From Thuidium tamariscinum (Eukaryota; Streptophyta; Bryopsida; Hypnales; Thuidiaceae): 64,000 bases of DNA. Below are positions 1 through 64,000 of this stretch, piece after piece. Position 1 is the stretch's first letter. Each line of letters starts with the position of its first letter. A model generated the notes under the pieces. The model searched no databases and was not told the DNA's origin. It saw only the letters and a program-made list of their open reading frames with translations. The stretch lies in contig OZ019759.1 of the NCBI GenBank assembly GCA_947034885.2, positions 14,758,501 through 14,822,500 of the forward strand. Reading direction: 5' to 3'. The translations under genes were made by a program, and so were the position numbers.

Positions 1-1108
1 CCAAAGTTGGGGTTCCTTGAATGGGAATGGGGAGTTGTCAATCCTTCTAGAGACAATCTGGCTCCTTTAGAAACTAAAAGGTCTATGGTTCAATCCCCCA
101 AGGCATCCCCCACCCCTAAGAGAGAGTGTTTAGTCAATTTCTTTAGGCGTGGAGGAGGAAAGCATTTGATTTTTGGGCGTTTGGCCATCTAGGGCGATCT
201 AATAAAATTCCTAAAAGTCGGATGACTTTCCCTCTTCTCACCTTTGAGAAAAATGACTTGACGCTTTGATTTTTTGTCCTTTTTTTAGGAAACTTCAAAA
301 ACTATGATTACATGTACAAAATAATTCCCAATGTACCCTTCAATGACACCATTGATCCTTTTCAATTTTTGAATAAATTTAATTCTTATCTAATTTTTTT
401 GTACATACATTTGTAAAGTAATGGTTCATTATTTAATTAATTCACCAATCTTTTGATAAAACTTGTAAGATCCAAATTAGAATTACTCAACCTATTAACT
501 ATATTTTTTTCCCTTGTTATATACAAATATTACTTCTATGGAAGAGATACATGTCATTAAACATTTAAACTTCTTCACTGTATTGCCATTAGAAAGTTTG
601 AAAGTATTCGAAATTGTCATTTGTAGAAGTGTACTTTAAAAAAAATTATTTGACATTTTCCAACACTATTCTTCAATACTACTTGCACTTAAGTAGTAAG
701 AGAAGTTTAACTGGTTTTTTGTTATATCTTAACCAATTTATTTTCATTCTAGGATTTAGGAATTTTTATATTGATAGACAACAAGGTCCTTAAATTGTCA
801 AATATATTATGTTGTATTAAGTGTGCAATGTTACAAAAGAATTTCATATTTTCATTCCAAATGCAAACCACATTCTCCATCTTGTCCATTCCATTCCAAT
901 ATTTTGAATTATTCTTATCATAAAATCTAGATTGTGCCAAACAAACTAAAAATATACAAAAATATGTTGTTGCAACAATTGCAATGCTTTTTTGCAGAAT
1001 TTGAATCCAAATCAATGAAGTAAACTTGATGAAGATATGTTTCTACTCCCATTTAAACATTTCATACAATTTGAAATCCTTTATTGCAACTTGAAAGTTG
1101 GATGTATT
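1..1108. other. AT-rich non-coding DNA
   Basis: No supported gene. An open frame at 7-192 (+), 61 codons, is rich in Pro, Lys and Arg and has no recognisable domain. It could be the tail of something cut by the window edge, but composition alone does not make it convincing. The rest is AT-rich sequence with poly-A and poly-T runs and no long open frame. Confidence 0.4.
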
Positions 1109-1828
1109 GGGTGATTGCAAGAAACACCTGCCGATTTTGTTGCGTTTGGATGATTTTTTCGGGAGTACTTTAAAATTAGAAAATTAATTTAAAAATTTTA
1201 AAAAAATATGAATAGTGTATGTACCTCTAAGATGAAGGTTTTCACTGAAGGAATTGGATAGAAAAATTCTCTAAGTAGGAAAACTTGAAAAGTGCCAAAC
1301 CTCCAGAAAATACATACCTTCATGTTTTAATTAGGGAAAAATAGTAAAAATAGATATTTTCAAAAAATAAAAAGTGGCCATTTGCAACAACTTTATGGAG
1401 ATGGTCATTCACAAAAAACCTACCAAAATGATATTTTATATGTTTCAAAATACAAGCAGAAGGGAGCTCACTTTGTAGACCTCCACACCACATAAAATTA
1501 ACTATTTTTAAAAATCCTTCCTTGGAGAGCTATAGGTCTATTAGAAAACCATCTCATCCAAATTTCATCTTAAAATCATTAAGAAAAGGTACTCCATAGT
1601 ACTAAAAAACCCTAAACTGCCAAGTGTGACATCTAATCGGGGTCTATTTTTGGATAGTAAACTATTTTTGAAAATTATGAAAAAATTATGGAAGGTTTAT
1701 GATAGTTATGAGTACCTTCTCTACAAATCTTGAGTCAATCGGAGGCAAAACACAAAAGTTATAGCCAAAAAACAGATCAGCACACGTAGTGTGACACAAA
1801 ATAGGATAGGTGTTTCTTGCAATCACCC
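1109..1828. mobile_element. MITE-like element, family 1 copy 1 (720 bp)
   Basis: Terminal inverted repeats of about 20 bp: the left end starts GGGTGATTGCAAGAAACACC and the right end is its reverse complement. The same 4 bp (TATT) flanks both ends at 1105-1108 and 1829-1832, which fits a target-site duplication. The interior has no open frame. A second copy with the same ends and related interior lies at 51400-52128, so this is a repeated family rather than a chance inverted repeat. The superfamily is not assigned; a 4-5 bp duplication is short for hAT or Mutator. Confidence 0.8.
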
Positions 1829-3174
1829 TATTACTATAATCTTTTATTTTTTAGCTCATAGATTGATACAAATTTTGGTTGATGTTATATATTTCTCTCT
1901 ATAATGTATTCATAAAAATCAAAATTCTATGGAATCAAGAATTTTAGAAAATATTTTTTGTTTTTGTTCAAAATATGATTTTGTTATTTCTCTTCAATAA
2001 TCACATAAATTCTTTTTTCACCAATATATCTATTTTTCTGAATTCCACAAAAAAAAGATTTCACTAATAAAAAAAATTATTCTTATAGTAGAGAAATAAA
2101 ATATAATGTGTAAAAAGGTTTTTGACAATTGATTGTGTAATGTGTAATCATAGACTTTTATACTTTATCCTAACAAAGTGAATTTTTAAGCCTTAAATGT
2201 CTAAAGGGTCCTTTTCCCAAAATCACCTCTAAATTGGCAAATTGCCATTCTCAAATTGAAATTATATTATATTTTTGTACAATCAATTGAAAAATTCTAA
2301 TTGTAAAAAAATGATAGTGAATTTTCTAAGTTGATTGGGCATTCATGGAGAAATGAACAAATACTGTCATGACTACTTGGTCAAACTTCAATATCCTTCT
2401 CATTGTATATTGCATTATTGCAACTAAAATTGTATCAAGTATTATACACATACTTTTTCAAAGATAAAATCAAAAGTCTTTTATTCGTCATAACTCATAA
2501 GGGTTTTAGAATTTTTTGTGAAATTTTTTTCGAATACAAAAGAAATTTTTACAATATGATAATTCCTTAATAGTTATATATTAAAGTGTAAATTTTCATG
2601 TTATTCTATGATTAAAACTTCAATAGACCTTGCTCATAGCATTTCTAAATTTTAATTCTGTGACTCTCTAGTCTCTAAGTCCCAATTGGCCTTTTGCCAA
2701 TGTCTTGCAGAAAAAAACTCTAAAGTCACTTGATGGATTCTTGTAGTTACTAAAGGGGCACAGTAAGTATTTGGCTATTTGCTTTCTTCATTTTCAATTC
2801 AAATTCCGAACTACCCTAAATCCTATGAATGGCATTTAAAAAATTCTAAAATACACTTTGCTCCATTAGTTATAATGATGTACTACTAAAGTACAAAGTA
2901 CTAATTCATTAATACTTGCCCATACTTAATATTCAGTGCTTATTTCATACAACATTATAACTGATTCCAATATCTCTACTAACATTAGAAATATAAAAAA
3001 ATTTAAAGATTAACCCCTAACTACCCAAGGCACGAGAATATGGTGTTTACAAATTTTTGAAGCTAAATTAATCCTAACCAAGTTGCTATTTTTTGTAGTT
3101 TGTAGTTCTAGAATTTTTTTTCTAGAATGATACATTTAGTGTCACAAATCTAATCTAGAAAAGGAATGACAATG
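1829..3174. other. AT-rich intergenic DNA
   Basis: Low-complexity AT-rich sequence with no coding potential, no RNA gene and no inverted repeat that I can support. Confidence 0.5.
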
Positions 3175-3449
3175 CATTAGAGGAGATTCAAGGGCAACAA
3201 GAGACTGCAAAAGCCCTGTTCCCCGAATTGTTCCCGATCAGTAATTAATTAATTTTTTTTTCAAAAGAAAAAAAAAAATTCGTCTTGAAATGCAAAAAGA
3301 AGTCCAAAAAAAAATTCAAAAAAAAATTGGTGACGTGGCACACTCTCAACCACATTAGCAGAGGCCAGTTCTGCATTCCTGCGGCAGATTCCTGCGTTCA
3401 TTGCTTCGGGAACTTACAGTCTCCTGTTGCCCTCGAATCTCCTCTAATG
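3175..3449. mobile_element. Short inverted-repeat element (275 bp)
   Basis: The ends are near-perfect inverted repeats of about 37 bp, starting CATTAGAGGAGATTC and continuing through AGGGCAACA to GAGACTG with about two mismatches. Weaker complementarity reaches further in (TTCCCGAA against TTCGGGAA). The middle is a poly-A/T stretch. An open frame at 3285-3521 runs across the right arm and reads as chance. No target duplication is clear, so the element type is undecided. Confidence 0.65.
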
Positions 3450-4279
3450 ATTTTCTATGCAAGATTTTGTATAAGCATACCCCTTTCAATCTCGAGTTTC
3501 CATAATGTTGAGAGCTCTTAAAATGAGCCTCAAATACGGAGTACTATAGATGTTGGAGAAAAATTTGCATTAAAAATCCATTTATTAAAATTGTAAAGTA
3601 GATTTCCAGGTGATATAAATTGATTGGAGTTAGGCATGTTAACTAGGCCTTTTCATCTCATTTTTTTTGGTCACTAACTTCTTGGCTTTAACTTGTGAAA
3701 AGAGGATAGAAACACTTTACATCACCTTTGACAAATTGACACCCTCATGGCTCATGCCTCATAGACTAACATTATAATCTTTTACTCCATAAGTGCTATT
3801 GTTGTTTTTTTTTTCCTATGCAATCTCTAACATATATAATTTGAATTTGTACGCTTTAAATTTTTTTTTAAATTATACACCTTATGAAAATGTTGGTATT
3901 TTGTTCAACTTTGAAAAAATTCCAAGAAGCTGAAAATAGGCCTTGGGTAATTAGGGATTAAAGCTTACACATGAGGTACATTGCAATTATTATATTGAAA
4001 GACAAATAAGTTTTATAATTTTCAGAACAAAACTATGTTTTGTATATACCATGCTAAGTTTCAACGTCTTTTCTATGAAGAATGTAAAATTTGTACTTCT
4101 TAGGGTTCATGTTTAGGGTTTAGGGTATAAGATTTAGAATTTAGATGCAAAGAGGAGGAACTGAAATTACAACTTATAGAATTGGAATACTCACGTTGGA
4201 TTCTAACCCGTTGAATGTGACAACTGTTATACACTTCAGAATCCAATGTTTTCTTGAACAATGAGGATTACAAAAATTT
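3450..4279. other. AT-rich intergenic DNA
   Basis: Nothing supported. A degenerate telomere-like run (TTTAGGGTTTAGGGT) occurs near 4110-4130, which is common in plant intergenic DNA. Confidence 0.4.
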
Positions 4280-4490
4280 TGAATGATGACGGGTGGACGG
4301 GCGGATGGCCAGGTCTGGGGCCACTCTACGTCGTCCGAGATAGGTTCGCTGACAGACGGTGCCTATTCCGGTGGCGGACGGGTATATTGGTGGACGGCCT
4401 TAGGCTTAGAAGTCACTTTTTCTCTCCTTCAGCGCCAAGTCAGACGTGCTATTGTTGCTTTAAGCGCCAATTGCTTCCTACGTGGTGGAG
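4280..4490. repeat. GC-rich GGACGGGCGGA-type island
   Basis: A sharp GC-rich patch in AT-rich surroundings, built from permutations of GGACGG, GGGCGGA and GGTGGACGG. The same word set recurs near 31980-32050, 36180-36300, 45810-46330 and 48510-48720. Two overlapping open frames here (4261-4533 and 4283-4510) follow from the stop-poor composition and are not called as genes. Confidence 0.5.
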
Positions 4491-4799
4491 AGAAAGGGTC
4501 ATTATTTTGATGTTACAACATCATATTCATTAATTTGGGAGATCAAGAACCTCCCAAATTAAAACTATCCATTTACACAAGCAAAATATCATATATAATT
4601 GTATTAAATTAAAGTTTATAAATCTCATTTAATAAGTTTGAACTTATAATTTCTATTAAAATAATAGTTTGAAGAAGAAAAGAAAGTATAATTGTAGTTT
4701 CTATTTTGGTATCTCCTTTTAAGGTTGTAGACTATACCTTCAGTTTGTACCTAGTTTGTGTTGTTTGATATCGATTAATATGTGAACATCTTCATTAGT

Positions 4800-4985
4800 T
4801 AGTCACCCCATTAAGTTAGGATATATTGCAAGAGGCATTGCAAGAGACTGATAGTTGTGTGATTGGAGGCCCGGGTTTGATTCCTATTGACCTCCACCTT
4901 ATTAAGCCGTGGGCGCTATTCTGATACTGAGCTAGATTGAAATTGTACTCTAGAATTCACACAAAATTTTTTTTTAATTCTAAAT
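4800..4985 (+). mobile_element. Possible tRNA-derived SINE
   Basis: A Pol III B-box-like word, GGTTTGATTCC, lies at about 4868-4879 in the context GGCCCGGGTTTGATTCC, as in the T arm of a tRNA. It is followed by CTCCACC and a unique 3' part ending in a T/A run near 4975. Upstream GC content fits a degraded tRNA-like head, but I cannot draw a cloverleaf or find a clear A box or target duplication. A tRNA-derived SINE is the best guess; a degenerate tRNA pseudogene is the alternative. Confidence 0.3.
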
Positions 4986-5442
4986 GGTTTTTTACTAAGA
5001 ATAAAGGAATACAACTATTACAGTAAAAAATAAAGTAACACACGCAAATGTATTAGTAAATATATTAAAAATATATAGAGGCACACTCATTTTATTAAAA
5101 CAAAACTACAATCCAAATAGTGTATCTAAATACAAACTACAAAATCACATAAATCAAACATAACACCATCTATTCGATTCCAATATAGAATAATCATTTG
5201 TAATACAATGTATTACAAACAATACATTTAAAAATACTAAATAGACTTCTATTCAAAGTTTATAAACTAAAATATATAAGTAGCTCTCACTTGAAATTGA
5301 AGTTAAAAACTACACCATAATGATGACCTAGTCTAATTGAAACACATCAAACATGTGAAGCGAGGCTTTGCTTGATGATTTCAATTTGTGCGGCCGGAAT
5401 CTTGAGCAAGCATTGGCGAGTATCTTTTTTGATCTGAGACTT
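4986..5442. other. AT-rich 3' flank of pseudogene A
   Basis: AT-rich DNA downstream of the minus-strand pseudogene at 5443-8211, probably its former 3' untranslated and termination region. No separate gene or repeat seen. Confidence 0.35.
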
Positions 5443-8211
5443 TCACGCCGTCATCAAAGCATTTGTTGCTTCCCAAACTGGCGGATCAAGAACATCAACC
5501 TTCCAACGTAAATCTCTTTCACTGTCCCATCCAATGTAAAAGTCTTGAACATCTTGGCTTCTAGAAGTTGGGCGAAAATATTGGATGAGGATGTAGTTTG
5601 GCTTTTCAAGATTACAATTCGGGTCAGACAACGCTCATGCGATCCAAACTGGTTGTGAATTACCATCTGCAGGATGAATTGCGATGAAATAACCTTCATA
5701 GAGATCACGACCAATCCTAAAGGATGGTTGTGGACGACCCCGCAAAGGTCCAACATAGGCATCGTCTTATCTAAACTCCTCACGATCCTCACCATCTTCT
5801 CCCAACTGATCAAAAGGATTTGCTTGAACTCGAGTAATAGGCCAGAATTCGTCTTTTAGAACATTTGAGGTAGTAATTGGTTCTTGCAAAGCTTCCTTCA
5901 CATCATGCCAATAATAAACCAAATGTTCATAACGTCTTCGACACTCTCCAGTAACATCTGCATTGCATAAGTTTTCCCTATATTTTACAAACCCAGCTAT
6001 GCCTTTCTCAATGTCTTCCACACCCCTCATTGGTTTTGGAGGAACGGGCAAATGCACTCCGCAAGGCCACAAACTACGCCCCTCAGAATCCTCCTTCCAC
6101 AATTTTATACCGCTACTACCTTCCCCTAACCATTCTATATCCATGCACAACAATTTGTACTTCATGACTGGAACTCCATTTGAATCCAAGTAAAATTTTA
6201 CTTGTTGCGGCTTTGTATGTCCAACAAGGGTCTCATCACCATCCAAGAAAGTCCCTGCAATAAATCCTTTGAAGTCCGGCACCTCCTCAATAAAATGAAG
6301 GATAGTAGAAATAGACTCGACATCCATGAATGACTTCATAAGCACTGGAATTGTTGGAAAATTCTCCTTCTTCAAAAGCATACTCCATCTTCCAAACAAC
6401 GCATTGATGTCATCATGGGTGTGACCCACAATCATGAAGTTCACAAATACTTCATGAAAGATCTTGTTTGCCACAAGCAAAGACCAAAAGCAAAAAACAT
6501 ATCGATTCTTGTTGTCACCAGTGGCATTGTCCATCTGCACATTGAGAATGGGTAGTAATGGCGTCCCTGGAACTAAGAGTTCCGGTGTGGGCGGTAGAGA
6601 GGCTTTGCAAATCTCTGCATCCTTTAAAACTCTCTGAAATAATGTGGACGACCCTGAACCCTCAAACAACAACCGTGAAGATGTCTTTGGTACCTTCTCC
6701 AAATCTCGCAATAATTTTGCCATAGAACCAATGGTGTAATTGGAATCGTGAGGAAAGATATCCAATCCATAATGTGCATAACGAACATCTCCATGACCAT
6801 GAGCAATCATGCTAGTGACAGAAACGGGCAATTTCACTAGGCCATTTGTTTCTTTGCTCTTGTGAGAAAAAACTGGAGAAGCAGTCTTTGCATGGTCCAT
6901 CTTGTCATGCATAATTGTGAGGCACTCATGGGGAGAGGTATGAGACAGGTATCGGTTAGCATAGTATAACTCCCTGTGCGCGCGGGCAATGGCAAGATGT
7001 TTGTCGAGCCTTCTCGACCATTTCAAAGCACTTTCAGAGCCAATGAGAGCATTCTTCTGAAGCTCTTGCAATTTGTCACATGTGCCGCATTGAGCAAAAT
7101 TATCTCCTGGCTTCTTCACATCAAATTCAGGAAACTTCTAGGATCTAATCTTACTCAAGCTTGAAGCTGAGACCCCCTTTAAACCAAAAGCAGCATTTGC
7201 CTCGTTGATTTTTGGGATTTGGCCCTTCCATTGAAAGGTAGCTAGGAGAATCATGGAAACAACTTTGTCTCCAGACTTCAAAGTCCTAGTCCTATGTGGC
7301 ATGTGATCAGTCTCCTTCTCTAAGATGCACTTCAACGTTGCTGAGGCCTGTTCAGTATGCTTCCTTCGCTTTACCATTCCGGTATTACCATGATCCTTTG
7401 CTTCACATTGATCCTTGGCATATGTCTGATATCAGTAAAATGTCGCTTCTGGAACTCCAGAAATAAGCATCCAGGCTCGCATGCAGACACTTAGGCCTTC
7501 CATAGTCACCATCTTCCTCTCGGTCGAGTCATGATCAACCGTTCTGTGAACTTCGGTTTTGAGGTGGGCTCTGAACTTGAATGTAGAGCGTTGATACATT
7601 CTTTCACGGAAGGCTTGAATCTTCTCTCTTGGAAAAGGTTGCACGCAATTCTTGCTACAACACACTCTACTAGAGACCAAATTAATGGATTCTTGTGTGA
7701 GCAGCTCCTTCGCTTTCAAACCAATCTCGCAAGGTGGATTTCTTATAACACTTGAATAGGGCCGTGTGGATGTAGAACTTGCAGGGTTATGAAGAGTAGC
7801 TTATATACGATTGAAATTGTCTCGAGCATCATGATCAAAAAGACTTGCCCCTTGGCAATGGACTAACTTAATAGGCCACGCTATATGTGAATACACTTGC
7901 TCATAGGGAATATCATCTTCAGAGTGTGTCTTGGAAATGTAGATAGCAACGTGCGTGTCACCCAATGGACCGTTGGCACCAAGAACAAGGTCAAAGTTGA
8001 CACTATGACAAGTACCTTCTCCAACGAGGAGACCATCGATGTTGTATAGAGTCACACACTTGGTAATCCACAACCTTCTTGGTAAACCTTCACACTTTGT
8101 GACACCAACATTCATCCCTTCGATTTCATAGAATTCATCGTCTAAAGAGAAGACCATGTCGGTTACATCCGCTGAATAACTCATTGTTCCTATAAATACC
8201 AAAATAAACAT
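5443..8211 (-). pseudogene. DUF7869-like transposon-type protein, pseudogene A
   Basis: One minus-strand frame of about 920 codons with no frameshift from 8211 to 5443, broken by in-frame stops at 7801-7803, 7432-7434, 7138-7140, 5767-5769 and 5635-5637. From N to C it shows: an N-terminal region with CEGLPRR and GASLFDHD; a Cys-rich block (CCSKNCVQPF); a zinc-knuckle-like FAQCGTCDK; then MHDKMDHAKTASP and HGHGDVRYAHYG. The conserved core, QMDNATGDNKNRYVF followed by IVGHTHDDINALF, matches the DUF7869 signature as I remember it. Pseudogene D (55409-61857) is collinear over the whole length. The likely start is the Met at 8182-8184, just after an acceptor-like TTTATAG, which suggests a leader intron holding the palindromes upstream. 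The family is of unknown biochemistry and typical of repetitive eukaryotic genes. The Asp and His residues suggest a nuclease or transposase-like core, but that is inference. Confidence 0.85.
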
Positions 8212-8250
8212 CCGGTAAAGAATCAGGTGTCAAAATAACAATAGTCATGT

Positions 8251-8949
8251 TTCAGCTCGACACGAGTTGAATTAATTATCTCAAAATCAAAGAAGAACGC
8301 ACTTTAGTTGATAAAAACAAGATAAATCTCATCATGAGTATCAATGAAGTCTAAAGTTTTTGACTATGATTAAACATTTGTAAAAACATGGTCAAAATAA
8401 TGGACTACTTAGCATAACCAATATACTACTATTTCAGCTCGAGTCGAGCTAAATAGAAAATCGTGCAACATATCTTCCAACAAGAATTTTAAGTTCATTA
8501 AATTAATAAATTAATTTGTACTGCAATTCAGCTCCATTCGATCTAAAATGCAATTTCAGATATTCTTGAACTAGAAAAGGAGACAAATTGAGATTCTTTG
8601 CATAATTTTTTTACCTCAAAGAACACTCTACAAAAGTATTTGAAGTCTTTAATACATAGTCAATTAGTCACATGTCAGTATTAGATTATAATCTTTTATT
8701 TTAGACTACATGAACTAGAGTCTTTCCTATGACTACTATTTAATATGGGTATTGCTATTCAGCTCTATTCGAGCTAAATTTTGAATTGAGCCCCTCGTAT
8801 ACTATTAAACCACTTGCTCATTGAGCATTATTATCAGCCTAAGATCAAAATAACTAAGCCCTACCTATGTCAATTCAGCTCTAGTCGAGCTGAATTTCAA
8901 TGAAGTAGAGCAAGCTTGTAATTGTATTTCAACTAGACTCGACCCAAAT
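8251..8949. repeat. Palindrome cluster A (type 1, six sites)
   Basis: Six imperfect palindromes of about 21-26 bp at roughly 8251-8272, 8431-8454, 8526-8547, 8756-8780, 8872-8897 and 8927-8949. The half-sites are TTCAGCTC and GAGCTGAA around a CTAGTCGAG-like core; the best is at 8872-8897 (AATTCAGCTC, TAGTC, GAGCTGAATT). The cluster sits directly upstream of pseudogene A, probably inside a leader intron. The same palindrome type recurs around and inside pseudogenes B1 and B2 (19728-26274). Confidence 0.85.
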
Positions 8950-11159
8950 GTTCCGCGATTATCAGAACATTAAACAAACCTATATCTCGTGAGAATATCT
9001 ATTGTTTCCATCCGTAAATTTTGGCGAAATACACGAGACCTTCCCATTCTCACTCTCACATATGCAGTTTCATTCACGACCGAACTTTTGAAATGAATTA
9101 AGAAGGAAGTAGCAAATTTCTAGCATACAATTTTATCACATGTACAACAGTTATTGGGGTGAATTAAACAACTCTTTCAAGTACAAAGAATGTTTGTAAC
9201 ATGTAATTCTGCAAATAAGAGGAGAATGACAGCATGTCTGGAGACGGTGCTCTCGCTTGATTTGTCATGCATTTTACTCCTATGGACGAAATCTGAACTG
9301 TGTGTTGCATTGCGCTTGAAGAAGTTGAGAGGCATGCTCACTGGACTGACCTCTCACTTTGAGGAAAGGATTGCGAGACCGTACGGGGCTCGGAGCCACG
9401 CTCCCACGTGAATAGACTACACGATCCTCGCAGCAGTTTTTGTGACGCAAAGACCCGTTTGTACGCGGGCTGGTGCACTGGACACAAAGACCGACTCTAT
9501 TACAACATTGAAGTAGAATAGAGGGCGAATAATTACTAACCACAGATTCTTCCCGACAAAACATAAACTGCTATGTACCTAAACTGAACTGTCGCAAGTA
9601 CGCCTACATACATTGATGAGGAGAATAATCGAGTTTGATTCCTCAAAGGAGGTGGAAGTAGACATTACCACAAGAACTCAACTTCCCAAGCACTCCAAAA
9701 GACCTCAAAGACAGGAGTCGAAAACACAGCAGACAGTGGTACACAGAAGCATCAACACAAATTCCGCAGCGGCAGAAAGAGGAGTTCAATAACCAAATGG
9801 CAGCCTAAACTAAACTCTGTACGCGGGAAGAAAAGAGCACCAACACATTGTGCAGTTCCAGACATGCGCCTTCAATTTCAAAAAAATTGGAGTCACCCAA
9901 TGGTGACACCGCAGCGTTGCACAGCGACAAAAGCATATAATGTGGAATTCGGCTGAAGATTGGAAAAAAGTAAAGTGTTTTCCTGCTTACGAGGTATTCC
10001 TGTCAGACCTACCGATTTACTTTGGAAGGCCATTGTGGCTACTAGATATGCGCGAGACGTTTTTCCCTGCTTCCGAGGGATCCCTGTTAGAGATATCTGT
10101 TGACTTTCGATTCCCGCATGCAATAGTGGCTACAAGCCATGCGCATTAAGAATCTTCTTCTCATTTTCCGAATTCGCGCTTTTCCCTTTTTGTAGATTCT
10201 CGGGAGATGTTAAATACCCCCTCGGGCTAAACGGGGTACTTGTGGGCAGTGGGCCTCCGCAGGTTGCTTTGCCCGCACTGCCATGTCAATCCAAGTGCCA
10301 TCCCTGGCCCACCCACCCCGGCCTTGATTTGAACCCGTCCCTCCCATTCCCGCTCTCCTCCTCCATCTCCTGCCCATAGCTTTAGATCGTTAGATCTCTC
10401 ATATTTGATGAAGATCGAAAGAATTGAAAAAACTGCGCTCAAATATTGATGTAGACCAACTTCAACTTTGATTTTGGACAAGTATTTGAAGCAATTGGGC
10501 TTGTGAAGATGTGCATCTAGATGGGAACAATAGTTCATGCATGTCATATTACTGTTTACTAGTCTTCTGTAACCACGACTTTAAGTTAGTTCAATTTAGA
10601 TCTTCCTTACTTCATCACGGATTACTAAACCATCAATAGTTTCAAACTTGTCAATTCAACAAGTTGAATGAAGTTCACAGATTCAAAAACTCTACTTATT
10701 CCTAGGGTAGAGTTTTCAGTCCAATAAAGTTTGTTGAATTTATTTGATCAAGAATGTCTAAATTGTGAAACTCGATAAGTATACACAATACACCAAATAT
10801 GTAATTCAAAATTTATCTTTGGAGTTTGGACTCATCTCACAAGTGGTGTAGGAGACGTTTGCATCCTACTTGCATTAAAAAGTTGCACCCGAACACAATT
10901 GTTTTGAATGTCATCACTAGGAGAAATTTGTGGCCTTTGAGAATTTTGTGAATTGAAGAGTGTATGGGTTGTAAGAAATTTGTGGACTTTGAGAAATTGG
11001 TAACTTGCAACTGACTTTTAGTTTGCAACAATTTTGTGAGCTTTGATGAATTTGCGCTCTGCGAGAAATTTGTGAGGGATTTCAGGAATTCTAAGGAACT
11101 TCGGATTCAAGTGCTTTTAGATGCTTATGATCCCCTAAAATTCTGAGAAACCCAAAAAT
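8950..11159. other. Mixed-composition spacer, possible promoter region of A
   Basis: The GC content rises between about 9190 and 10400, so this may hold the promoter and first non-coding exon of pseudogene A. No exon can be proved. A tandem duplication of about 85 bp (roughly 9970-10055 and 10057-10142) repeats the pattern TTTTCCTGCTT, CGAGG, TTCCTGT and GTGGCTAC. Short degenerate repeats of GAGAAATTTGTG lie at 10915-11075. Small open frames at 9190-9411, 9280-9564 and 10227-10547 have no recognisable content. Confidence 0.4.
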
Positions 11160-12730
11160 CCAGATCTGGTTCTCTTGAACCCAAAAATCTGCACTCTTGC
11201 GAGCACTCTTAAATACAGCAAAATTATAGATCAAATTTTCATTCATTTCTAAAACATCCTACATAGTTTGAAAATTTTAAAAAAATGAAAATGGGATATG
11301 GAACAATTAATGGAACTTGAGTGTATGATTTGTACATACAATTAGATGTGACTACTTTGCTATCCTTGGACATGGTTCTCTTAAATATAGCAAAATTATA
11401 CATCAAATTTTCATTCATTCCTAAAATACCTTACATACTTGGACAAATTTTTTGAAAAAAAAAGGAAGTCACGAACAACTTATGGAACTTGAGTGTATGA
11501 TTTCTACCTACAAATAATTGCAACTAGCATGTTATCCATGGGCATGGTTCTCTTAAATACAGCAAAATTATAGATCAAATTTTCATTCATTTCTGAAATA
11601 CCTTACATACTTGGACAAATTTATAAACAATGCAAATGAATTTAGGAATAATTCATGGAATTTGAGTGTATGATTTGTACATACAAATAGTTGTGACTAG
11701 TTTCCTATTGTTGGCCATGGTTCTCTTAAATACAACAATATTGTATATCAAATTTTCATTCATTCCTAAAATACCCTACATACTTAGACAAATTTTTAAG
11801 AATGCAAATGGGTTTCAGGAACAATTCATGGAACTTGAGTGTATGATTTGTACATACAATTAGATGTGACTACTTTGCTATCCTTGGACATGGTTCTCTT
11901 AAATATAGCAAAATTATAGATCAAAGTTTCATTCATTCCTAAAATACCCTACATACTTGGACAAATTTTTAAAAATGCAAATGGGTTTAGGAACAATTAA
12001 TGGAACTTAAGTGTATGATTTGTACATACAAATAGTTGTGATTAGTTTTCTATCGTTGGCTATGGTTCTCTTAAATACAACAAAATTATAGATCAAATTT
12101 TCATTCATTCCTAAAATACCCTACATACTTAGACAAATTTTTAAAAATACAAATGGGCTTAGGAACAACTAATGGATCCTAAATGAATGATTTTTACATA
12201 CAAATAGTTGTGACTACTTTGCTATCCTTAAACATGGTTCTCTTAAATATAGCAAAATTATAGATCAAATTTTCATTCATTCCTAAAATACCTTACATAC
12301 TTGGACAAATTTTTAAAAAAAAATGAATTTAGGAACAATTTATGGAACTTGAGTGTATGATTTTTATATACAAATAGTTGTGACTACTTTGCTATCCTTG
12401 GGCATGGTTCTCTTAAATACACCAAAATTATAGATCAAATTTTCATTCATTGCTTAAATACCCTACATACTTAGACAAATTTTTAAAAATGCAAATGGGT
12501 TTTAGGAACAATTCGTGGAACTTGAGTGTATGATTTTTACATACAAATAGTTGTGACTACTTTGCTATTCTTGGCCATGGTTCTCTTAAATACAACAAAA
12601 TTATAGATCAAATTTTCATTCATTTCTAAAACATCCTACATACTTAGACAAATTTTTAAGAATACAAATGGGTTCAGGGAGAATTAATGGAACTTGAGTG
12701 TATGATTTTTACATACAAATAGTTGATTTT
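11160..12730 (+). repeat. Satellite-like tandem array, 172-bp period (array i)
   Basis: The word CATGGTTCTCTT (TATGG in one copy) recurs at 11371, 11543, 11716, 11889, 12061, 12233, 12403 and 12576. The spacings are 172, 173, 173, 172, 172, 170 and 173 bp, and a partial unit precedes the first. Each unit contains GAACTTGAGTGTATGATT and TTTTCATTCATT. The copies are diverged but collinear. There is no coding content; the frame at 11666-11863 is a by-product of the repeat. Diverged inverted copies lie at 14510-15010. Confidence 0.92.
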
Positions 12731-13904
12731 TACATAATTAAAATCATTTTCTTATGAAAATGTAAAATATTGTGATTTTATTTCCCTTAAAAGAAAGAAC
12801 TTTGTTGCATAATGTTTTTTGTACATAAATTGTATTGCAGACATTGATGTAACAAACTATGTTGGAACGCATTTTCAAAGTACTATTCTCATGCTATGTG
12901 CATGCAAAACTTGAAGTGAACATTTAAGAAATACTTTAAACCTAGTACAAGTTTCAATTCTTTTTACAGTAGGGTCTAAAAATCTGTGGCCATTTCAAGA
13001 AATCAGCAATCTCAAATACAATGATTAGATTAAAAGAAATCTCATGAGTTTTTTAGTTTAAGTGCACACACTTATTGTGAATTAAGAAATTCAAATCAAT
13101 TTCTAAAAACAAAATAAAATCTAGATCCTTAATTTTCATAAATAATTTTAGTAAATAGTTGTTTCTTGGTACGAAATAGACTGAATACTACAATTTAGGA
13201 AAAAACAAACTCCATGATACCTTTGGGTGATGTAAATCCCTACCTTGATTTTGTACAAATTCAATTATTTAACCATAGAGTCATTTGAACTTGTGAAATT
13301 TTTTTTAGAACAAAAATGTTCAAAAAAAAGATGTTTTAGAGAATGAATCTTACTAAATGAAGAGTGTAAACACAATGTACATTCTTCAATTTTGAGAACA
13401 TTTTAAATTATAATAACTTAATCCATAGTTCTAAATGATATTCCAAATAAAAAGACCAAGAAATATACAATGAAGGTATTTATGTGTATCTTGGAATCTT
13501 AAGTGAAAGTTTCATTTTCTTTTTCAAAACCCTTTTTTGGGGGGATTTCTCTAAGCATGTACGATTACCAAAAACTTAATGACAATTGAATGTGATCGTT
13601 GTTGTACTTTCCAGAACCTTAAAAATAAATGCAATACTAGTGTGACTCTTGAGCATCCTAAAGTACTACACATAAGTTCAATTTTTAGTTTGGGTCCACT
13701 TCATCTTTCTTGTGATTAAATCATATTTCATGAGTTAAGGATTGAGGGTTTCTTATAGCCTTCATGAAATTTGAATTTGAAAAGAATACATAGAAGTTCC
13801 AATTGATTTTTCCTAAATACATTTGCACTTTTTTCTCATTTCTTCAAATAATCAATTTTTTTTTTAAATCAATGATTGAGGAACCAAAAAAAATTATTCT
13901 AATG
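12731..13904. other. AT-rich spacer between arrays
   Basis: AT-rich single-copy-looking sequence with no gene, no clear tandem repeat and no RNA motif that I can support. Confidence 0.4.
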
Positions 13905-14300
13905 TAAAAACAGGCCTAATTGTCATTTTTTTCCTACAAATCAAGAACCTATAATGTCATGAAATTCATGTCCAAAGAGGCCAAATTTTTTTTTAAGAAG
14001 TTGCAATGCCCTAAGACATTTGCATTACAAGACTAATTAGAATGGCATGAGCACTTATTGGCCAACCTCCATTTTTGAAGGAAATTGGGCTTCACTGCCA
14101 TTGTCTTCCTACAAATGAAGAAGCTGTAAATGTCAAGAAATTCACGTAAAAAAAAGCCAAATTTTTTTGGAGAAGTTGCAATGTCCTAGGACATTTGCAT
14201 TTCAACTAATTTCAATGGCATGACCAGTAAATGGTGAATTAATTTTTAAAAGGAAAACGGGCCTCATTGTCATTTTCTTCCTAAAAATAAATAGAACATG
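13905..14300 (+). repeat. Second 172-bp-period array (array ii)
   Basis: Two full units and a partial third. The phrase 'GGGCCTCATTGTCATTTTC' and its variants occur at about 13911, 14086 and 14256 (spacing 175 and 170). Each full unit continues with CTACAAAT, AAATTCA(T/C)GT, GCCAAATTTTTTT and AAGTTGCAATG(C/T)CCTA. The sequence is unrelated to array i but has the same period. Confidence 0.75.
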
Positions 14301-15010
14301 TAGAATTTACTTCAATTGTCACTAAAAATAGTCTTGAAATGTGAATGTTTTAAGACATTCTAAATTTGACAAAAAGAATTTGAATGCTTTTGCTGAATTT
14401 CATGACATTTATAGGTTTTAGATCTCTAGGATGAAAATGGTAATGAGGCTTGCTTTCTCTTTAAAGCATTTGATTGATTGATTCATCTATACTATAGTAA
14501 ACCTCTCCTTAAAATTGAACACTAACCCATTTGGATTTTTGTAGAATTTGTTGAAGTGTGTACATTGTTTTAGAAAACGATTGAGAATCTCATCTTGGAC
14601 GTTTTTGTTGTTTTTAAGGGAACCATGCCCAAGGATAAATTACTAGTAGCAATTGTTTTTATATAAAAATCATACATAGAATGTCTATTATTATGCCCTA
14701 AACACATTTTCTTTTTCTTAGGGTTTGTTCTAGTGAGTAGAATGTTTTAGACATAAATGAGAATGTGATCCACATTTTTGCTATATTTAAGAGAACCAAG
14801 ACCAAAGATTGAATAATAGTGACAATTATTTTTATGCAAAAATCATACTTACAAGTTCTATTTTTTCTCTTCCAAACCCATTGTATTCATTTTTTGGATT
14901 TGTTGAAGTCTGTATGATTTTTAAGAAATTAGTGACAATAGGATCCAAATTTTGGGTTTAGTTAAGAGAATGTAGCTTAAAAAATAAATGATAGTGACAA
15001 TTATTTGTAT
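14301..15010 (-). repeat. Inverted copies of arrays ii and i
   Basis: At about 14398-14455 the reverse complement of the array ii unit appears (ATTTCATGACATTTATAGG and onward). Reverse-complement units of array i then follow: GGGAACCATGCCC near 14620, GAGAACCAAGACC near 14791 and a decayed match near 14964, spacing 171 and 173 bp. The order i-ii | ii'-i' makes 11.2-15.0 kb one large, diverged inverted duplication centred near 14.3-14.4 kb. Confidence 0.75.
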
Positions 15011-16048
15011 TAAGAACAATTATGGTTAAAAGATCTAGAATATGGTGAAATAAATAAAGAATACAACATGAAGGTCAATATGTTGTCTACAATCCTTATA
15101 GCATGAAAATGTAGGAGTACTGGTTACTCTTTTGTCAATGGAAAAGAAAATGCAATGAATATTAAGGTTGAGTTTATTTCCAATTCCATCAAGATTGTAA
15201 ATTTTGGTCACATTAGAAGTCTATAGAAATTAATATTCCCCTAACATTACATTTAGTAAAGTACAATAGAGGTTGTTTTTATTATAGATTCTATTTTTCA
15301 TTCATGGATATGGTATCATGCATTAATGAGTTCAAAATTTTTTTATTTTAAAATTATTGTAGTTTTCAATATAGTGGTGGCTTAGGGTTGAATCATTTTA
15401 ATTTTTTAATTGTTGAATGTAGGATTTTTGAAATTGCATTAAAACAAGGGCTATTACTTTATTTGGTATCATTATGAAGTTAAATGAATTCTACTATGAA
15501 TGGTTACCTTAATTTATATATGAATTTTAGATCATAGAAGAACTTTTAAAGTCCAATTCTTTTGACTTTTGTTCAAATCTTTGACTTTTGAAATAAGGAG
15601 ATCCAAGAGTGCATCTCTAGACAAAGAATTGTAGAATTTGAAAGATGAAATCCTTTTTAATAATGTTTGGGGGAACCTACAATTGTTTTCTATTAAAATG
15701 TAGATTTGAAAAAGAAAGATGTTCTACTATAATTTGTATATTAATGATTGTTTCTACATTTTAGAAGCAATTCAATGACACTATCATGAAAAAATGTTTG
15801 ATAAAGTGCAAATAATGATAATTGTAATATTCTCTTGAAATTGGAAGATTTAGAGTTGGAACCAAAACATGCATTTTATAGAGTTTTTGAGTATAAAAGG
15901 GGTTTTACTTTACAAAATAAATGTAGTTATCAAATTGAAGAGTTAGAGTAATTTGAAAATTGTTTAGACAGTTATGTAGGATAGCAAGGTTATTCAAATT
16001 TTTGATTCTATAGAAGAACTTTGTATACAAATGAGACAAGGAAAGTAT
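15011..16048. other. AT-rich spacer
   Basis: No gene, repeat or RNA feature that I can support. Confidence 0.4.
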
Positions 16049-16052
16049 TTAA

Positions 16053-16788
16053 CCCCTAAAGCCATGAGGTGTGTATTTTGGCATTATAAATTTTTGGAGC
16101 AGCTCACTATGAATGGAGTTTTTATTTTTTTATTTGAATTTTTTAAACAAAATGTGCCCAAGGAGTAGCTTGAAGTCCAAACAATTTTTGTAACTTTTGA
16201 CTTTGTGGTTAAAAAGTTATGGATTGGCATGTTTTCTATACTCGGAGGGCAGCCCGGGTAGCTCAAAAAAATTCTTTAATTAAATTTTTTTTCCTAAAGT
16301 GAAATTTCAAATTGATTCTTTAGGTTTTTATAGACATAGGAAGCTTTGTTTCATTCCATTTGGATTAAGGAGTCAAAAGTTATGAGCAATTTTAATTTGA
16401 GCGTAGGTATGGTTTCCAAAAATTCCATACCTACCCACAAACTAAAATTGCTGATAACTTTTGATTCCTTAATCCAAATGGAATGAAACAAAGCTTCCTA
16501 TGTCTCAAAAGACCTACAAAATCAATTTGAAATTTCTTTTTTGAAAAAAATTTAATTCAAGGGTGTTTTCCAGCTGCCTGGGCTGCCCTCCGAGTAAAGA
16601 AAATGACATATCATTACTAAGCATTTTTACCACAAAGTCAAAAGTTACAAAAACTATTGGAACTTCAAGCTACTCCTCGGACACATCTTGTGTACAAAAT
16701 TGAAAGAAAAAAAACAAAACTGTATTCATAGTGAGCTGTCCAAACAATTTATGGGAAAACTACAAAATGCACCTCAGGGCTTTAGGGG
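16053..16788. mobile_element. Near-palindromic 736-bp element bounded by TTAA
   Basis: Two arms of about 365 bp are inverted copies of each other along their whole length, meeting near 16418. Landmarks in both arms include CCCCTAAAGCC at the tips, GAGCAGCTCACTATGA-like blocks, CTCGGAGGGCAGCCC, and GGAATGAAACAAAGCTTCC near the centre. The outer ends are CCCCTAAAGCC and GGCTTTAGGGG, each preceded or followed by TTAA (16049-16052 and 16789-16792). TTAA with C-rich tips is what a piggyBac-type MITE would show. In a palindrome, however, TTAA could simply be part of the arm, so the class is inferred. No protein is encoded; the frame at 16084-16266 is chance. Confidence 0.85.
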
Positions 16789-16792
16789 TTAA

Positions 16793-17443
16793 CCACCCAA
16801 GAAGGCGCAGGCATGTACTAGGGAAGAATAGATATGTTAGGGTCAAGTAGGGCTACTTCATATATCTTGAAACGGATTTGATTAATTTTACAACAATGTT
16901 AAAGACCAAAATGGTATGATGGATGATAAGGAATTTTTCCATATAGATAAAAAAAACAATCATTCATCCTTAGTTTAGAAGTAAAAAGTAGAGATCTTCT
17001 GTACTTCTTTGACTTCAAATGAATTTTTTTGAATATTTTTTTGCCATTGGTTCTCACGGTTTAAGAAGTGATGAACCTCTGTGTTCTAAAATGACAAGCG
17101 GGCGGGTATGAAAGGGGCGGGTATGGCAAGGGGGGTTTACCAGCACTGCATAGCCGAGTATTTTGGCTTTCTGTGCATACACGTTTATTTTTGCTGCGTG
17201 CGGAGTTTTGCGCCACCCGCTGCTGTATTTGCCGCCGAATTATTCTTATCCCTCATTGTTGCAAACCCTAGCTGATGCTTTTGCAGCTGAGTTTTGTTCT
17301 TATTGCAGATCGTTGCAAACCCTGGTTGACTTGTAGTAAATTTCTGTCATGTGAAGTTGGGGAGGGTTTTGTTGGATTCCCATTTGTGGGATCTCTTGAA
17401 GTAGTGGTTTGAGTTCACGCTGGAGTTTGAAGGCAGCTGTGGC
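16793..17443. other. Spacer rising in GC content
   Basis: AT-rich at first, then a more mixed, gene-like composition from about 17095 (GCGGGCGGGTATG and downstream), which could be promoter or 5' untranslated sequence for whatever transcript used the exons suggested below. Confidence 0.35.
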
Positions 17444-17526
17444 ATGCGGCTTCAACAAGTGGAGCTTCTGGAATTTGTGGAATTTGGAGACATTGTGGAG
17501 CTTCTGTTTCCTGATCGCCATCGCCG
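17444..17526 (+). CDS. Possible short exon ending at a GTAAGT donor
   Basis: An ATG at 17444 opens a frame rich in Leu, Glu, Val and Phe (it begins MRLQQVELLEFV). It runs into a strong donor-like sequence, GCC followed by GTAAGT, near 17525. Composition is more gene-like than the surroundings. No homology recognised and no matching acceptor or second exon established. It may instead be a leader exon of transcript B1, which starts 3 kb further on. Confidence 0.2.
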
Positions 17527-18471
17527 TAAGTTCCAAACACAAAATTTGCATATTCTTGTTTTTGTTAGTAAACTCATGCGTACACTTGCGGTTTTCAATC
17601 CCTGTTGTGTGATGTTTTTTTTTCATTCTTCCGATATACTCCACCCAAGCCCTTAATGCGGTAATTAGCAAATTGTAAATCCAAGCAGCTTGTTCAAACT
17701 CGGTTGTTGGAAAAGGTAACTAGCCTTGTTCAGTACCTTTGATCAGTTTTTCCTTTTCACAATCAAACGAATGATTTATAGCGGCAATATTTTCCGAATG
17801 TCATTCTCTTGTTTGGAAGAGAGCAGCTCGTTGTTATGGAATCTTCAAGGAGCTTCTTTCATTTCCAAACTAGAGACTGAATCGAACTTCTGCGTGTACC
17901 CAACTAGTTGAGCGTCGAGATATTTGATTCGAGTTGCGAGAAGAGGAAATTGCGAGATAGGTCGGCCAACTCTGCAAGCAGTGTAGGGCCAAGCAGGGTC
18001 CAGAGACTAGGGGCTACTGAGGTGCTGGCCCTGCTGGTAATTATTAGGTTTTTTGTTAGTTTTCTCCAAGGTGCTTGCGCATGCACTTTTTTGGTATAAG
18101 AAGATGTTTTGTATTTGAGAAAAATTATCTGTTTTTGGGAAAGTGAGTCAATTCCTCTTGCAGCGCTAATTCGCCATAGAGGCTTTGTCCACCGTCCAGG
18201 GCTAGTTTGTCACTCTTGTTAGAGTACCCTTCCATCCATTGCCAGTTTGCCATGGGTGCTCTGTCCACCATTGTTGTCAGTCTAGTACGTAGCTTACAAT
18301 TCCAGCTTGATTTTTTGAATTAGCTTGTGCGAGCTTCTCACTTGCTCTCGATATGAAGTTCAAGTTCATTGGGAGAAATTCATGTGCAAACAAGTTGTAA
18401 GGGGTTAGTTCGCGCTGTTGACACGCTTTTCTTTCCCTCAACAGAGATTATTTCCGGTCCTGGATTCTGCT

Positions 18472-18537
18472 ATGGCCTCCCTAATTTCCCGTCGCGCTTG
18501 CTCTCGATCTCAAGAGCGTCTCGTCGTCGTTTCAAGG
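18472..18537 (+). CDS. Possible first exon with transit-peptide-like sequence
   Basis: The ATG at 18472 opens about 22 codons (MASLISRRACSRSQERLVVV, then S and R) ending at a donor-like GTATGT. The peptide is rich in Ser and Arg and has no acidic residue apart from one Glu, which is what a mitochondrial or plastid targeting peptide looks like. No downstream exon of a host gene could be tied to it. It may be a relic of a gene fragment, or chance. Confidence 0.25.
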
Positions 18538-18940
18538 TATGTTTTACCTCGCTTGATTTTGTATCGGCCTCCCCAAGTTTGTTGCAAATTGCGTCATGAT
18601 TGAGAGGAAGGTGCTCCGATCACGAGAATGTTCAGTTCAGCTATCTAGTTTAAACTGTTTTAGGTTTGATGTGGGAAGGAAATTGAAGTAGTGTTGCTAG
18701 AGGATGCGGCTGGTGGTATGGCAATTGGTTCCCGTGGTTAGGGCTACCTTGTGAGGGATGAAGCTTGTATTTGCTCTTGGATTCTTGGAGAATTGGAGCT
18801 GACCATGAGTGAGGACGTTGCTTGAGATTTCATTTTGGAACACTACGGAATGTATTGAGGATTTCACCTCAATTATGGAATTAGACGGTTGAGGCAATTC
18901 GAGGTAGCTTGGATTGTCGCTATGTTTGATTTGTCGGTAT

Positions 18941-19071
18941 CAGTGATCCCAAAACTGGCTAAATTTCGCTCATTTTCTACTTAATTTTTTCATGCCCTTT
19001 GTATAAATTTTTTAAAATCTTCCAAAAATGAACATCTGGCTAAAACTCCTGAATCTATTCTGAGATCACTG
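18941..19071. mobile_element. hAT-type MITE (131 bp) with 8-bp target duplication
   Basis: The ends are inverted repeats beginning CAGTGATC, and the flanks carry an identical 8-bp direct repeat, GTCGGTAT, at 18933-18940 and 19072-19079. An 8-bp duplication with CA...TG ends is the hallmark of the hAT superfamily. The element is far too short to code for anything, so it is non-autonomous. It is unrelated in sequence to the hAT transposase relic at 32.3 kb as far as I can see. Confidence 0.85.
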
Positions 19072-19079
19072 GTCGGTAT

Positions 19080-19727
19080 GGATGTGAGTCTGTAATGTTG
19101 GCATGGCATCTTTTGAAAACAAAATTGAATTGAGCATCCTCACGCCAAATAAAAGCGAATTAAGCGAAACCCAAAGCTTTGGATTATTCTCAGCGTAGAT
19201 AGCTTCAAAATATAGTTTGTCTGTGTATTCCAATTCGGATTGCAGACTGTTTGCTTCATATGAAGCCATCAGTTGGTCTCCACCTCCATGCCGCAATGGG
19301 GTAAAACCCTGAAAAATTATTAATCTTAGAAATATTTGGTTGGCTCCTTCTCTGTAGAATTTCGAAGTTCCTGCACTTGGAGGTGCTGCCTTATTTTGAG
19401 GATACTGTTTGAAATCGCAGCCTTGAAAGCAAAGTATGTCTCATCCTTTGTAATTCAGTAGAATATAGTTTTGTGTCAATGAACTAAATGTATGTGGCAG
19501 GAATTCTCAATCTACATGCAAGTGTAGGATGTAGATTTTTAACATTAAAATATTTGGATTTACAGTGAATGAGAAAGGCCAGCACTAGATAAAAGTTACA
19601 AGCTATAAAATTAATTGTTGAGATTGAATGGCACCTGAAGTTTAGGTGTCGAATCTTATGCGTATAAGAGCCAATAGTAACATAGAGAGCACCCTAAGCA
19701 ACTCTAAATATGATTAAAATAACACCT
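19080..19727. other. Spacer upstream of B1
   Basis: No supported gene. A minus-strand open frame at 19066-19296 begins inside the MITE flank and has no recognisable domain. This may be part of the promoter or leader region of the B1 transcript. Confidence 0.35.
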
Positions 19728-20473
19728 TGCAGTTCAGCTCTAGTCTAGCTGAATTGCAAGGGTTGAACTTTTTGGTTCTTAGGTAAACAGCATGCAATTC
19801 AGCTCCAATTAAGCTAAAGAACATAACGTATACAAGTAGCCCATAAATTTCCACCCTTGCAATTCAACTCTACCAAAGCTGAATTACAAAGCTTATAATA
19901 AGCAACATAACAAAAAATAATAAAATGATCAAAAAGAAAAAATCTGCAATAAATAAATAATTATTTGATTGAAACATTCTTAAAATCCTAATTAGATACT
20001 ACTAAATAAATAGCAATTCAGCTCTACCAGAGTTGAATTACAAACTTTATAATAAAGAACATAAGGACAAATAATAAAATGATCAAAAAGAAAATATCTG
20101 CAATAAATAAATAACTATTTGCTTAAAACATTCTTGAAATCCCAGTAAGATACTACTAAAAAATAGCAATTCAGCTCTACCAGAGCTGAATTACAAGCCA
20201 TATATTAAAAACCATAACAACAAATAAAAAAATCCATTGAAATAGATCTATAATCATTTGGTTAAAGCATTGTTAAATCCTAATAAAATATTAAAAAATA
20301 ATGTAAAATACAAACTAAAAACTACTAGTCAGCTCGAATCGAGTTAACAAGGAAAACATGATAGTCATAACAATAATATCAAAAAATGAAAACATTGCCC
20401 AGTAATTTACTCGAAAACAACTCGAATAGTTGAAAACTAAGCGCCGCTCATATCAGCTCAATTCGACCTGAAT
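19728..20473. repeat. Palindrome cluster B (type 1, seven sites), partly in 153-bp tandem repeats
   Basis: Type 1 palindromes lie at about 19728-19759, 19793-19818, 19858-19889, 20013-20043, 20166-20196, 20327-20348 and 20452-20473. The best half-sites are GCAATTCAGCTCTA and its partner AGAGCTGAATTACAA. Sites 3 to 5 lie in a tandem duplication of about 153 bp: the phrase AATAAAATGATCAAAAAG, then CTGCAATAAATAAATAA, then TAGATACTACTAAA-like text precedes sites 4 and 5, and a third, decayed unit follows. The cluster ends 40 bp before the B1 start codon, with an acceptor-like AAAACAG between, so it probably lies in a leader intron. Confidence 0.88.
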
Positions 20474-21961
20474 GTGAGATTGTCTGACCCTTGTTTTAAA
20501 AACAGAATCACAAGATGGAAGAACAAGTCACAAATTTGGAGCAGTACTTTCAACGATGTGAGAAAGAGAATACTAACAAAGAAATAGAAGAAGACATAAT
20601 GCTCAGTGACGGTGAGGTTTGGGAGTTCAAGGATCCTGACCAAGTGGAGAGATGGAGCTTGCACATGATCCCATTCAGAAATGATATGGCTTTCTCATAC
20701 AAGTTCAAGAAATCAACTGTCTACATTCAGTTCTCTTTTGAAGAGAAAGTCAAAGATGTTGAGGCAAATGGTCAGTCAAATATTAGAGTTAAGTGTATGG
20801 CATCAAATCCAGATCAGCCCAATGAAAAGCCATACCATTTCACCATAGTTCTGGATTCATTGAAAATCCCCTTTACATTGACTCCGTTTCTTAAGAATTT
20901 GGAGACTTCTATGTTTGTTGATGAAATCAAAGAACTTGAAAAAAAACTTGATAACAAAGAATGGGAAAACTCCAACGGAGACCCCATAAATGGGAAACAT
21001 CTTGTAGCCAAGCTTCGGTATATGTTTACTGATTTCAGTACGCTAAAAGGAAAGTTGCAACTACGAGATGAATTGAAGAAGGCTCGCTCTGTGTCCTTAG
21101 ACACAGATAACCTTGGCGGGAATGAGAGTTCAGGGCGCACTTCTATTATTGAAACTGGGTCTGGTAGAGGAAAACGAAGTAGCCAAAAGAAAGGGAAGCT
21201 ACCAACCCCAAAGCAGGGAAAGAAGCCAACGTCGGTTTCAAACCAGATACTACCACCAAAATCAACTGAGCTGTCCAAAAGCACAGAAGGAAGTTACTTT
21301 GAAGAAATGCAAAATGTGCCTCATTCACGGAAGACGGAGAAGAAGTAGGACTATAAGTTAGTCAGTGAGGTCTACCAGAGATTTTGGACTTCATGCGAAG
21401 ATGCATACATTTTGCCAATAGGGGAGAAGAGAGATTGACATCTGCAAACTTATTGAAGCACCCTCGACTTTCAATATACATTCAAAAGAAAACCGCATTG
21501 TTGACGACATGGTTACATGGCTCATAAATATTCCGGACAAGGCTAACAAACAGACCTTGTGTGTTATGCCTATTGGTCTATCACAAAAACCCACCAATTG
21601 GGAGGATGTAATGGACGGCGAATTCTATATTATCAACGGTCAACATAGTATTGAGGCAAGAAAGTGGATTCTCAATGATGCTAACGGTATAGATGAGAAA
21701 ATGAAGAAATACTTCAGGTCATGGGAATGCTTCATTGTATGGTCGAATGATGTAGAGAAGTTGAGAAATATTTCTGCGTACTATAATCGGACAAATCACT
21801 TTGTGGCAATGCAACCATCGTGGGCTACAAACATTCTCGGTGCGCAGACAGTGTGGGAAGCCATGGGTAGGCCAAAGAATCCTAAAGATGTGTCATCCGT
21901 TGGAACTACATCAACAACTAGAAGGACGGCAGACAACCTCCGAAATAGAGATAAATTCAAT

Positions 21962-22102
21962 GTAAGCAATTCAGCTCTAGTAGAGCTGAATCACTGTTAT
22001 GTTTTTTTATTTCCTTAGACTAGTGGTTTTTTTTGTTCAAATATAATTTAAACTTCAAAAAAACACTTACACTATCTCTCATATGTATTGCTTCAATCTT
22101 AG
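21962..22102 (+). other. B1 intron 1 with a perfect type 1 palindrome
   Basis: GTAAGC donor at 21962 and TCTTAG acceptor ending at 22102. Removing it joins two codons in frame (Asn|Glu), and the C1 homologue has an intron at the same place. Directly after the donor, at 21966-21993, lies a palindrome with half-sites ATTCAGCTCTA and TAGAGCTGAAT that overlap in a single central G, the best-preserved type 1 site in the window. Confidence 0.85.
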
Positions 22103-23443
22103 GAGTTTGGAAAAGCTGTCTACGTACGATTCTCTATGATTGATGTGAACAAGAACTTGAAGATATCAAAGACAAAAGATAAAGAAGAGAAGCTGAAACT
22201 TGTCAACGAATTGAAGATTATCACTACTCTAGATGACATTTATAAACTATGGAGAGAAGTTATTACGGCAGCTGCTCATGGAGAGCTTTTAAATCCAGAC
22301 ACTAACAAGTTCTTTAATGCCCGGACTGATTGGAACCCAAACAACTGCATGCTCTCTCGCGAATTCTTCAAATTCTTGGATAATCTTAGTTATGACAAGC
22401 TGGCAAAGCTTGCCAATCATTTACTAAACTAGTCTGGAGAAAAGCGGACGTATTCCTATCCGAAAGTGACAATCAAAGCAATAACCTCAGTGCTTGATAG
22501 TTGCTACACAACAAAAGAGTGGGCGGAGAGGCAAAAACGAAAGCACTTGGTGAAGAAGGACCTTCATCAAATTAAGCCTGAACTCGGTTTAATGAATGCG
22601 AAGAACGAAATCATTGTAGAGAATTGGAAGACTTTCAAGAAGGACCGAATGTTCTCAAGAGCCACCATGGACGTCCTCCTCGACAGACCCGGAGAAAAGT
22701 ATTTTGTTGAGGCAAAAATGGTCAGATCAAGAAACAAGACGTGTGCCCAACTATCTAAGGATGCATTTGCTTTCTTTCAGGTCTTCTTGGAGCGCAAAAC
22801 CAAGTTTGTAAAGCCAACAGCATCTGGGTATAATCGGACTTATGACTTAAACAGGAATGTGCACTCTGGGTGGACCTCGGGAGCATGGACATCCGAGACA
22901 ATCAATCGAATGGGATTAGGAGTTGTAGACTTTCGATCTCTGTCGGGAATTGACAACAAGGAAAAGTCCACTGTGGACAACGCATATTTTAACATAGTTA
23001 TTGCTTCCATGTTTAAAAAAGAGCCTAAAATTGAAGAAGTCACTTCATGGCTATTCATTTGTGGTGATGAGAAGGAGCAAGCCCAGGTGCTTCGATATGT
23101 AGAGATGAACAAGACTTCAGTCAAATACAACAGGAAGTTCGCTGAGTACTATGCAGGAAAAAATGATAGGCTTGGGGATGTGGTGGCCTCAAGAACACCT
23201 AAGGTCTTTCTGATGTTCCTTCAGAATCCAGAAAATCCTGTTCAAGTAAAAATCCTTGAAGAATTTTTGTGTCCAGAGATAGCGAGGTATATGAAGGCCA
23301 AGGCATACAGTGAGCTTGAGTACCGGTTGAACAATCTTGAACTTCAAATGGAATTCTACTTGTGGCTAATTAGGAAGTTTTGTACTCCGGGTATGTGCGT
23401 TTTCTCTGGATTTGTTGGAGGCAAGCTAACTTGTGCTGCTATG

Positions 23444-23698
23444 GTAAGCATCTTTTCTGCAAGTCATCTCTATTAGAGCTGAATTGCATGTTTTTGAATT
23501 CAATTTTTCTAGATTGAATCGTAGAATTGATACTTTCACCTTTTCTTCTGTATTTCAACTCTATTAGAGCTGAATTACATATTTCCAATTCAATTGATAA
23601 TCTTTAGAATTTAACCATGCTTATTTTATCTACATTCGAAGTAATTCATATTCAGTATTGTGAATGATAAACTAAAAAAATATCTTCTCTGAGAGTAG
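23444..23698 (+). other. B1 intron 2 with two type 1 palindromes
   Basis: GTAAGC donor at 23444, and acceptor GAGAGTAG ending at 23698 right before ATGAGTTGC. C1 has an intron at the matching residue (39117-38951). Two palindromic sites lie inside at 23464-23488 and 23552-23579, each with the half-site TTAGAGCTGAATT. Confidence 0.85.
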
Positions 23699-24783
23699 AT
23701 GAGTTGCGTCGACATCTTTGTCTCTGGTTCATTAAACGATTCACCATATTGGGAAGACATTTGTCTTAAGGCAATGACACTTGATAAAAGCGACTTCCTT
23801 GGAAGTGGATATCGAATTCAATCTACGGATGTCGAACCTGGGACGCATTTAGATCCCACTTCATCAAAGAGGAAAGTTCGGTCTAGTCAAGATTCTCCTC
23901 CTACTCAACAAATAAGGCGGCCAGTTCCTGCCTTCCAAGATTCTGAAGATACATCTGAAGAGGAGGTTGAAAGCGATGACTTCAATAATGACAACGGTCT
24001 TGATGACATCCAAACACCAACAAGTCGTCTAGAACCAAATCTTCCAGACTCTCCGGCATCCTCTATGTTGCCACCGGCTGCTCAAACACCAGGGACGCCC
24101 ATGCTTGCCAAACGACCCGAGAAAAAGAGGAAAATGGACCCCATGGCTATTTACATGAAGGAGATGGCTGACATGCAGAAGGCACACATGGAAAAAATGA
24201 ATAACCTGCAACTCCAAAGTCAGATACAACAACAAAAGCAAGAAGTGGCAATAGCATAGTTGCGAGAAGATCGAGAGAGGGACCGTATAGAGCAAGCCCG
24301 AATTAATGTTAGGAACTTTGTACTTCAGGAGCAAAATCAACAATGGATGTGTGATCAAGTGAATGAGAATAGGGAAATTCTTGCGTTATTGATGGATAAA
24401 GTTGGAATTAAACCTTTAAATTCATTGCCTCTACCAAATGTCTCCCCGCAATTGATGTTGGAGGGGCGTCCCTCAGACTCACACAACAGCAATGTAGCGC
24501 CCAAGTGATTGAGAATGTGGCGCCACCTTTGTCAACGGAGTCCCCTTTGTCAACACCACTTTCCCTTGTCAAAGAACTCATCCCCGAGACCTCGTTGGAT
24601 AGAAAACTTGAAGAGATTATAAGAGAGCACAAGAGGCATTGTTCGCAGTAGCAGTTGATCTTGAGGTTGGGCACAACTTGATCGTGGATGCTTCTAAGGT
24701 GGAACTTGGAAGTGGTTCCCTGCCAACCGGAGATCCAGCAGTAGGTTGTGCCCAATGACAAATCCATTCTGTTTTCAGTAGTT

Positions 24784-24804
24784 TTAGCTCGATTCGAGCT
24801 CAAT
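24784..24804. repeat. Type 1 palindrome 3' of B1
   Basis: TTAGCTCGATTCGAGCTCAA, an imperfect palindrome of the same type, just downstream of the last B1 coding trace and before the B2 start. Confidence 0.7.
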
Positions 24805-24989
24805 TGTTTAGGATGGTACAGGCATAGTGATTCATTTGAAAATGTTGACTCTGTTTTGGCAAACCTTCAACAATTTGTTGGGGAAGCAATGCGTTAATAA
24901 AAAATTTGTAATGGATTTTTGTTTTGGTACTCTTTTATAAGTACATTATATATGGTTTTTATAGAGAATTTTTTTATTCACTCTCTCAA

Positions 24990-27035
24990 ATGGCAGGTAA
25001 CATGCCTTCTGGAAGGTTTCATGAATCTCTGCAATGTGTCTCCATTGCACCTTCTCCGTTGTCCCTTGAAGGCACATTGCGCATTGAAGAGGAGCTAGAA
25101 ATGGAGCATGCAGAGAAATTAGTGGAAGCCTCTATTCCAACTTGTTTGGTTCCAAGCCTTGATGACGAAGATGAACCCCTTCATTTTGCACAATAGAAGG
25201 TAAACTTTGATCCTTTCCTCCACTTATTGATTGAAAAAGAGATGTTCAAATTTGTTTTGAATAAATATTCATGACTTTACATTTTCAATCATTCATGATG
25301 TTGCAAATATGCCAAATTCGCGTTTGATAACGGGCTCAGGTGTCCTGCGCTTTCCAGCAGGATTCTGATCCTCTAATATCTTGTGGGAGGGCATTGGAAG
25401 ACGTCTATTGGCCATTGAGGTCTAGGGTGGAAATGAAGTGGAAGAATGTTGTCCTGGATCTCAATGGCATACTCTGTGTCACCATCGATTAGAAGTCCAA
25501 GGGGTCAATCAAACAATTCAACCATCAGTCAGAGCCACACTCTGCCACTGTGCCTGCTGTTGTGGGACCGAAAGCTGTCTTTGTTCGGCCAAATTGCGCT
25601 TTATTTCTCGTCGAGTTAGAAAAGATTGCAATCGTTTCAGTGTGGAGTTCCATGAAGAAAAGCACTGCTCAAGTAATTTGCAAATATCTTTTTCGAGGAA
25701 GCAAAATGCCTTTTGTTATTCTGGGACAAGAGTCGTGCAGGACAGCTAAGATCCGAGATGGATTCAGCAGACTTACATCCTTAAGTTTAAAGAACCTGGC
25801 ACAAATAAGGAGTTCTTGAAAAATTTAGACGTGCTATTCGGACACCCGGGGGGAGGGTTTTCCTCTGATAATACCGTGATAGTAGACGATAGCCCTCATA
25901 AACACATTTTGAATAAACCCGAGAATGTTATACTTGAAGAAGCTTGGAATAATAAAGGTAATGGGGAACAAGGATAATTTTCTTCTCTCATCTCTTCTTC
26001 CTTGGTTTCAACAATTAAACATCCATCGCAATTTGGGACTAAAGTCCTTTCGTGAAAATAAGATGGGAAAAATTGGGAGGCGTATGCTATGTGACGAGAG
26101 GGGTCATTGAGAGTACGACAAGCTAATGGAGGTCGTGCGAGGTTTGGCAAGCATTAATTAGAGAAGCATTTGGGAGGTATGTAGTTTAGCTCAAATAGAT
26201 TTGGTTTGTAGAAATTTCTAGTTTTTAAGTAGTTTTTAAAAATCATACAATTCAGCTCTAATGGAGCTGATGTGTTGCACTGATAATGACAAGTATGAGG
26301 AATCATAGTAAATTTTGATGTTGTCTTCCTCTATTTTGTGTTATGTATGTCAATTGGTTGATCAAGTTTTAATTCAATTTTGTTACGTTTCAGATGATGA
26401 GCCTCTCTAAATGCCAAAAATCAAGTGGGGGTTTTCATTGTCAAGCATCTGAGGATTCCATCCTTGACTACGGGTAGTATGTTGTCTTAAGCACTGGAAA
26501 CTTCCTCAGTTCAGCTCCCACGTTAAATTCCTCCATGGATTTTTCCACGAGACCCGTGGACGATGGGGTTGTCGATAGTCCTCCTAACCGTAAGCCTCAA
26601 CAGGTGGTTTCAGCCTCACCCTCGCCTTTGCGTTCTAGGGTGCCTTCCGTGTCAGCTATCGATCAATCTGCTTTAGGCAAGGGGACTCAAAGGAGACTTT
26701 ACGATGGCACAAATTATCCTTTGCCAACATCAGAAGTTGAATTAGTAACTTCAAATCATGATGAAAAGGAAATCATGCCCCAAGTGACCATGATGCCCAA
26801 GCTTCTTCAAGTGCAGTCTAAGTCTCACAGGAACAAGTTCATGATGAAGAGGAAACATGGAGGGCCTTCTTTTAGCTCATGCTCAGCTCCGTCTTGGGAT
26901 TCACGGGAGTGCAAGTCTCTTAAATTACAAAGAAGAGAACAAATTCGTGAGGTTGGAAAAATTGCAACAGGATACAGTCGCGGACCTGAAATCCTCAAGG
27001 CTATGGCAAAGATGAGGAGTACATCGCATGACTAG
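24990..27035 (+). pseudogene. FCP1/HAD-like CTD-phosphatase protein, pseudogene B2
   Basis: Exon 1, 24990 to about 25199 (MAGNMPSGRFHESLQ...), ends at AAG|GTAAAC. Exon 2, from about 25341-25361 to 26176, carries an FCP1-homology domain: LDLNGILC (the DxDxT-like motif with Asn for the second Asp), FVRPNCALFLVELEK, VSVWSSM, then IVDDSPHKHIL and a helix SLLPWFQQL followed by a RENKMG-like tail. Intron 26177-26393 carries a type 1 palindrome. The last exon, 26394-27035, is Ser/Pro-rich with a basic C-terminus. Breaks: TAG near 25194, TAG after VTID at about 25490, frameshifts near 25770 and 25965, stop near 26475. FCP1-type enzymes dephosphorylate proteins such as the RNA polymerase II tail. With Asn at the second Asp this may be a non-catalytic plant subfamily. 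The matching gene C2 lies beside C1, so the pairing is conserved. Confidence 0.72.
26177..26393 (+). other. B2 intron with a type 1 palindrome
   Basis: GTATGT donor at 26177 and TTTCAG acceptor ending at 26393. A palindromic site with half-sites AATTCAGCTCTA and GGAGCTGA lies at 26247-26274. A further, half-decayed site (GTTCAGCTCC) is at 26509-26529 in the next exon. Confidence 0.7.
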
Positions 27036-27224
27036 TGATCTATGTATATAGCTATATATTATATAGCGTAAAGAAAGTCCTCTGTTTGCGATTGGATCAT
27101 AGTTTTTGAGAAATTATTATTGTATAGCTAGAAATTATATGGAAGGTGCAAATGATATAGTTAGATATAGTCCTCCCTTATAGAAAACATTATATTACAA
27201 ATTTGTATATTTACAAACTAGGTA

Positions 27225-27600
27225 GTTGAAGTATCTCATCTTCTTTGATTGTGATGGCCTTGTGAGTCAATGCTTTAGAAAATGGGTCATGGTTAGAGAA
27301 GAGGAAATTGGAAGATGAGCTCCAACTAAGATCATTGCATAGAAAGTGGAGAAACAAAAACATCTATGTGTCACTCTAAGCAGTTCCATGAGCAGCAATT
27401 TGAATCACCGTGTTCGGAATTGCTGTTTGGGGAACTGTAGAGTGGCACATAGATGTTTTTTTATCTCTGATTTCTATGCAAAGATTTGCGTTGGAGCTTT
27501 TCTTGTAATTTCTTCTTTTCTAACCATGGCACCGTCTTCTAAAGCTTTAACTCACAAGCCCAACGCAGTCAGAGGAGGCGAGATACTTGGACTACCAAGA
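27225..27600. repeat. Long inverted duplication able to form a hairpin
   Basis: The left arm, about 27225-27400, and the right arm, 27418 to about 27600, are inverted copies with a 17-nt loop. The inner 43-45 bp (27356-27400 against 27418-27461) pair almost completely: AAAAACATCTATGTG opposes CACATAGATGTTTTT, CAGTTCC opposes GGAACTG, CAGCAATT opposes AATTGCTG. Outer blocks also match: TGCATAGAAA, AGCTCCAAC, CATGGTTAGA, CTTGTGAGT and AAGTATCTC. This could be a precursor-like hairpin born by inverted duplication, or a foldback MITE. The plus frame at 27346-27606 lies across the hairpin and is not called as a gene. Confidence 0.8.
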
Positions 27601-28175
27601 ATGTAATGGTACACATCAATTGTATATAGTGTTGTACATATTGTATTGACAGTTATTAGTGTGGATTAATTTAAGTATGAGATTTGGGTGAAAAAGTATT
27701 TCTTCGATTTCTTGTTCTTGTATTGTATATGATGTTTTTAGAGTTAGTTTGATGATTTTGTATGACATAAAAAATTTAGGGCTTCAAATATTGCTCGTCT
27801 TTTTTATTTTTGTATTGAGAACAAAAGATGTATGCATCACAAAAGTGTTCATACACTATACCATGTGTTTGATGATCACATTGTATAAAATCTACTCACT
27901 TTTAGGGCATCTTTGCCAACATTTCTTAAACTTTATGTATGATTGTCTATTTTGTGTGTCATTACAGTGTTGATGTAGTACAAATTAAAAGAAGTTTTCT
28001 TTAAGATTGTAAATTGTAGCGTGCGACAATCTCTCGTTTCACTAGAACACTCTCATTTTATTGAATATGATGTTTTACAAGATTATGTGATTACGGTGGG
28101 ACTCCGAAAGGTTGTGCGATTTACAATTTTCACTTATTTTCATTCCAAGACAGTTTTGATTCAAGCACTTACAAC
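27601..28175. other. AT-rich spacer
   Basis: No supported gene or repeat. The open frame at 27749-27973 is hydrophobic by AT bias and has no recognisable content. Confidence 0.4.
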
Positions 28176-31100
28176 TTGAAATTGTCAAACATGGTTGGGG
28201 AAGGTGGTGTACATAGCGGTGGTGAAGATCATGGTCAAAAGAAGGTCAAGAGAAAGGGGGTTGCTCATGGGCTTTACTATGAGATTTTCTATGATCCTAA
28301 CATCAAGGTGGAGACCGGTTTGGAGAAGGAGGGAGTGGAATATTGGACTTGCAAAATGTGCAAGAGGTATGTGAAAATGTACCACATTGACAAGTTCTAG
28401 CCTCGGGAGAATCATAAACACCACATGCGAAATTTCTGCTGTAAGCCACAAACTTGCAACATTGCACATTTTATTCATTGATCGAAAGAAGCATGGCGGG
28501 CCCTTTTTGGTAAGAAACCAATGAGTACAGGCTACATAAACTATAGCTTGGCGTCCATGGTGTATGCAAAACTCGTATTGGCCCGCAAGGTGGATTCGAC
28601 TTCATATCTAGTCACTAGTCATTGTCCAATTTTACTGCTGAGGAATCAAAAAGACATTCCAGATTTGTACAAGTTGGGGGCATCAACAAATGTGGCCAAC
28701 GTGACATCTGAGGGGGAAAATGTTAGAAGGGACACGATTCAATTGGATGTCTTGCAATCTCCAATCGAAATGAACAATGATTGTTCCGGAGGTGCTGAGA
28801 GAGAGGTGTTTGTAACTCCTCTTACTTTTTTGATGGCCATACCAAATGAATCAGTTGTCGATGAACAAAGCATTGTTCAAAACCAACAAATGCATATGGA
28901 AGAGGTTGGGGCACGTGAATCGGCACGTCGGGCATGATGATTGATGGGTGAACAAGTTGTAAATGCCAATGTTGTAATCGATAATCTAATTGACAACAGG
29001 GTCCTAGACAGCTTAACCTTTGCTAACTACAACAGGGGAGTGGCAATTATGTCAAGCCCAATATTCAGTTCAACAATTGAAGTACCTTCGTCCCCCCAAA
29101 ATGAAGAGCAGTTGGACAATGTGGTAGTAAATCAAATTACTACCAACGCAGAGAATGAGAATAAGCATCTACATTTGTCCGCTCTTAGTATACCCCGACG
29201 AGACGCTCTCCAACGGATATTGAATGCCAATCAGCTCGAATACCTATTGAAGTGCTCTATTCAATTGGAGGCATTTGAAGAAGAGCAAGGGCAATGTAAG
29301 TCTGCAAATGAACCAAGCACCTCAACTCAAGCCAATGAACAAGGTGGATTAGGGGAATTCATTCAAACTATAGCAATGTTGTCATATGCAGCCCAAGGTG
29401 TAGTTGAAATGACTTCTTCTATAATAGAAATGTCAGAGTATTTTGCCGCATTGTCACCTGACCTTTTAAAGGCTGCTTTGTCTTACCAAAAGTTCTCCTC
29501 GTATGTGTTGCCGCTTTTGGAGGACAAGAAGAAAAACCTCAAACATTTAGTAGCCTTGGAAGAAGAAAATAAGAAATTGAAGGAAGAGTGTGACCACTTG
29601 GAGCAACAGTTCAAGACGTACAAAGAGTGAACCACTGATAAATTGGAGAAGACAACTTGCTTGATTCTAGATTTGGAAGATGATGTACACTGCTTGAAAG
29701 CGGGTTAACCCCTCAAAAACCGTATAAGAGTCCCATTTGTGAAGGCATCGCAAGAGAGCGATCAACTTTCTCTTCCTTTTGAGAAGGCCGAAGTAGTGGA
29801 GAAATTGAGCCAAGTGAGGTCACATGAGGTTGAAGACAATTCAAAACGAAAAAGGAAGGAACTTGCCATCATTGTGAAGCCTAATCCAACATTTCAAAAT
29901 GCTTTGATGCAAACCAAAGGCAACGACATTGTAGAGTTGAAGCTCAAATAAGATGAAGCCATCCAAGAGAAAATCAACATCTATTTGGAGCTTGAACGAT
30001 TGAAACAAGGGGGGGGAATAAAATTACAATTGCTAGAGGGCAATTTAGACTCTCGCTAGTTGGCTTGGGTACAAAAACTTCAAGACAAACCCTCCGTAGT
30101 ATCTCAAGCAATGAAAAGGCTCCTCAAATTAGCATGGAAGTCGGATGAAGAATGCAATGTCGTGGAGACTTCTTTGTATCAGTTGAAGAAGATGTTTAAG
30201 TTGCATCCAAGGGGGGCTATCAACATTACATGTTGGGGAGACATGGATGCAATGTTTGAGCGCTTAAACCATGCAAAGAAGGAAGACCTTCCCTTCATCA
30301 ATTCGGCCTTGGAAATAGAGGAAGGATGAGTGCCTCACAACACCTTTTCAGCACACATAAAAGAGAATGAGAAGATAGTAGTGCATGCTTGTGATCCTCC
30401 TTCCAAAATCCTAAAGACTCAATGTAGCCTTTGCCAAGGTGCATTTGGTCCCGAAGGAGCTTTACTCATGGGCTAATGTCGCCACACTTTCCATGTCACA
30501 TGCATTGTGAAAGCATCCCTTGTCCGTTCCATTTGTGCTGAATGTCACTCGCCATTGAGCCCTAGGTTTTATAAAATACTTGGAATTGCATAAAGTATGC
30601 CCCCTGGCCATGAATACAATCAACGGACCCTTCTACTTGATCAAGGGCCATACAACTTCCAAAATTACTTGCATTGGAGGAAACCTTTAACATGGAATTG
30701 TATTGAATAACAACATGGACTATATGAAGATTCTAGAGAACCAAAAGATACCTTCATGTGGATGACTATGGATAGAGATGTGGAGTTGTGTGCCCGTAGT
30801 ATTGAAGACGATGAAGATCGGAAATTATTTTGTCGTAGTATGGGAGGGCATTGGAGAAAGCAACACAAAAAATTCTTTCGATTTTTGGGAAAAGAGGTTC
30901 AAAAAGGGTCAAATGGCACTTGGGTGGAGGTGGAGCGAGATCAAGAGTTCCATGAGCAATACGATGCATACAATCACAATTTAATAGGGAGGGCCCTATT
31001 TTTGTCAAAATTAGAAGAAGCAGCACGAGTTCGTACTTCAATGGACATAGATAGGCAATCGAGTACAGGACATGCATTGGTAGATGTGGCTAGGGCCTTT

Positions 31101-31492
31101 GATAGGAGGATGAATGATATTATTACTCATTGGAAGACATTACTATTGGTGGGAGGAGAGGTATCGACATTCTTCAACAGCAAAGTGATGACAAGGCGGT
31201 GAGTATGATAGTAGAGTGAGTGGATGTTGCTTTGAGAACCTTGAAGGTAGAAAAAGTGGATTTGTCTCCCAAACGGAAGTTGAAATAGAAGGTTGAAGAT
31301 GATGATGATTACTACCCTCTACTTAAACGAACAACTCCACTAATAGATATGCAAGTTGAATCTGGAGGACATCATTTGCAAGATAGTTCAGGACCTCGAA
31401 CTCGTCGATCAATTGCTAGACTGATGGCTATAGAAGGGCCATCACGAGGGACTTATGATTCAAGAGAAGGTAGCAATGAGAGAAATATATAG
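28176..31492 (+). pseudogene. BED-finger / coiled-coil / RING protein, pseudogene
   Basis: A single frame runs from 28176 to about 31170 (about 1,000 codons) with roughly a dozen in-frame stops but no frameshift, then one shift near 31170 and an acidic tail (VEDDDDYYPLL) ending at 31492. Visible parts: a BED-like zinc finger near 28340-28420 (WTCKMCKRYVK, then spaced His residues), a Gln/Glu-rich middle, a coiled coil near 29520-29630 (LEEENKKLKEECDHLEQQFK), and a RING-type finger near 30420-30560 (CSLCQGAF, CRHTFHVTC, CAEC). BED fingers occur in hAT-related proteins, and the hAT transposase relic follows 820 bp downstream on the same strand. It may be the accessory ORF of one element or an older separate insertion. 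Confidence 0.65.
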
Positions 31493-32313
31493 AAGTGAAC
31501 AATATTTATATTAAGATTGTAGGAGTATAGGCCCATAAAGTAGACATACATAGTAATATAGTTTTGTTAGGATTGTATAAGGCTTTATCGAATATTACTT
31601 TATTATTATATTGTAAATCAAGTGCAGTAATGATATGTTTTTATTTGCTTTCACAAAATATATATAAATAAATAAATAAATCTTTATTTTGACTTCCTTT
31701 TGCTGCATGGTATATTTCCTGTGATGTATTTTCCCAAGCGTGACGTTAAATGAGGCCCACGAAGTCCCTAAGTTTACCATAGGGTTAATACTGAATTTTT
31801 TTATTTTTTGCGTAAATTTATAAAAAAAATTCTGAATTCATATTTGGCATCAAAGACCTGAAATTAGTATAGGGAGACCTACAAAGTACAAACAACCAAG
31901 AAACCCAACAAAAACATAAACCCCAAACCTTAATGAACCCCTAGTAAAATAAGTTTAATCCTATGCAAAGCCATGTTTGTCCCACGACACTCGGCCCTCC
32001 GCCCGTCCGCCCGACTGGCTTTCCGATTGACCGACAGTAGGGCCAATCAATGGTGGTCAATACATTTGGGAAGACTATAAGTGCAAGGAAGTTGGCATTT
32101 TCAAGTACTCTTGAGAAATTGAACGCAAAGACTTTTAAGAGCTTGGAGCTACAAAATTTGTGTCTCTTGCTTGATATTGCATAGTTCAATGGACAAGGGG
32201 GCTTTGGTTTCTAAGGCTTTATATACATTATTTTTTATCTTTGCAATACTATTTATCCAAAACCTATCCATTTACAACTTGGTGTTCATTATCAACGAAT
32301 TAAATGGATTACG
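31493..32313. other. Spacer with a GC-rich CCGTCCGCC patch
   Basis: AT-rich except at about 31978-32050, where CCTCCGCCCGTCCGCCCGAC stands out. This belongs to the same word family as the islands near 4.3, 36.2, 45.8 and 48.6 kb. It lies 270-340 bp before the hAT transposase, so it could be subterminal sequence of that element. No matching pair of ends was proved. Confidence 0.4.
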
Positions 32314-34575
32314 ATGAGTAAGGATTCCTCTGGTTGGTATATCTCTGGGGTGAAAGACAATAAAGTGCAGTGTAGGACTTGCAACTTGGTATTTACAAAG
32401 AGACATGGTCGTATGTTGAGCCACCTAGGATATGAAGGCAAATCAAGTTGTCGTGACAAAGAAGTTAGCCTTTGTTCAAGATTAATTGAGTCAGTTCGGG
32501 CTTTGTTTCTCCGTTGCAATGGACTCTTCCTATGAAGATCAACCCTAGACAATGTGGATGGCACTGACATGCCTATGATCGACAACAATCTTTCGAATGG
32601 AAGAAACACACCTCGTGCTACCGTTGCAGCGCAAGAGGGTTCATGTACACTGCAGGGAGAAGTTGTTGTAGCTTCCGAAGTGAATTGAAATTCAGAAAGG
32701 TTCGATGAACGTGAAACTCCGAGGGCATCAAGTAGTATGCCTCAGATACAAAGCAGACTACCAGATGGCTTTAATGAAGCAAGTAAATGCAACTTGAATG
32801 CGGTGTGGGCCAATTTCTTTTATGCGGCAAACATACCATTTTCTGTAGCGCGGAATCTAACATTTAAAGAAGTGGTGAAGAAAACTGTTGAGTTCAAGAA
32901 ACCGTACTTTCTACCATCATATTACAAATTATGCCATAAATTTATTAACCAAGTCAAGGCAAACATTGAGGAAAAGCTCCACAAAAAGACGGATGACAAC
33001 ATTCAAAAATTTGGAGCAACATTGTCTATTGATGGATGGAGCTTGGTTAAAAATCGACCATTGATAAATGGCATGCTTGTGTCTTGAGCGGATGAATAAT
33101 TCATAAAATCAGTAGATACAAGTGGAATGGAGAAAAATGCACCATATGTGGCATCTATGTTGGAGGACTTCCTTAAAAAAGTAGGTCCCAACAATGTGGT
33201 GCAAGTGACTATGGATAATACAGCTACAAATCCAACAGCTTGGAAATTGATAGCTCCCAAATATCCACACATCTTTCTACAAGGTTGTGTGGTACACATC
33301 GTGAACTTGTTGTTGAAAGATTGGAGGAAGGAAGAATGGATAAAGGAGCAAGTGACTAAAAGTCAAATGATAGTGAGGTTTTTCAAGAAGAAGCAAATGC
33401 CATTTGCGATATTTCGGAAATATGAGCCAAAGTACATCTTGTTGAATCTATTAGAAACAAGGTTTGTCTCTAACTTCATCATGATTGAGCGGTTGTTGAA
33501 GGTTAAGGGTCCATTACAACAAAGTGTGACGGATCCACAATGGGACGAATACGTGAAGAAGTTAGGGAATAAGGACAATAGAAAAGCTCGCCTATTGTCT
33601 TGAGAGGTGAAGAAGACAATACTAGAAAACCATTTCTGGAGGCGCTGCAAGAATTTCGAGGATTTGGTGGCTCCCATTTATGCGGGGCTACATGATTTGG
33701 ATGCAAAGACACCATGCATGGGCAAGGTATATTATATTGTGAGAAAATTTGAGAAGTATATCTTCTCTTTGCAGAAAGAGCCCTTTAATTTGGCCCCGCA
33801 TATGGCCTTTCCATTGGAAAAGGCTTTTCAAGACTGGTATGAAATGCTACATACAAATCTACATTATATAGGCACTCTTTTGAACCCCTACCTTCTTCAC
33901 GATACGGAATTGGCCAACAATCCAGATGCAACTGAAGCATGCAAGCGTGTCTTGATGCAAATTTGTGACCCAAAGCAGTATACGGATGTCGTGAAGGAAT
34001 TTATGGCATTTCGACTTAGAAAACCTCCATTCCACGAGATGTTGGAGTCTAGTGAACAAAAGTTATCACCACACGCTTGGTGGGATTTTGAAGGCGCATG
34101 CGGAAAGCTGATAGCACCAATTGCAAAGAGGATATTGGCCCAACCAATTTTTTCATCTTCATGTGAACGTAATTGGAGTATCCATTCTTTCATTCACAAC
34201 AAATCTTGAAATCAATTGACGACCAAAAGAGCTAATGATTTGGTGTATGTATACACCAATTTCAAAGTCTTAGCTGCATCAAAGGAAAATGATGAAAAGA
34301 AGTGGTACCACGACAACGTGGATTTGGAGGAAGCAGAGGATTTAGAGAACTCGGAGGGGCTAATTTCAGAAGATAAAGATGGTGAAGATGGTGATTCTCT
34401 TTTTCATTATCCAGATCCTATGAACGATGACATTGATGATTTTGATAATGAAAGGTTTGAGATGCCCAACCGGATTTGATGAAGATTTGGGAATCACTGA
34501 TCAAGAGGCCAGAGACCCCTTTGCCTTTCATTCGGATGATGACAATTGTGCAAATGACAAAATATACCTTCAATA
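32314..34575 (+). pseudogene. hAT-superfamily transposase, pseudogene
   Basis: One uninterrupted frame from 32314 to about 34470 in domain order typical of plant hAT transposases. It has a BED zinc finger (VQCRTCNLVFTKRHGRMLSH), then a DUF659 region with ATLSIDGWSL and VTMDNTATNPTAW followed by GCVVHIVNLLLKD, then the C-terminal dimerisation region (AHAWWDFEG-like block; SPHAWWDFEGACGKLIAPI, then SSSCERNWSIHSFIH). In-frame stops at 32533, 32686, 33085, 33097, 33601 and 34207 break it. A frameshift near 34470 leads to a last acidic segment ending at about 34575. hAT transposases cut and paste elements with 8-bp target duplications. No element ends were identified. The Asp of SIDGW and of TMDNT are visible. 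Confidence 0.9.
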
Positions 34576-34581
34576 GCCAAA

Positions 34582-35632
34582 TATGTGGATGGAACTGGAT
34601 ATATGACTAGTCAGAACCTTTTAGCAAGCAAGGGTGATAGTCATATACAAATAGGAGAGAAGAATGGGACAATCGTTATCAATGATGGGATCTTGCAAAT
34701 AGATGAAGTCATTCTGATTTCTGAATCTCCATCTACAACAATGGCAAAAGCAAGGGAAAATATTGAACACAATGACAATAGAGGATGTGGGATGAGGGTC
34801 CAAATACAAATGAACAACACAAGGATTGATTCAATAGGAATATTGGTGACCAAGGGAAATGGGGAACCAAATATCCCAAACCCTAAACCACATGAAGTCG
34901 AGGAGAATGTACATTCTACTTTGATGGAATTTGAAAGCCCAACGTTAATCCACAATGGCAAAAGGAAGAAGGAGCTCATGCAAGACCCCCTACTACCACC
35001 ACGTAGTGCTCCTCTACATGCACTTTTTAAGGCCACAAGTGCAACTATTGGTGGTTTAGGAAGTTCGCGTCTTAAAGAACAACATTTGAGCGGTTTGACA
35101 TTAGTCAAAGGAAAGCCCTCTCATCGCATAGCAATGATGATAACAATGAGACATTGGCTTCACTACTCTCTCGGCGATGTGGCACTACAAAATTGTTGAA
35201 TCCTATGCCGCAATCTTCAAATACAAAGAAAATAACTTTAAATAGGGAACCAAAAGCAAGACAACTAGTGGTGAAAGAATCTACTAAAGTCTATCGGACA
35301 AGAGTAATGGAGCCTTTTGCAATGTCCCCATCCAAAAAACAAAATGTAGGTAGAACTCCCCTTGATGCAAGTCTACATATTTCAAAGAAGAAATTAAAGC
35401 CGATTACTTGCGTTGAAGAAGGCATCGAGAAGGCCCTATTAAGAGCAAGAAGGGAGGAGAAGAAGGGCAAACCAACGAGATCATGTAAGCAAGTACTAAA
35501 ATAAGGACATGCAATTGTAGAATCTTTATCAAATGGTGTGGAAAACACATCTAACAATGAAGATTCTGGATGGAAGAAAGTAGGTGAAAGTAGTGGGACT
35601 AAGGTGAAAGGTGATAGTGATTACAATCCTTA
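34582..35632 (+). pseudogene. Unassigned basic/low-complexity ORF after the hAT transposase
   Basis: Coding-like sequence from 34582 to about 35125, then in another frame to 35632 with a TAA at 35502-35504. The product would be rich in Lys, Ser and Pro with a basic segment (KKKLKPI, RARREEKKGK) and an acidic end (GDSDYNP). The ending resembles the DDDDYYP tail of the pseudogene at 28176-31492. It follows the hAT transposase by only a few bases and may be its former C-terminal extension or a second element protein. No domain recognised. Confidence 0.4.
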
Positions 35633-36299
35633 GAAGCAAAAAGGATGTAAGCTTAGGTGTTTAGACATTCATGCCTCATGATGTGCAGATTATATGGAAT
35701 ATTGACAATTTGGCATGTACTTAATTGCTTATGTGATGGCAATTGATGGTTACTTCCTTTCATTATAATACAAGTTTATATTTTCAAATTGATATGAACC
35801 TTTCTAGAGATTCAATTGTCCTTCTTTAGGAGCTCAATCAAATAATCTATTTATTCTTTGAAGTATTTGTCATTTTGTCTACTTTATCTATTCAAGGTGC
35901 ACTCAACCACTCACCCTTCCTTCCTTGGCCACTCTAGAAAATGCTGAAATTTTTTGTCTTGTAGAGATTAATCAATTTGCAAATTTTGAACTCATTTTTG
36001 CAACCAAAGCACTCAAAATAACCAATTTAAATTCATTAGGTCAGTTTTTTAAGCACAAAATAGGATACTTCTATTTTTACTTGCATCTTTAAAATGACTT
36101 GCTCTAATGGAGACTGGAGATAGTGGACTAGTCGAGAGTTGGAAAATGGCCTTTTGTGGCCTTCTCTATTCCTCTCCCCTGCTTGTCCATCCGTCTGCGC
36201 AACCACCAGACAACGTCGGCCATCCGCCCGCCATTGCGTCAACTGTGTCCAGACGTCCGGATTTTGGACGTGATTTTGTTCCGGACGTGGCAATTCGTC
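35633..36299. other. Spacer with GC-rich patch at its right end
   Basis: AT-rich DNA without a gene until about 36160. Then comes another patch with CCATCCGTCTGCGC, GGCCATCCGCCCGCC and CCAGACGTCCGGATTTTGG. The FCP1-like coding trace C2 stops where this patch begins. Confidence 0.4.
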
Positions 36300-36772
36300 A
36301 ACCCTGTGTAGAATGGTTTATTCCCATCATTGATGGGGAAGAGGCTGTCCTCCAAGACTTTCATGAAGAGTTTTTTCCCCCCATGGTGAAAGAATTTTTC
36401 GGGAGCCATTTCTATCTTGGTACACTACTTCTGGCCTAGGATATCATACGGGGCCTTGCAACCATGGAACAGGTGCCCCGCGATGGGTTCCACATTTTTC
36501 TTCAACATGGTTGTCTACACAACGATCCTGTCCACAATCTCCTACAACTAGTGCAAGAACTCTCTGACATTCTGTTGGGTGAACACGAACTTGGACCCGA
36601 TGTTGGTCGGGTTCCTATAGCACAGAACATTGTCTTTGAGATTGTAGGACTTAATTTTGTTCCCGTAGCACTTCTACATGCTTTGATAGAGCACTCCGTT
36701 CAAATCCAAGACAATGTTCAACCATTTCCTCCACGGTGGAGGCACTAAAGGTGGCATGTTCTTTGACACGAC
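36300..36772 (-). pseudogene. FCP1/HAD-like protein, pseudogene C2 (truncated)
   Basis: Reading the minus strand from 36772 gives WRKWLNIVLDLNGVLYQ, the same DLNG motif as B2. It continues with FVFTQQNVREFL, IVDRIVV and GHLFHGCKAPYDILGQK, aligning with FVRPNCALFLVELEK and LFRGSKMPFVILGQE of B2. It stops near 36300, before the third HAD motif (VDDSP) seen in B2. At least five in-frame TAG codons break it, and two fall where B2 and the family have Trp or Ser (VVW-like and GQ-x-x-C positions). It lies just downstream of C1 on the same strand, reproducing the B1-B2 order. Plus-strand open frames here are antisense shadows. Confidence 0.7.
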
Positions 36773-37289
36773 CTCTCTCCGCTCCTTTGTCTCTACTTGA
36801 CGAAAGCAAAGCAACAATGAGATAGAGTTACCTGTTGAAAAGCAGAATCGGGAAAACTAGGAAGCGGAGACTTGCATTGGAATCTTCTTATCGACTGGTG
36901 TCCCCCATTACAAAAAGATTTCATTGGGATCGGGCGGTGCATGCTAATATTTTTTGGAAGCTGGGCATCAAGAAAATGTACAATTAGACTAGTCCATACT
37001 TGAATTTTTAAGAAAATTTGCAAACTTTATTTACATATGTTATAAAGTATATACTACAAAATTTTCTTTTCGTTGAGTTGACGAAACTGTACACTTGGTC
37101 GTGACTAAGCTACACTATACTATAGAGACTTTAGCTACAAACGGGTTTTCTATCAGCGCCACGGATTCAAGATGAGATAACACCACCCTGTCATGAATCA
37201 TGAATAGAAGTGAGAGTCCAACATAGTTACAATTTTCCATTTCCCTTTGATTAGACAAAAGGACCTCAAGTTCTTAAGACTCAATCAAA
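36773..37289. other. Spacer between C1 and C2
   Basis: No independent gene. By analogy with B it may contain the first exon of C2 (B2 has a separate exon 1), but I cannot identify it. Confidence 0.35.
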
Positions 37290-38950
37290 CTTGTAAGGAT
37301 TTGAATTGAATACTTGAGTAGCGTCGTCGGCCACTTCATCTCCAATACCCACAACCTCTTCATACTCATAATCTACGAGATCTTCTTATTTGTGGGATTC
37401 CGTCTTGGGTTGCACCAGATCTTGTTCTGACATCACACATGGTGGCACTTCAATATTGTCATTCTTTTGTGCTACCACACGTGACGGACCGGCCTCTGCC
37501 TCAGATCTATCGTTGAGTCAACGATACTCCCCCGCAATAGGGACTTGGAGATCCTGAGATGTAAGATCCTGCATCTTTAGAATGATGACCTCAAACGTAG
37601 CAGGATCCGAAGAGGCATGCCTGGGAGGGTTAGATAGTGGGATGGAGGGCGCTACTTGTACTTCAATTACGACCAGGGTGTCGACGTTATTGTTGACTCG
37701 AGGATATTGAGGCAATTGGCTCACGAACACCTGCACCTATTGCGGGACGGGAAGGCCAGATGGGACCATTAGCGTACCCTGGCTGGCAAGAAAGGGCTGA
37801 GCAAACGATGTCCCCTGGGAAAACATTTTCTGGGACTCCAGAAATTTCGTAATCTGGGAGAGCTATGCCTCCATCCTCTCCATCTTCTATTTTGATGCAT
37901 CGCTCTTGACCTTTGCTTCCTTCTTTATTTGTGCCCTCTCCACCATTCTCACCTTTTGCCTCGCCCTGATTTCCTCCTTGTCCTTCTAGTACCCTTTCTC
38001 AATTTTGATGACTTTACCATCTTGAGCTTTGACGACTGTCCCATCTGGTGCAACAAGGGGCTTCATCTCCTTCACTTTGGGAGGTCCATCGTGGTCTTTG
38101 TTGTCGTCGTCGTACTCGTGGGGCCTGCTCAGCTCTTCCTCATCGGAGGAATCACTACTGAGCTCATGGATAACAGGCGGGGGTCTCGCCACTTCTTCTG
38201 TGGTCTACTCCCCCACGTTAAGAATGGGGTCCTCCATTTGAACCTCGTTTTCTTTGCCAGCTTCTTCTGACTCCAACGTTTGCCTCCTGGTATCACCCAC
38301 ATCGTCCACCTCCATCGGTAGTGTTGCCTCCGTCTCCAAAGGATGCATCTCCACGTCACCGTGGAGAACACCTTTCGAACCTCTCTTTCGACACTGAATT
38401 CTATCTTGGCGAAGGAATTGGTTGAACTCAATGTCGTCGTCCAACTCGTCATCTTAGTTCACTAGACGAAACAGGGGCAAGACGGCCTGAGACTCCTGTG
38501 GGTCATTCATAGGCTCCAAATCATACTGAGATCCCATTGGGTCACCCTATGTGTCCATGGGGTCGCTTTGGATACCTTCAGTCCCAATTGCTACATCACT
38601 TGTGAAAGCCGGAGTGGACATCTACGAATGTACTTGGAACGTATTTGTTCCATATTCATCGATGCCCTCCACCCCTACATCATTGCTGACTTGTAGGCCA
38701 ATGGACTACCACCTGTACTACCTTTGTTCCAGCACGTCAACTGGAGACACAAAGTTCACGACTGGAGATGAAGGGGAGTTAATTTCCGTTGCATCTTCGG
38801 AGACAAGGCGAATATATGTCACGAAATAAGGCGAGTTTAAGAAGAAGTAATTGTTCTTGTCCATTTTCCTCGCCAAATAAGAGATCTTGAGGAGAGACTT
38901 TGCATCTTTATGATCACTAAATCCATAAAAATACGCCCCAAACATCTGCA

Positions 38951-39117
38951 AGAATTCAGGTGAGGAGTAAATTATACATATGGAAACAATCCTTGATATC
39001 GTCAATTCAATAATATCAAAAATCAAGTGAAACTGCAAAACTCATATCACAAGAAGAAGACACATATTACTAAGTTATTGTTGACTCAATGATAAGTTCT
39101 ATAGAAGTAAGAAACAA
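38951..39117 (-). other. C1 intron 2 with a type 2 palindrome
   Basis: Minus-strand donor AAG|GTTTGT at 39117 and acceptor TTCTTGCAG next to ATGTTTGGG at 38950. It is at the same protein position as B1 intron 2. A palindrome with half-sites GTTATTGTTGA and CTCAATGATAAG lies at 39073-39097. Confidence 0.8.
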
Positions 39118-40438
39118 ACCTTTGATGCTAACATGAATTTAGGGCCTATATAGAGGCCAAGGACATTTTTGTCAAATACTGCAAAATTTTGGAAGATTTG
39201 CAGGTAGAACTCCATTCTCAGTTCTGTTGGTTGTATCCTCCACTTAGCCTCCGTATTCTTTGAGGCATCCATATAATACGTGCATGAAGATGGTGTGTCA
39301 TATTTAGCCTTCACGTTCCCCCGAACCTTCGCTGCAAATTCACTCCCTCTCTTGAAGAGGAAGAAAAGTGGTACGTCGAGAGCTATTGTACGACTAGTGC
39401 TGTTCCCCATCATCTCTCCCTTGCTTGGGACGTAAAGGGCCTTCATGTAATGGTACTCTTTAAGTTTGTATGTTATAAACTTTAACGCTGTTTTCACATC
39501 ATCTCTCCTCCGCAAAATAAAGAGCCACACGTTGGGCTCTGTCATTTTTGGGTCAAGCTTTTCCCGAAGAAAACTCAAGAAAGGCTCCAATGATGCCACC
39601 TTCTCCAATGGGTCCATACTTGGGATCTCCCTCACGTCCAGCACAACAAGATTTACATTTGGGGGAAGGTATCGGTATTGTGAGCTCTTCACTAGGGCCT
39701 TCACCGTAACATCAATGCCGCGCGTTTAAACTCCACCCAATGGATCCGGTAATTGGTACTTAAGTTTCATGAAGCGGAAAAACATGTAGAAGACCTCGAG
39801 ATACGACTTCTTGAGGTCCTTGGCCCACTTCAACTATGCTTCATCCTTCAAATAAAGAGAAAAATACCCCGCCTTCGGATACAATAACAAAAAGTCCCAC
39901 GTCCCAGAAGAAAAGCGATGTCTAGCCTTCCAAGCCTTCCACGTTCTATGGGCAACCTCTCCTTCGACTTCAAAAAACTTCAGATTTGTATTTATGGCCA
40001 TTAAGTCTTGAAGGACGACTTTCTTCCGCTTTCGTCGTTCTACCCATTTTCCATGAGCTAAATTGTCAGGCACCATGATTTTGTTCTTCGATACCATTAC
40101 TTTTGGATAAACAGCTTTCCGTCTTGGTGTTTCAGCCAACAAATGCTGTGCAAGGACTTTGTAGTCCAAGTCTGTGAATCGTCCACAATGCCTGAAGAAC
40201 TCTCTATTGAGGGAATTGTTCTTTGCTTTGTATCCCTTTGTATCCTTGTAATGCTTTAAGGACACGGAATCAATGAGCTCACCATCTGAGTGCTTCATGA
40301 GGAAGCGCTTCCAAAATTCCCACATGTCATCCGGCAGAGTTATAATCTGAATTTCATTTTTTAGATCTGTGGGCCCTCTGATTGAGGCATTGTCCTTTAC
40401 AGGATTGATGTTTTGGAATCGCTAGACAATAGCATCTT

Positions 40439-40755
40439 TAAATTTCTATAAAGATCATAAAAGGTTAGGTCAGTCAATCAGACATAGTTGAGGATATTCG
40501 TAATATTGGGCGACAATATTCTCTTTACTCCAAAGAAGAGAGAGCACAAAAAACAAGGTAACGTTAACAAATTCTACTTCCAAAAGAAAAGAGTACATAT
40601 TGTCAACCTGACAATAAACCTCACATAACGGCACCTACCGTAAAATTTGCACAGTCAAAAATGGCACTGTTTTGTTGCTTAGACCCCTTTGTTTGTATGT
40701 CCGAGGGGCACTTGCAAGCAAGCCAAATATTGCAGCAGTTGATTATCAGGTTCCC
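40439..40755 (-). other. C1 intron 1 region with type 2 palindromes
   Basis: The acceptor CTTTATAG lies just before exon 2 at about 40438, where the protein aligns with the start of B1 exon 2 (KFKDAIV against EFGKAVY). The donor is not certain. Two palindromes are present: ATATTGTCAACCTGACAATA at 40597-40619 and AATATTGGGCGACAATATT at 40503-40523. Confidence 0.65.
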
Positions 40756-41520
40756 TCAAGTTGGTTGCACACGATTCCTCCAGTTCGGATGCTGTTGCGA
40801 CTTGCTTCTAAGGTTGAGACCTAGGTTGCAAATGAGTTGGTTGACTTCTCCCCAAGGAAGCAAATGCAGGTGCTCGAGCTTGGGGAACTTCGGGACTCCT
40901 AGACCCACCAGTGGCGATTCCTCTAACAATAGGCTTTGTCTCTTTATTTTTATAGGCATACTTATCCAAGGACTGCCAAATCAGACGGAGCCTCTGTACA
41001 ATGGACCTTGCAGCCCTGGCTTTCCATAGCACGTATTCCATTATTTGAAAATCTTCATTTAGAGACTCGATGGGGGACCCGTCCATTGCATCCATTAAAG
41101 TCGAAAGGTTGAACTTCACGCGTTGGGTGTGCACGTTTATAATGAATGAATGGCAGTGGCCTCTTTCCTTGCTGGTATCATCGACGTCTTGAAGAACGAT
41201 GACAACGTAACTATGTTGGTGATCTTCTACCACTGACACCTTCTCATGTATATTCCAGGGCAGGTAATTTTCGGTACCACGAACACGGTAACGAAGGTAT
41301 ACATAATCCTTCCACCTGCTCACACCGAATGTCTAGGTAGCTACGTGGTTTTTGAACTGCCAGAGCTTCCCGTATCTTTCTTCCATTTCAGAAATGAAAG
41401 GCCTATTGTTCATGGGATTTATAAATGGCTGAAGGTGAGCGAAGGTCTTTGAGTAATTGTAGTTGTCTTTACTCTCCATCCTAACGAGCTGCAAAAATAT
41501 AGACAAACGAGTGTTAGTCA

Positions 41521-42321
41521 TTGTTTTGTTGACTCGATTATACTCATTTACTATGTGTTCTAATGTTACTTGTTTCATAGTGTGTTCTTCAAAATCATTA
41601 ATACGGACGATTTATTTCTCTACGAAATGATAGTCTGTAGACTTCATACACCGAACATGGTCTCATCACCTTTGAGTTTAATATTTCTGGACTTCTGTAT
41701 TAGGTCTTGTGTTTCATAGTTTGAATTTCTTAACATCAAAATGGTTATCTTCGGATCGAAGATAACAAACGTATTTTAATTTCAAAGTACTACTAATAAT
41801 CATCTCAAGATGACTCAGCAGTGATTGTGAAGGACTGGAGGGTTAATATCATTATCATTGACTCGATGATAATTCATTGGTGAATGTGAATGAGTACTTG
41901 GTTAAAGTCGATACCATCGATGGTATTTTGATTTGGGGGCTAATCCGGATAAGTATTGGTTAAGGACCACATTTATCAACCACCGGATAAGTGTACGCTG
42001 CATAAGCAAAGGTTACTGCTTGACTTCCACTATCATCGATCCAAAAATAACTCTATGGAATATGAGAACGAATATCGAGTGATGAATATTATGATGTACT
42101 AAATGGTGTGTCTGTAGAAAATTCAATGACTACTTGGTAGTTATCCTCGATTTGAGGATAGCCTCCATTTTTAGATGGTGTGGACTAAGAAATTATGTGG
42201 TAAGAAACCATAGTTTCAGGAGGGTTATTTAATTTTTAAACCACATAACCCGAATTTAGGTCTTACATAACAACTTCTGAAAGACTATTAGGTGGTTATC
42301 CTCAATTTGAGGATAATATCC
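41521..42321. repeat. Palindrome cluster C (type 2)
   Basis: Imperfect palindromes of about 20-27 bp with half-sites GTTATCCTCGA / TTGAGGATAA at about 41521-41543, 41743-41767, 41799-41817, 41851-41874, 41907-41930, 42138-42162 and 42294-42321. Two weaker ones lie near 42028 and 42070. The site at 41743-41767 is perfect in both arms (GTTATCTTCG, spacer GAT, CGAAGATAAC). The cluster lies immediately upstream of C1, in its probable leader intron. The same type occurs inside C1 introns and upstream of pseudogene D. Confidence 0.88.
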
Positions 42322-43117
42322 AATACTGGTTGTCGAAAATTAATAAAATATGTACTCAAAGTCGTTCATTTGGGGCGGGTTTAGGTGTGTTGAAAACCAA
42401 AACCCTAATTTTGACCATCACCAGGGAATTGATCTGGCCTAAACCCTAAATCCTAATTGTACTAGGAGATTTAGGGTGTCACTTTCTTTCACTTGGACCC
42501 TAAATCCTAAACCCTAGTGTGCCTCACAGGTTTTCAATGCGACCCCGTTAGTCCCAAAACAAAAACTCTTAATTTCCATGGATATTCATGCATTCAAAAC
42601 TCCTTCAGAAAACCCTGACTATATTCCATGAATTGCATACTGAACTTGTAAGTCTTTTATAAGAAAGCAGGGAATAGATAAGAAAACTTCACAACGAAAG
42701 ATTTACATGAACAGAATTGTTTCTACAGTGTCGTGATGAACCTCTAGGAAATCGTGTTTAACCAAAAATTGGATGTTGTAAAACAAGAATAACATTCACA
42801 AGAATCATTCACAAAACACTTACAACAACTCTAAAATGAATATACACCAAACAAAACCAAAAGTAGTAAGGGCCTGGACTCCATAGCGGCTCAAGAGAAT
42901 TGTAAAGCACATGAGGACATAGAACAAGTCATCATGCAAGGAAATCAATCACCACGCTTTCAAAAACAGAACATGCAGAAGACCTGATGTGCATGGAAAT
43001 TTATCAAAGATAAACTCATCACTCACAGCACCCCGATTTACAAGCCAATTGCATGCACACCTAGTTGACAAATTGATGAAACAAGTGAAACTGAAACCAC
43101 TTACAACAAGAGAATAT
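42322..43117. other. Spacer with telomere-like degenerate words
   Basis: CCCTAAATCCTAA-type words in both orientations occur at 42400-42520, partly pairing with each other (CCTAAATC and GATTTAGG). No gene supported. Confidence 0.4.
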
Positions 43118-43800
43118 CACTACTAGAAAATGGATGTTTTATGACTATGAAAATATGACTAAGGATGACTGGCGACTAGTCGCAGTCATATTTTGACCTT
43201 ATACTTCAAGAGCGTATAGTATACATCCATTGGGAACACCAAATACTTCATAGAGAACGATAGGGAACACATTTGTGGGCATGGAGTCATATTTCACAGT
43301 CACATTTTTACTAATCATATTTTGTAGTCATATCTTCATATATATTACATTTGTTTTTGTTTTGGGCAGCCCAAGGAAAATTTGAATGGAGAACATGTTT
43401 GGAAAGCACTTAGTCATATTTTTACTTTAGTCATATTTTCAGTCATATTTTTTATGAGTTATATTTTGCAATTAAATTTATTTGGTAGTAATTTGTTTTC
43501 TTTTGGGGCAACCTAAGGTAAATTAAGCCTAAATATATGTTGAGAAAGTGCCAAGTCATATTTTTGTTAAAGTCATATTTTGTAGTCACCTCTTTTTGGT
43601 AGTCATATTTTTTCTCAGGTGGCAAGTAAAGGAAAATTTGGGTGGAAAATATGTTTGAAGAGTGCCTAATCATATTTGTCACTCTTAATTTTGCTTTAAT
43701 TGTATTTTTGTGTTAGTCATATTTTATATTCATATTTCTTTGGTAATTATTTTTTTTCTTTTGATGAAGCCTAAGGAAAAGGTGAGCAACATATAATGGA
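43118..43800. repeat. TCATATTTT-rich repeat region with a CACTA-like left end
   Basis: Starts with CACTACTAGAAAATGG, a typical CACTA terminus, followed by many copies of AGTCATATTTT. A longer degenerate unit (AAGGAAAATTTG, then GTTTGGAAAG-like, then AGTCATATTTTT) recurs at about 43374, 43514, 43628 and 43772. Dense subterminal short repeats are characteristic of CACTA elements. I found no matching right terminus, so the element is truncated or the end is decayed. Confidence 0.45.
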
Positions 43801-45809
43801 CTTTTATATTTTGGTCCTGTAGACCATTTTTTGGGTTTGAAGCATGATTTTATCTATAAAAAAACGTAATATTTAGTTCTATGATTTATTAAATACAAAA
43901 TTGATGTCAAATAATTTGGAGTGACACTTCTTTATATTTTAATGAATACCTTCAAAATTTTCATAGAACTCAATAAAGAAGCAAAAAAATTAAGTCGTTA
44001 ACAACAAGAGACAATTAAATAATTATCTTAAAAGAATTTAGGAGAAAATTAGAGGAGATTAAAAGCCTATGGACAATATGGAGCACCAAAGTGGAACAAA
44101 GCTTGAGAATCTACAACAAAAAGTAGGCTTGCCTTAACCAACTATTGGGATTTATTATGAGGTTGATTGATTATGTTGATCAATTGTAATGGCTCATACA
44201 AATTAAAAGCTAATTACAGTAATTAATACAAAATGAAATCTCATGCATTTAAACTGAAGTAGCCAACCTATTTCCAATCATTTAAGCAATTATACATATT
44301 AAAGTGCATTTTTTTATTACAAATTTTTTTCTATGTACAGAATTAGAATTTGGAAAGATAGCATATTATTCTAGAATTACTATGAATTATTACACAAAGC
44401 ATAATTACTATGACTTCTTTAGTAGAAGATTCTTCTTGACCTATAATGGTAATATAAACCTTACTATTTCTGACCATAGGCTGATTGCAAAATCAACCAA
44501 AGGTTGATTGCATTTATAAGAGCCTTACAGCCAATCCTAATGTGCCACAATTGCTCTGGGAGTTGTACCACAACTTCATGGAAAGGAAGCAACTATAGAT
44601 TGAAAATGGGGGGGGGGGTGATTGGAAATGGATTGGCTACCTTAATGATGCACTAGATTGGAGCTTTGGAGCTTAAAAAAACAAATTTATTGCTTGAAAA
44701 AACCTAATCCAAAGAAGTGAAGGAATGTGAGAAAATCCATACAAGAGAAGCCATAGAGTAAAAGTACATGGGGAGTGCAATTTGTGTTGAATAGTTTAAG
44801 TGTTTGAAGTAGAAGTAGAAGTTTGAAGTTGCTATCCAAAGCTTTATGTATTGTTAGAAGACTAATTTGATTCTTTTATAGAAGTATGACTACATATTAA
44901 ATAAAGATTGTTGATTACAATACACATGGTGGATCAAATGAAGTTGTAAGGTCCTAAGTATATATTTAATTAGCATTTATGAGACTTATGTCATCACAAT
45001 TGTTTGATTCCTAAAATAATTATAAACAATTAATAGGTATTAGTAATAGAAGTCAAAGGTTGCAATTCTAAAGTATGCCAAAAAATAGAAGAAAAATAAA
45101 AAAATATTGAAAATAAGTTGGAGAAAGTCAAGAAGGGAAATATAAAGAAATAGATCATATGCTCAAAGAAGGATTAGATCATAGATAGAATTTATATACC
45201 TTGTTGTAAAAATTGTTGTCTAAATTCACAAGAAAAGTCATAGGTAAATCTTAATTGAAATGAAATAAAGGGAATATTATACTAGGAGGTCACTTTAAGA
45301 GTAAGTTTTTGTGTAGAAGGATAGAGGAAGGGCTAAAAAGAAAAGAAAATGGATTAAATAGATAACATTTGAACCCTAATATTATCACCAACAATATTTA
45401 GAAAAATCATAGCCTCAAAAACCAAGTCGTAAATTTTTTAAAGTTATTTACTGGAAAGCCTACCTTACTTTATAGACTTTAACAAGAATATATACAAAAA
45501 GATGGTGGGCCAAATCCACCACCTTTTTATCCAATCAAAATTTTAAAAATACGCATGATGTAACAAGAATAAACTAAAATAAAGGTTAGGGTTTAGGGTT
45601 TATGATGCAAATTCAATTAAGTGGAGGATTTACTTCTTTTTTGTTTTTGTACATTCATTGTCCATTGGATACTTGCAATATTGAATGTCTACCATGAGAA
45701 GAATGGAAGTGGATCTTTTATTCAAAGAATCCAATGCAGCAGAAGAAGACTTTTGAAATGGTTGTTAAGACAAACAATCGTTAAGATAATTGGATGGGCA
45801 TTCAGACAG
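43801..45809. other. AT-rich intergenic DNA
   Basis: No supported gene. Open frames at 44304-44507 and 45621-45908 have no recognisable content. A telomere-like GGTTAGGGTTTAGGGTTT occurs near 45585-45602. Confidence 0.45.
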
Positions 45810-46330
45810 ACGTTTACACGGCCGCGATGCGGTGGACAGGTGAACAATCAAACAACTGAGAAAGGGCGAACAATTGGGCTTTCAAACATGATTTCAAAAG
45901 GAGGTTAGACAAGCGGATTAGCAAGGGCATGAACTTGTAAGAGTTTCGAAATTTGGATGGGTATTTGCACGGCTCCGATGGGGCGGATGGGCGGACGGAC
46001 GGAAGATTGGACGGCTTTGATCGAGCAGACGAGTGGACTAGTACACGGACGGTTTGGATAGACCGGACGCGCGGACATGTGAAAGATTGGACAACTTTGA
46101 TGGGGTGGACGGGCAGACCCGGGAATAGGCGGACAGGCGGACGGACGGTCGGACGGCTTTGATGGGGTGGTCGGGCAGATGGGCGTTTGGATAGCTCCAT
46201 GGCGCGAACAAGCGAATGGGCATTTGGATAGCTCTAATAAAGCGGACAGGTGGACGACTAAAATGGGACGGATATTAGACAATCGAGCTTGCAAATGGAC
46301 TTTCGGATGGGCGGGTTGGCATGGGTGTAG
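45810..46330 (+). repeat. GC-rich degenerate minisatellite
   Basis: Irregular units of roughly 60-70 bp built on GGACGGCTTTGATGGGG and GGGCGGACGGACGG. The clearest copies lie between about 45960 and 46200. The open frames seen here on both strands (for example 45814-46200 and 45905-46294, rich in Ser-Pro-Arg) are translation artefacts of the repeat and are not genes. Confidence 0.75.
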
Positions 46331-46920
46331 TCTTGTAAGAATTTAAGCGTTCGGACAAGCTTTCAAATAGATAGGTGGGCACGCAATAGAATGAAAAAAA
46401 ATTTAGAAATTTAGCAAGCATGTAGGCCTAGGGTGAATTAACTAATTCACTTGTGTTCCTTTGGGCCTCTATAGTCTATTTCTTGTTTAGAGTTCTACTC
46501 TTATTTTATAATTTGTTCTTTAATCTTCATGCTTAATATCAAAGAATGAATTTAGGTAACTACAATCAATGCCTACAAATCCAATAGTATTCTAAGCTAG
46601 AGTAGTAAACATGTTTGTAAGTATTCATTGGAGGTTTTTTGTAATGAAAATACATAAGAACTATTATATATGCTCTATATAATCTAAAATCCCTCCTCAC
46701 AAAAGTTCAAATGTGTAGGGGCATTGGACACTTTTAGAGTTTTTTTGCAATTCTTTCATCGTTTTAACTTTCAAACCAAACATATATAAAATTAAAGTTG
46801 ACTTGTCTAATTTCAAATGTAAATATGCTTTATTATGATGCATTGCATCTATTGAAAATTTTTACAAAAGAACTTGAATAGAAGAACCAAGGCTGTTGGG
46901 AGATTTATTCAATTGCAACT
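46331..46920. other. AT-rich spacer
   Basis: No gene or repeat that I can support. Confidence 0.4.
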
Positions 46921-48330
46921 AATGTGACTAATGCCCCTTAACAGCATTAGTTACATTCTTTACAATTTCGTAACTTAGCCACAACTTTTACATAAGCAAC
47001 TAAAATTTTCTAAATTTATTTTCTCGTGCTTGGCATTAAATATAACACCTGTTTGCAAATTTTTCAAAGCATATGACACCTTTAGAATTTTTTGCAATTT
47101 TTTGATGGTTTTCAATTACAACCCAAAAACAAATAAAATTCAAGGTCACTTGTCCAACTTCAAATGTCAATATGCTCCATTAGGATGCATTGGAAGTATT
47201 TGGGGATTTTCAAAGGAAATTGAAATAAAAGAGGCAAGGAATTTGGGCGAACTCCTCAATTGTGATTAATGTGACTAATGCCCTTCAGGGCATTAGTCAA
47301 ATTAGCTACAATTTAGTAAAGTAGCCACAACGTTTGCATGGGTGACTAAAATTTTTTCTAAATTTTTTTATACATGGTTGGATTGATGTGGGACACCAAC
47401 TTGCAAATTTTTAAAAGCAAAAGACACTTTTAGAATTTTGTGCAATATTTTGATGGTTTCCACTTACAACCCAAAAATAAATAAAATTCGAGGTTACTCG
47501 TCCAACTTCAAATGTCAATATGCTCCATTAGGATGCATTGGAAGTATTTGGGGATTTTCAAAGGAAATTGAAATAGAAGAGGCAAGGAATTTGGGCAAAC
47601 TCTTCAATTGTGACTAATGTGACTAATGTCCTTTGGGGCATTAGTCACAATTTAATAAAGTGGCCACAACGTTTGCATGGGTGACTAAAGTTTTTTCTAA
47701 ATTTTTTATACATGGTTGGAATGATGTGGGACACCAATTTGCAAATTCTCAAAAGCAAAGGACACTTTTAGAATTTTGTGCAATATTTTGATTGTTTTGA
47801 CCTACAACCCAAAAATAAATAAATTTCGAGGTCACTCGTCCAACTTTAAATGTCAATATGCTCCACTAGGATGCATTGGAAGTATTTGGAGATTTTCAAA
47901 GGAAATTGAAATAGAAGAGGTAAGGAATTTGAGCGAACTCTTCAATTGTGACTAATGTGACTAATGCCCCGAAGGGCATTAGTCACATTAGTCACAGATT
48001 AGTAAAGTAGCCCCAACGTTTGCATGGGCGACTAAATTTTTTTTAAAATTTTTCATACATGGTTGGGATGATGTGAGACACCTACTTGCAAATTCTCAAA
48101 AGCAAAGGACACTTTTAGAATTTTGTACAATTTTTTGATGGTTTTAACTTCTTAGTAATGAATAAATAAATAAAGAGTTGATTTGTTTGATTTCATTCGT
48201 TAATATGCTTATTTAGGATTCTTTTATAATTTTCTTGAATCTCTTATGCATTTTTTGAGTTGATAATGTAGAATCGTGGAAGGTTTGTCAGATTTTAAGT
48301 AATGTGAGTAATGCTTAAAAGGGGCATCAA
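46921..48330 (+). repeat. Tandem array, about 345-bp period, with a hairpin in each unit (array iv)
   Basis: Units are marked by a hairpin, GTGACTAATGCCC then GGGCATTAGTCAC, with the GCC at about 46933, 47280, 47628 and 47966 and a decayed copy near 48310. The spacings are 347, 348 and 338 bp. Within each unit, CAACGTTTGCATGGG, ATACATGGTTGG, AAAGACACTTTTAGAATTTT and TATGCTCCATTAGGATGCAT recur in order. The fourth hairpin has 23-bp perfect arms (about 47947-47994). The frame at 47030-47269 is a by-product. Confidence 0.9.
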
Positions 48331-49337
48331 TCCCCTCAATTACAGTGTACATAATCTTTGACAATTTCCTAGTCAAGGGATTTAGATTATAGTATGATTT
48401 TGTTTGTTGATGTTGAAAATATCTTTTCTTCAAGTTTAGTTTATTCATTTTTATGAATTGATTTTTTCAAGTTTTTAAGCATTCTATTCTACTCTATAAA
48501 ACACCTTGTAGGCCCATCTGTCCAACCAACCTTCTAGCCTTTGCCTTCGATCCTATGTCTCCTACAATGCATGTCCATCTGCTTATTTATTTGGTTGCCG
48601 ACCATGCGTCCGCCTGTCCGCCTGTCTGCATGTCTTCCCGACCATTGGACGTACAAAACTGCAAATGTCAAATGACGTCCAGGGGCCCTTGGACACTGCC
48701 GCTAGACGTCAGGGTGTCCTGTCAACTCTGCTATGCATATGTACCCAACTTCAGCAACCCTAGAAACTAACGTTTGTACGATTAGTGAAGCATGCTATAT
48801 TCGAAACAAAATTTCTCTCTATTTGAATACATGAATCACAAGGTATAGGTTACATTGGTTGAAGCTGAAAAGTTTGTTTTTGGATTTATTACAAATATTT
48901 TTTATAGACTAGGTTCTTGGGTTCTTACGACAACTATTTTTTCATTTAAAAATTAGAGTTCTATAGCTCTATAAGTTGTCATTTGATACTTTTTAATTGT
49001 AACTTTTATTATTTTAGTACTACTTCCATATAATATATTGATTACAAGTTGTTGTTCAATTGAAGGTTCAATTCTTCTTCAATTCTTTCTTTATTTTTTT
49101 GGTCATGGCATCTTCAAAATGTATTAGTAGAAAAAGAAAAAGATAACAAGGAAAGCATTACCAAAACCGAACTTTAAAAAAAATACTTTAATGGAATTTA
49201 CTACAAGAAGAAAACCTTATTGAATTTAAGGTTAAGGGTGTTTCAAAGGCATCAAAACCATATTGGAAACATAAGTTGTTTGGGGTTTAGGGTTTCGGAA
49301 GTCGCCAAATATATATAAAGAAGAGAAAATTGTAAAG
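48331..49337. other. Spacer containing a CCGCCTGTCCGCC patch
   Basis: AT-rich, apart from 48510-48720 with TCCGCCTGTCCGCCTGTCTG, the inverse strand of the GGACGG word family. The frame at 48555-48770 lies on this patch and is not called. No gene supported. Confidence 0.4.
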
Positions 49338-49340
49338 ACT

Positions 49341-49705
49341 CACTACAAGAAAACCACGTTGTATTTGACAAAAACTGTGTTGAAACTGTGTTGCATTCAA
49401 CATAACGCATGGAGTGGATTGTGTTGAAGTCTTACTTTGTCATGCGGAATTTTTCAGTCTAACACAAAATTCTATGTTTTCCTTGTTGAATTCTGTGTTT
49501 TCCTTGTTCAATTTTGTGTTGACACGTTGAAATGAAAAATTTTGCGTTATGAAGGAAGAACTCAATCCAATCCACTCCACACGCAGTCGCAGTCCCAACG
49601 CAGTTCCAACGCAACGCAGTTCCAACGCAGTCTTTATTAAGTAAAATGCAGTTTTGGCAAGTTTAACGTAGTTTTTGGCATGAATAGTGTAGTTTTCTTC
49701 TAGTG
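49341..49705. mobile_element. CACTA-type MITE (365 bp)
   Basis: Begins CACTACAAGAAAACC and ends GTTTTCTTCTAGTG, which is the inverted CACTA terminus. A 3-bp direct repeat, ACT, flanks it at 49338-49340 and 49706-49708, the length expected for CACTA. Short repeats near the ends in both orientations (AACGCAGT, TTCCAACGCAG, GTGTTGAA) look like the subterminal transposase-binding repeats of this superfamily. It has no coding capacity; the minus frame at 49440-49625 is chance. It could be mobilised only by an autonomous relative elsewhere. Confidence 0.9.
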
Positions 49706-49708
49706 ACT

Positions 49709-50149
49709 ACTAAAGTGGCATTAGCTATTTTTGATGAATTAAAATTTTCTCCCTAAACCTTGCAATTGGAATTATACCATATTATAGCTCTTTACATTTC
49801 ATCAACATATTACACAAGCTCATATCAATTGACATAAACATTAATTAATTCCTATTATAAAACAACACCATTACACCACTATATGGCTTGACTAAATATT
49901 AAAAAAAACCCTCATGCGGAAATTAAATTCACCCATTTATTAGTATAATATTGATCCAAGAGTCTTTGAAGAATGAAAACACAACTATTCAACCTTTTTT
50001 GTAGGACAAATGATATAAGGATATAAAATCTTCACATTCCTAAAGAAAAAAAATGTATGAGCCAACATTGTAGAAGAACCTTTTTTTGTAATTTCAACAG
50101 TTCTCATTTCTTCGTTCAATCTTTCAGTACTAAATAGAGGGTTAATTGT
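49709..50149. other. AT-rich spacer before array iii
   Basis: No gene supported. Confidence 0.4.
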
Positions 50150-53000
50150 GCTGAATTTGAATCCATTTGAATCCATTTGACGTGAATTTTGAAGCATCTA
50201 TAAAATTGAACTTCACAATGACAATGACTTGAACTGCACAATTCAATGTGATTTTTGCAACAAACTAATAAGATTTTGCAAATTGAACCTAAAATATAAT
50301 TTTGGAGGTTTATTCTAAATTCTAGATTTTTCTTGGGCCTTTTTTGACGTGAATTTTTAAAAATTAGTAAAATTGAACTTGACAATGGCTGAACTATGTC
50401 TTTCAAGGAATTCAATGGGATTTGTGCAACAAACTAAAATGATTTTGCAAATTGAACTTAGAATATAATTGTCAAGGTATATTCCAACTTCTTCATCTTC
50501 TTTTTGGCCATTTTCCATTTGAATTTTGAAACATCCATGAGAATAGAACTTCACAATGTCTGGACTGGGTCTTTTATAGAATACAATGACTTTTTCAGAA
50601 CAAATTAATATGATTTTGCAAATTTCTCTTAAAATATAATTTTTGAGGTATATTCCAATTTATACATTTTTTCTGGGCCATTTTCATCATCAATTTTGAA
50701 ACATCCATAAAATTCAACTAACTTGACAATGCCTACACTGATTGGGTCTTTGTTGGAATTCAATGACATTTTTGGAAGAAACTAATATCATTTTTCAAAT
50801 TGACCTTACAATATAATTGTGGAGGTATATACTCAATTCTACATTCTTTTTCGGCCATTTTGGACGTGAATTTTGAAACATCCGTGAAATTGAACTTGAC
50901 AATGGCGAGGCTGGGTCTTCAATTTATGGAATTCAATGGGATTTTTGCAAGCAACTAATATGATTTTGAAATTTTACCTTATAAGATAATTGTAGAGGTA
51001 TATTCCAACTTCTATATTTTCTTTTTGTCATTTTGAACGTCAATTTCGAAACATCCATAAAAATGGAACTTCACAATGCCTAGACTCGGTTTTTTATGGA
51101 ATTCAATGACATTTTTGGACCAATTGTATATGATTTTCCAAATTGAGCTTACAATATAATTTTAGAGGTATATTCCAACTTCTACAATTTTTTTGTTCGC
51201 CATGTTTGACGTGAATTTTGAAACATCCATGAATTTGAACTTGACAATGCCTATACTGGGTCTTTCATGGAATTCAATGATATTTTTTGTAGAAACCAAT
51301 ATGATTTAGCAAATTGAACTTAGAAAATAATTGTGGAGGTACATTACTACGTGTACAATTTTTTTGGCCATTTTCGCTATCAATTTTGAAGCATCCATGG
51401 GTCGTTGCAAGAAACACTTACCGATTTTGGCTCAAAATGGCTCAAAGTCAATGAGTCTTGTGAGTCCTATGACCCTTTGAAATAATTTTTTTTTAAATTA
51501 AAAAAAATATGGATAATTTGAAGAGCAATGAAAATATTATGTCTCTTGAAATTCAGACCTAAGAAATTTTTTCTCTAAATGTTATAGACAATGGAAAATA
51601 CAATGAAAATAGCTCTTTTTTCACTAATTTGGTAAAAATAGTTAAAAAATTCAAAAAAAGAAAATGAAAAATCTTTTTTTTTCTTCAAGTAAAGGTCTTT
51701 CTTTTCCAACAAATTTCATATTTGGAAAAAATTAATTCTATTCTCTACACGTGCGCAAAGTCTGCCACTTTGACGACATGTGGAAGTTGGACAGTTTAAT
51801 ATTTTCAAAAATTCTTTTTAGGGATTGTGTAACTATACTATATATCTAAGCATGCCAATTTTCAGCTCAAAATTTGCATTTTTGGGTCAAAAATAGGACT
51901 AAAAACCCCCAAAATGGCCTAGGTAGACAGCCAATCGGGGGCAGTTTAAAAATAGTAAACTAATTTTTAAAAAATTGAAAAAATCACACAACATGTAAAA
52001 CTTTTGTTTTCACCTTCATTCCAAATTTCAAGTTGATAGGGCAAACTATGCAAAAGTTATGAGCAAAAAACTACCTGTTGGAGGTCAAGGGGACAAAAAA
52101 TAGGACAAGTGTTTCTTGCAATCACCCCCATGAAATTGAAGTTTACAGTGCTTAGACTGTCTGGGTCTTCTATGGAATTCAATGACATTTTTGGAAGAAA
52201 GTAATATGATTTTGCAAATTGACCTTACAATGTAATTGTGGAGGTATATTCTCAATTCTACATTCTTTTTCGGCCATTTTGGACATGAATTTTGAAACAT
52301 CCATGAATTTGAACTTAACAATGCCTAACTAGGTCTTTCATAGAATTCAATGAAATTTTTTGAACAAACCAATATGATTTAGCAAATTGACCGTAGAATA
52401 TAATTGTGGAGGCCTTCCAACTTTCTAGATTTTTTTTTGGCCACTTTTGACGTCAATTTGGAAACATCCATGAAATTGAAAATCACAATGCCTAGACTGT
52501 CTAGGTCTTTGTTGGAATTCAATGACATTTTTGGAAGAAACTAATATGATTTTTCAAATTGACCTTAGAAAATAAATTTGGAAGTATATTCCTACTTCTA
52601 CATTTTTTTTGGGCCATTCTTAACATGAATTTTGAAACATTTGTAGAATTAAACTTATAATAACAATGGCAAGGCTAGGTCTTCTTTGGAATTCAATGGG
52701 ATTTTTGCAAGAAACTGAAATGATTTTGCAAATTGACCTTACAATATAATTGTGAATGTGCATTCTAACTTCTAAATTTGTTTTTGGCTATTTTTTATGT
52801 TAATTTTGAAACATCAATTAAATGGGATTTGCCAATGGTAGGGGTGCCTTGGTATTTTTTGGAATTCAATGGGATTTTTGGAACAAACTAATATGATTTT
52901 GCAAATTGACCTTACAATATAATTGCGGAGGTGTATTCTAATTGGTACATGTATTTTTTTGCTATTTTGTACATCAATTTTGAAACAGCTCTGAATGTGA
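50150..53000 (+). repeat. Satellite-like tandem array, 172-bp period (array iii)
   Basis: The phrase AATTTTGAAACATCCATGAA and variants recurs at about 50531, 50701, 50878, 51051, 51223, 51391, then after the MITE at 52297, 52464, 52637, 52811 and 52984. The spacings are 167-177 bp. Two earlier, more decayed units start near 50176 and 50350. Other unit landmarks are GGAATTCAATGACATTTTTG, ATGATTTTGCAAATTGA and CAATATAATTGTGGAGGTAT. About 14 units in total. Sequence unrelated to arrays i, ii and iv. Small minus-strand frames here are repeat artefacts. Confidence 0.93.
51400..52128. mobile_element. MITE-like element, family 1 copy 2 (about 729 bp), inside array iii
   Basis: Same ends as the element at 1109-1828: GTTGCAAGAAACACTT on the left and AAGTGTTTCTTGCAATCACC on the right, and a related interior (both contain AATAGTAAACTA followed by TTTTGAAAA-like text). 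It splits an array iii unit: CATCCATG precedes and CCATGAAATTG follows, giving a 4-5 bp duplication (CATG or CCATG). Removing it restores a unit spacing of about 173 bp, so the insertion postdates the array. Confidence 0.88.
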
Positions 53001-54584
53001 GTTTTTTTTTAACAAAAGGTAGGGGACGGCCTATTCTTCAGCTGCAAATGAAATATTTGAGTAGAGTAGTTACAATTATATTTGAGATTGATTATTGGAG
53101 AGTAATGTGGGTGAATATTCAAACTACTTCCTATTTTTTTTTTTTACTTATTGACGGCTTAACTCTAAACCTTTGTCCATGAGCAATTTTTTTTAAAAAG
53201 AAGCATTTAGCAAGACTTGAATTCCTACATGATTTGATAAACAATTCAGCATGTTAGTGTAATTTAGAAGTTATGAAAAATTTGGATGGTTCAAAGTTTA
53301 CCTTTATTAGGGTTCAGAGAAAAGATTTAGTATTCAAGGCTTTAGAGTAAAGTTTTCTGGCTTAGGGTTTATGTGTTTTGGTTTTATAATTTATGGCCAT
53401 TCGTTACTCTTTATTACTTCTGAAGTTACGATAAATCTTGGCGGTCCAAAGCTTAGCATTCTTAGGCTTCAAAATTTAGATTTAGGGTTCCAAGATGCAC
53501 AATGAGGTGTCATGGCTTAGGATTTAGGGTTTAGATATATTAGGATTGGGGGGACTAGGCTTGGAAGCATAAATCCTTTCAAAATATATATTTTGAATTT
53601 CATCTTTGTTCAGCTTCTAATTTATGTTAGACATCCAAACCCTAAATCCTTTTAAACCATAAGTATCCTAAATCTCTTAACCCGTAGGAGGATGGACCCT
53701 CAACAGTAAGAACCTTAAACCCTGGACAGTGCAGATTTTGGATTTCTAAACGTGGACCCAGAATATTTACACGATTGGAATGGGGGGAAAATATTGTCGG
53801 AAAAGCCATTCCCTAAAGATCGTGGAAAGTGCTAGGAATCTCCTAAATGTGGGAGAGAAGTGCTGGAATGGCAAAGGTAGTAGCTGTCCATATAGGGAAG
53901 CATCTTCTTTGGGCCGATAAGCATAAATGGTAAAGTTGACGGCGAAAAGCTACAAAAGGCGCCCTGAATTTGCTCGCATGATACACGTGCACTACAGTGT
54001 TGGGTCATGGAGGGATTTTTGAACTTCGGAATTTCGCGCTCTGAATTTTCCACCTAAAGTTCATTTGCTTGAATGCATCTCCCCTATTAGGTCCATGGAC
54101 ATCATTTTTCTTCTACAACATTCCTTGCAAGGCCTTGGCCTCGTCTACCTTCGCTTTATTCTTTATGTGGTTCCTTTCTAGGGTGAATGCTTGATGCTGC
54201 TTTAATAGTTGTTAAACTTTTAGAGCACGCAGTGCACATTTACTCATAGCACACTATTTCTTTTCGGATCTGCAGGTAATGAAGGTGCTTAGTCGTGATA
54301 CAGTGCATAGAGTATAGGGTTTGCAATGCTTCGTCGACGACAGAGGAATTAATAGCCAGTATGCATGGTAGTCCTATGTATTACTGTGCGTAGTCTGTGA
54401 TATTTTGTGTATTACCTATTGTCTCTTTGTTTTGGTCATTAGGTTCTTATCTGTTCATGGAACGATTGAAGCATGTGATGTCATGTGCACTCTTTTGTGT
54501 AGTTTTCAGTTTTGTAAAGCGGAAACTGAAGTCGAGACGTTTTTGGAATTCCGAAAAACATGCCAAAAAATAAGGAACTGAAAG
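53001..54584. other. Spacer upstream of D, possible promoter
   Basis: Contains degenerate telomere-like words (GATTTAGGGTTTAG near 53521). From about 53760 the composition is more mixed, and this may hold the promoter and first exon of pseudogene D. The minus frame at 53832-54053 has no recognisable content. Confidence 0.35.
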
Positions 54585-55379
54585 CTTATTGTCGACTCGA
54601 AGATAATTAAAAATTTTAATGTTTTTGAATACTTTTAGTCTTCAGTTGTTGTCGTGTCAATATGAACATACTGAAGTACATTGCTTTAAAACAGATATTT
54701 ATTATCGTCGACTCGACAATAGCATTTAATTAATGTATTTGTTTTCTGTGTTCATCCGAAGGACCTAATGAATTTGATTGAACTCTCCACAGAGTTATTT
54801 AAGTTCATCCTTAGAGAAGATAACATTTTGTCTTAGATGATATCCTTGATTCGATGATAGCTATCTGCAGTGGCGGGGAAGATTCTGGGCTGTGTATTGG
54901 TGCATCTATACAAACGAAATGACTTACCTTTATATTTGAAGACACCTTTGGATGTTTATTTGTCAATTGATGAGATTGATTTGTAGAGAGAGAGGTCAAT
55001 GGTGGAAGACAATGTTTGTTGGAACTATCTTATAATTGGGGTTGTGTATGTTGTGTACCTTCTGCATGAAACCATATTAAATATTCAATTTTATCGAAGA
55101 TATGGACAAGTGTTTTGACTTTTAAATAGTTGGACATACATCATTTTTCTAGTTATCCTCGAGTCGACGATAAATACTAAATGCCACTACATACATATTA
55201 TGAAATGTTTCCCTTCATGACCAACCTTGCTCTTATAGTTTCTTAAGACTAGCATTTTGATAATCCGTACAATTCATCTTTATCGAGTATCAATAGTCAT
55301 CAAAGTGTGTTACAATCATAGAATGTTGTATCACAAACAATTTTTAGTTGAACTCTTTATCATTGAGTCGATGATATGC
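54585..55379. repeat. Palindrome cluster D (type 2, five sites)
   Basis: Palindromes at about 54585-54610, 54698-54724, 54836-54865, 55151-55177 and 55355-55379, with half-sites TTATTGTCGA / TCGAAGATAA and TTATCGTCGA / TCGACAATA. They match the type 2 sites of C1 30 bp for site-type, not the type 1 sites of the other DUF7869 pseudogene. The cluster ends 30 bp before the D start codon, with an acceptor-like TATTTGTAG between, so it probably lies in a leader intron. Confidence 0.88.
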
Positions 55380-58321
55380 TTTTTCATTTGGAGCTAACTA
55401 TTTGTAGAATGGATTACCATGGCCCTGAGGATTTTGCAAATCCAGTGACAATACTTCCACTTGATGTTCGTTTATGCGAGGGACTTCCTTGTGGGAAGTA
55501 GATCACGCAGCTGTTCACTCTTCAAGATGAAGACGGAGTGGACATTGCAAGGGGAGTCATTCAAAACATTGACCCTGATATGATCTTTGATCAAAATGGA
55601 AAATCTCTAGGCGATGACCGAGTTGCTGTACACATTGTGGAGTCTTTGAATGAAGAGCTTTTTTCTTCGGCGAATATGTGGTCTATACGCTCTTGGCACA
55701 TTAGGAATGTGTTTTTGTATGATGGTGCTTCTTTGTATGACCATGACGAAACACATAAATACAACACAGCTATGAATCCCAAAAGAGTTCAAAAGGGGTT
55801 ACGATCGTACGAAACAACTCGTGTGAGAATTGATCCTGAGGTCCCTCCCAAGAAACAACTTCTCCTGACTATGGAATTGATCACAGCAATTTCCACAAAA
55901 ACTTGTTGCAAGAAGATTTGTGTGCAGCATTTTCCGCGTGTATAAGTTCAAGCAATACGAACCAAGTTGTATGGTGGTGGTGACTTCAAGGCTTGCAACA
56001 AGACTTTGTTTAAGGTGCATAGGCAAATCCACAAAGATGTTAATGGCAAAGAATGGATCACCTTAAAAGAGAAGGAAGTCTGTCCTACAATATGGTGGAT
56101 CATTCATGGAATTGCAAAATGTACATTCTATAGGTACAAAGAGAAATCCAAAACTGGGAAGGAAGTTGATGTGTATGGAAATTTGGAATCCCAAAAATCA
56201 CGTATGGAAACTATTCAAGCAACTGCCACACTTCGAAAGTTAATTGAGTCAGATGTTGATAAGATGCCACACAAGACGAGCACACTGAAATTTGGAGAGA
56301 AGGTTACTGCCATGGTTCTCCCATCCTTGTTTTGATGGAGTGATCAATTGAAAACAATCAATGAATCCAATGCAAGCTTCAATTTGCCACCCATTTCTTC
56401 TGGTGGTTTGAGCAATATTCGTCGTGATTTATTTCTTGAATTTGTTGCAAAGGCTCGTGGGGATATATTTGCTAGATGTGGGTTGTGTGACAAGTACAAT
56501 CAATTGAGAAGCACTTGTGTAGGTGAAGAGGCAAAGTCTAAGTGGGCAGAATTGAAGAAAACCCATAATCAGGGGCAATTGGTTCATAGGCAACTCTACT
56601 ACGGACATTGGGACAAATCAGTAAGAACGCCTGATAAAGTGTTGTGCATTATTCACGACAAAATGGATCATTCTAAGACCGCTTCTCCACACTTTTCTCA
56701 TAAAACCAAGGTCACTGAATCGTTCATGAAAATGCCTGTAGCAATAACAGGTATGATTGCTTATGGGCATGGTGATGTGTGTGAGCCCTCGAGATGGCAC
56801 TTAGGACTCTGGGTCCATTTTTCGCGATTAAATAGCGAAAATTAGTCAAAATATTCAAGAAAAAGACATAAAAAGAGTGTTGAGGGAGTTTTGGTGTCAG
56901 TCTATGCCAAAATGGTGGAAAACCAACTTAGAAGGTGGAAAATTCCTAATCCTAGAAATTTGAATCATTCTAAGTCTCCAAAGCAAGTTTATGTGAAGAT
57001 TTAGTAATTCCGAGAGAAATAAGGAATCGAGAGTTAGTTAGTCCTAGTACTTGTCTGTGCAAAGTCAACCTTTTAAGGATGCACATGACATACTGACTAA
57101 GATAAAAGAGTCTACTACGAGCCTAGAAGAGTTACCAGGGCTTAAGTTCAATTTTGGAACAAATTGAATTTAAAAGTAAAACCACCACAATGGGTTTGGA
57201 GAATTCGAACTTCACGAGATAAAAGATGGAGGATCGGAGATTGAAGGCTACAGAGAGGTGTTCCAAGGGTAGGAGCATGCCAGGAGTGAACAAGAATCAA
57301 ACAATTGTCCAAGATTCCCGGGCATCGGGAATTAAATTGTCCAATTGGGCAAAGTAATTCCAAATTACTAAAATTAGAAAGGTGCAAGGTTGCGTGGGAC
57401 TTACACAAAGAATCTAGGAGTGCCCTAAATGTTACCCAATTTATTTCAGATTTTTCCGAAATTCCACGTTGACTCCATGGGAAGTCAACCGCACATAGAA
57501 ATGTTCGTAAATTCATAGAAATTAAGTATGATGCGGTAAAATCTCACTAAAAATTAGGATAGGTTTTTGTGTGCTTAATAAGCGCCCGGTCAAGTTTGAA
57601 GACATTCCGACATTCCCAACTACCAGAACCGGCATCGACATCGAAGTTCACTGGAAGTTACAAGTTGGCGGCGGGTTGACCGGCGTATCAGGAGCGAATG
57701 ATGTCCGATTGTCGCAAATAAGGAGTCATTCCTTACTCTCACGGACATTCCTAACAACCCTGGCTTGACAGATTCATCAAAATGCGCAAATCCTAAAAGT
57801 TAGATTTTTGACTTTTAATTGGAGTTACCGTAATTCCAATTTGGGCGTGCAAATGGCTTAGGAGTGAGGGGTAAGGGGTCCTCTAGGCTAATTGGGGTCT
57901 TCTGAAGACAATGGCGCAGACGATTTTCCGTTTCGAGTTGTTCCCTAAAACATAGAGAGGGTCAGCTCTTAGTTTGACTTTTTAATCGTTAATTGCGGTT
58001 AATTAGAAGTGATTTTGGAAATATCTCTTGGAAAATCAAAGATTGGATTTGGTCAAGATCTCTTTCTTGCATAAAAAGCCATCTTTGGACTAAAGAAAGA
58101 CAATTTTCAAAATGACTTTTGGTTAATTTGCAAAATATCTACGTAAATTAGGGTTAATTCCAAAATATTTTGGGTTAAGATCTTGGATTTGATTTGGCCA
58201 AGATTTCGTTTGCCAAATGGGGATGTTTTTAGAAATTTCCACCATTAAACAACTAATATTTTGGAATTACATTAGGGTAGTATAGGGTAGGAAGTACCAA
58301 AGTATTTTCACTGGCAATTAC

Positions 58322-58365
58322 CGAGAGGGGCCCGGCCACGGGTATATAAGGGCCCCCCTCGAGGT
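58322..58365 (+). promoter_or_regulatory. TATA box inside a GC-rich stem
   Basis: TATATAAG at 58343-58350 sits between GAGAGGGGCCC and GGGCCCCCCTC, which are nearly complementary. A single strong TATA box within an otherwise non-coding insertion fits the U3/R border of an LTR. Confidence 0.55.
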
Positions 58366-58597
58366 TGCCAATACCCTTATTTCTCGCACCGACACTTTGT
58401 TCTTCTGCTATTTGTGCCACTGACACGGTTGGGGCACTACTTGGACCAAGATTTTTGGCCAAGTCTTGTTTGTGTTTAGTTTTTTTTCAAATTTGAAGGC
58501 TTAGGGCCCCTTCAACTTTTATTTATTTGTCACATCACTCAAGAGGCAAGGCCTCAACACTTTCTCTGCTACTAGTTCATTGAAATTTTGAGTATTG

Positions 58598-58750
58598 AGA
58601 GCCAAAGTTCGGCTTAAACACTGTCATGTGTACCTCCTTTGGTTGCAAAATTCCAAAATACTAGGAAATTTTAAGAGTTTAAAGTGAAAGTCCGGTTTAA
58701 ACACTGTCATGTGTACCTCCTTTTGCGAATAAAACTCTCAAAATACTACA
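58598..58750 (+). repeat. Direct duplication of about 85 bp
   Basis: TTAAACACTGTCATGTGTAC followed by CTCCTTT occurs twice, near 58615 and 58702, with similar flanks (AAGTTCGGC/AAGTCCGGT and CAAAATACTA). It lies downstream of the TATA box in the LTR-like insertion. Confidence 0.75.
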
Positions 58751-59029
58751 ATTATCAAGACATGGCGGAGCTTTGTACCCATAACACTTACTGAAACATT
58801 GGGGGAATTTTACTCTCAACTGTTAAACACCACGCAAGCCTTGGAATGAAATTAAGTAGAACCAAATTTCTCAGATTCCATTATTAAATCATTCCAAAGT
58901 GAAACCTCCAAATTATTAGTTTTAAATTGGAGAGGATTCCCAAAATTTCACATATTGGAGAATCCCAAAATTCCAAATTTCAACATTAAAAGGGTGGACC
59001 AGTACACCCAAGCGGCCAAACCACCCAGC

Positions 59030-59200
59030 GGGCGGCCAGCACACCCAGGCGGGTTGGGTACCAGAGGGCGGGCCAGGAAGGGAGTCGGGCGCTGGGAGGG
59101 GAGTCGGGGTCGCTGGGAAGGGAGTCAGGCGCTGGAAGGGAGTCGGATCGCTGGAGAGGGGAGTCGGGTCGCTGGAGGGGAGTCGGGGTCTGGTCCAGGG
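59030..59200 (+). repeat. G-rich minisatellite
   Basis: About seven units of 20-25 bp built on GGGAGTCGGGTCGCTGGAG. The G-runs on one strand could form G-quadruplexes. Long open frames across it (58955-59239 plus, 58922-59300 minus) are repeat artefacts. Confidence 0.8.
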
Positions 59201-59659
59201 ACTCAAGTAAGTTTGGAACTCTCCAAAAGTTGGATATAAATTCACACTTATGGTTGGCAGTTGGCACTACATCCTTGCTTTTTGAACAAAAATCCAACAT
59301 TTGGAAGTCACAAAAATTTCATAACTTTCTTCACATTCTAAACTCCATAGCCACCTCTCTCCACAAAAAACTTGTAAAACATACTAAACAAGAAGGAGAG
59401 AGAAGGAGAAGTGGTTAGGAAGATTAAGGTGATGAAATCCGACACGTGAAGCCAATTACGAATAAACAATTGATTTTTGGGGGAATAACACTATAGAAAT
59501 AGATTCTTATTTTTGATGGTTGACCCTTGGGAATAAAAAACTAGTTTCCTTCGGAATATCACTATTACTAATATTCTCGTTCTTTAGGAATGTTCTACAT
59601 TCTTTGGTAGTTAGTCATTAATTAGATTCTTAGAAAGTTTGGATTTTATTGGTTTTGTT

Positions 59660-59880
59660 TTATTAGGCCTAATAAGCCAAAAGGGAAACAAACAAATTGA
59701 CAACCAATTTCTTTAGAATTAACGCAAATTCAAAAATTAATTAGATTTGAAAAGATTTGATGATAGTTTTTGATTAAAATATTCTAATAAGCCAAAAGGG
59801 AAACAAACAAATTGACAACCAATTTCTTTGGGATTAAAATAATTTCAAAAATTAATTGGATTTGAAAAGATTTGAAGGGA
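59660..59880 (+). repeat. Tandem duplication, 119-bp spacing
   Basis: CTAATAAGCCAAAAGGGAAA, CAAACAAATTGACAACC and AATTTCTTT occur at about 59668 and again at about 59787, both followed by AAAAATTAATT and GATTTGAAAAGATTTGA. Inside the LTR-like insertion. Confidence 0.85.
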
Positions 59881-60175
59881 AATTCCATCCATATTAATTT
59901 AATTCAATTGGAATTTAGTGGAATTTTATAATATCAATGGAAAACTAAAATAAAAACAAAGAACAACAAATAGTTAACTAATAGAATTCTGTTGATTTCT
60001 TTAGAATAGGACATTAACCAACTAGGTAGGCTAATTTAATTGTAGTATTTCCTAATTACCGGGAACCTAGGAATTAAAAGAATTACGCAATTGAATTCAC
60101 GCTACATAACCTTTAATTTCTTTTTAATCAGGACAGAATTAATTGACCAACAACGTGAGAATTATTATGGATTAG

Positions 60176-60270
60176 ATGGAGAGCCGGGATGATTTTGATG
60201 GCGAGGTTGTGGGAGAATATTTACACATGATGATGTTTGACGACGGGACCATGGAGATTTACGCAGAAGA
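60176..60270 (+). CDS. Possible short leader exon in the LTR-like insertion
   Basis: ATG at 60176, then about 31 acidic codons (MESRDDFDGEVV...) with codon-like composition, ending at a GAG|GTAAAC donor-like sequence. It could be a leader or capture relic near the 3' end of the insertion. No acceptor partner inside the window was identified, and it may be chance. Confidence 0.25.
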
Positions 60271-61879
60271 GGTAAACCACTCACATTTGATTTTTATTCT
60301 CATTGTTTTACTGTTAAGTTTTTTTTTCCAAATGCTTGGAATTAGATTTAGGCAACATCATTTGATAGAATAGAATAGAATAGGGTCTCGTTGGGTTGAA
60401 TTTTAGAATAGAATAGATAGAATTATAACCACGAAATTAGATCAGAACACTCAAAAGACGTGACTAAAAGAGTTCATTGCTTGGAAGGCTTTCTTTTAAC
60501 ACCCAATTAGAAAGAAAACTCAATTAGATACAGGACCCGTGTGAAAAACTCTTAGCTCGAGGGTGGAGTTAGGAGCGCTCACAATGTGCGATATGCACAC
60601 TATGGTTTAGACATTTATCCAATTGATTCAAATCATACCATTAGGTCGATTGCAAGGTTGTTGCGTGATTTGGAAGGAGCGCCAAAGAATTCATTGTGCA
60701 TGTTATTTTCAATAGAAGACAAGCAATCCACCTTGACAAAGGTACTTTTAGATGGAGAAGTAACTGGCTTGGACTCGCTCCTTCCACCTCCGGATGGAAC
60801 ACTTCCACCTAAACCTCTTCCCCCTGTTTTAATATTACAACAGGACAATTGTTCAGGGGACAACAAGAACCGTTATGTTTTTGGTTTTTGCTCCATGCTT
60901 GTATACAAAGGCATTTTTCGGGAGGTATACATCAACTTCTTCATTGTGGGGCACACTCATGACGACATTGATGCTCTTTTTGATTGATGGAGCTTGAGAT
61001 TGAAGACAAATAACTATCCAACACTTCCTAGGCTTATGAAGTCCTTTATGGATACTGAAAAGCACCCTGTGATTCCTCATCTCATTAAAGAAGTTTCTGA
61101 CTTCAAGGCGTTTGTGCACGAATACCTTGACACAGGTGGGAATTTCTTAGAGGGTCATTCTAGATTCCAACAGTTCAAGTTTTTCAAGGATTCTAATGGA
61201 TGGCCTTTGATGGAATACAAGAATTTGTGTACAGATGATAAGTGGTTGCCCGAGGGTGGCAAGGGAATTAGATTGTGGTCCGAGACTGCACATGGCCTTC
61301 TCAAAGTGCCAACAAATAATCCTCCACCTTCAGTTCTTGAACTGATGAAAGCACTTCAAGACATAAGAAAGGGTTTGAACAATTTTGTTGCTAATTGGAA
61401 GAAGATGACATATGACAATTATACAGGAGAGTTCAGGCGGAAAAATGGCACCTTAGAAGATTATTGGAAAGGTGTTTAAAGGGCTCTGGATGCACCTCTT
61501 CAAGTTCGTGAGTCATTACTTGATGGCTTTTGGCCGGCTTCTAGGATTACCCCTAACAAGACTGATTACATGCAAAAAGATGGCACATTGCATGAGGAAG
61601 ATGTAGAAGATGCACCATTTGTTGGACGTAGACGTGATCGACTAAGTCCTTCATTCCGTGTTAATGTTGATACGCACGAAGGTTTTTTTATTGCAGTGCA
61701 CCTTACTAATGGTGACCCTAAACCATTTTGGCTTGCTAGGGCCATTATGGCTCCAAGTCCAAATCCAGGGCATATGCATATGATCAAAATTCAGTATTGG
61801 ATGCCTGCCTCAAATCGACACATTAAGAGTTGCTGGATGAAACATTGCTCCTTTTTTTGACCAACAATGTTTTGGTTGA

Positions 61880-63400
61880 GTGATCGAGATAGGTAGACAA
61901 GATCGTCATTGCTATAAGTGCTAGTACTAACTGGTGCCCAAATCAGAATGATTTCAAAGGTGGATGCATATGCTCTATCACACTCTGGGATCTCTCCTAA
62001 CTCCAAGAGCCTCTTGTGCACTACAACTGTGTGTTGTCCACCAATGATGTAGTAATTCGTTGTGCTTGTTAGATCTCTCTTATTCTAAGCGGAATCCCCA
62101 AAAAGCAACCCTTATATTGGCACCATTGCCACCGTACGGACCAAGTTTTAGTGGAAGGATGGTGATGTTTCTTAATTCAGAGTTATAGTCCGCCTCAATT
62201 TGAACTTGGTTTAAGATCCCTTCCAACTTAGCACTCTCAATACCTCTGTACGCAATCTTCCCTAGTGGAGCCTTATGCAAATGCTTATAGTATTCACGAA
62301 TTGGTTTACCACCTGCGTCCACTAGAGGTCTCTTCTTCCACTTATACATCACCCCAAAGACCCTCTTGTAAAGCTATTGCATTGCCGTCATCTGCCCTTT
62401 GCTCAGCTTCTTCACTTCTACATCCGTGAAGCCCATGCATCTTTCAATTGTGATAGTCTTTAATATTTTAGCCTTTGTATTACTATCATCCGTGGCATCA
62501 TCCCTTGGTACTCCAACTAGTGCTTTCCATTTGGTTCCCTTTTTTGCCAGTGATGTTGTTGGAGCCGCTACTGCGAGGGTATTATTTGTCACGTTCGCCT
62601 GTTGGTGGTCATTGTCCATGATGTCCCACTAGGTCTTCATTTCTTCAGGAATCCACTCAAATAAGCCAAATCTCGAATACAAGTACCTGTGCAACAAAAT
62701 GGTTGCGAACAAATCTTTATTCAGCAGCTTATAGTCCAAAATTAACCTGAATATTAATTCGCCCTTGGACTTAGCCAACTTCTCCTAAACTACAACAAGA
62801 GCTGTGGAATCATTTAGACCCTATATCTCTAGCACATCTAATCCGGATGATGCTGACTTCTTGTCCATGTACATTAGTGTAGGGATGATGGTCACACACT
62901 TATCTTTTTCCACCTTCCACTCAATGCCCCACATAGTAACATTGTTGCGACACTGGAAAACACCCGCCAGGTGATGGTCTCCTTTGTATCAATAAGGAAG
63001 AACCCATCTGTTGACAAAGGCTACAATCCTTTTAGAGCACTCTGTCATTTTGTAGCTACAAACTCCATATAGGTTTCTACTATCAGGAGATCTCTTGATA
63101 GCACTATCTTTGTTTACATCCCTAATTGGTTTGATGAACAAAGCTCTTTAGCCTACTTATCGGGAGATCTCCGGATGATTTGTGCCCTCAATTCCAATGA
63201 ATGAGGATCATCGGGGGTACTCTCGTTCCACAATAATAGGGGTTTCTTCTTGAGATCATGACACTCGAAGAAAAGCACGTTGGATTGCCCAAAATCTGCG
63301 TTTAATTCCTCCAAAACTGCGTTAGATTCAACAAAAAACGTCATATGGTTTTTGTTAAAAACCATGTTGAAAATACAAATAAACCTATACAAATTTCTCT
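61880..63400 (-). pseudogene. Unrecognised protein, pseudogene E
   Basis: Coding-like minus-strand sequence converging on pseudogene D. From about 63350 it reads NVLFFECHDLKKKPLLLW, shifts frame near 63160, then continues (KRIVAFVNRW, NVTMWGIEWKVEKDKC, FGLFEWIPEEM, IERCMGFTDVEVKKL, YKWKKRPLVDAGGKPI) to about 62080, with TAG or TGA stops near 63000, 62820, 62790, 62633 and 62370. About 430 residues are traceable. I do not recognise the family. There is no palindrome cluster of either type next to it. The density of stops matches the other relics. Confidence 0.5.
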
Positions 63401-63846
63401 AGATGCGCAGTTTATGATTACTTTATAAAAAAAAATGGTTTTCCGGTCATAGGGACCTATACAAATTTCTTTGGATGCGCGCTTTTAGGATAGTTTTTCT
63501 GAGGGAAAAGATTCCGCAATTATAGAGGAATATACTAATTTTTCCAAGTGCATCGTACTCTGAGGCCCATTGAAAAATTAGTACTTCTTCAGCTCTAGGA
63601 TTTAGGGTATACTGTACTATTATAGTAGACATACACAAATCTTTATGTCTGCACTACTCTACCATCCGAATACAAATTTAGAGATTCCTGATAATATCCT
63701 GCAATGCAAAAATACTACGACCCGTTCTACTAACATGTAGTGACCTAAAATTAGGGAAAAAGTTGAAAATACTATAATCACACTCAGTGACAAGATGGAA
63801 TTGAATTGCCACTAAATTTGAGTATTTTCTTAGATGCAAATGGAGT
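63401..63846. other. AT-rich spacer
   Basis: No gene supported. A small unrelated palindrome, TGTACTATTATAGTAGACA, lies near 63612-63632. Confidence 0.35.
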
Positions 63847-64000
63847 ATGGACATGACAAGCTTTGAAGTGTTAGGCACTCACAAGTTGTCCCACAAAGGG
63901 AGGTTTGCCGCAAGCATTGATGAGTCTCCTTCCATCGTGTGCAAATTTGAAGGACACCCCAGTAGCAAGTGGTGTAAATTTAAACTCTTGTGCACAAGCA
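63847..64000 (+). CDS. Partial open frame at the window edge
   Basis: ATG at 63847 opens 51 codons without a stop to the end of the window (MDMTSFEVLGTHKLSHKG and onward, with three Cys). Composition is gene-like, but no domain is recognisable and it is cut by the window edge. Confidence 0.25.
   Translation, partial: MDMTSFEVLGTHKLSHKGRFAASIDESPSIVCKFEGHPSSKWCKFKLLCTS

Follow-up and report, generated by a model that had tools for sequence, protein, structure and literature searches.

Two related families of giant DNA transposons in the moss Thuidium tamariscinum, with a partner protein proposed to read family-specific palindromes

The two mirror-image gene groups found in a 64,000-nt stretch of Thuidium tamariscinum DNA (Thuidiaceae, Hypnales, Bryopsida; GCA_947034885.2, contig OZ019759.1, positions 14,758,501-14,822,500 of the forward strand; hereafter the window) represent two related families of cut-and-paste DNA transposons, both giant, and the mobile part is therefore of a known kind. 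An element of family 1 has 25-bp terminal inverted repeats (TIRs), a 4-bp target duplication and an outward DUF7869 gene near one end and, toward the other end, a divergent partner gene that encodes a GQHS-motif part and a DNA-adenine-methylase fold and beyond which FCP1-like sequence lies. Palindromes of 21 bp lie upstream of both the DUF7869 and the partner gene and also between coding parts, their sequence being specific to family and subtype. The initial annotation had described the mirror-image layout, which is confirmed, and a single large mobile element inferred from it is supported, as the two genes are paired repeatedly and the copies share termini and carry target duplications. It had taken the two units as two copies, and whilst they do have the same layout they belong to two families, one member being intact and the other truncated; as none of the repeats reported within the window is common to both units and the families are separate, the two units do not repeat a single sequence.

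Unit 1 is a complete family-1 transposon of 23,558 bp (4517-28074), its earlier bounds of 5443-27035 having been corrected by the homology limits of other copies, the TIRs and the target duplication. The left homology limit falls at 4508-4517 in 7 of 7 other family-1 copies, the right limit of 28074-28081 is common to five family-1 copies, and the left TIR (AACATCATATTCATTAATTTGGGAG, 4517-4541, + strand) and right TIR (AACATCATATTCAATAAAATGAGAG, 28050-28074, - strand) are flanked by the duplication TTAC (4513-4516 and 28075-28078). A 4-bp duplication was found, with the flanks read by eye, in all 10 family-1 copies for which both ends are available; single-ended copies were left out of this count, as was the copy at C11:0.22 Mb, for which L029 gave no left terminus.

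Within unit 1 the DUF7869 gene points outward, as had been claimed for both units, and is spread over several frames (5638-8229, - strand), with a Pfam match to PF25273 (E 1.2e-38) for 5767-7137 and flanking pieces that match the DUF7869 gene of unit 2. Upstream of it is a palindrome cluster at 8250-8895 (5 matches at ≤3 mismatches), the central spacer contains a 172-bp satellite (11206-12725), and a second palindrome cluster at 19732-20473, partly within 154-bp tandem repeats (19859-20233), lies upstream of partner gene 1. The partner gene (20500-24259, + strand) consists of an N-terminal part, the GQHS-motif part (21422-22018), the methylase-fold part (22103-23473) and a possible tail (23699-24259). 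The FCP1-like (NIF-domain) gene beyond it is degraded (25303-26190, + strand), with about 72-73% DNA identity to stretches with PF03031 ORFs in L009, L014 and L028. Further palindromes occur amid the partner and FCP1-like coding parts at 21969-26272 (sites at 21969, 23462, 23553, 24782 and 26250), their placement relative to the coding parts being judged by eye.

The same order of genes, as had been described, is found in the opposite orientation in unit 2, a truncated member of the second family. A broken FCP1-like gene (36300-36850, - strand), seen by eye in a six-frame translation, is followed by the methylase-fold part of partner gene 2 (39099-40421, - strand), which is homologous to partner gene 1 at 25-33% at the amino-acid level and has 20 other places in the genome at 82-91% (query 39099-41332). 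Palindrome clusters of the TTATCNTCGANTCGANGATAA type lie upstream of this gene (41745-42316, with a further site at 37507) and upstream of the DUF7869 gene (54586-55377). The 5' half of DUF7869 gene 2 (55502-56779, + strand) is separated from its 3' half (60584-61826, + strand; PF25273 E 6.4e-7 for 60988-61479) by a 3.8-kb insertion at 56780-60583, a repeat also found elsewhere; the insertion is real, its flanks being contiguous in L021, but its former description as an LTR element is unsupported since a self-comparison gave no long terminal repeats. The 3' half ends abruptly at 61826, where unit 2 is cut by another repeat and where at least 21 other places, among the matches listed, also stop matching.

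The family-2 terminus, defined by comparing two copies elsewhere in the genome, was absent when the whole window was scanned, and looking ab initio around unit 2 for inverted repeats accompanied by matching duplications gave nothing convincing. Genome-wide there are 549 family-2 termini (control 0), with 18 end pairs spaced at 17.5-22.8 kb and a 4-bp duplication in 9 of the 10 copies tested. The TIRs are 25 bp in both families and agree between them at 19-20 of 25 bases.

The pairing of DUF7869 and partner genes recurs across the genome. Partner-gene DNA in the expected orientation is contained in 13 of 20 stretches taken beside family-1 DUF7869 copies, 13-23 kb away toward the partner, with FCP1-like DNA in 11 of those 13, and the other 7 stretches have neither. 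Where a DUF7869 gene was sought 5-30 kb upstream of the partner, a divergent one was found at 17 of 37 family-1 and 15 of 35 family-2 places among the matches listed (the window's two included), at distances of 12-29 kb, although some counted pairs may join genes of different elements, such as C2:970169 with C2:948089, the latter having family-2 palindromes beside it. Other arrangements at 5-30 kb number two in each family among the same matches, and random placement gave a mean of 1.0 and 1.1 pairs (families 1 and 2), with a maximum of 5 and 6 in 2000 draws. It could be supposed that two unrelated repeat families came to be adjacent by chance through independent insertions, both gene types being abundant and 20 of the 37 family-1 and 20 of the 35 family-2 partner places, among the matches listed, having no divergent DUF7869 gene at 5-30 kb. 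The probability of this is negligible, as orientation and distance are far above random, and for family 1 it is refuted by the 10 of 10 two-ended copies in which one 4-bp duplication and one TIR pair enclose both genes; the shared ends and duplications thus lead to the rejection of independent insertions.

DUF7869 is a large family without a stated function, for which no paper was found in the literature searched, and it gains from these elements a probable role. The two DUF7869 genes of the window are homologous (31-57% amino-acid identity per matching piece), and the protein has an RNase H-like fold with an acidic (DDD) triad. Foldseek alone gave no significant match to the transposase model (best E 0.17), whilst a second pass with VIA-align gave DDE matches, and DUF7869 is probably a DDE transposase, which we infer to act on the TIRs. 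In this genome the family has 853 candidates, of which 150 were scored, and a search of viral contigs gave no DUF7869 relative.

The initial annotation had placed palindromes at the inner flanks of both units, and this is borne out by pattern matches set against shuffled sequence. Unit 1 has 16 matches, all in 8250-26272, with 0 in 100 shuffles, and unit 2 has 12 in 41745-42316 and 54586-55173, where 6 places count twice, once per strand, against a shuffle mean of 0.63. The palindromes are concentrated around the genes of these elements, in what was judged by eye to be non-coding DNA, and 91 of 119 are centred on GANTC, which is the site of the bacterial methylase CcrM. TRF run on 13 partner stretches found no tandem array with palindromes, such an array being present in the window only. 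In the copies examined the palindrome has a version particular to each family and subtype, the same on both sides of each copy; the subtype test covered those 11 of 20 copies in which the partner is present with two or more sites per side. Between the AT and TT subtypes of family 1 the identity of the transposase exon is 94-95% and that of the partner exon 67-68%, with the upstream DNA unalignable; within the transposase the core is 95-99% identical and the N-terminal part 85-90% at the DNA level. As the subtypes differ in partner and upstream DNA while the transposase is nearly identical, the palindromes appear to change together with the partner.

The partner had been labelled a ParB/methylase protein, of which the methylase half stands by its fold, that of a beta-class DNA adenine methylase (M.BceJIV, CcrM), as shown on relatives of partner gene 1. 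It has a ParB-like GQHS motif, but ParB did not rise above threshold in any HMM or PDB sequence search made; among 23 sequences the best score of DUF6551 was E 0.038 (3 of 23) and that of a ParB-like PHROG E 0.18 (1 of 23), and a PDB search with the profile gave no match. In such methylases DPPY or DPPW is the catalytic motif, and the C-terminal stretch usually has an acidic start and a GT. At the DPPY place, set by strand order in alignment A2, most aligned relatives of the partner have D-F/L/V-R, the exceptions being P0139 (NFK) and P0163 (DFQ), and the C-terminal FAGGK stretch has neither the acidic start nor the GT. A bacterial-type methylase fold is here reused in a plant transposon. In all three genomic stretches scanned that are related to that of unit 1, the FCP1-like sequence has the NIF domain PF03031 (E 9e-16 to 1e-14). 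FCP1/NIF phosphatases have the catalytic motif DxDx(T/V), and the FCP1-like ORFs have DLNG(I/V/E)L instead.

It is proposed, at slightly better than an even chance, that these giant transposon families recognise themselves and resist silencing by means of a palindrome-reading partner. The partner or its dimer would bind the palindromes, its methylase fold reading the mostly GANTC-centred site without methylating it, as the absence of DPPY suggests, with the half-site beyond the core setting family specificity. From introns and from the upstream DNA of the two genes the partner would mark the element as self and maintain its expression against host silencing, to which the FCP1-like protein may perhaps contribute by acting on RNA polymerase II, in an overall scheme akin to the VANC anti-silencing of VANDAL built from unrelated proteins. 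A narrower version, in which a captured and catalytically dead CcrM-type methylase with its GQHS-motif part forms a private address system, reading GANTC-centred 21-bp palindromes with outer half-sites that vary from family to family and so protecting its own family only, is more tentative and falls somewhat short of an even chance.

Subterminal motifs bound by the transposase are known from Ac and Spm, and the palindromes could likewise be internal binding sites of the DUF7869 transposase, being concentrated around element genes and with the N-terminal part of that protein, perhaps DNA-binding, less conserved than its core. This is unlikely, however, as the palindromes are not subterminal, those in the window lying at least 3.7 kb from the left end and at least 1.8 kb from the right, and the subtype differences track the partner, which differs by a third. 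The beta-class fold and the prevalence of GANTC centres would also suit a partner that is a working adenine or cytosine-N4 methylase marking the core of its own palindromes, which the D-F/L/V-R of most relatives and the altered FAGGK stretch make rather improbable. Multiple palindromic sites near one gene, together with the GQHS motif, might instead point to operators or a ParB-parS-like partition or replication system, serving copy control or replication timing with no anti-silencing; with ParB below threshold in the searches made and sites both upstream of the two genes and between coding parts, this has a low probability. The anti-silencing proposal matters in that few systems are known by which transposons evade silencing in a family-specific way, VANC being one. 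Across the two families and two subtypes the site varies together with its candidate reader, while the transposases of the subtypes are almost identical, so that a simple binding assay could decode a recognition code.

No description of such an element was found in the literature searched, most subscription journals lying outside the search, and Rfam gave no match at the gathering threshold. The Sola transposons have a DDD transposase, 4-bp target duplications and TIRs of 11-1124 bp, are mostly 2-9 kb with some above 15 kb, and have been reported from the moss Physcomitrella patens (PMC10741241). The moss elements resemble them in the DDD triad, the 4-bp duplications, the size range and the moss host, and differ in that the available part of the Sola account mentions neither a partner methylase nor an FCP1-like gene, nor palindromes specific to a family. 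TET/JBP genes are carried by fungal DNA transposons that, though unrelated, have also acquired a gene of DNA-modification type (PMC12730594); this gene is of another enzyme class, and the available part of that account has no matched palindromes. With CcrM and other beta-class methylases the partner shares its fold, and most intact palindromes share the GANTC centre, whereas the partner is without DPPY, belongs to a eukaryotic transposon and is joined to a GQHS-motif part.

The target duplications of VANDAL elements are about 9 bp, against 4 bp in the moss elements. VANDAL elements are MuDR elements (PMC12730594, in the part available), and VANC, as the available part of its account describes it, is an element protein besides the transposase, with a short family-specific motif, dense upstream and in introns and in tandem repeats, that changes together with the protein (PMC5735166). 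The moss elements share with this partial account a family-specific motif in non-coding DNA, a protein of their own and the covariation of the two (a tandem array being found in the window only), and differ from it in their 4-bp duplications, DUF7869 transposase, methylase-fold protein and a 21-bp palindrome in place of a 9-base motif. VANC binds its motif and removes methylation, and the moss partner may play a corresponding role. If true, it would be a structurally unrelated, independent invention of VANC function, and the hundreds of element ends and about 2000 sites in one genome would form a natural series of protein-site pairs.

The window lies at C11:14758501-14822500 of a 363.2-Mb, 19-contig assembly, and the two DUF7869 genes proposed in the initial annotation, here read as putative DDE transposases, were borne out by six-frame ORFs and Pfam. 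A protein of the moss Physcomitrium patens, found among the best 120 of 343 protein relatives, has 74% identity to the first of them. The annotation also saw two mirror-image copies of one element; protein comparison within the window does match the DUF7869 genes (31-57% amino-acid identity per piece) and the methylase-fold partner genes (25-33%) in mirror order, but the units represent two related families and unit 2 is truncated. Between the units lie hAT-type transposase pieces (33100-34209; DUF659 and hAT dimerisation domains by Pfam).

Unit 1 is one complete element, bounded at 4517 and 28074 by inverted repeats of 25 bp. A genome-wide DNA search with 5443-7443 gave 27 rows of at least 84% identity (one over part of the query) among the best 40 of 369 candidates. 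Transposase-side homology starts at 4508-4517 in all seven other copies fetched, and on the opposite side it stops at 28074-28081 in five. Common outer ends and target duplications had been proposed as a check, and both were found for this family: with flanks read by eye, a perfect 4-bp duplication borders each of the ten copies for which both ends were recovered, the sequences being TTAC in the window copy, TATT (C1:43.57 Mb), TTTA (C2:0.67 Mb), AACC (C3:11.98 Mb), AGGG (C5:0.55 Mb), TGGA (C6:24.88 Mb), and on C11 AATA (12.60 Mb), GTAA (13.72 Mb), CTCT (13.87 Mb) and ATAT (16.76 Mb). As the DUF7869 gene and partner both sit between the duplicated ends in all ten, they moved together.

On the partner side one 10-kb stretch, 13-23 kb away, was taken for each of the first 20 copies other than the window's own. 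Partner-gene DNA was found in the expected order and orientation in 13/20, with FCP1-like DNA likewise in 11 of these 13, the pieces being ~64-81% identical and some spread apart by insertions; neither was found in the other seven stretches (L013, L015, L016, L019, L021, L025 and L027). The unit-1 spacer contains nested inverted repeats (16086-16752; arms 60-147 bp, 81-89%), which are also present in L021.

The head-to-head pairing also recurs genome-wide. Among the matches listed, DUF7869 merged to 195 places, and 17/37 places of partner 1 and 15/35 of partner 2 have a DUF7869 gene in divergent orientation 5-30 kb upstream (actual range 12-29 kb); these counts include the window's own two. 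The random spacing and orientation that would have spoken against a single element were absent, other arrangements at 5-30 kb numbering only 2 and 2 among the matches listed, and random placement gave means of 1.0 and 1.1 pairs with maxima of 5 and 6 in 2000 draws. In some further pairs the spacing widens to 31-46 kb, possibly through nested insertions. Contig C11 (17.5 of 363 Mb, <5% of the genome) holds, window included and among the matches listed, 16/27 of the family-1 rows of at least 84% and 16/21 of the best partner-2 rows; it is possibly a sex chromosome or one of low recombination. A partner homologue, P0168, is filed under an uncultured Synechococcales cyanobacterium bin; our guess is that plant DNA probably ended up in this metagenome bin.

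Unit 2 is a truncated member of a second family. Among the matches listed, its partner gene has 20 further genomic places (82-91% over >1.2 kb), and its transposase side matches 21 other places up to 61826 and none beyond, a different repeat beginning at 61827 and cutting the unit. That repeat (61827-63038, minus strand), with ~82-87% copies on several contigs, encodes a third protein, a distant one, whose YYIIGGQHT motif resembles the GQHS part of the partner (32% over 41 aa), and there may be a further family of such proteins. The common family-2 end in two other copies, L021 and L069, is AAGGCC(T/A)TATTCGTTAAAA(C/T)GAGAC; by eye, its common T/A and T forms share 19-20/25 positions with AACATCATATTCATTAAAATGAGAG, the right terminus that is commoner in family 1 and present in L028, thus the families are related. 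Allowing up to 2 mismatches, the genome has 549 occurrences of the family-2 terminus (reversed control 0). Among the best 100 of the 549, 43 have a listed DUF7869 match on their inner side, at most 3 kb away and oriented toward the end, and 1 has such a match placed otherwise; neighbours <40 kb apart face inward in 19 pairs, 18 of them spanning 17.5-22.8 kb, and otherwise in 5. Among the matches listed 16/19 inward-facing pairs enclose a DUF7869 match, and 9 of the first 10 have a perfect 4-bp duplication, extending the predicted target duplications to family 2. The terminus was seen by eye just outside the transposase gene in five partner-2 copies (C1:22.65, C4:32.49, C6:22.83, C11:0.11 and C11:2.76 Mb); most other pairs of family-2 terminal repeats have no partner-2 match among those listed, and their partners may be missing or more diverged. 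L021 (C11:4036069-4046068) holds a family-2 end, transposase gene and palindromes ~13 kb downstream of a transposase copy of family 1, and these are probably nested within the spacer of that copy.

Both families carry palindromes. All 16 unit-1 occurrences of the motif ATTCAGCTCNANTNGAGCTGAAT fall within the element (shuffles none), and unit 2 has a TTATCNTCGANTCGANGATAA-like motif on both inner flanks, with degenerate sites between the coding parts too. A 347-bp satellite in the unit-2 spacer (46726-48150) contains long nested palindromes, TGTGACTAATGCCC...GGGCATTAGTCACA, which differ from those of the element. A search of the 20 transposase-upstream and the partner-side stretches without a presupposed core recovered the same kind of 21-bp palindrome copy after copy. 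The family-1 core has 89 sites in the 20 upstream stretches (at least one in 16/20; 0.65 expected from block shuffles) and 93 in the 13 partner stretches vs 4.4 expected, and is absent from the seven stretches without a partner (1.25 expected), one of which, L021, has the family-2 sites of its nested element. Genome-wide the family-1 form has 249 places (control 0) and the family-2 form 1664 (control 2); 37 of the first 50 of the former (random 0.5) and 39 of the first 50 of the latter (random 0.8) have a listed gene or end of an element no more than 20 kb away, and the remaining 13 and 11 may point to copies that are degraded or absent from the listing. Successive sites are 151-157 bp apart, upstream of or at the partner gene start, in 10/13 partner stretches, where TRF called no tandem array at these sites.

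Palindrome type follows the partner. Family-1 copies split into ATCAGCT and TT(C/T)AGCT subtypes, and the expected sharing of type by the two sides of a copy was recovered (r 0.96, n=11, p 0.002). In five copies (three AT, two TT) transposase exon identity is 94-95% between subtypes and 97-98% within, and methylase exon identity 67-68% and 91-98%; copies within a subtype are related, so few independent events lie behind this co-variation. The window copy is distinct from both (90% transposase exon, 69-71% methylase exon). Whilst the transposase core reaches 95-99% identity between subtypes, DNA upstream of its start codon is unalignable (51-64% forced), yet bears each subtype's own palindromes; therefore the sites changed together with the distant partner gene. 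GANTC stands at the exact centre of 91/119 palindromes found without a presupposed core, the other 28 comprising 19 of the same type with altered centre and 9 unrelated, and at that of 0/5 controls. Against this pattern, unit 1 keeps GANTC at only 3/13 family-type sites (8433, 20328, 24783); this copy may have decayed or may represent a different subtype.

The complete giant transposon family and its relative are real and of a known general kind, likest to Sola by duplication length and size. The palindrome set co-varying with a methylase-fold partner is a feature new to us, and by analogy with VANC, the anti-silencing protein of Arabidopsis VANDAL elements, it may have an anti-silencing role. 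The window has a tandem array of 154-bp units that each hold one palindrome, and VANDAL motifs likewise occur in tandem repeats (PMC5735166). CcrM is among the closest folds to the partner, and the site on which it acts is GANTC (PMC6787082), the centre of most palindromes here.
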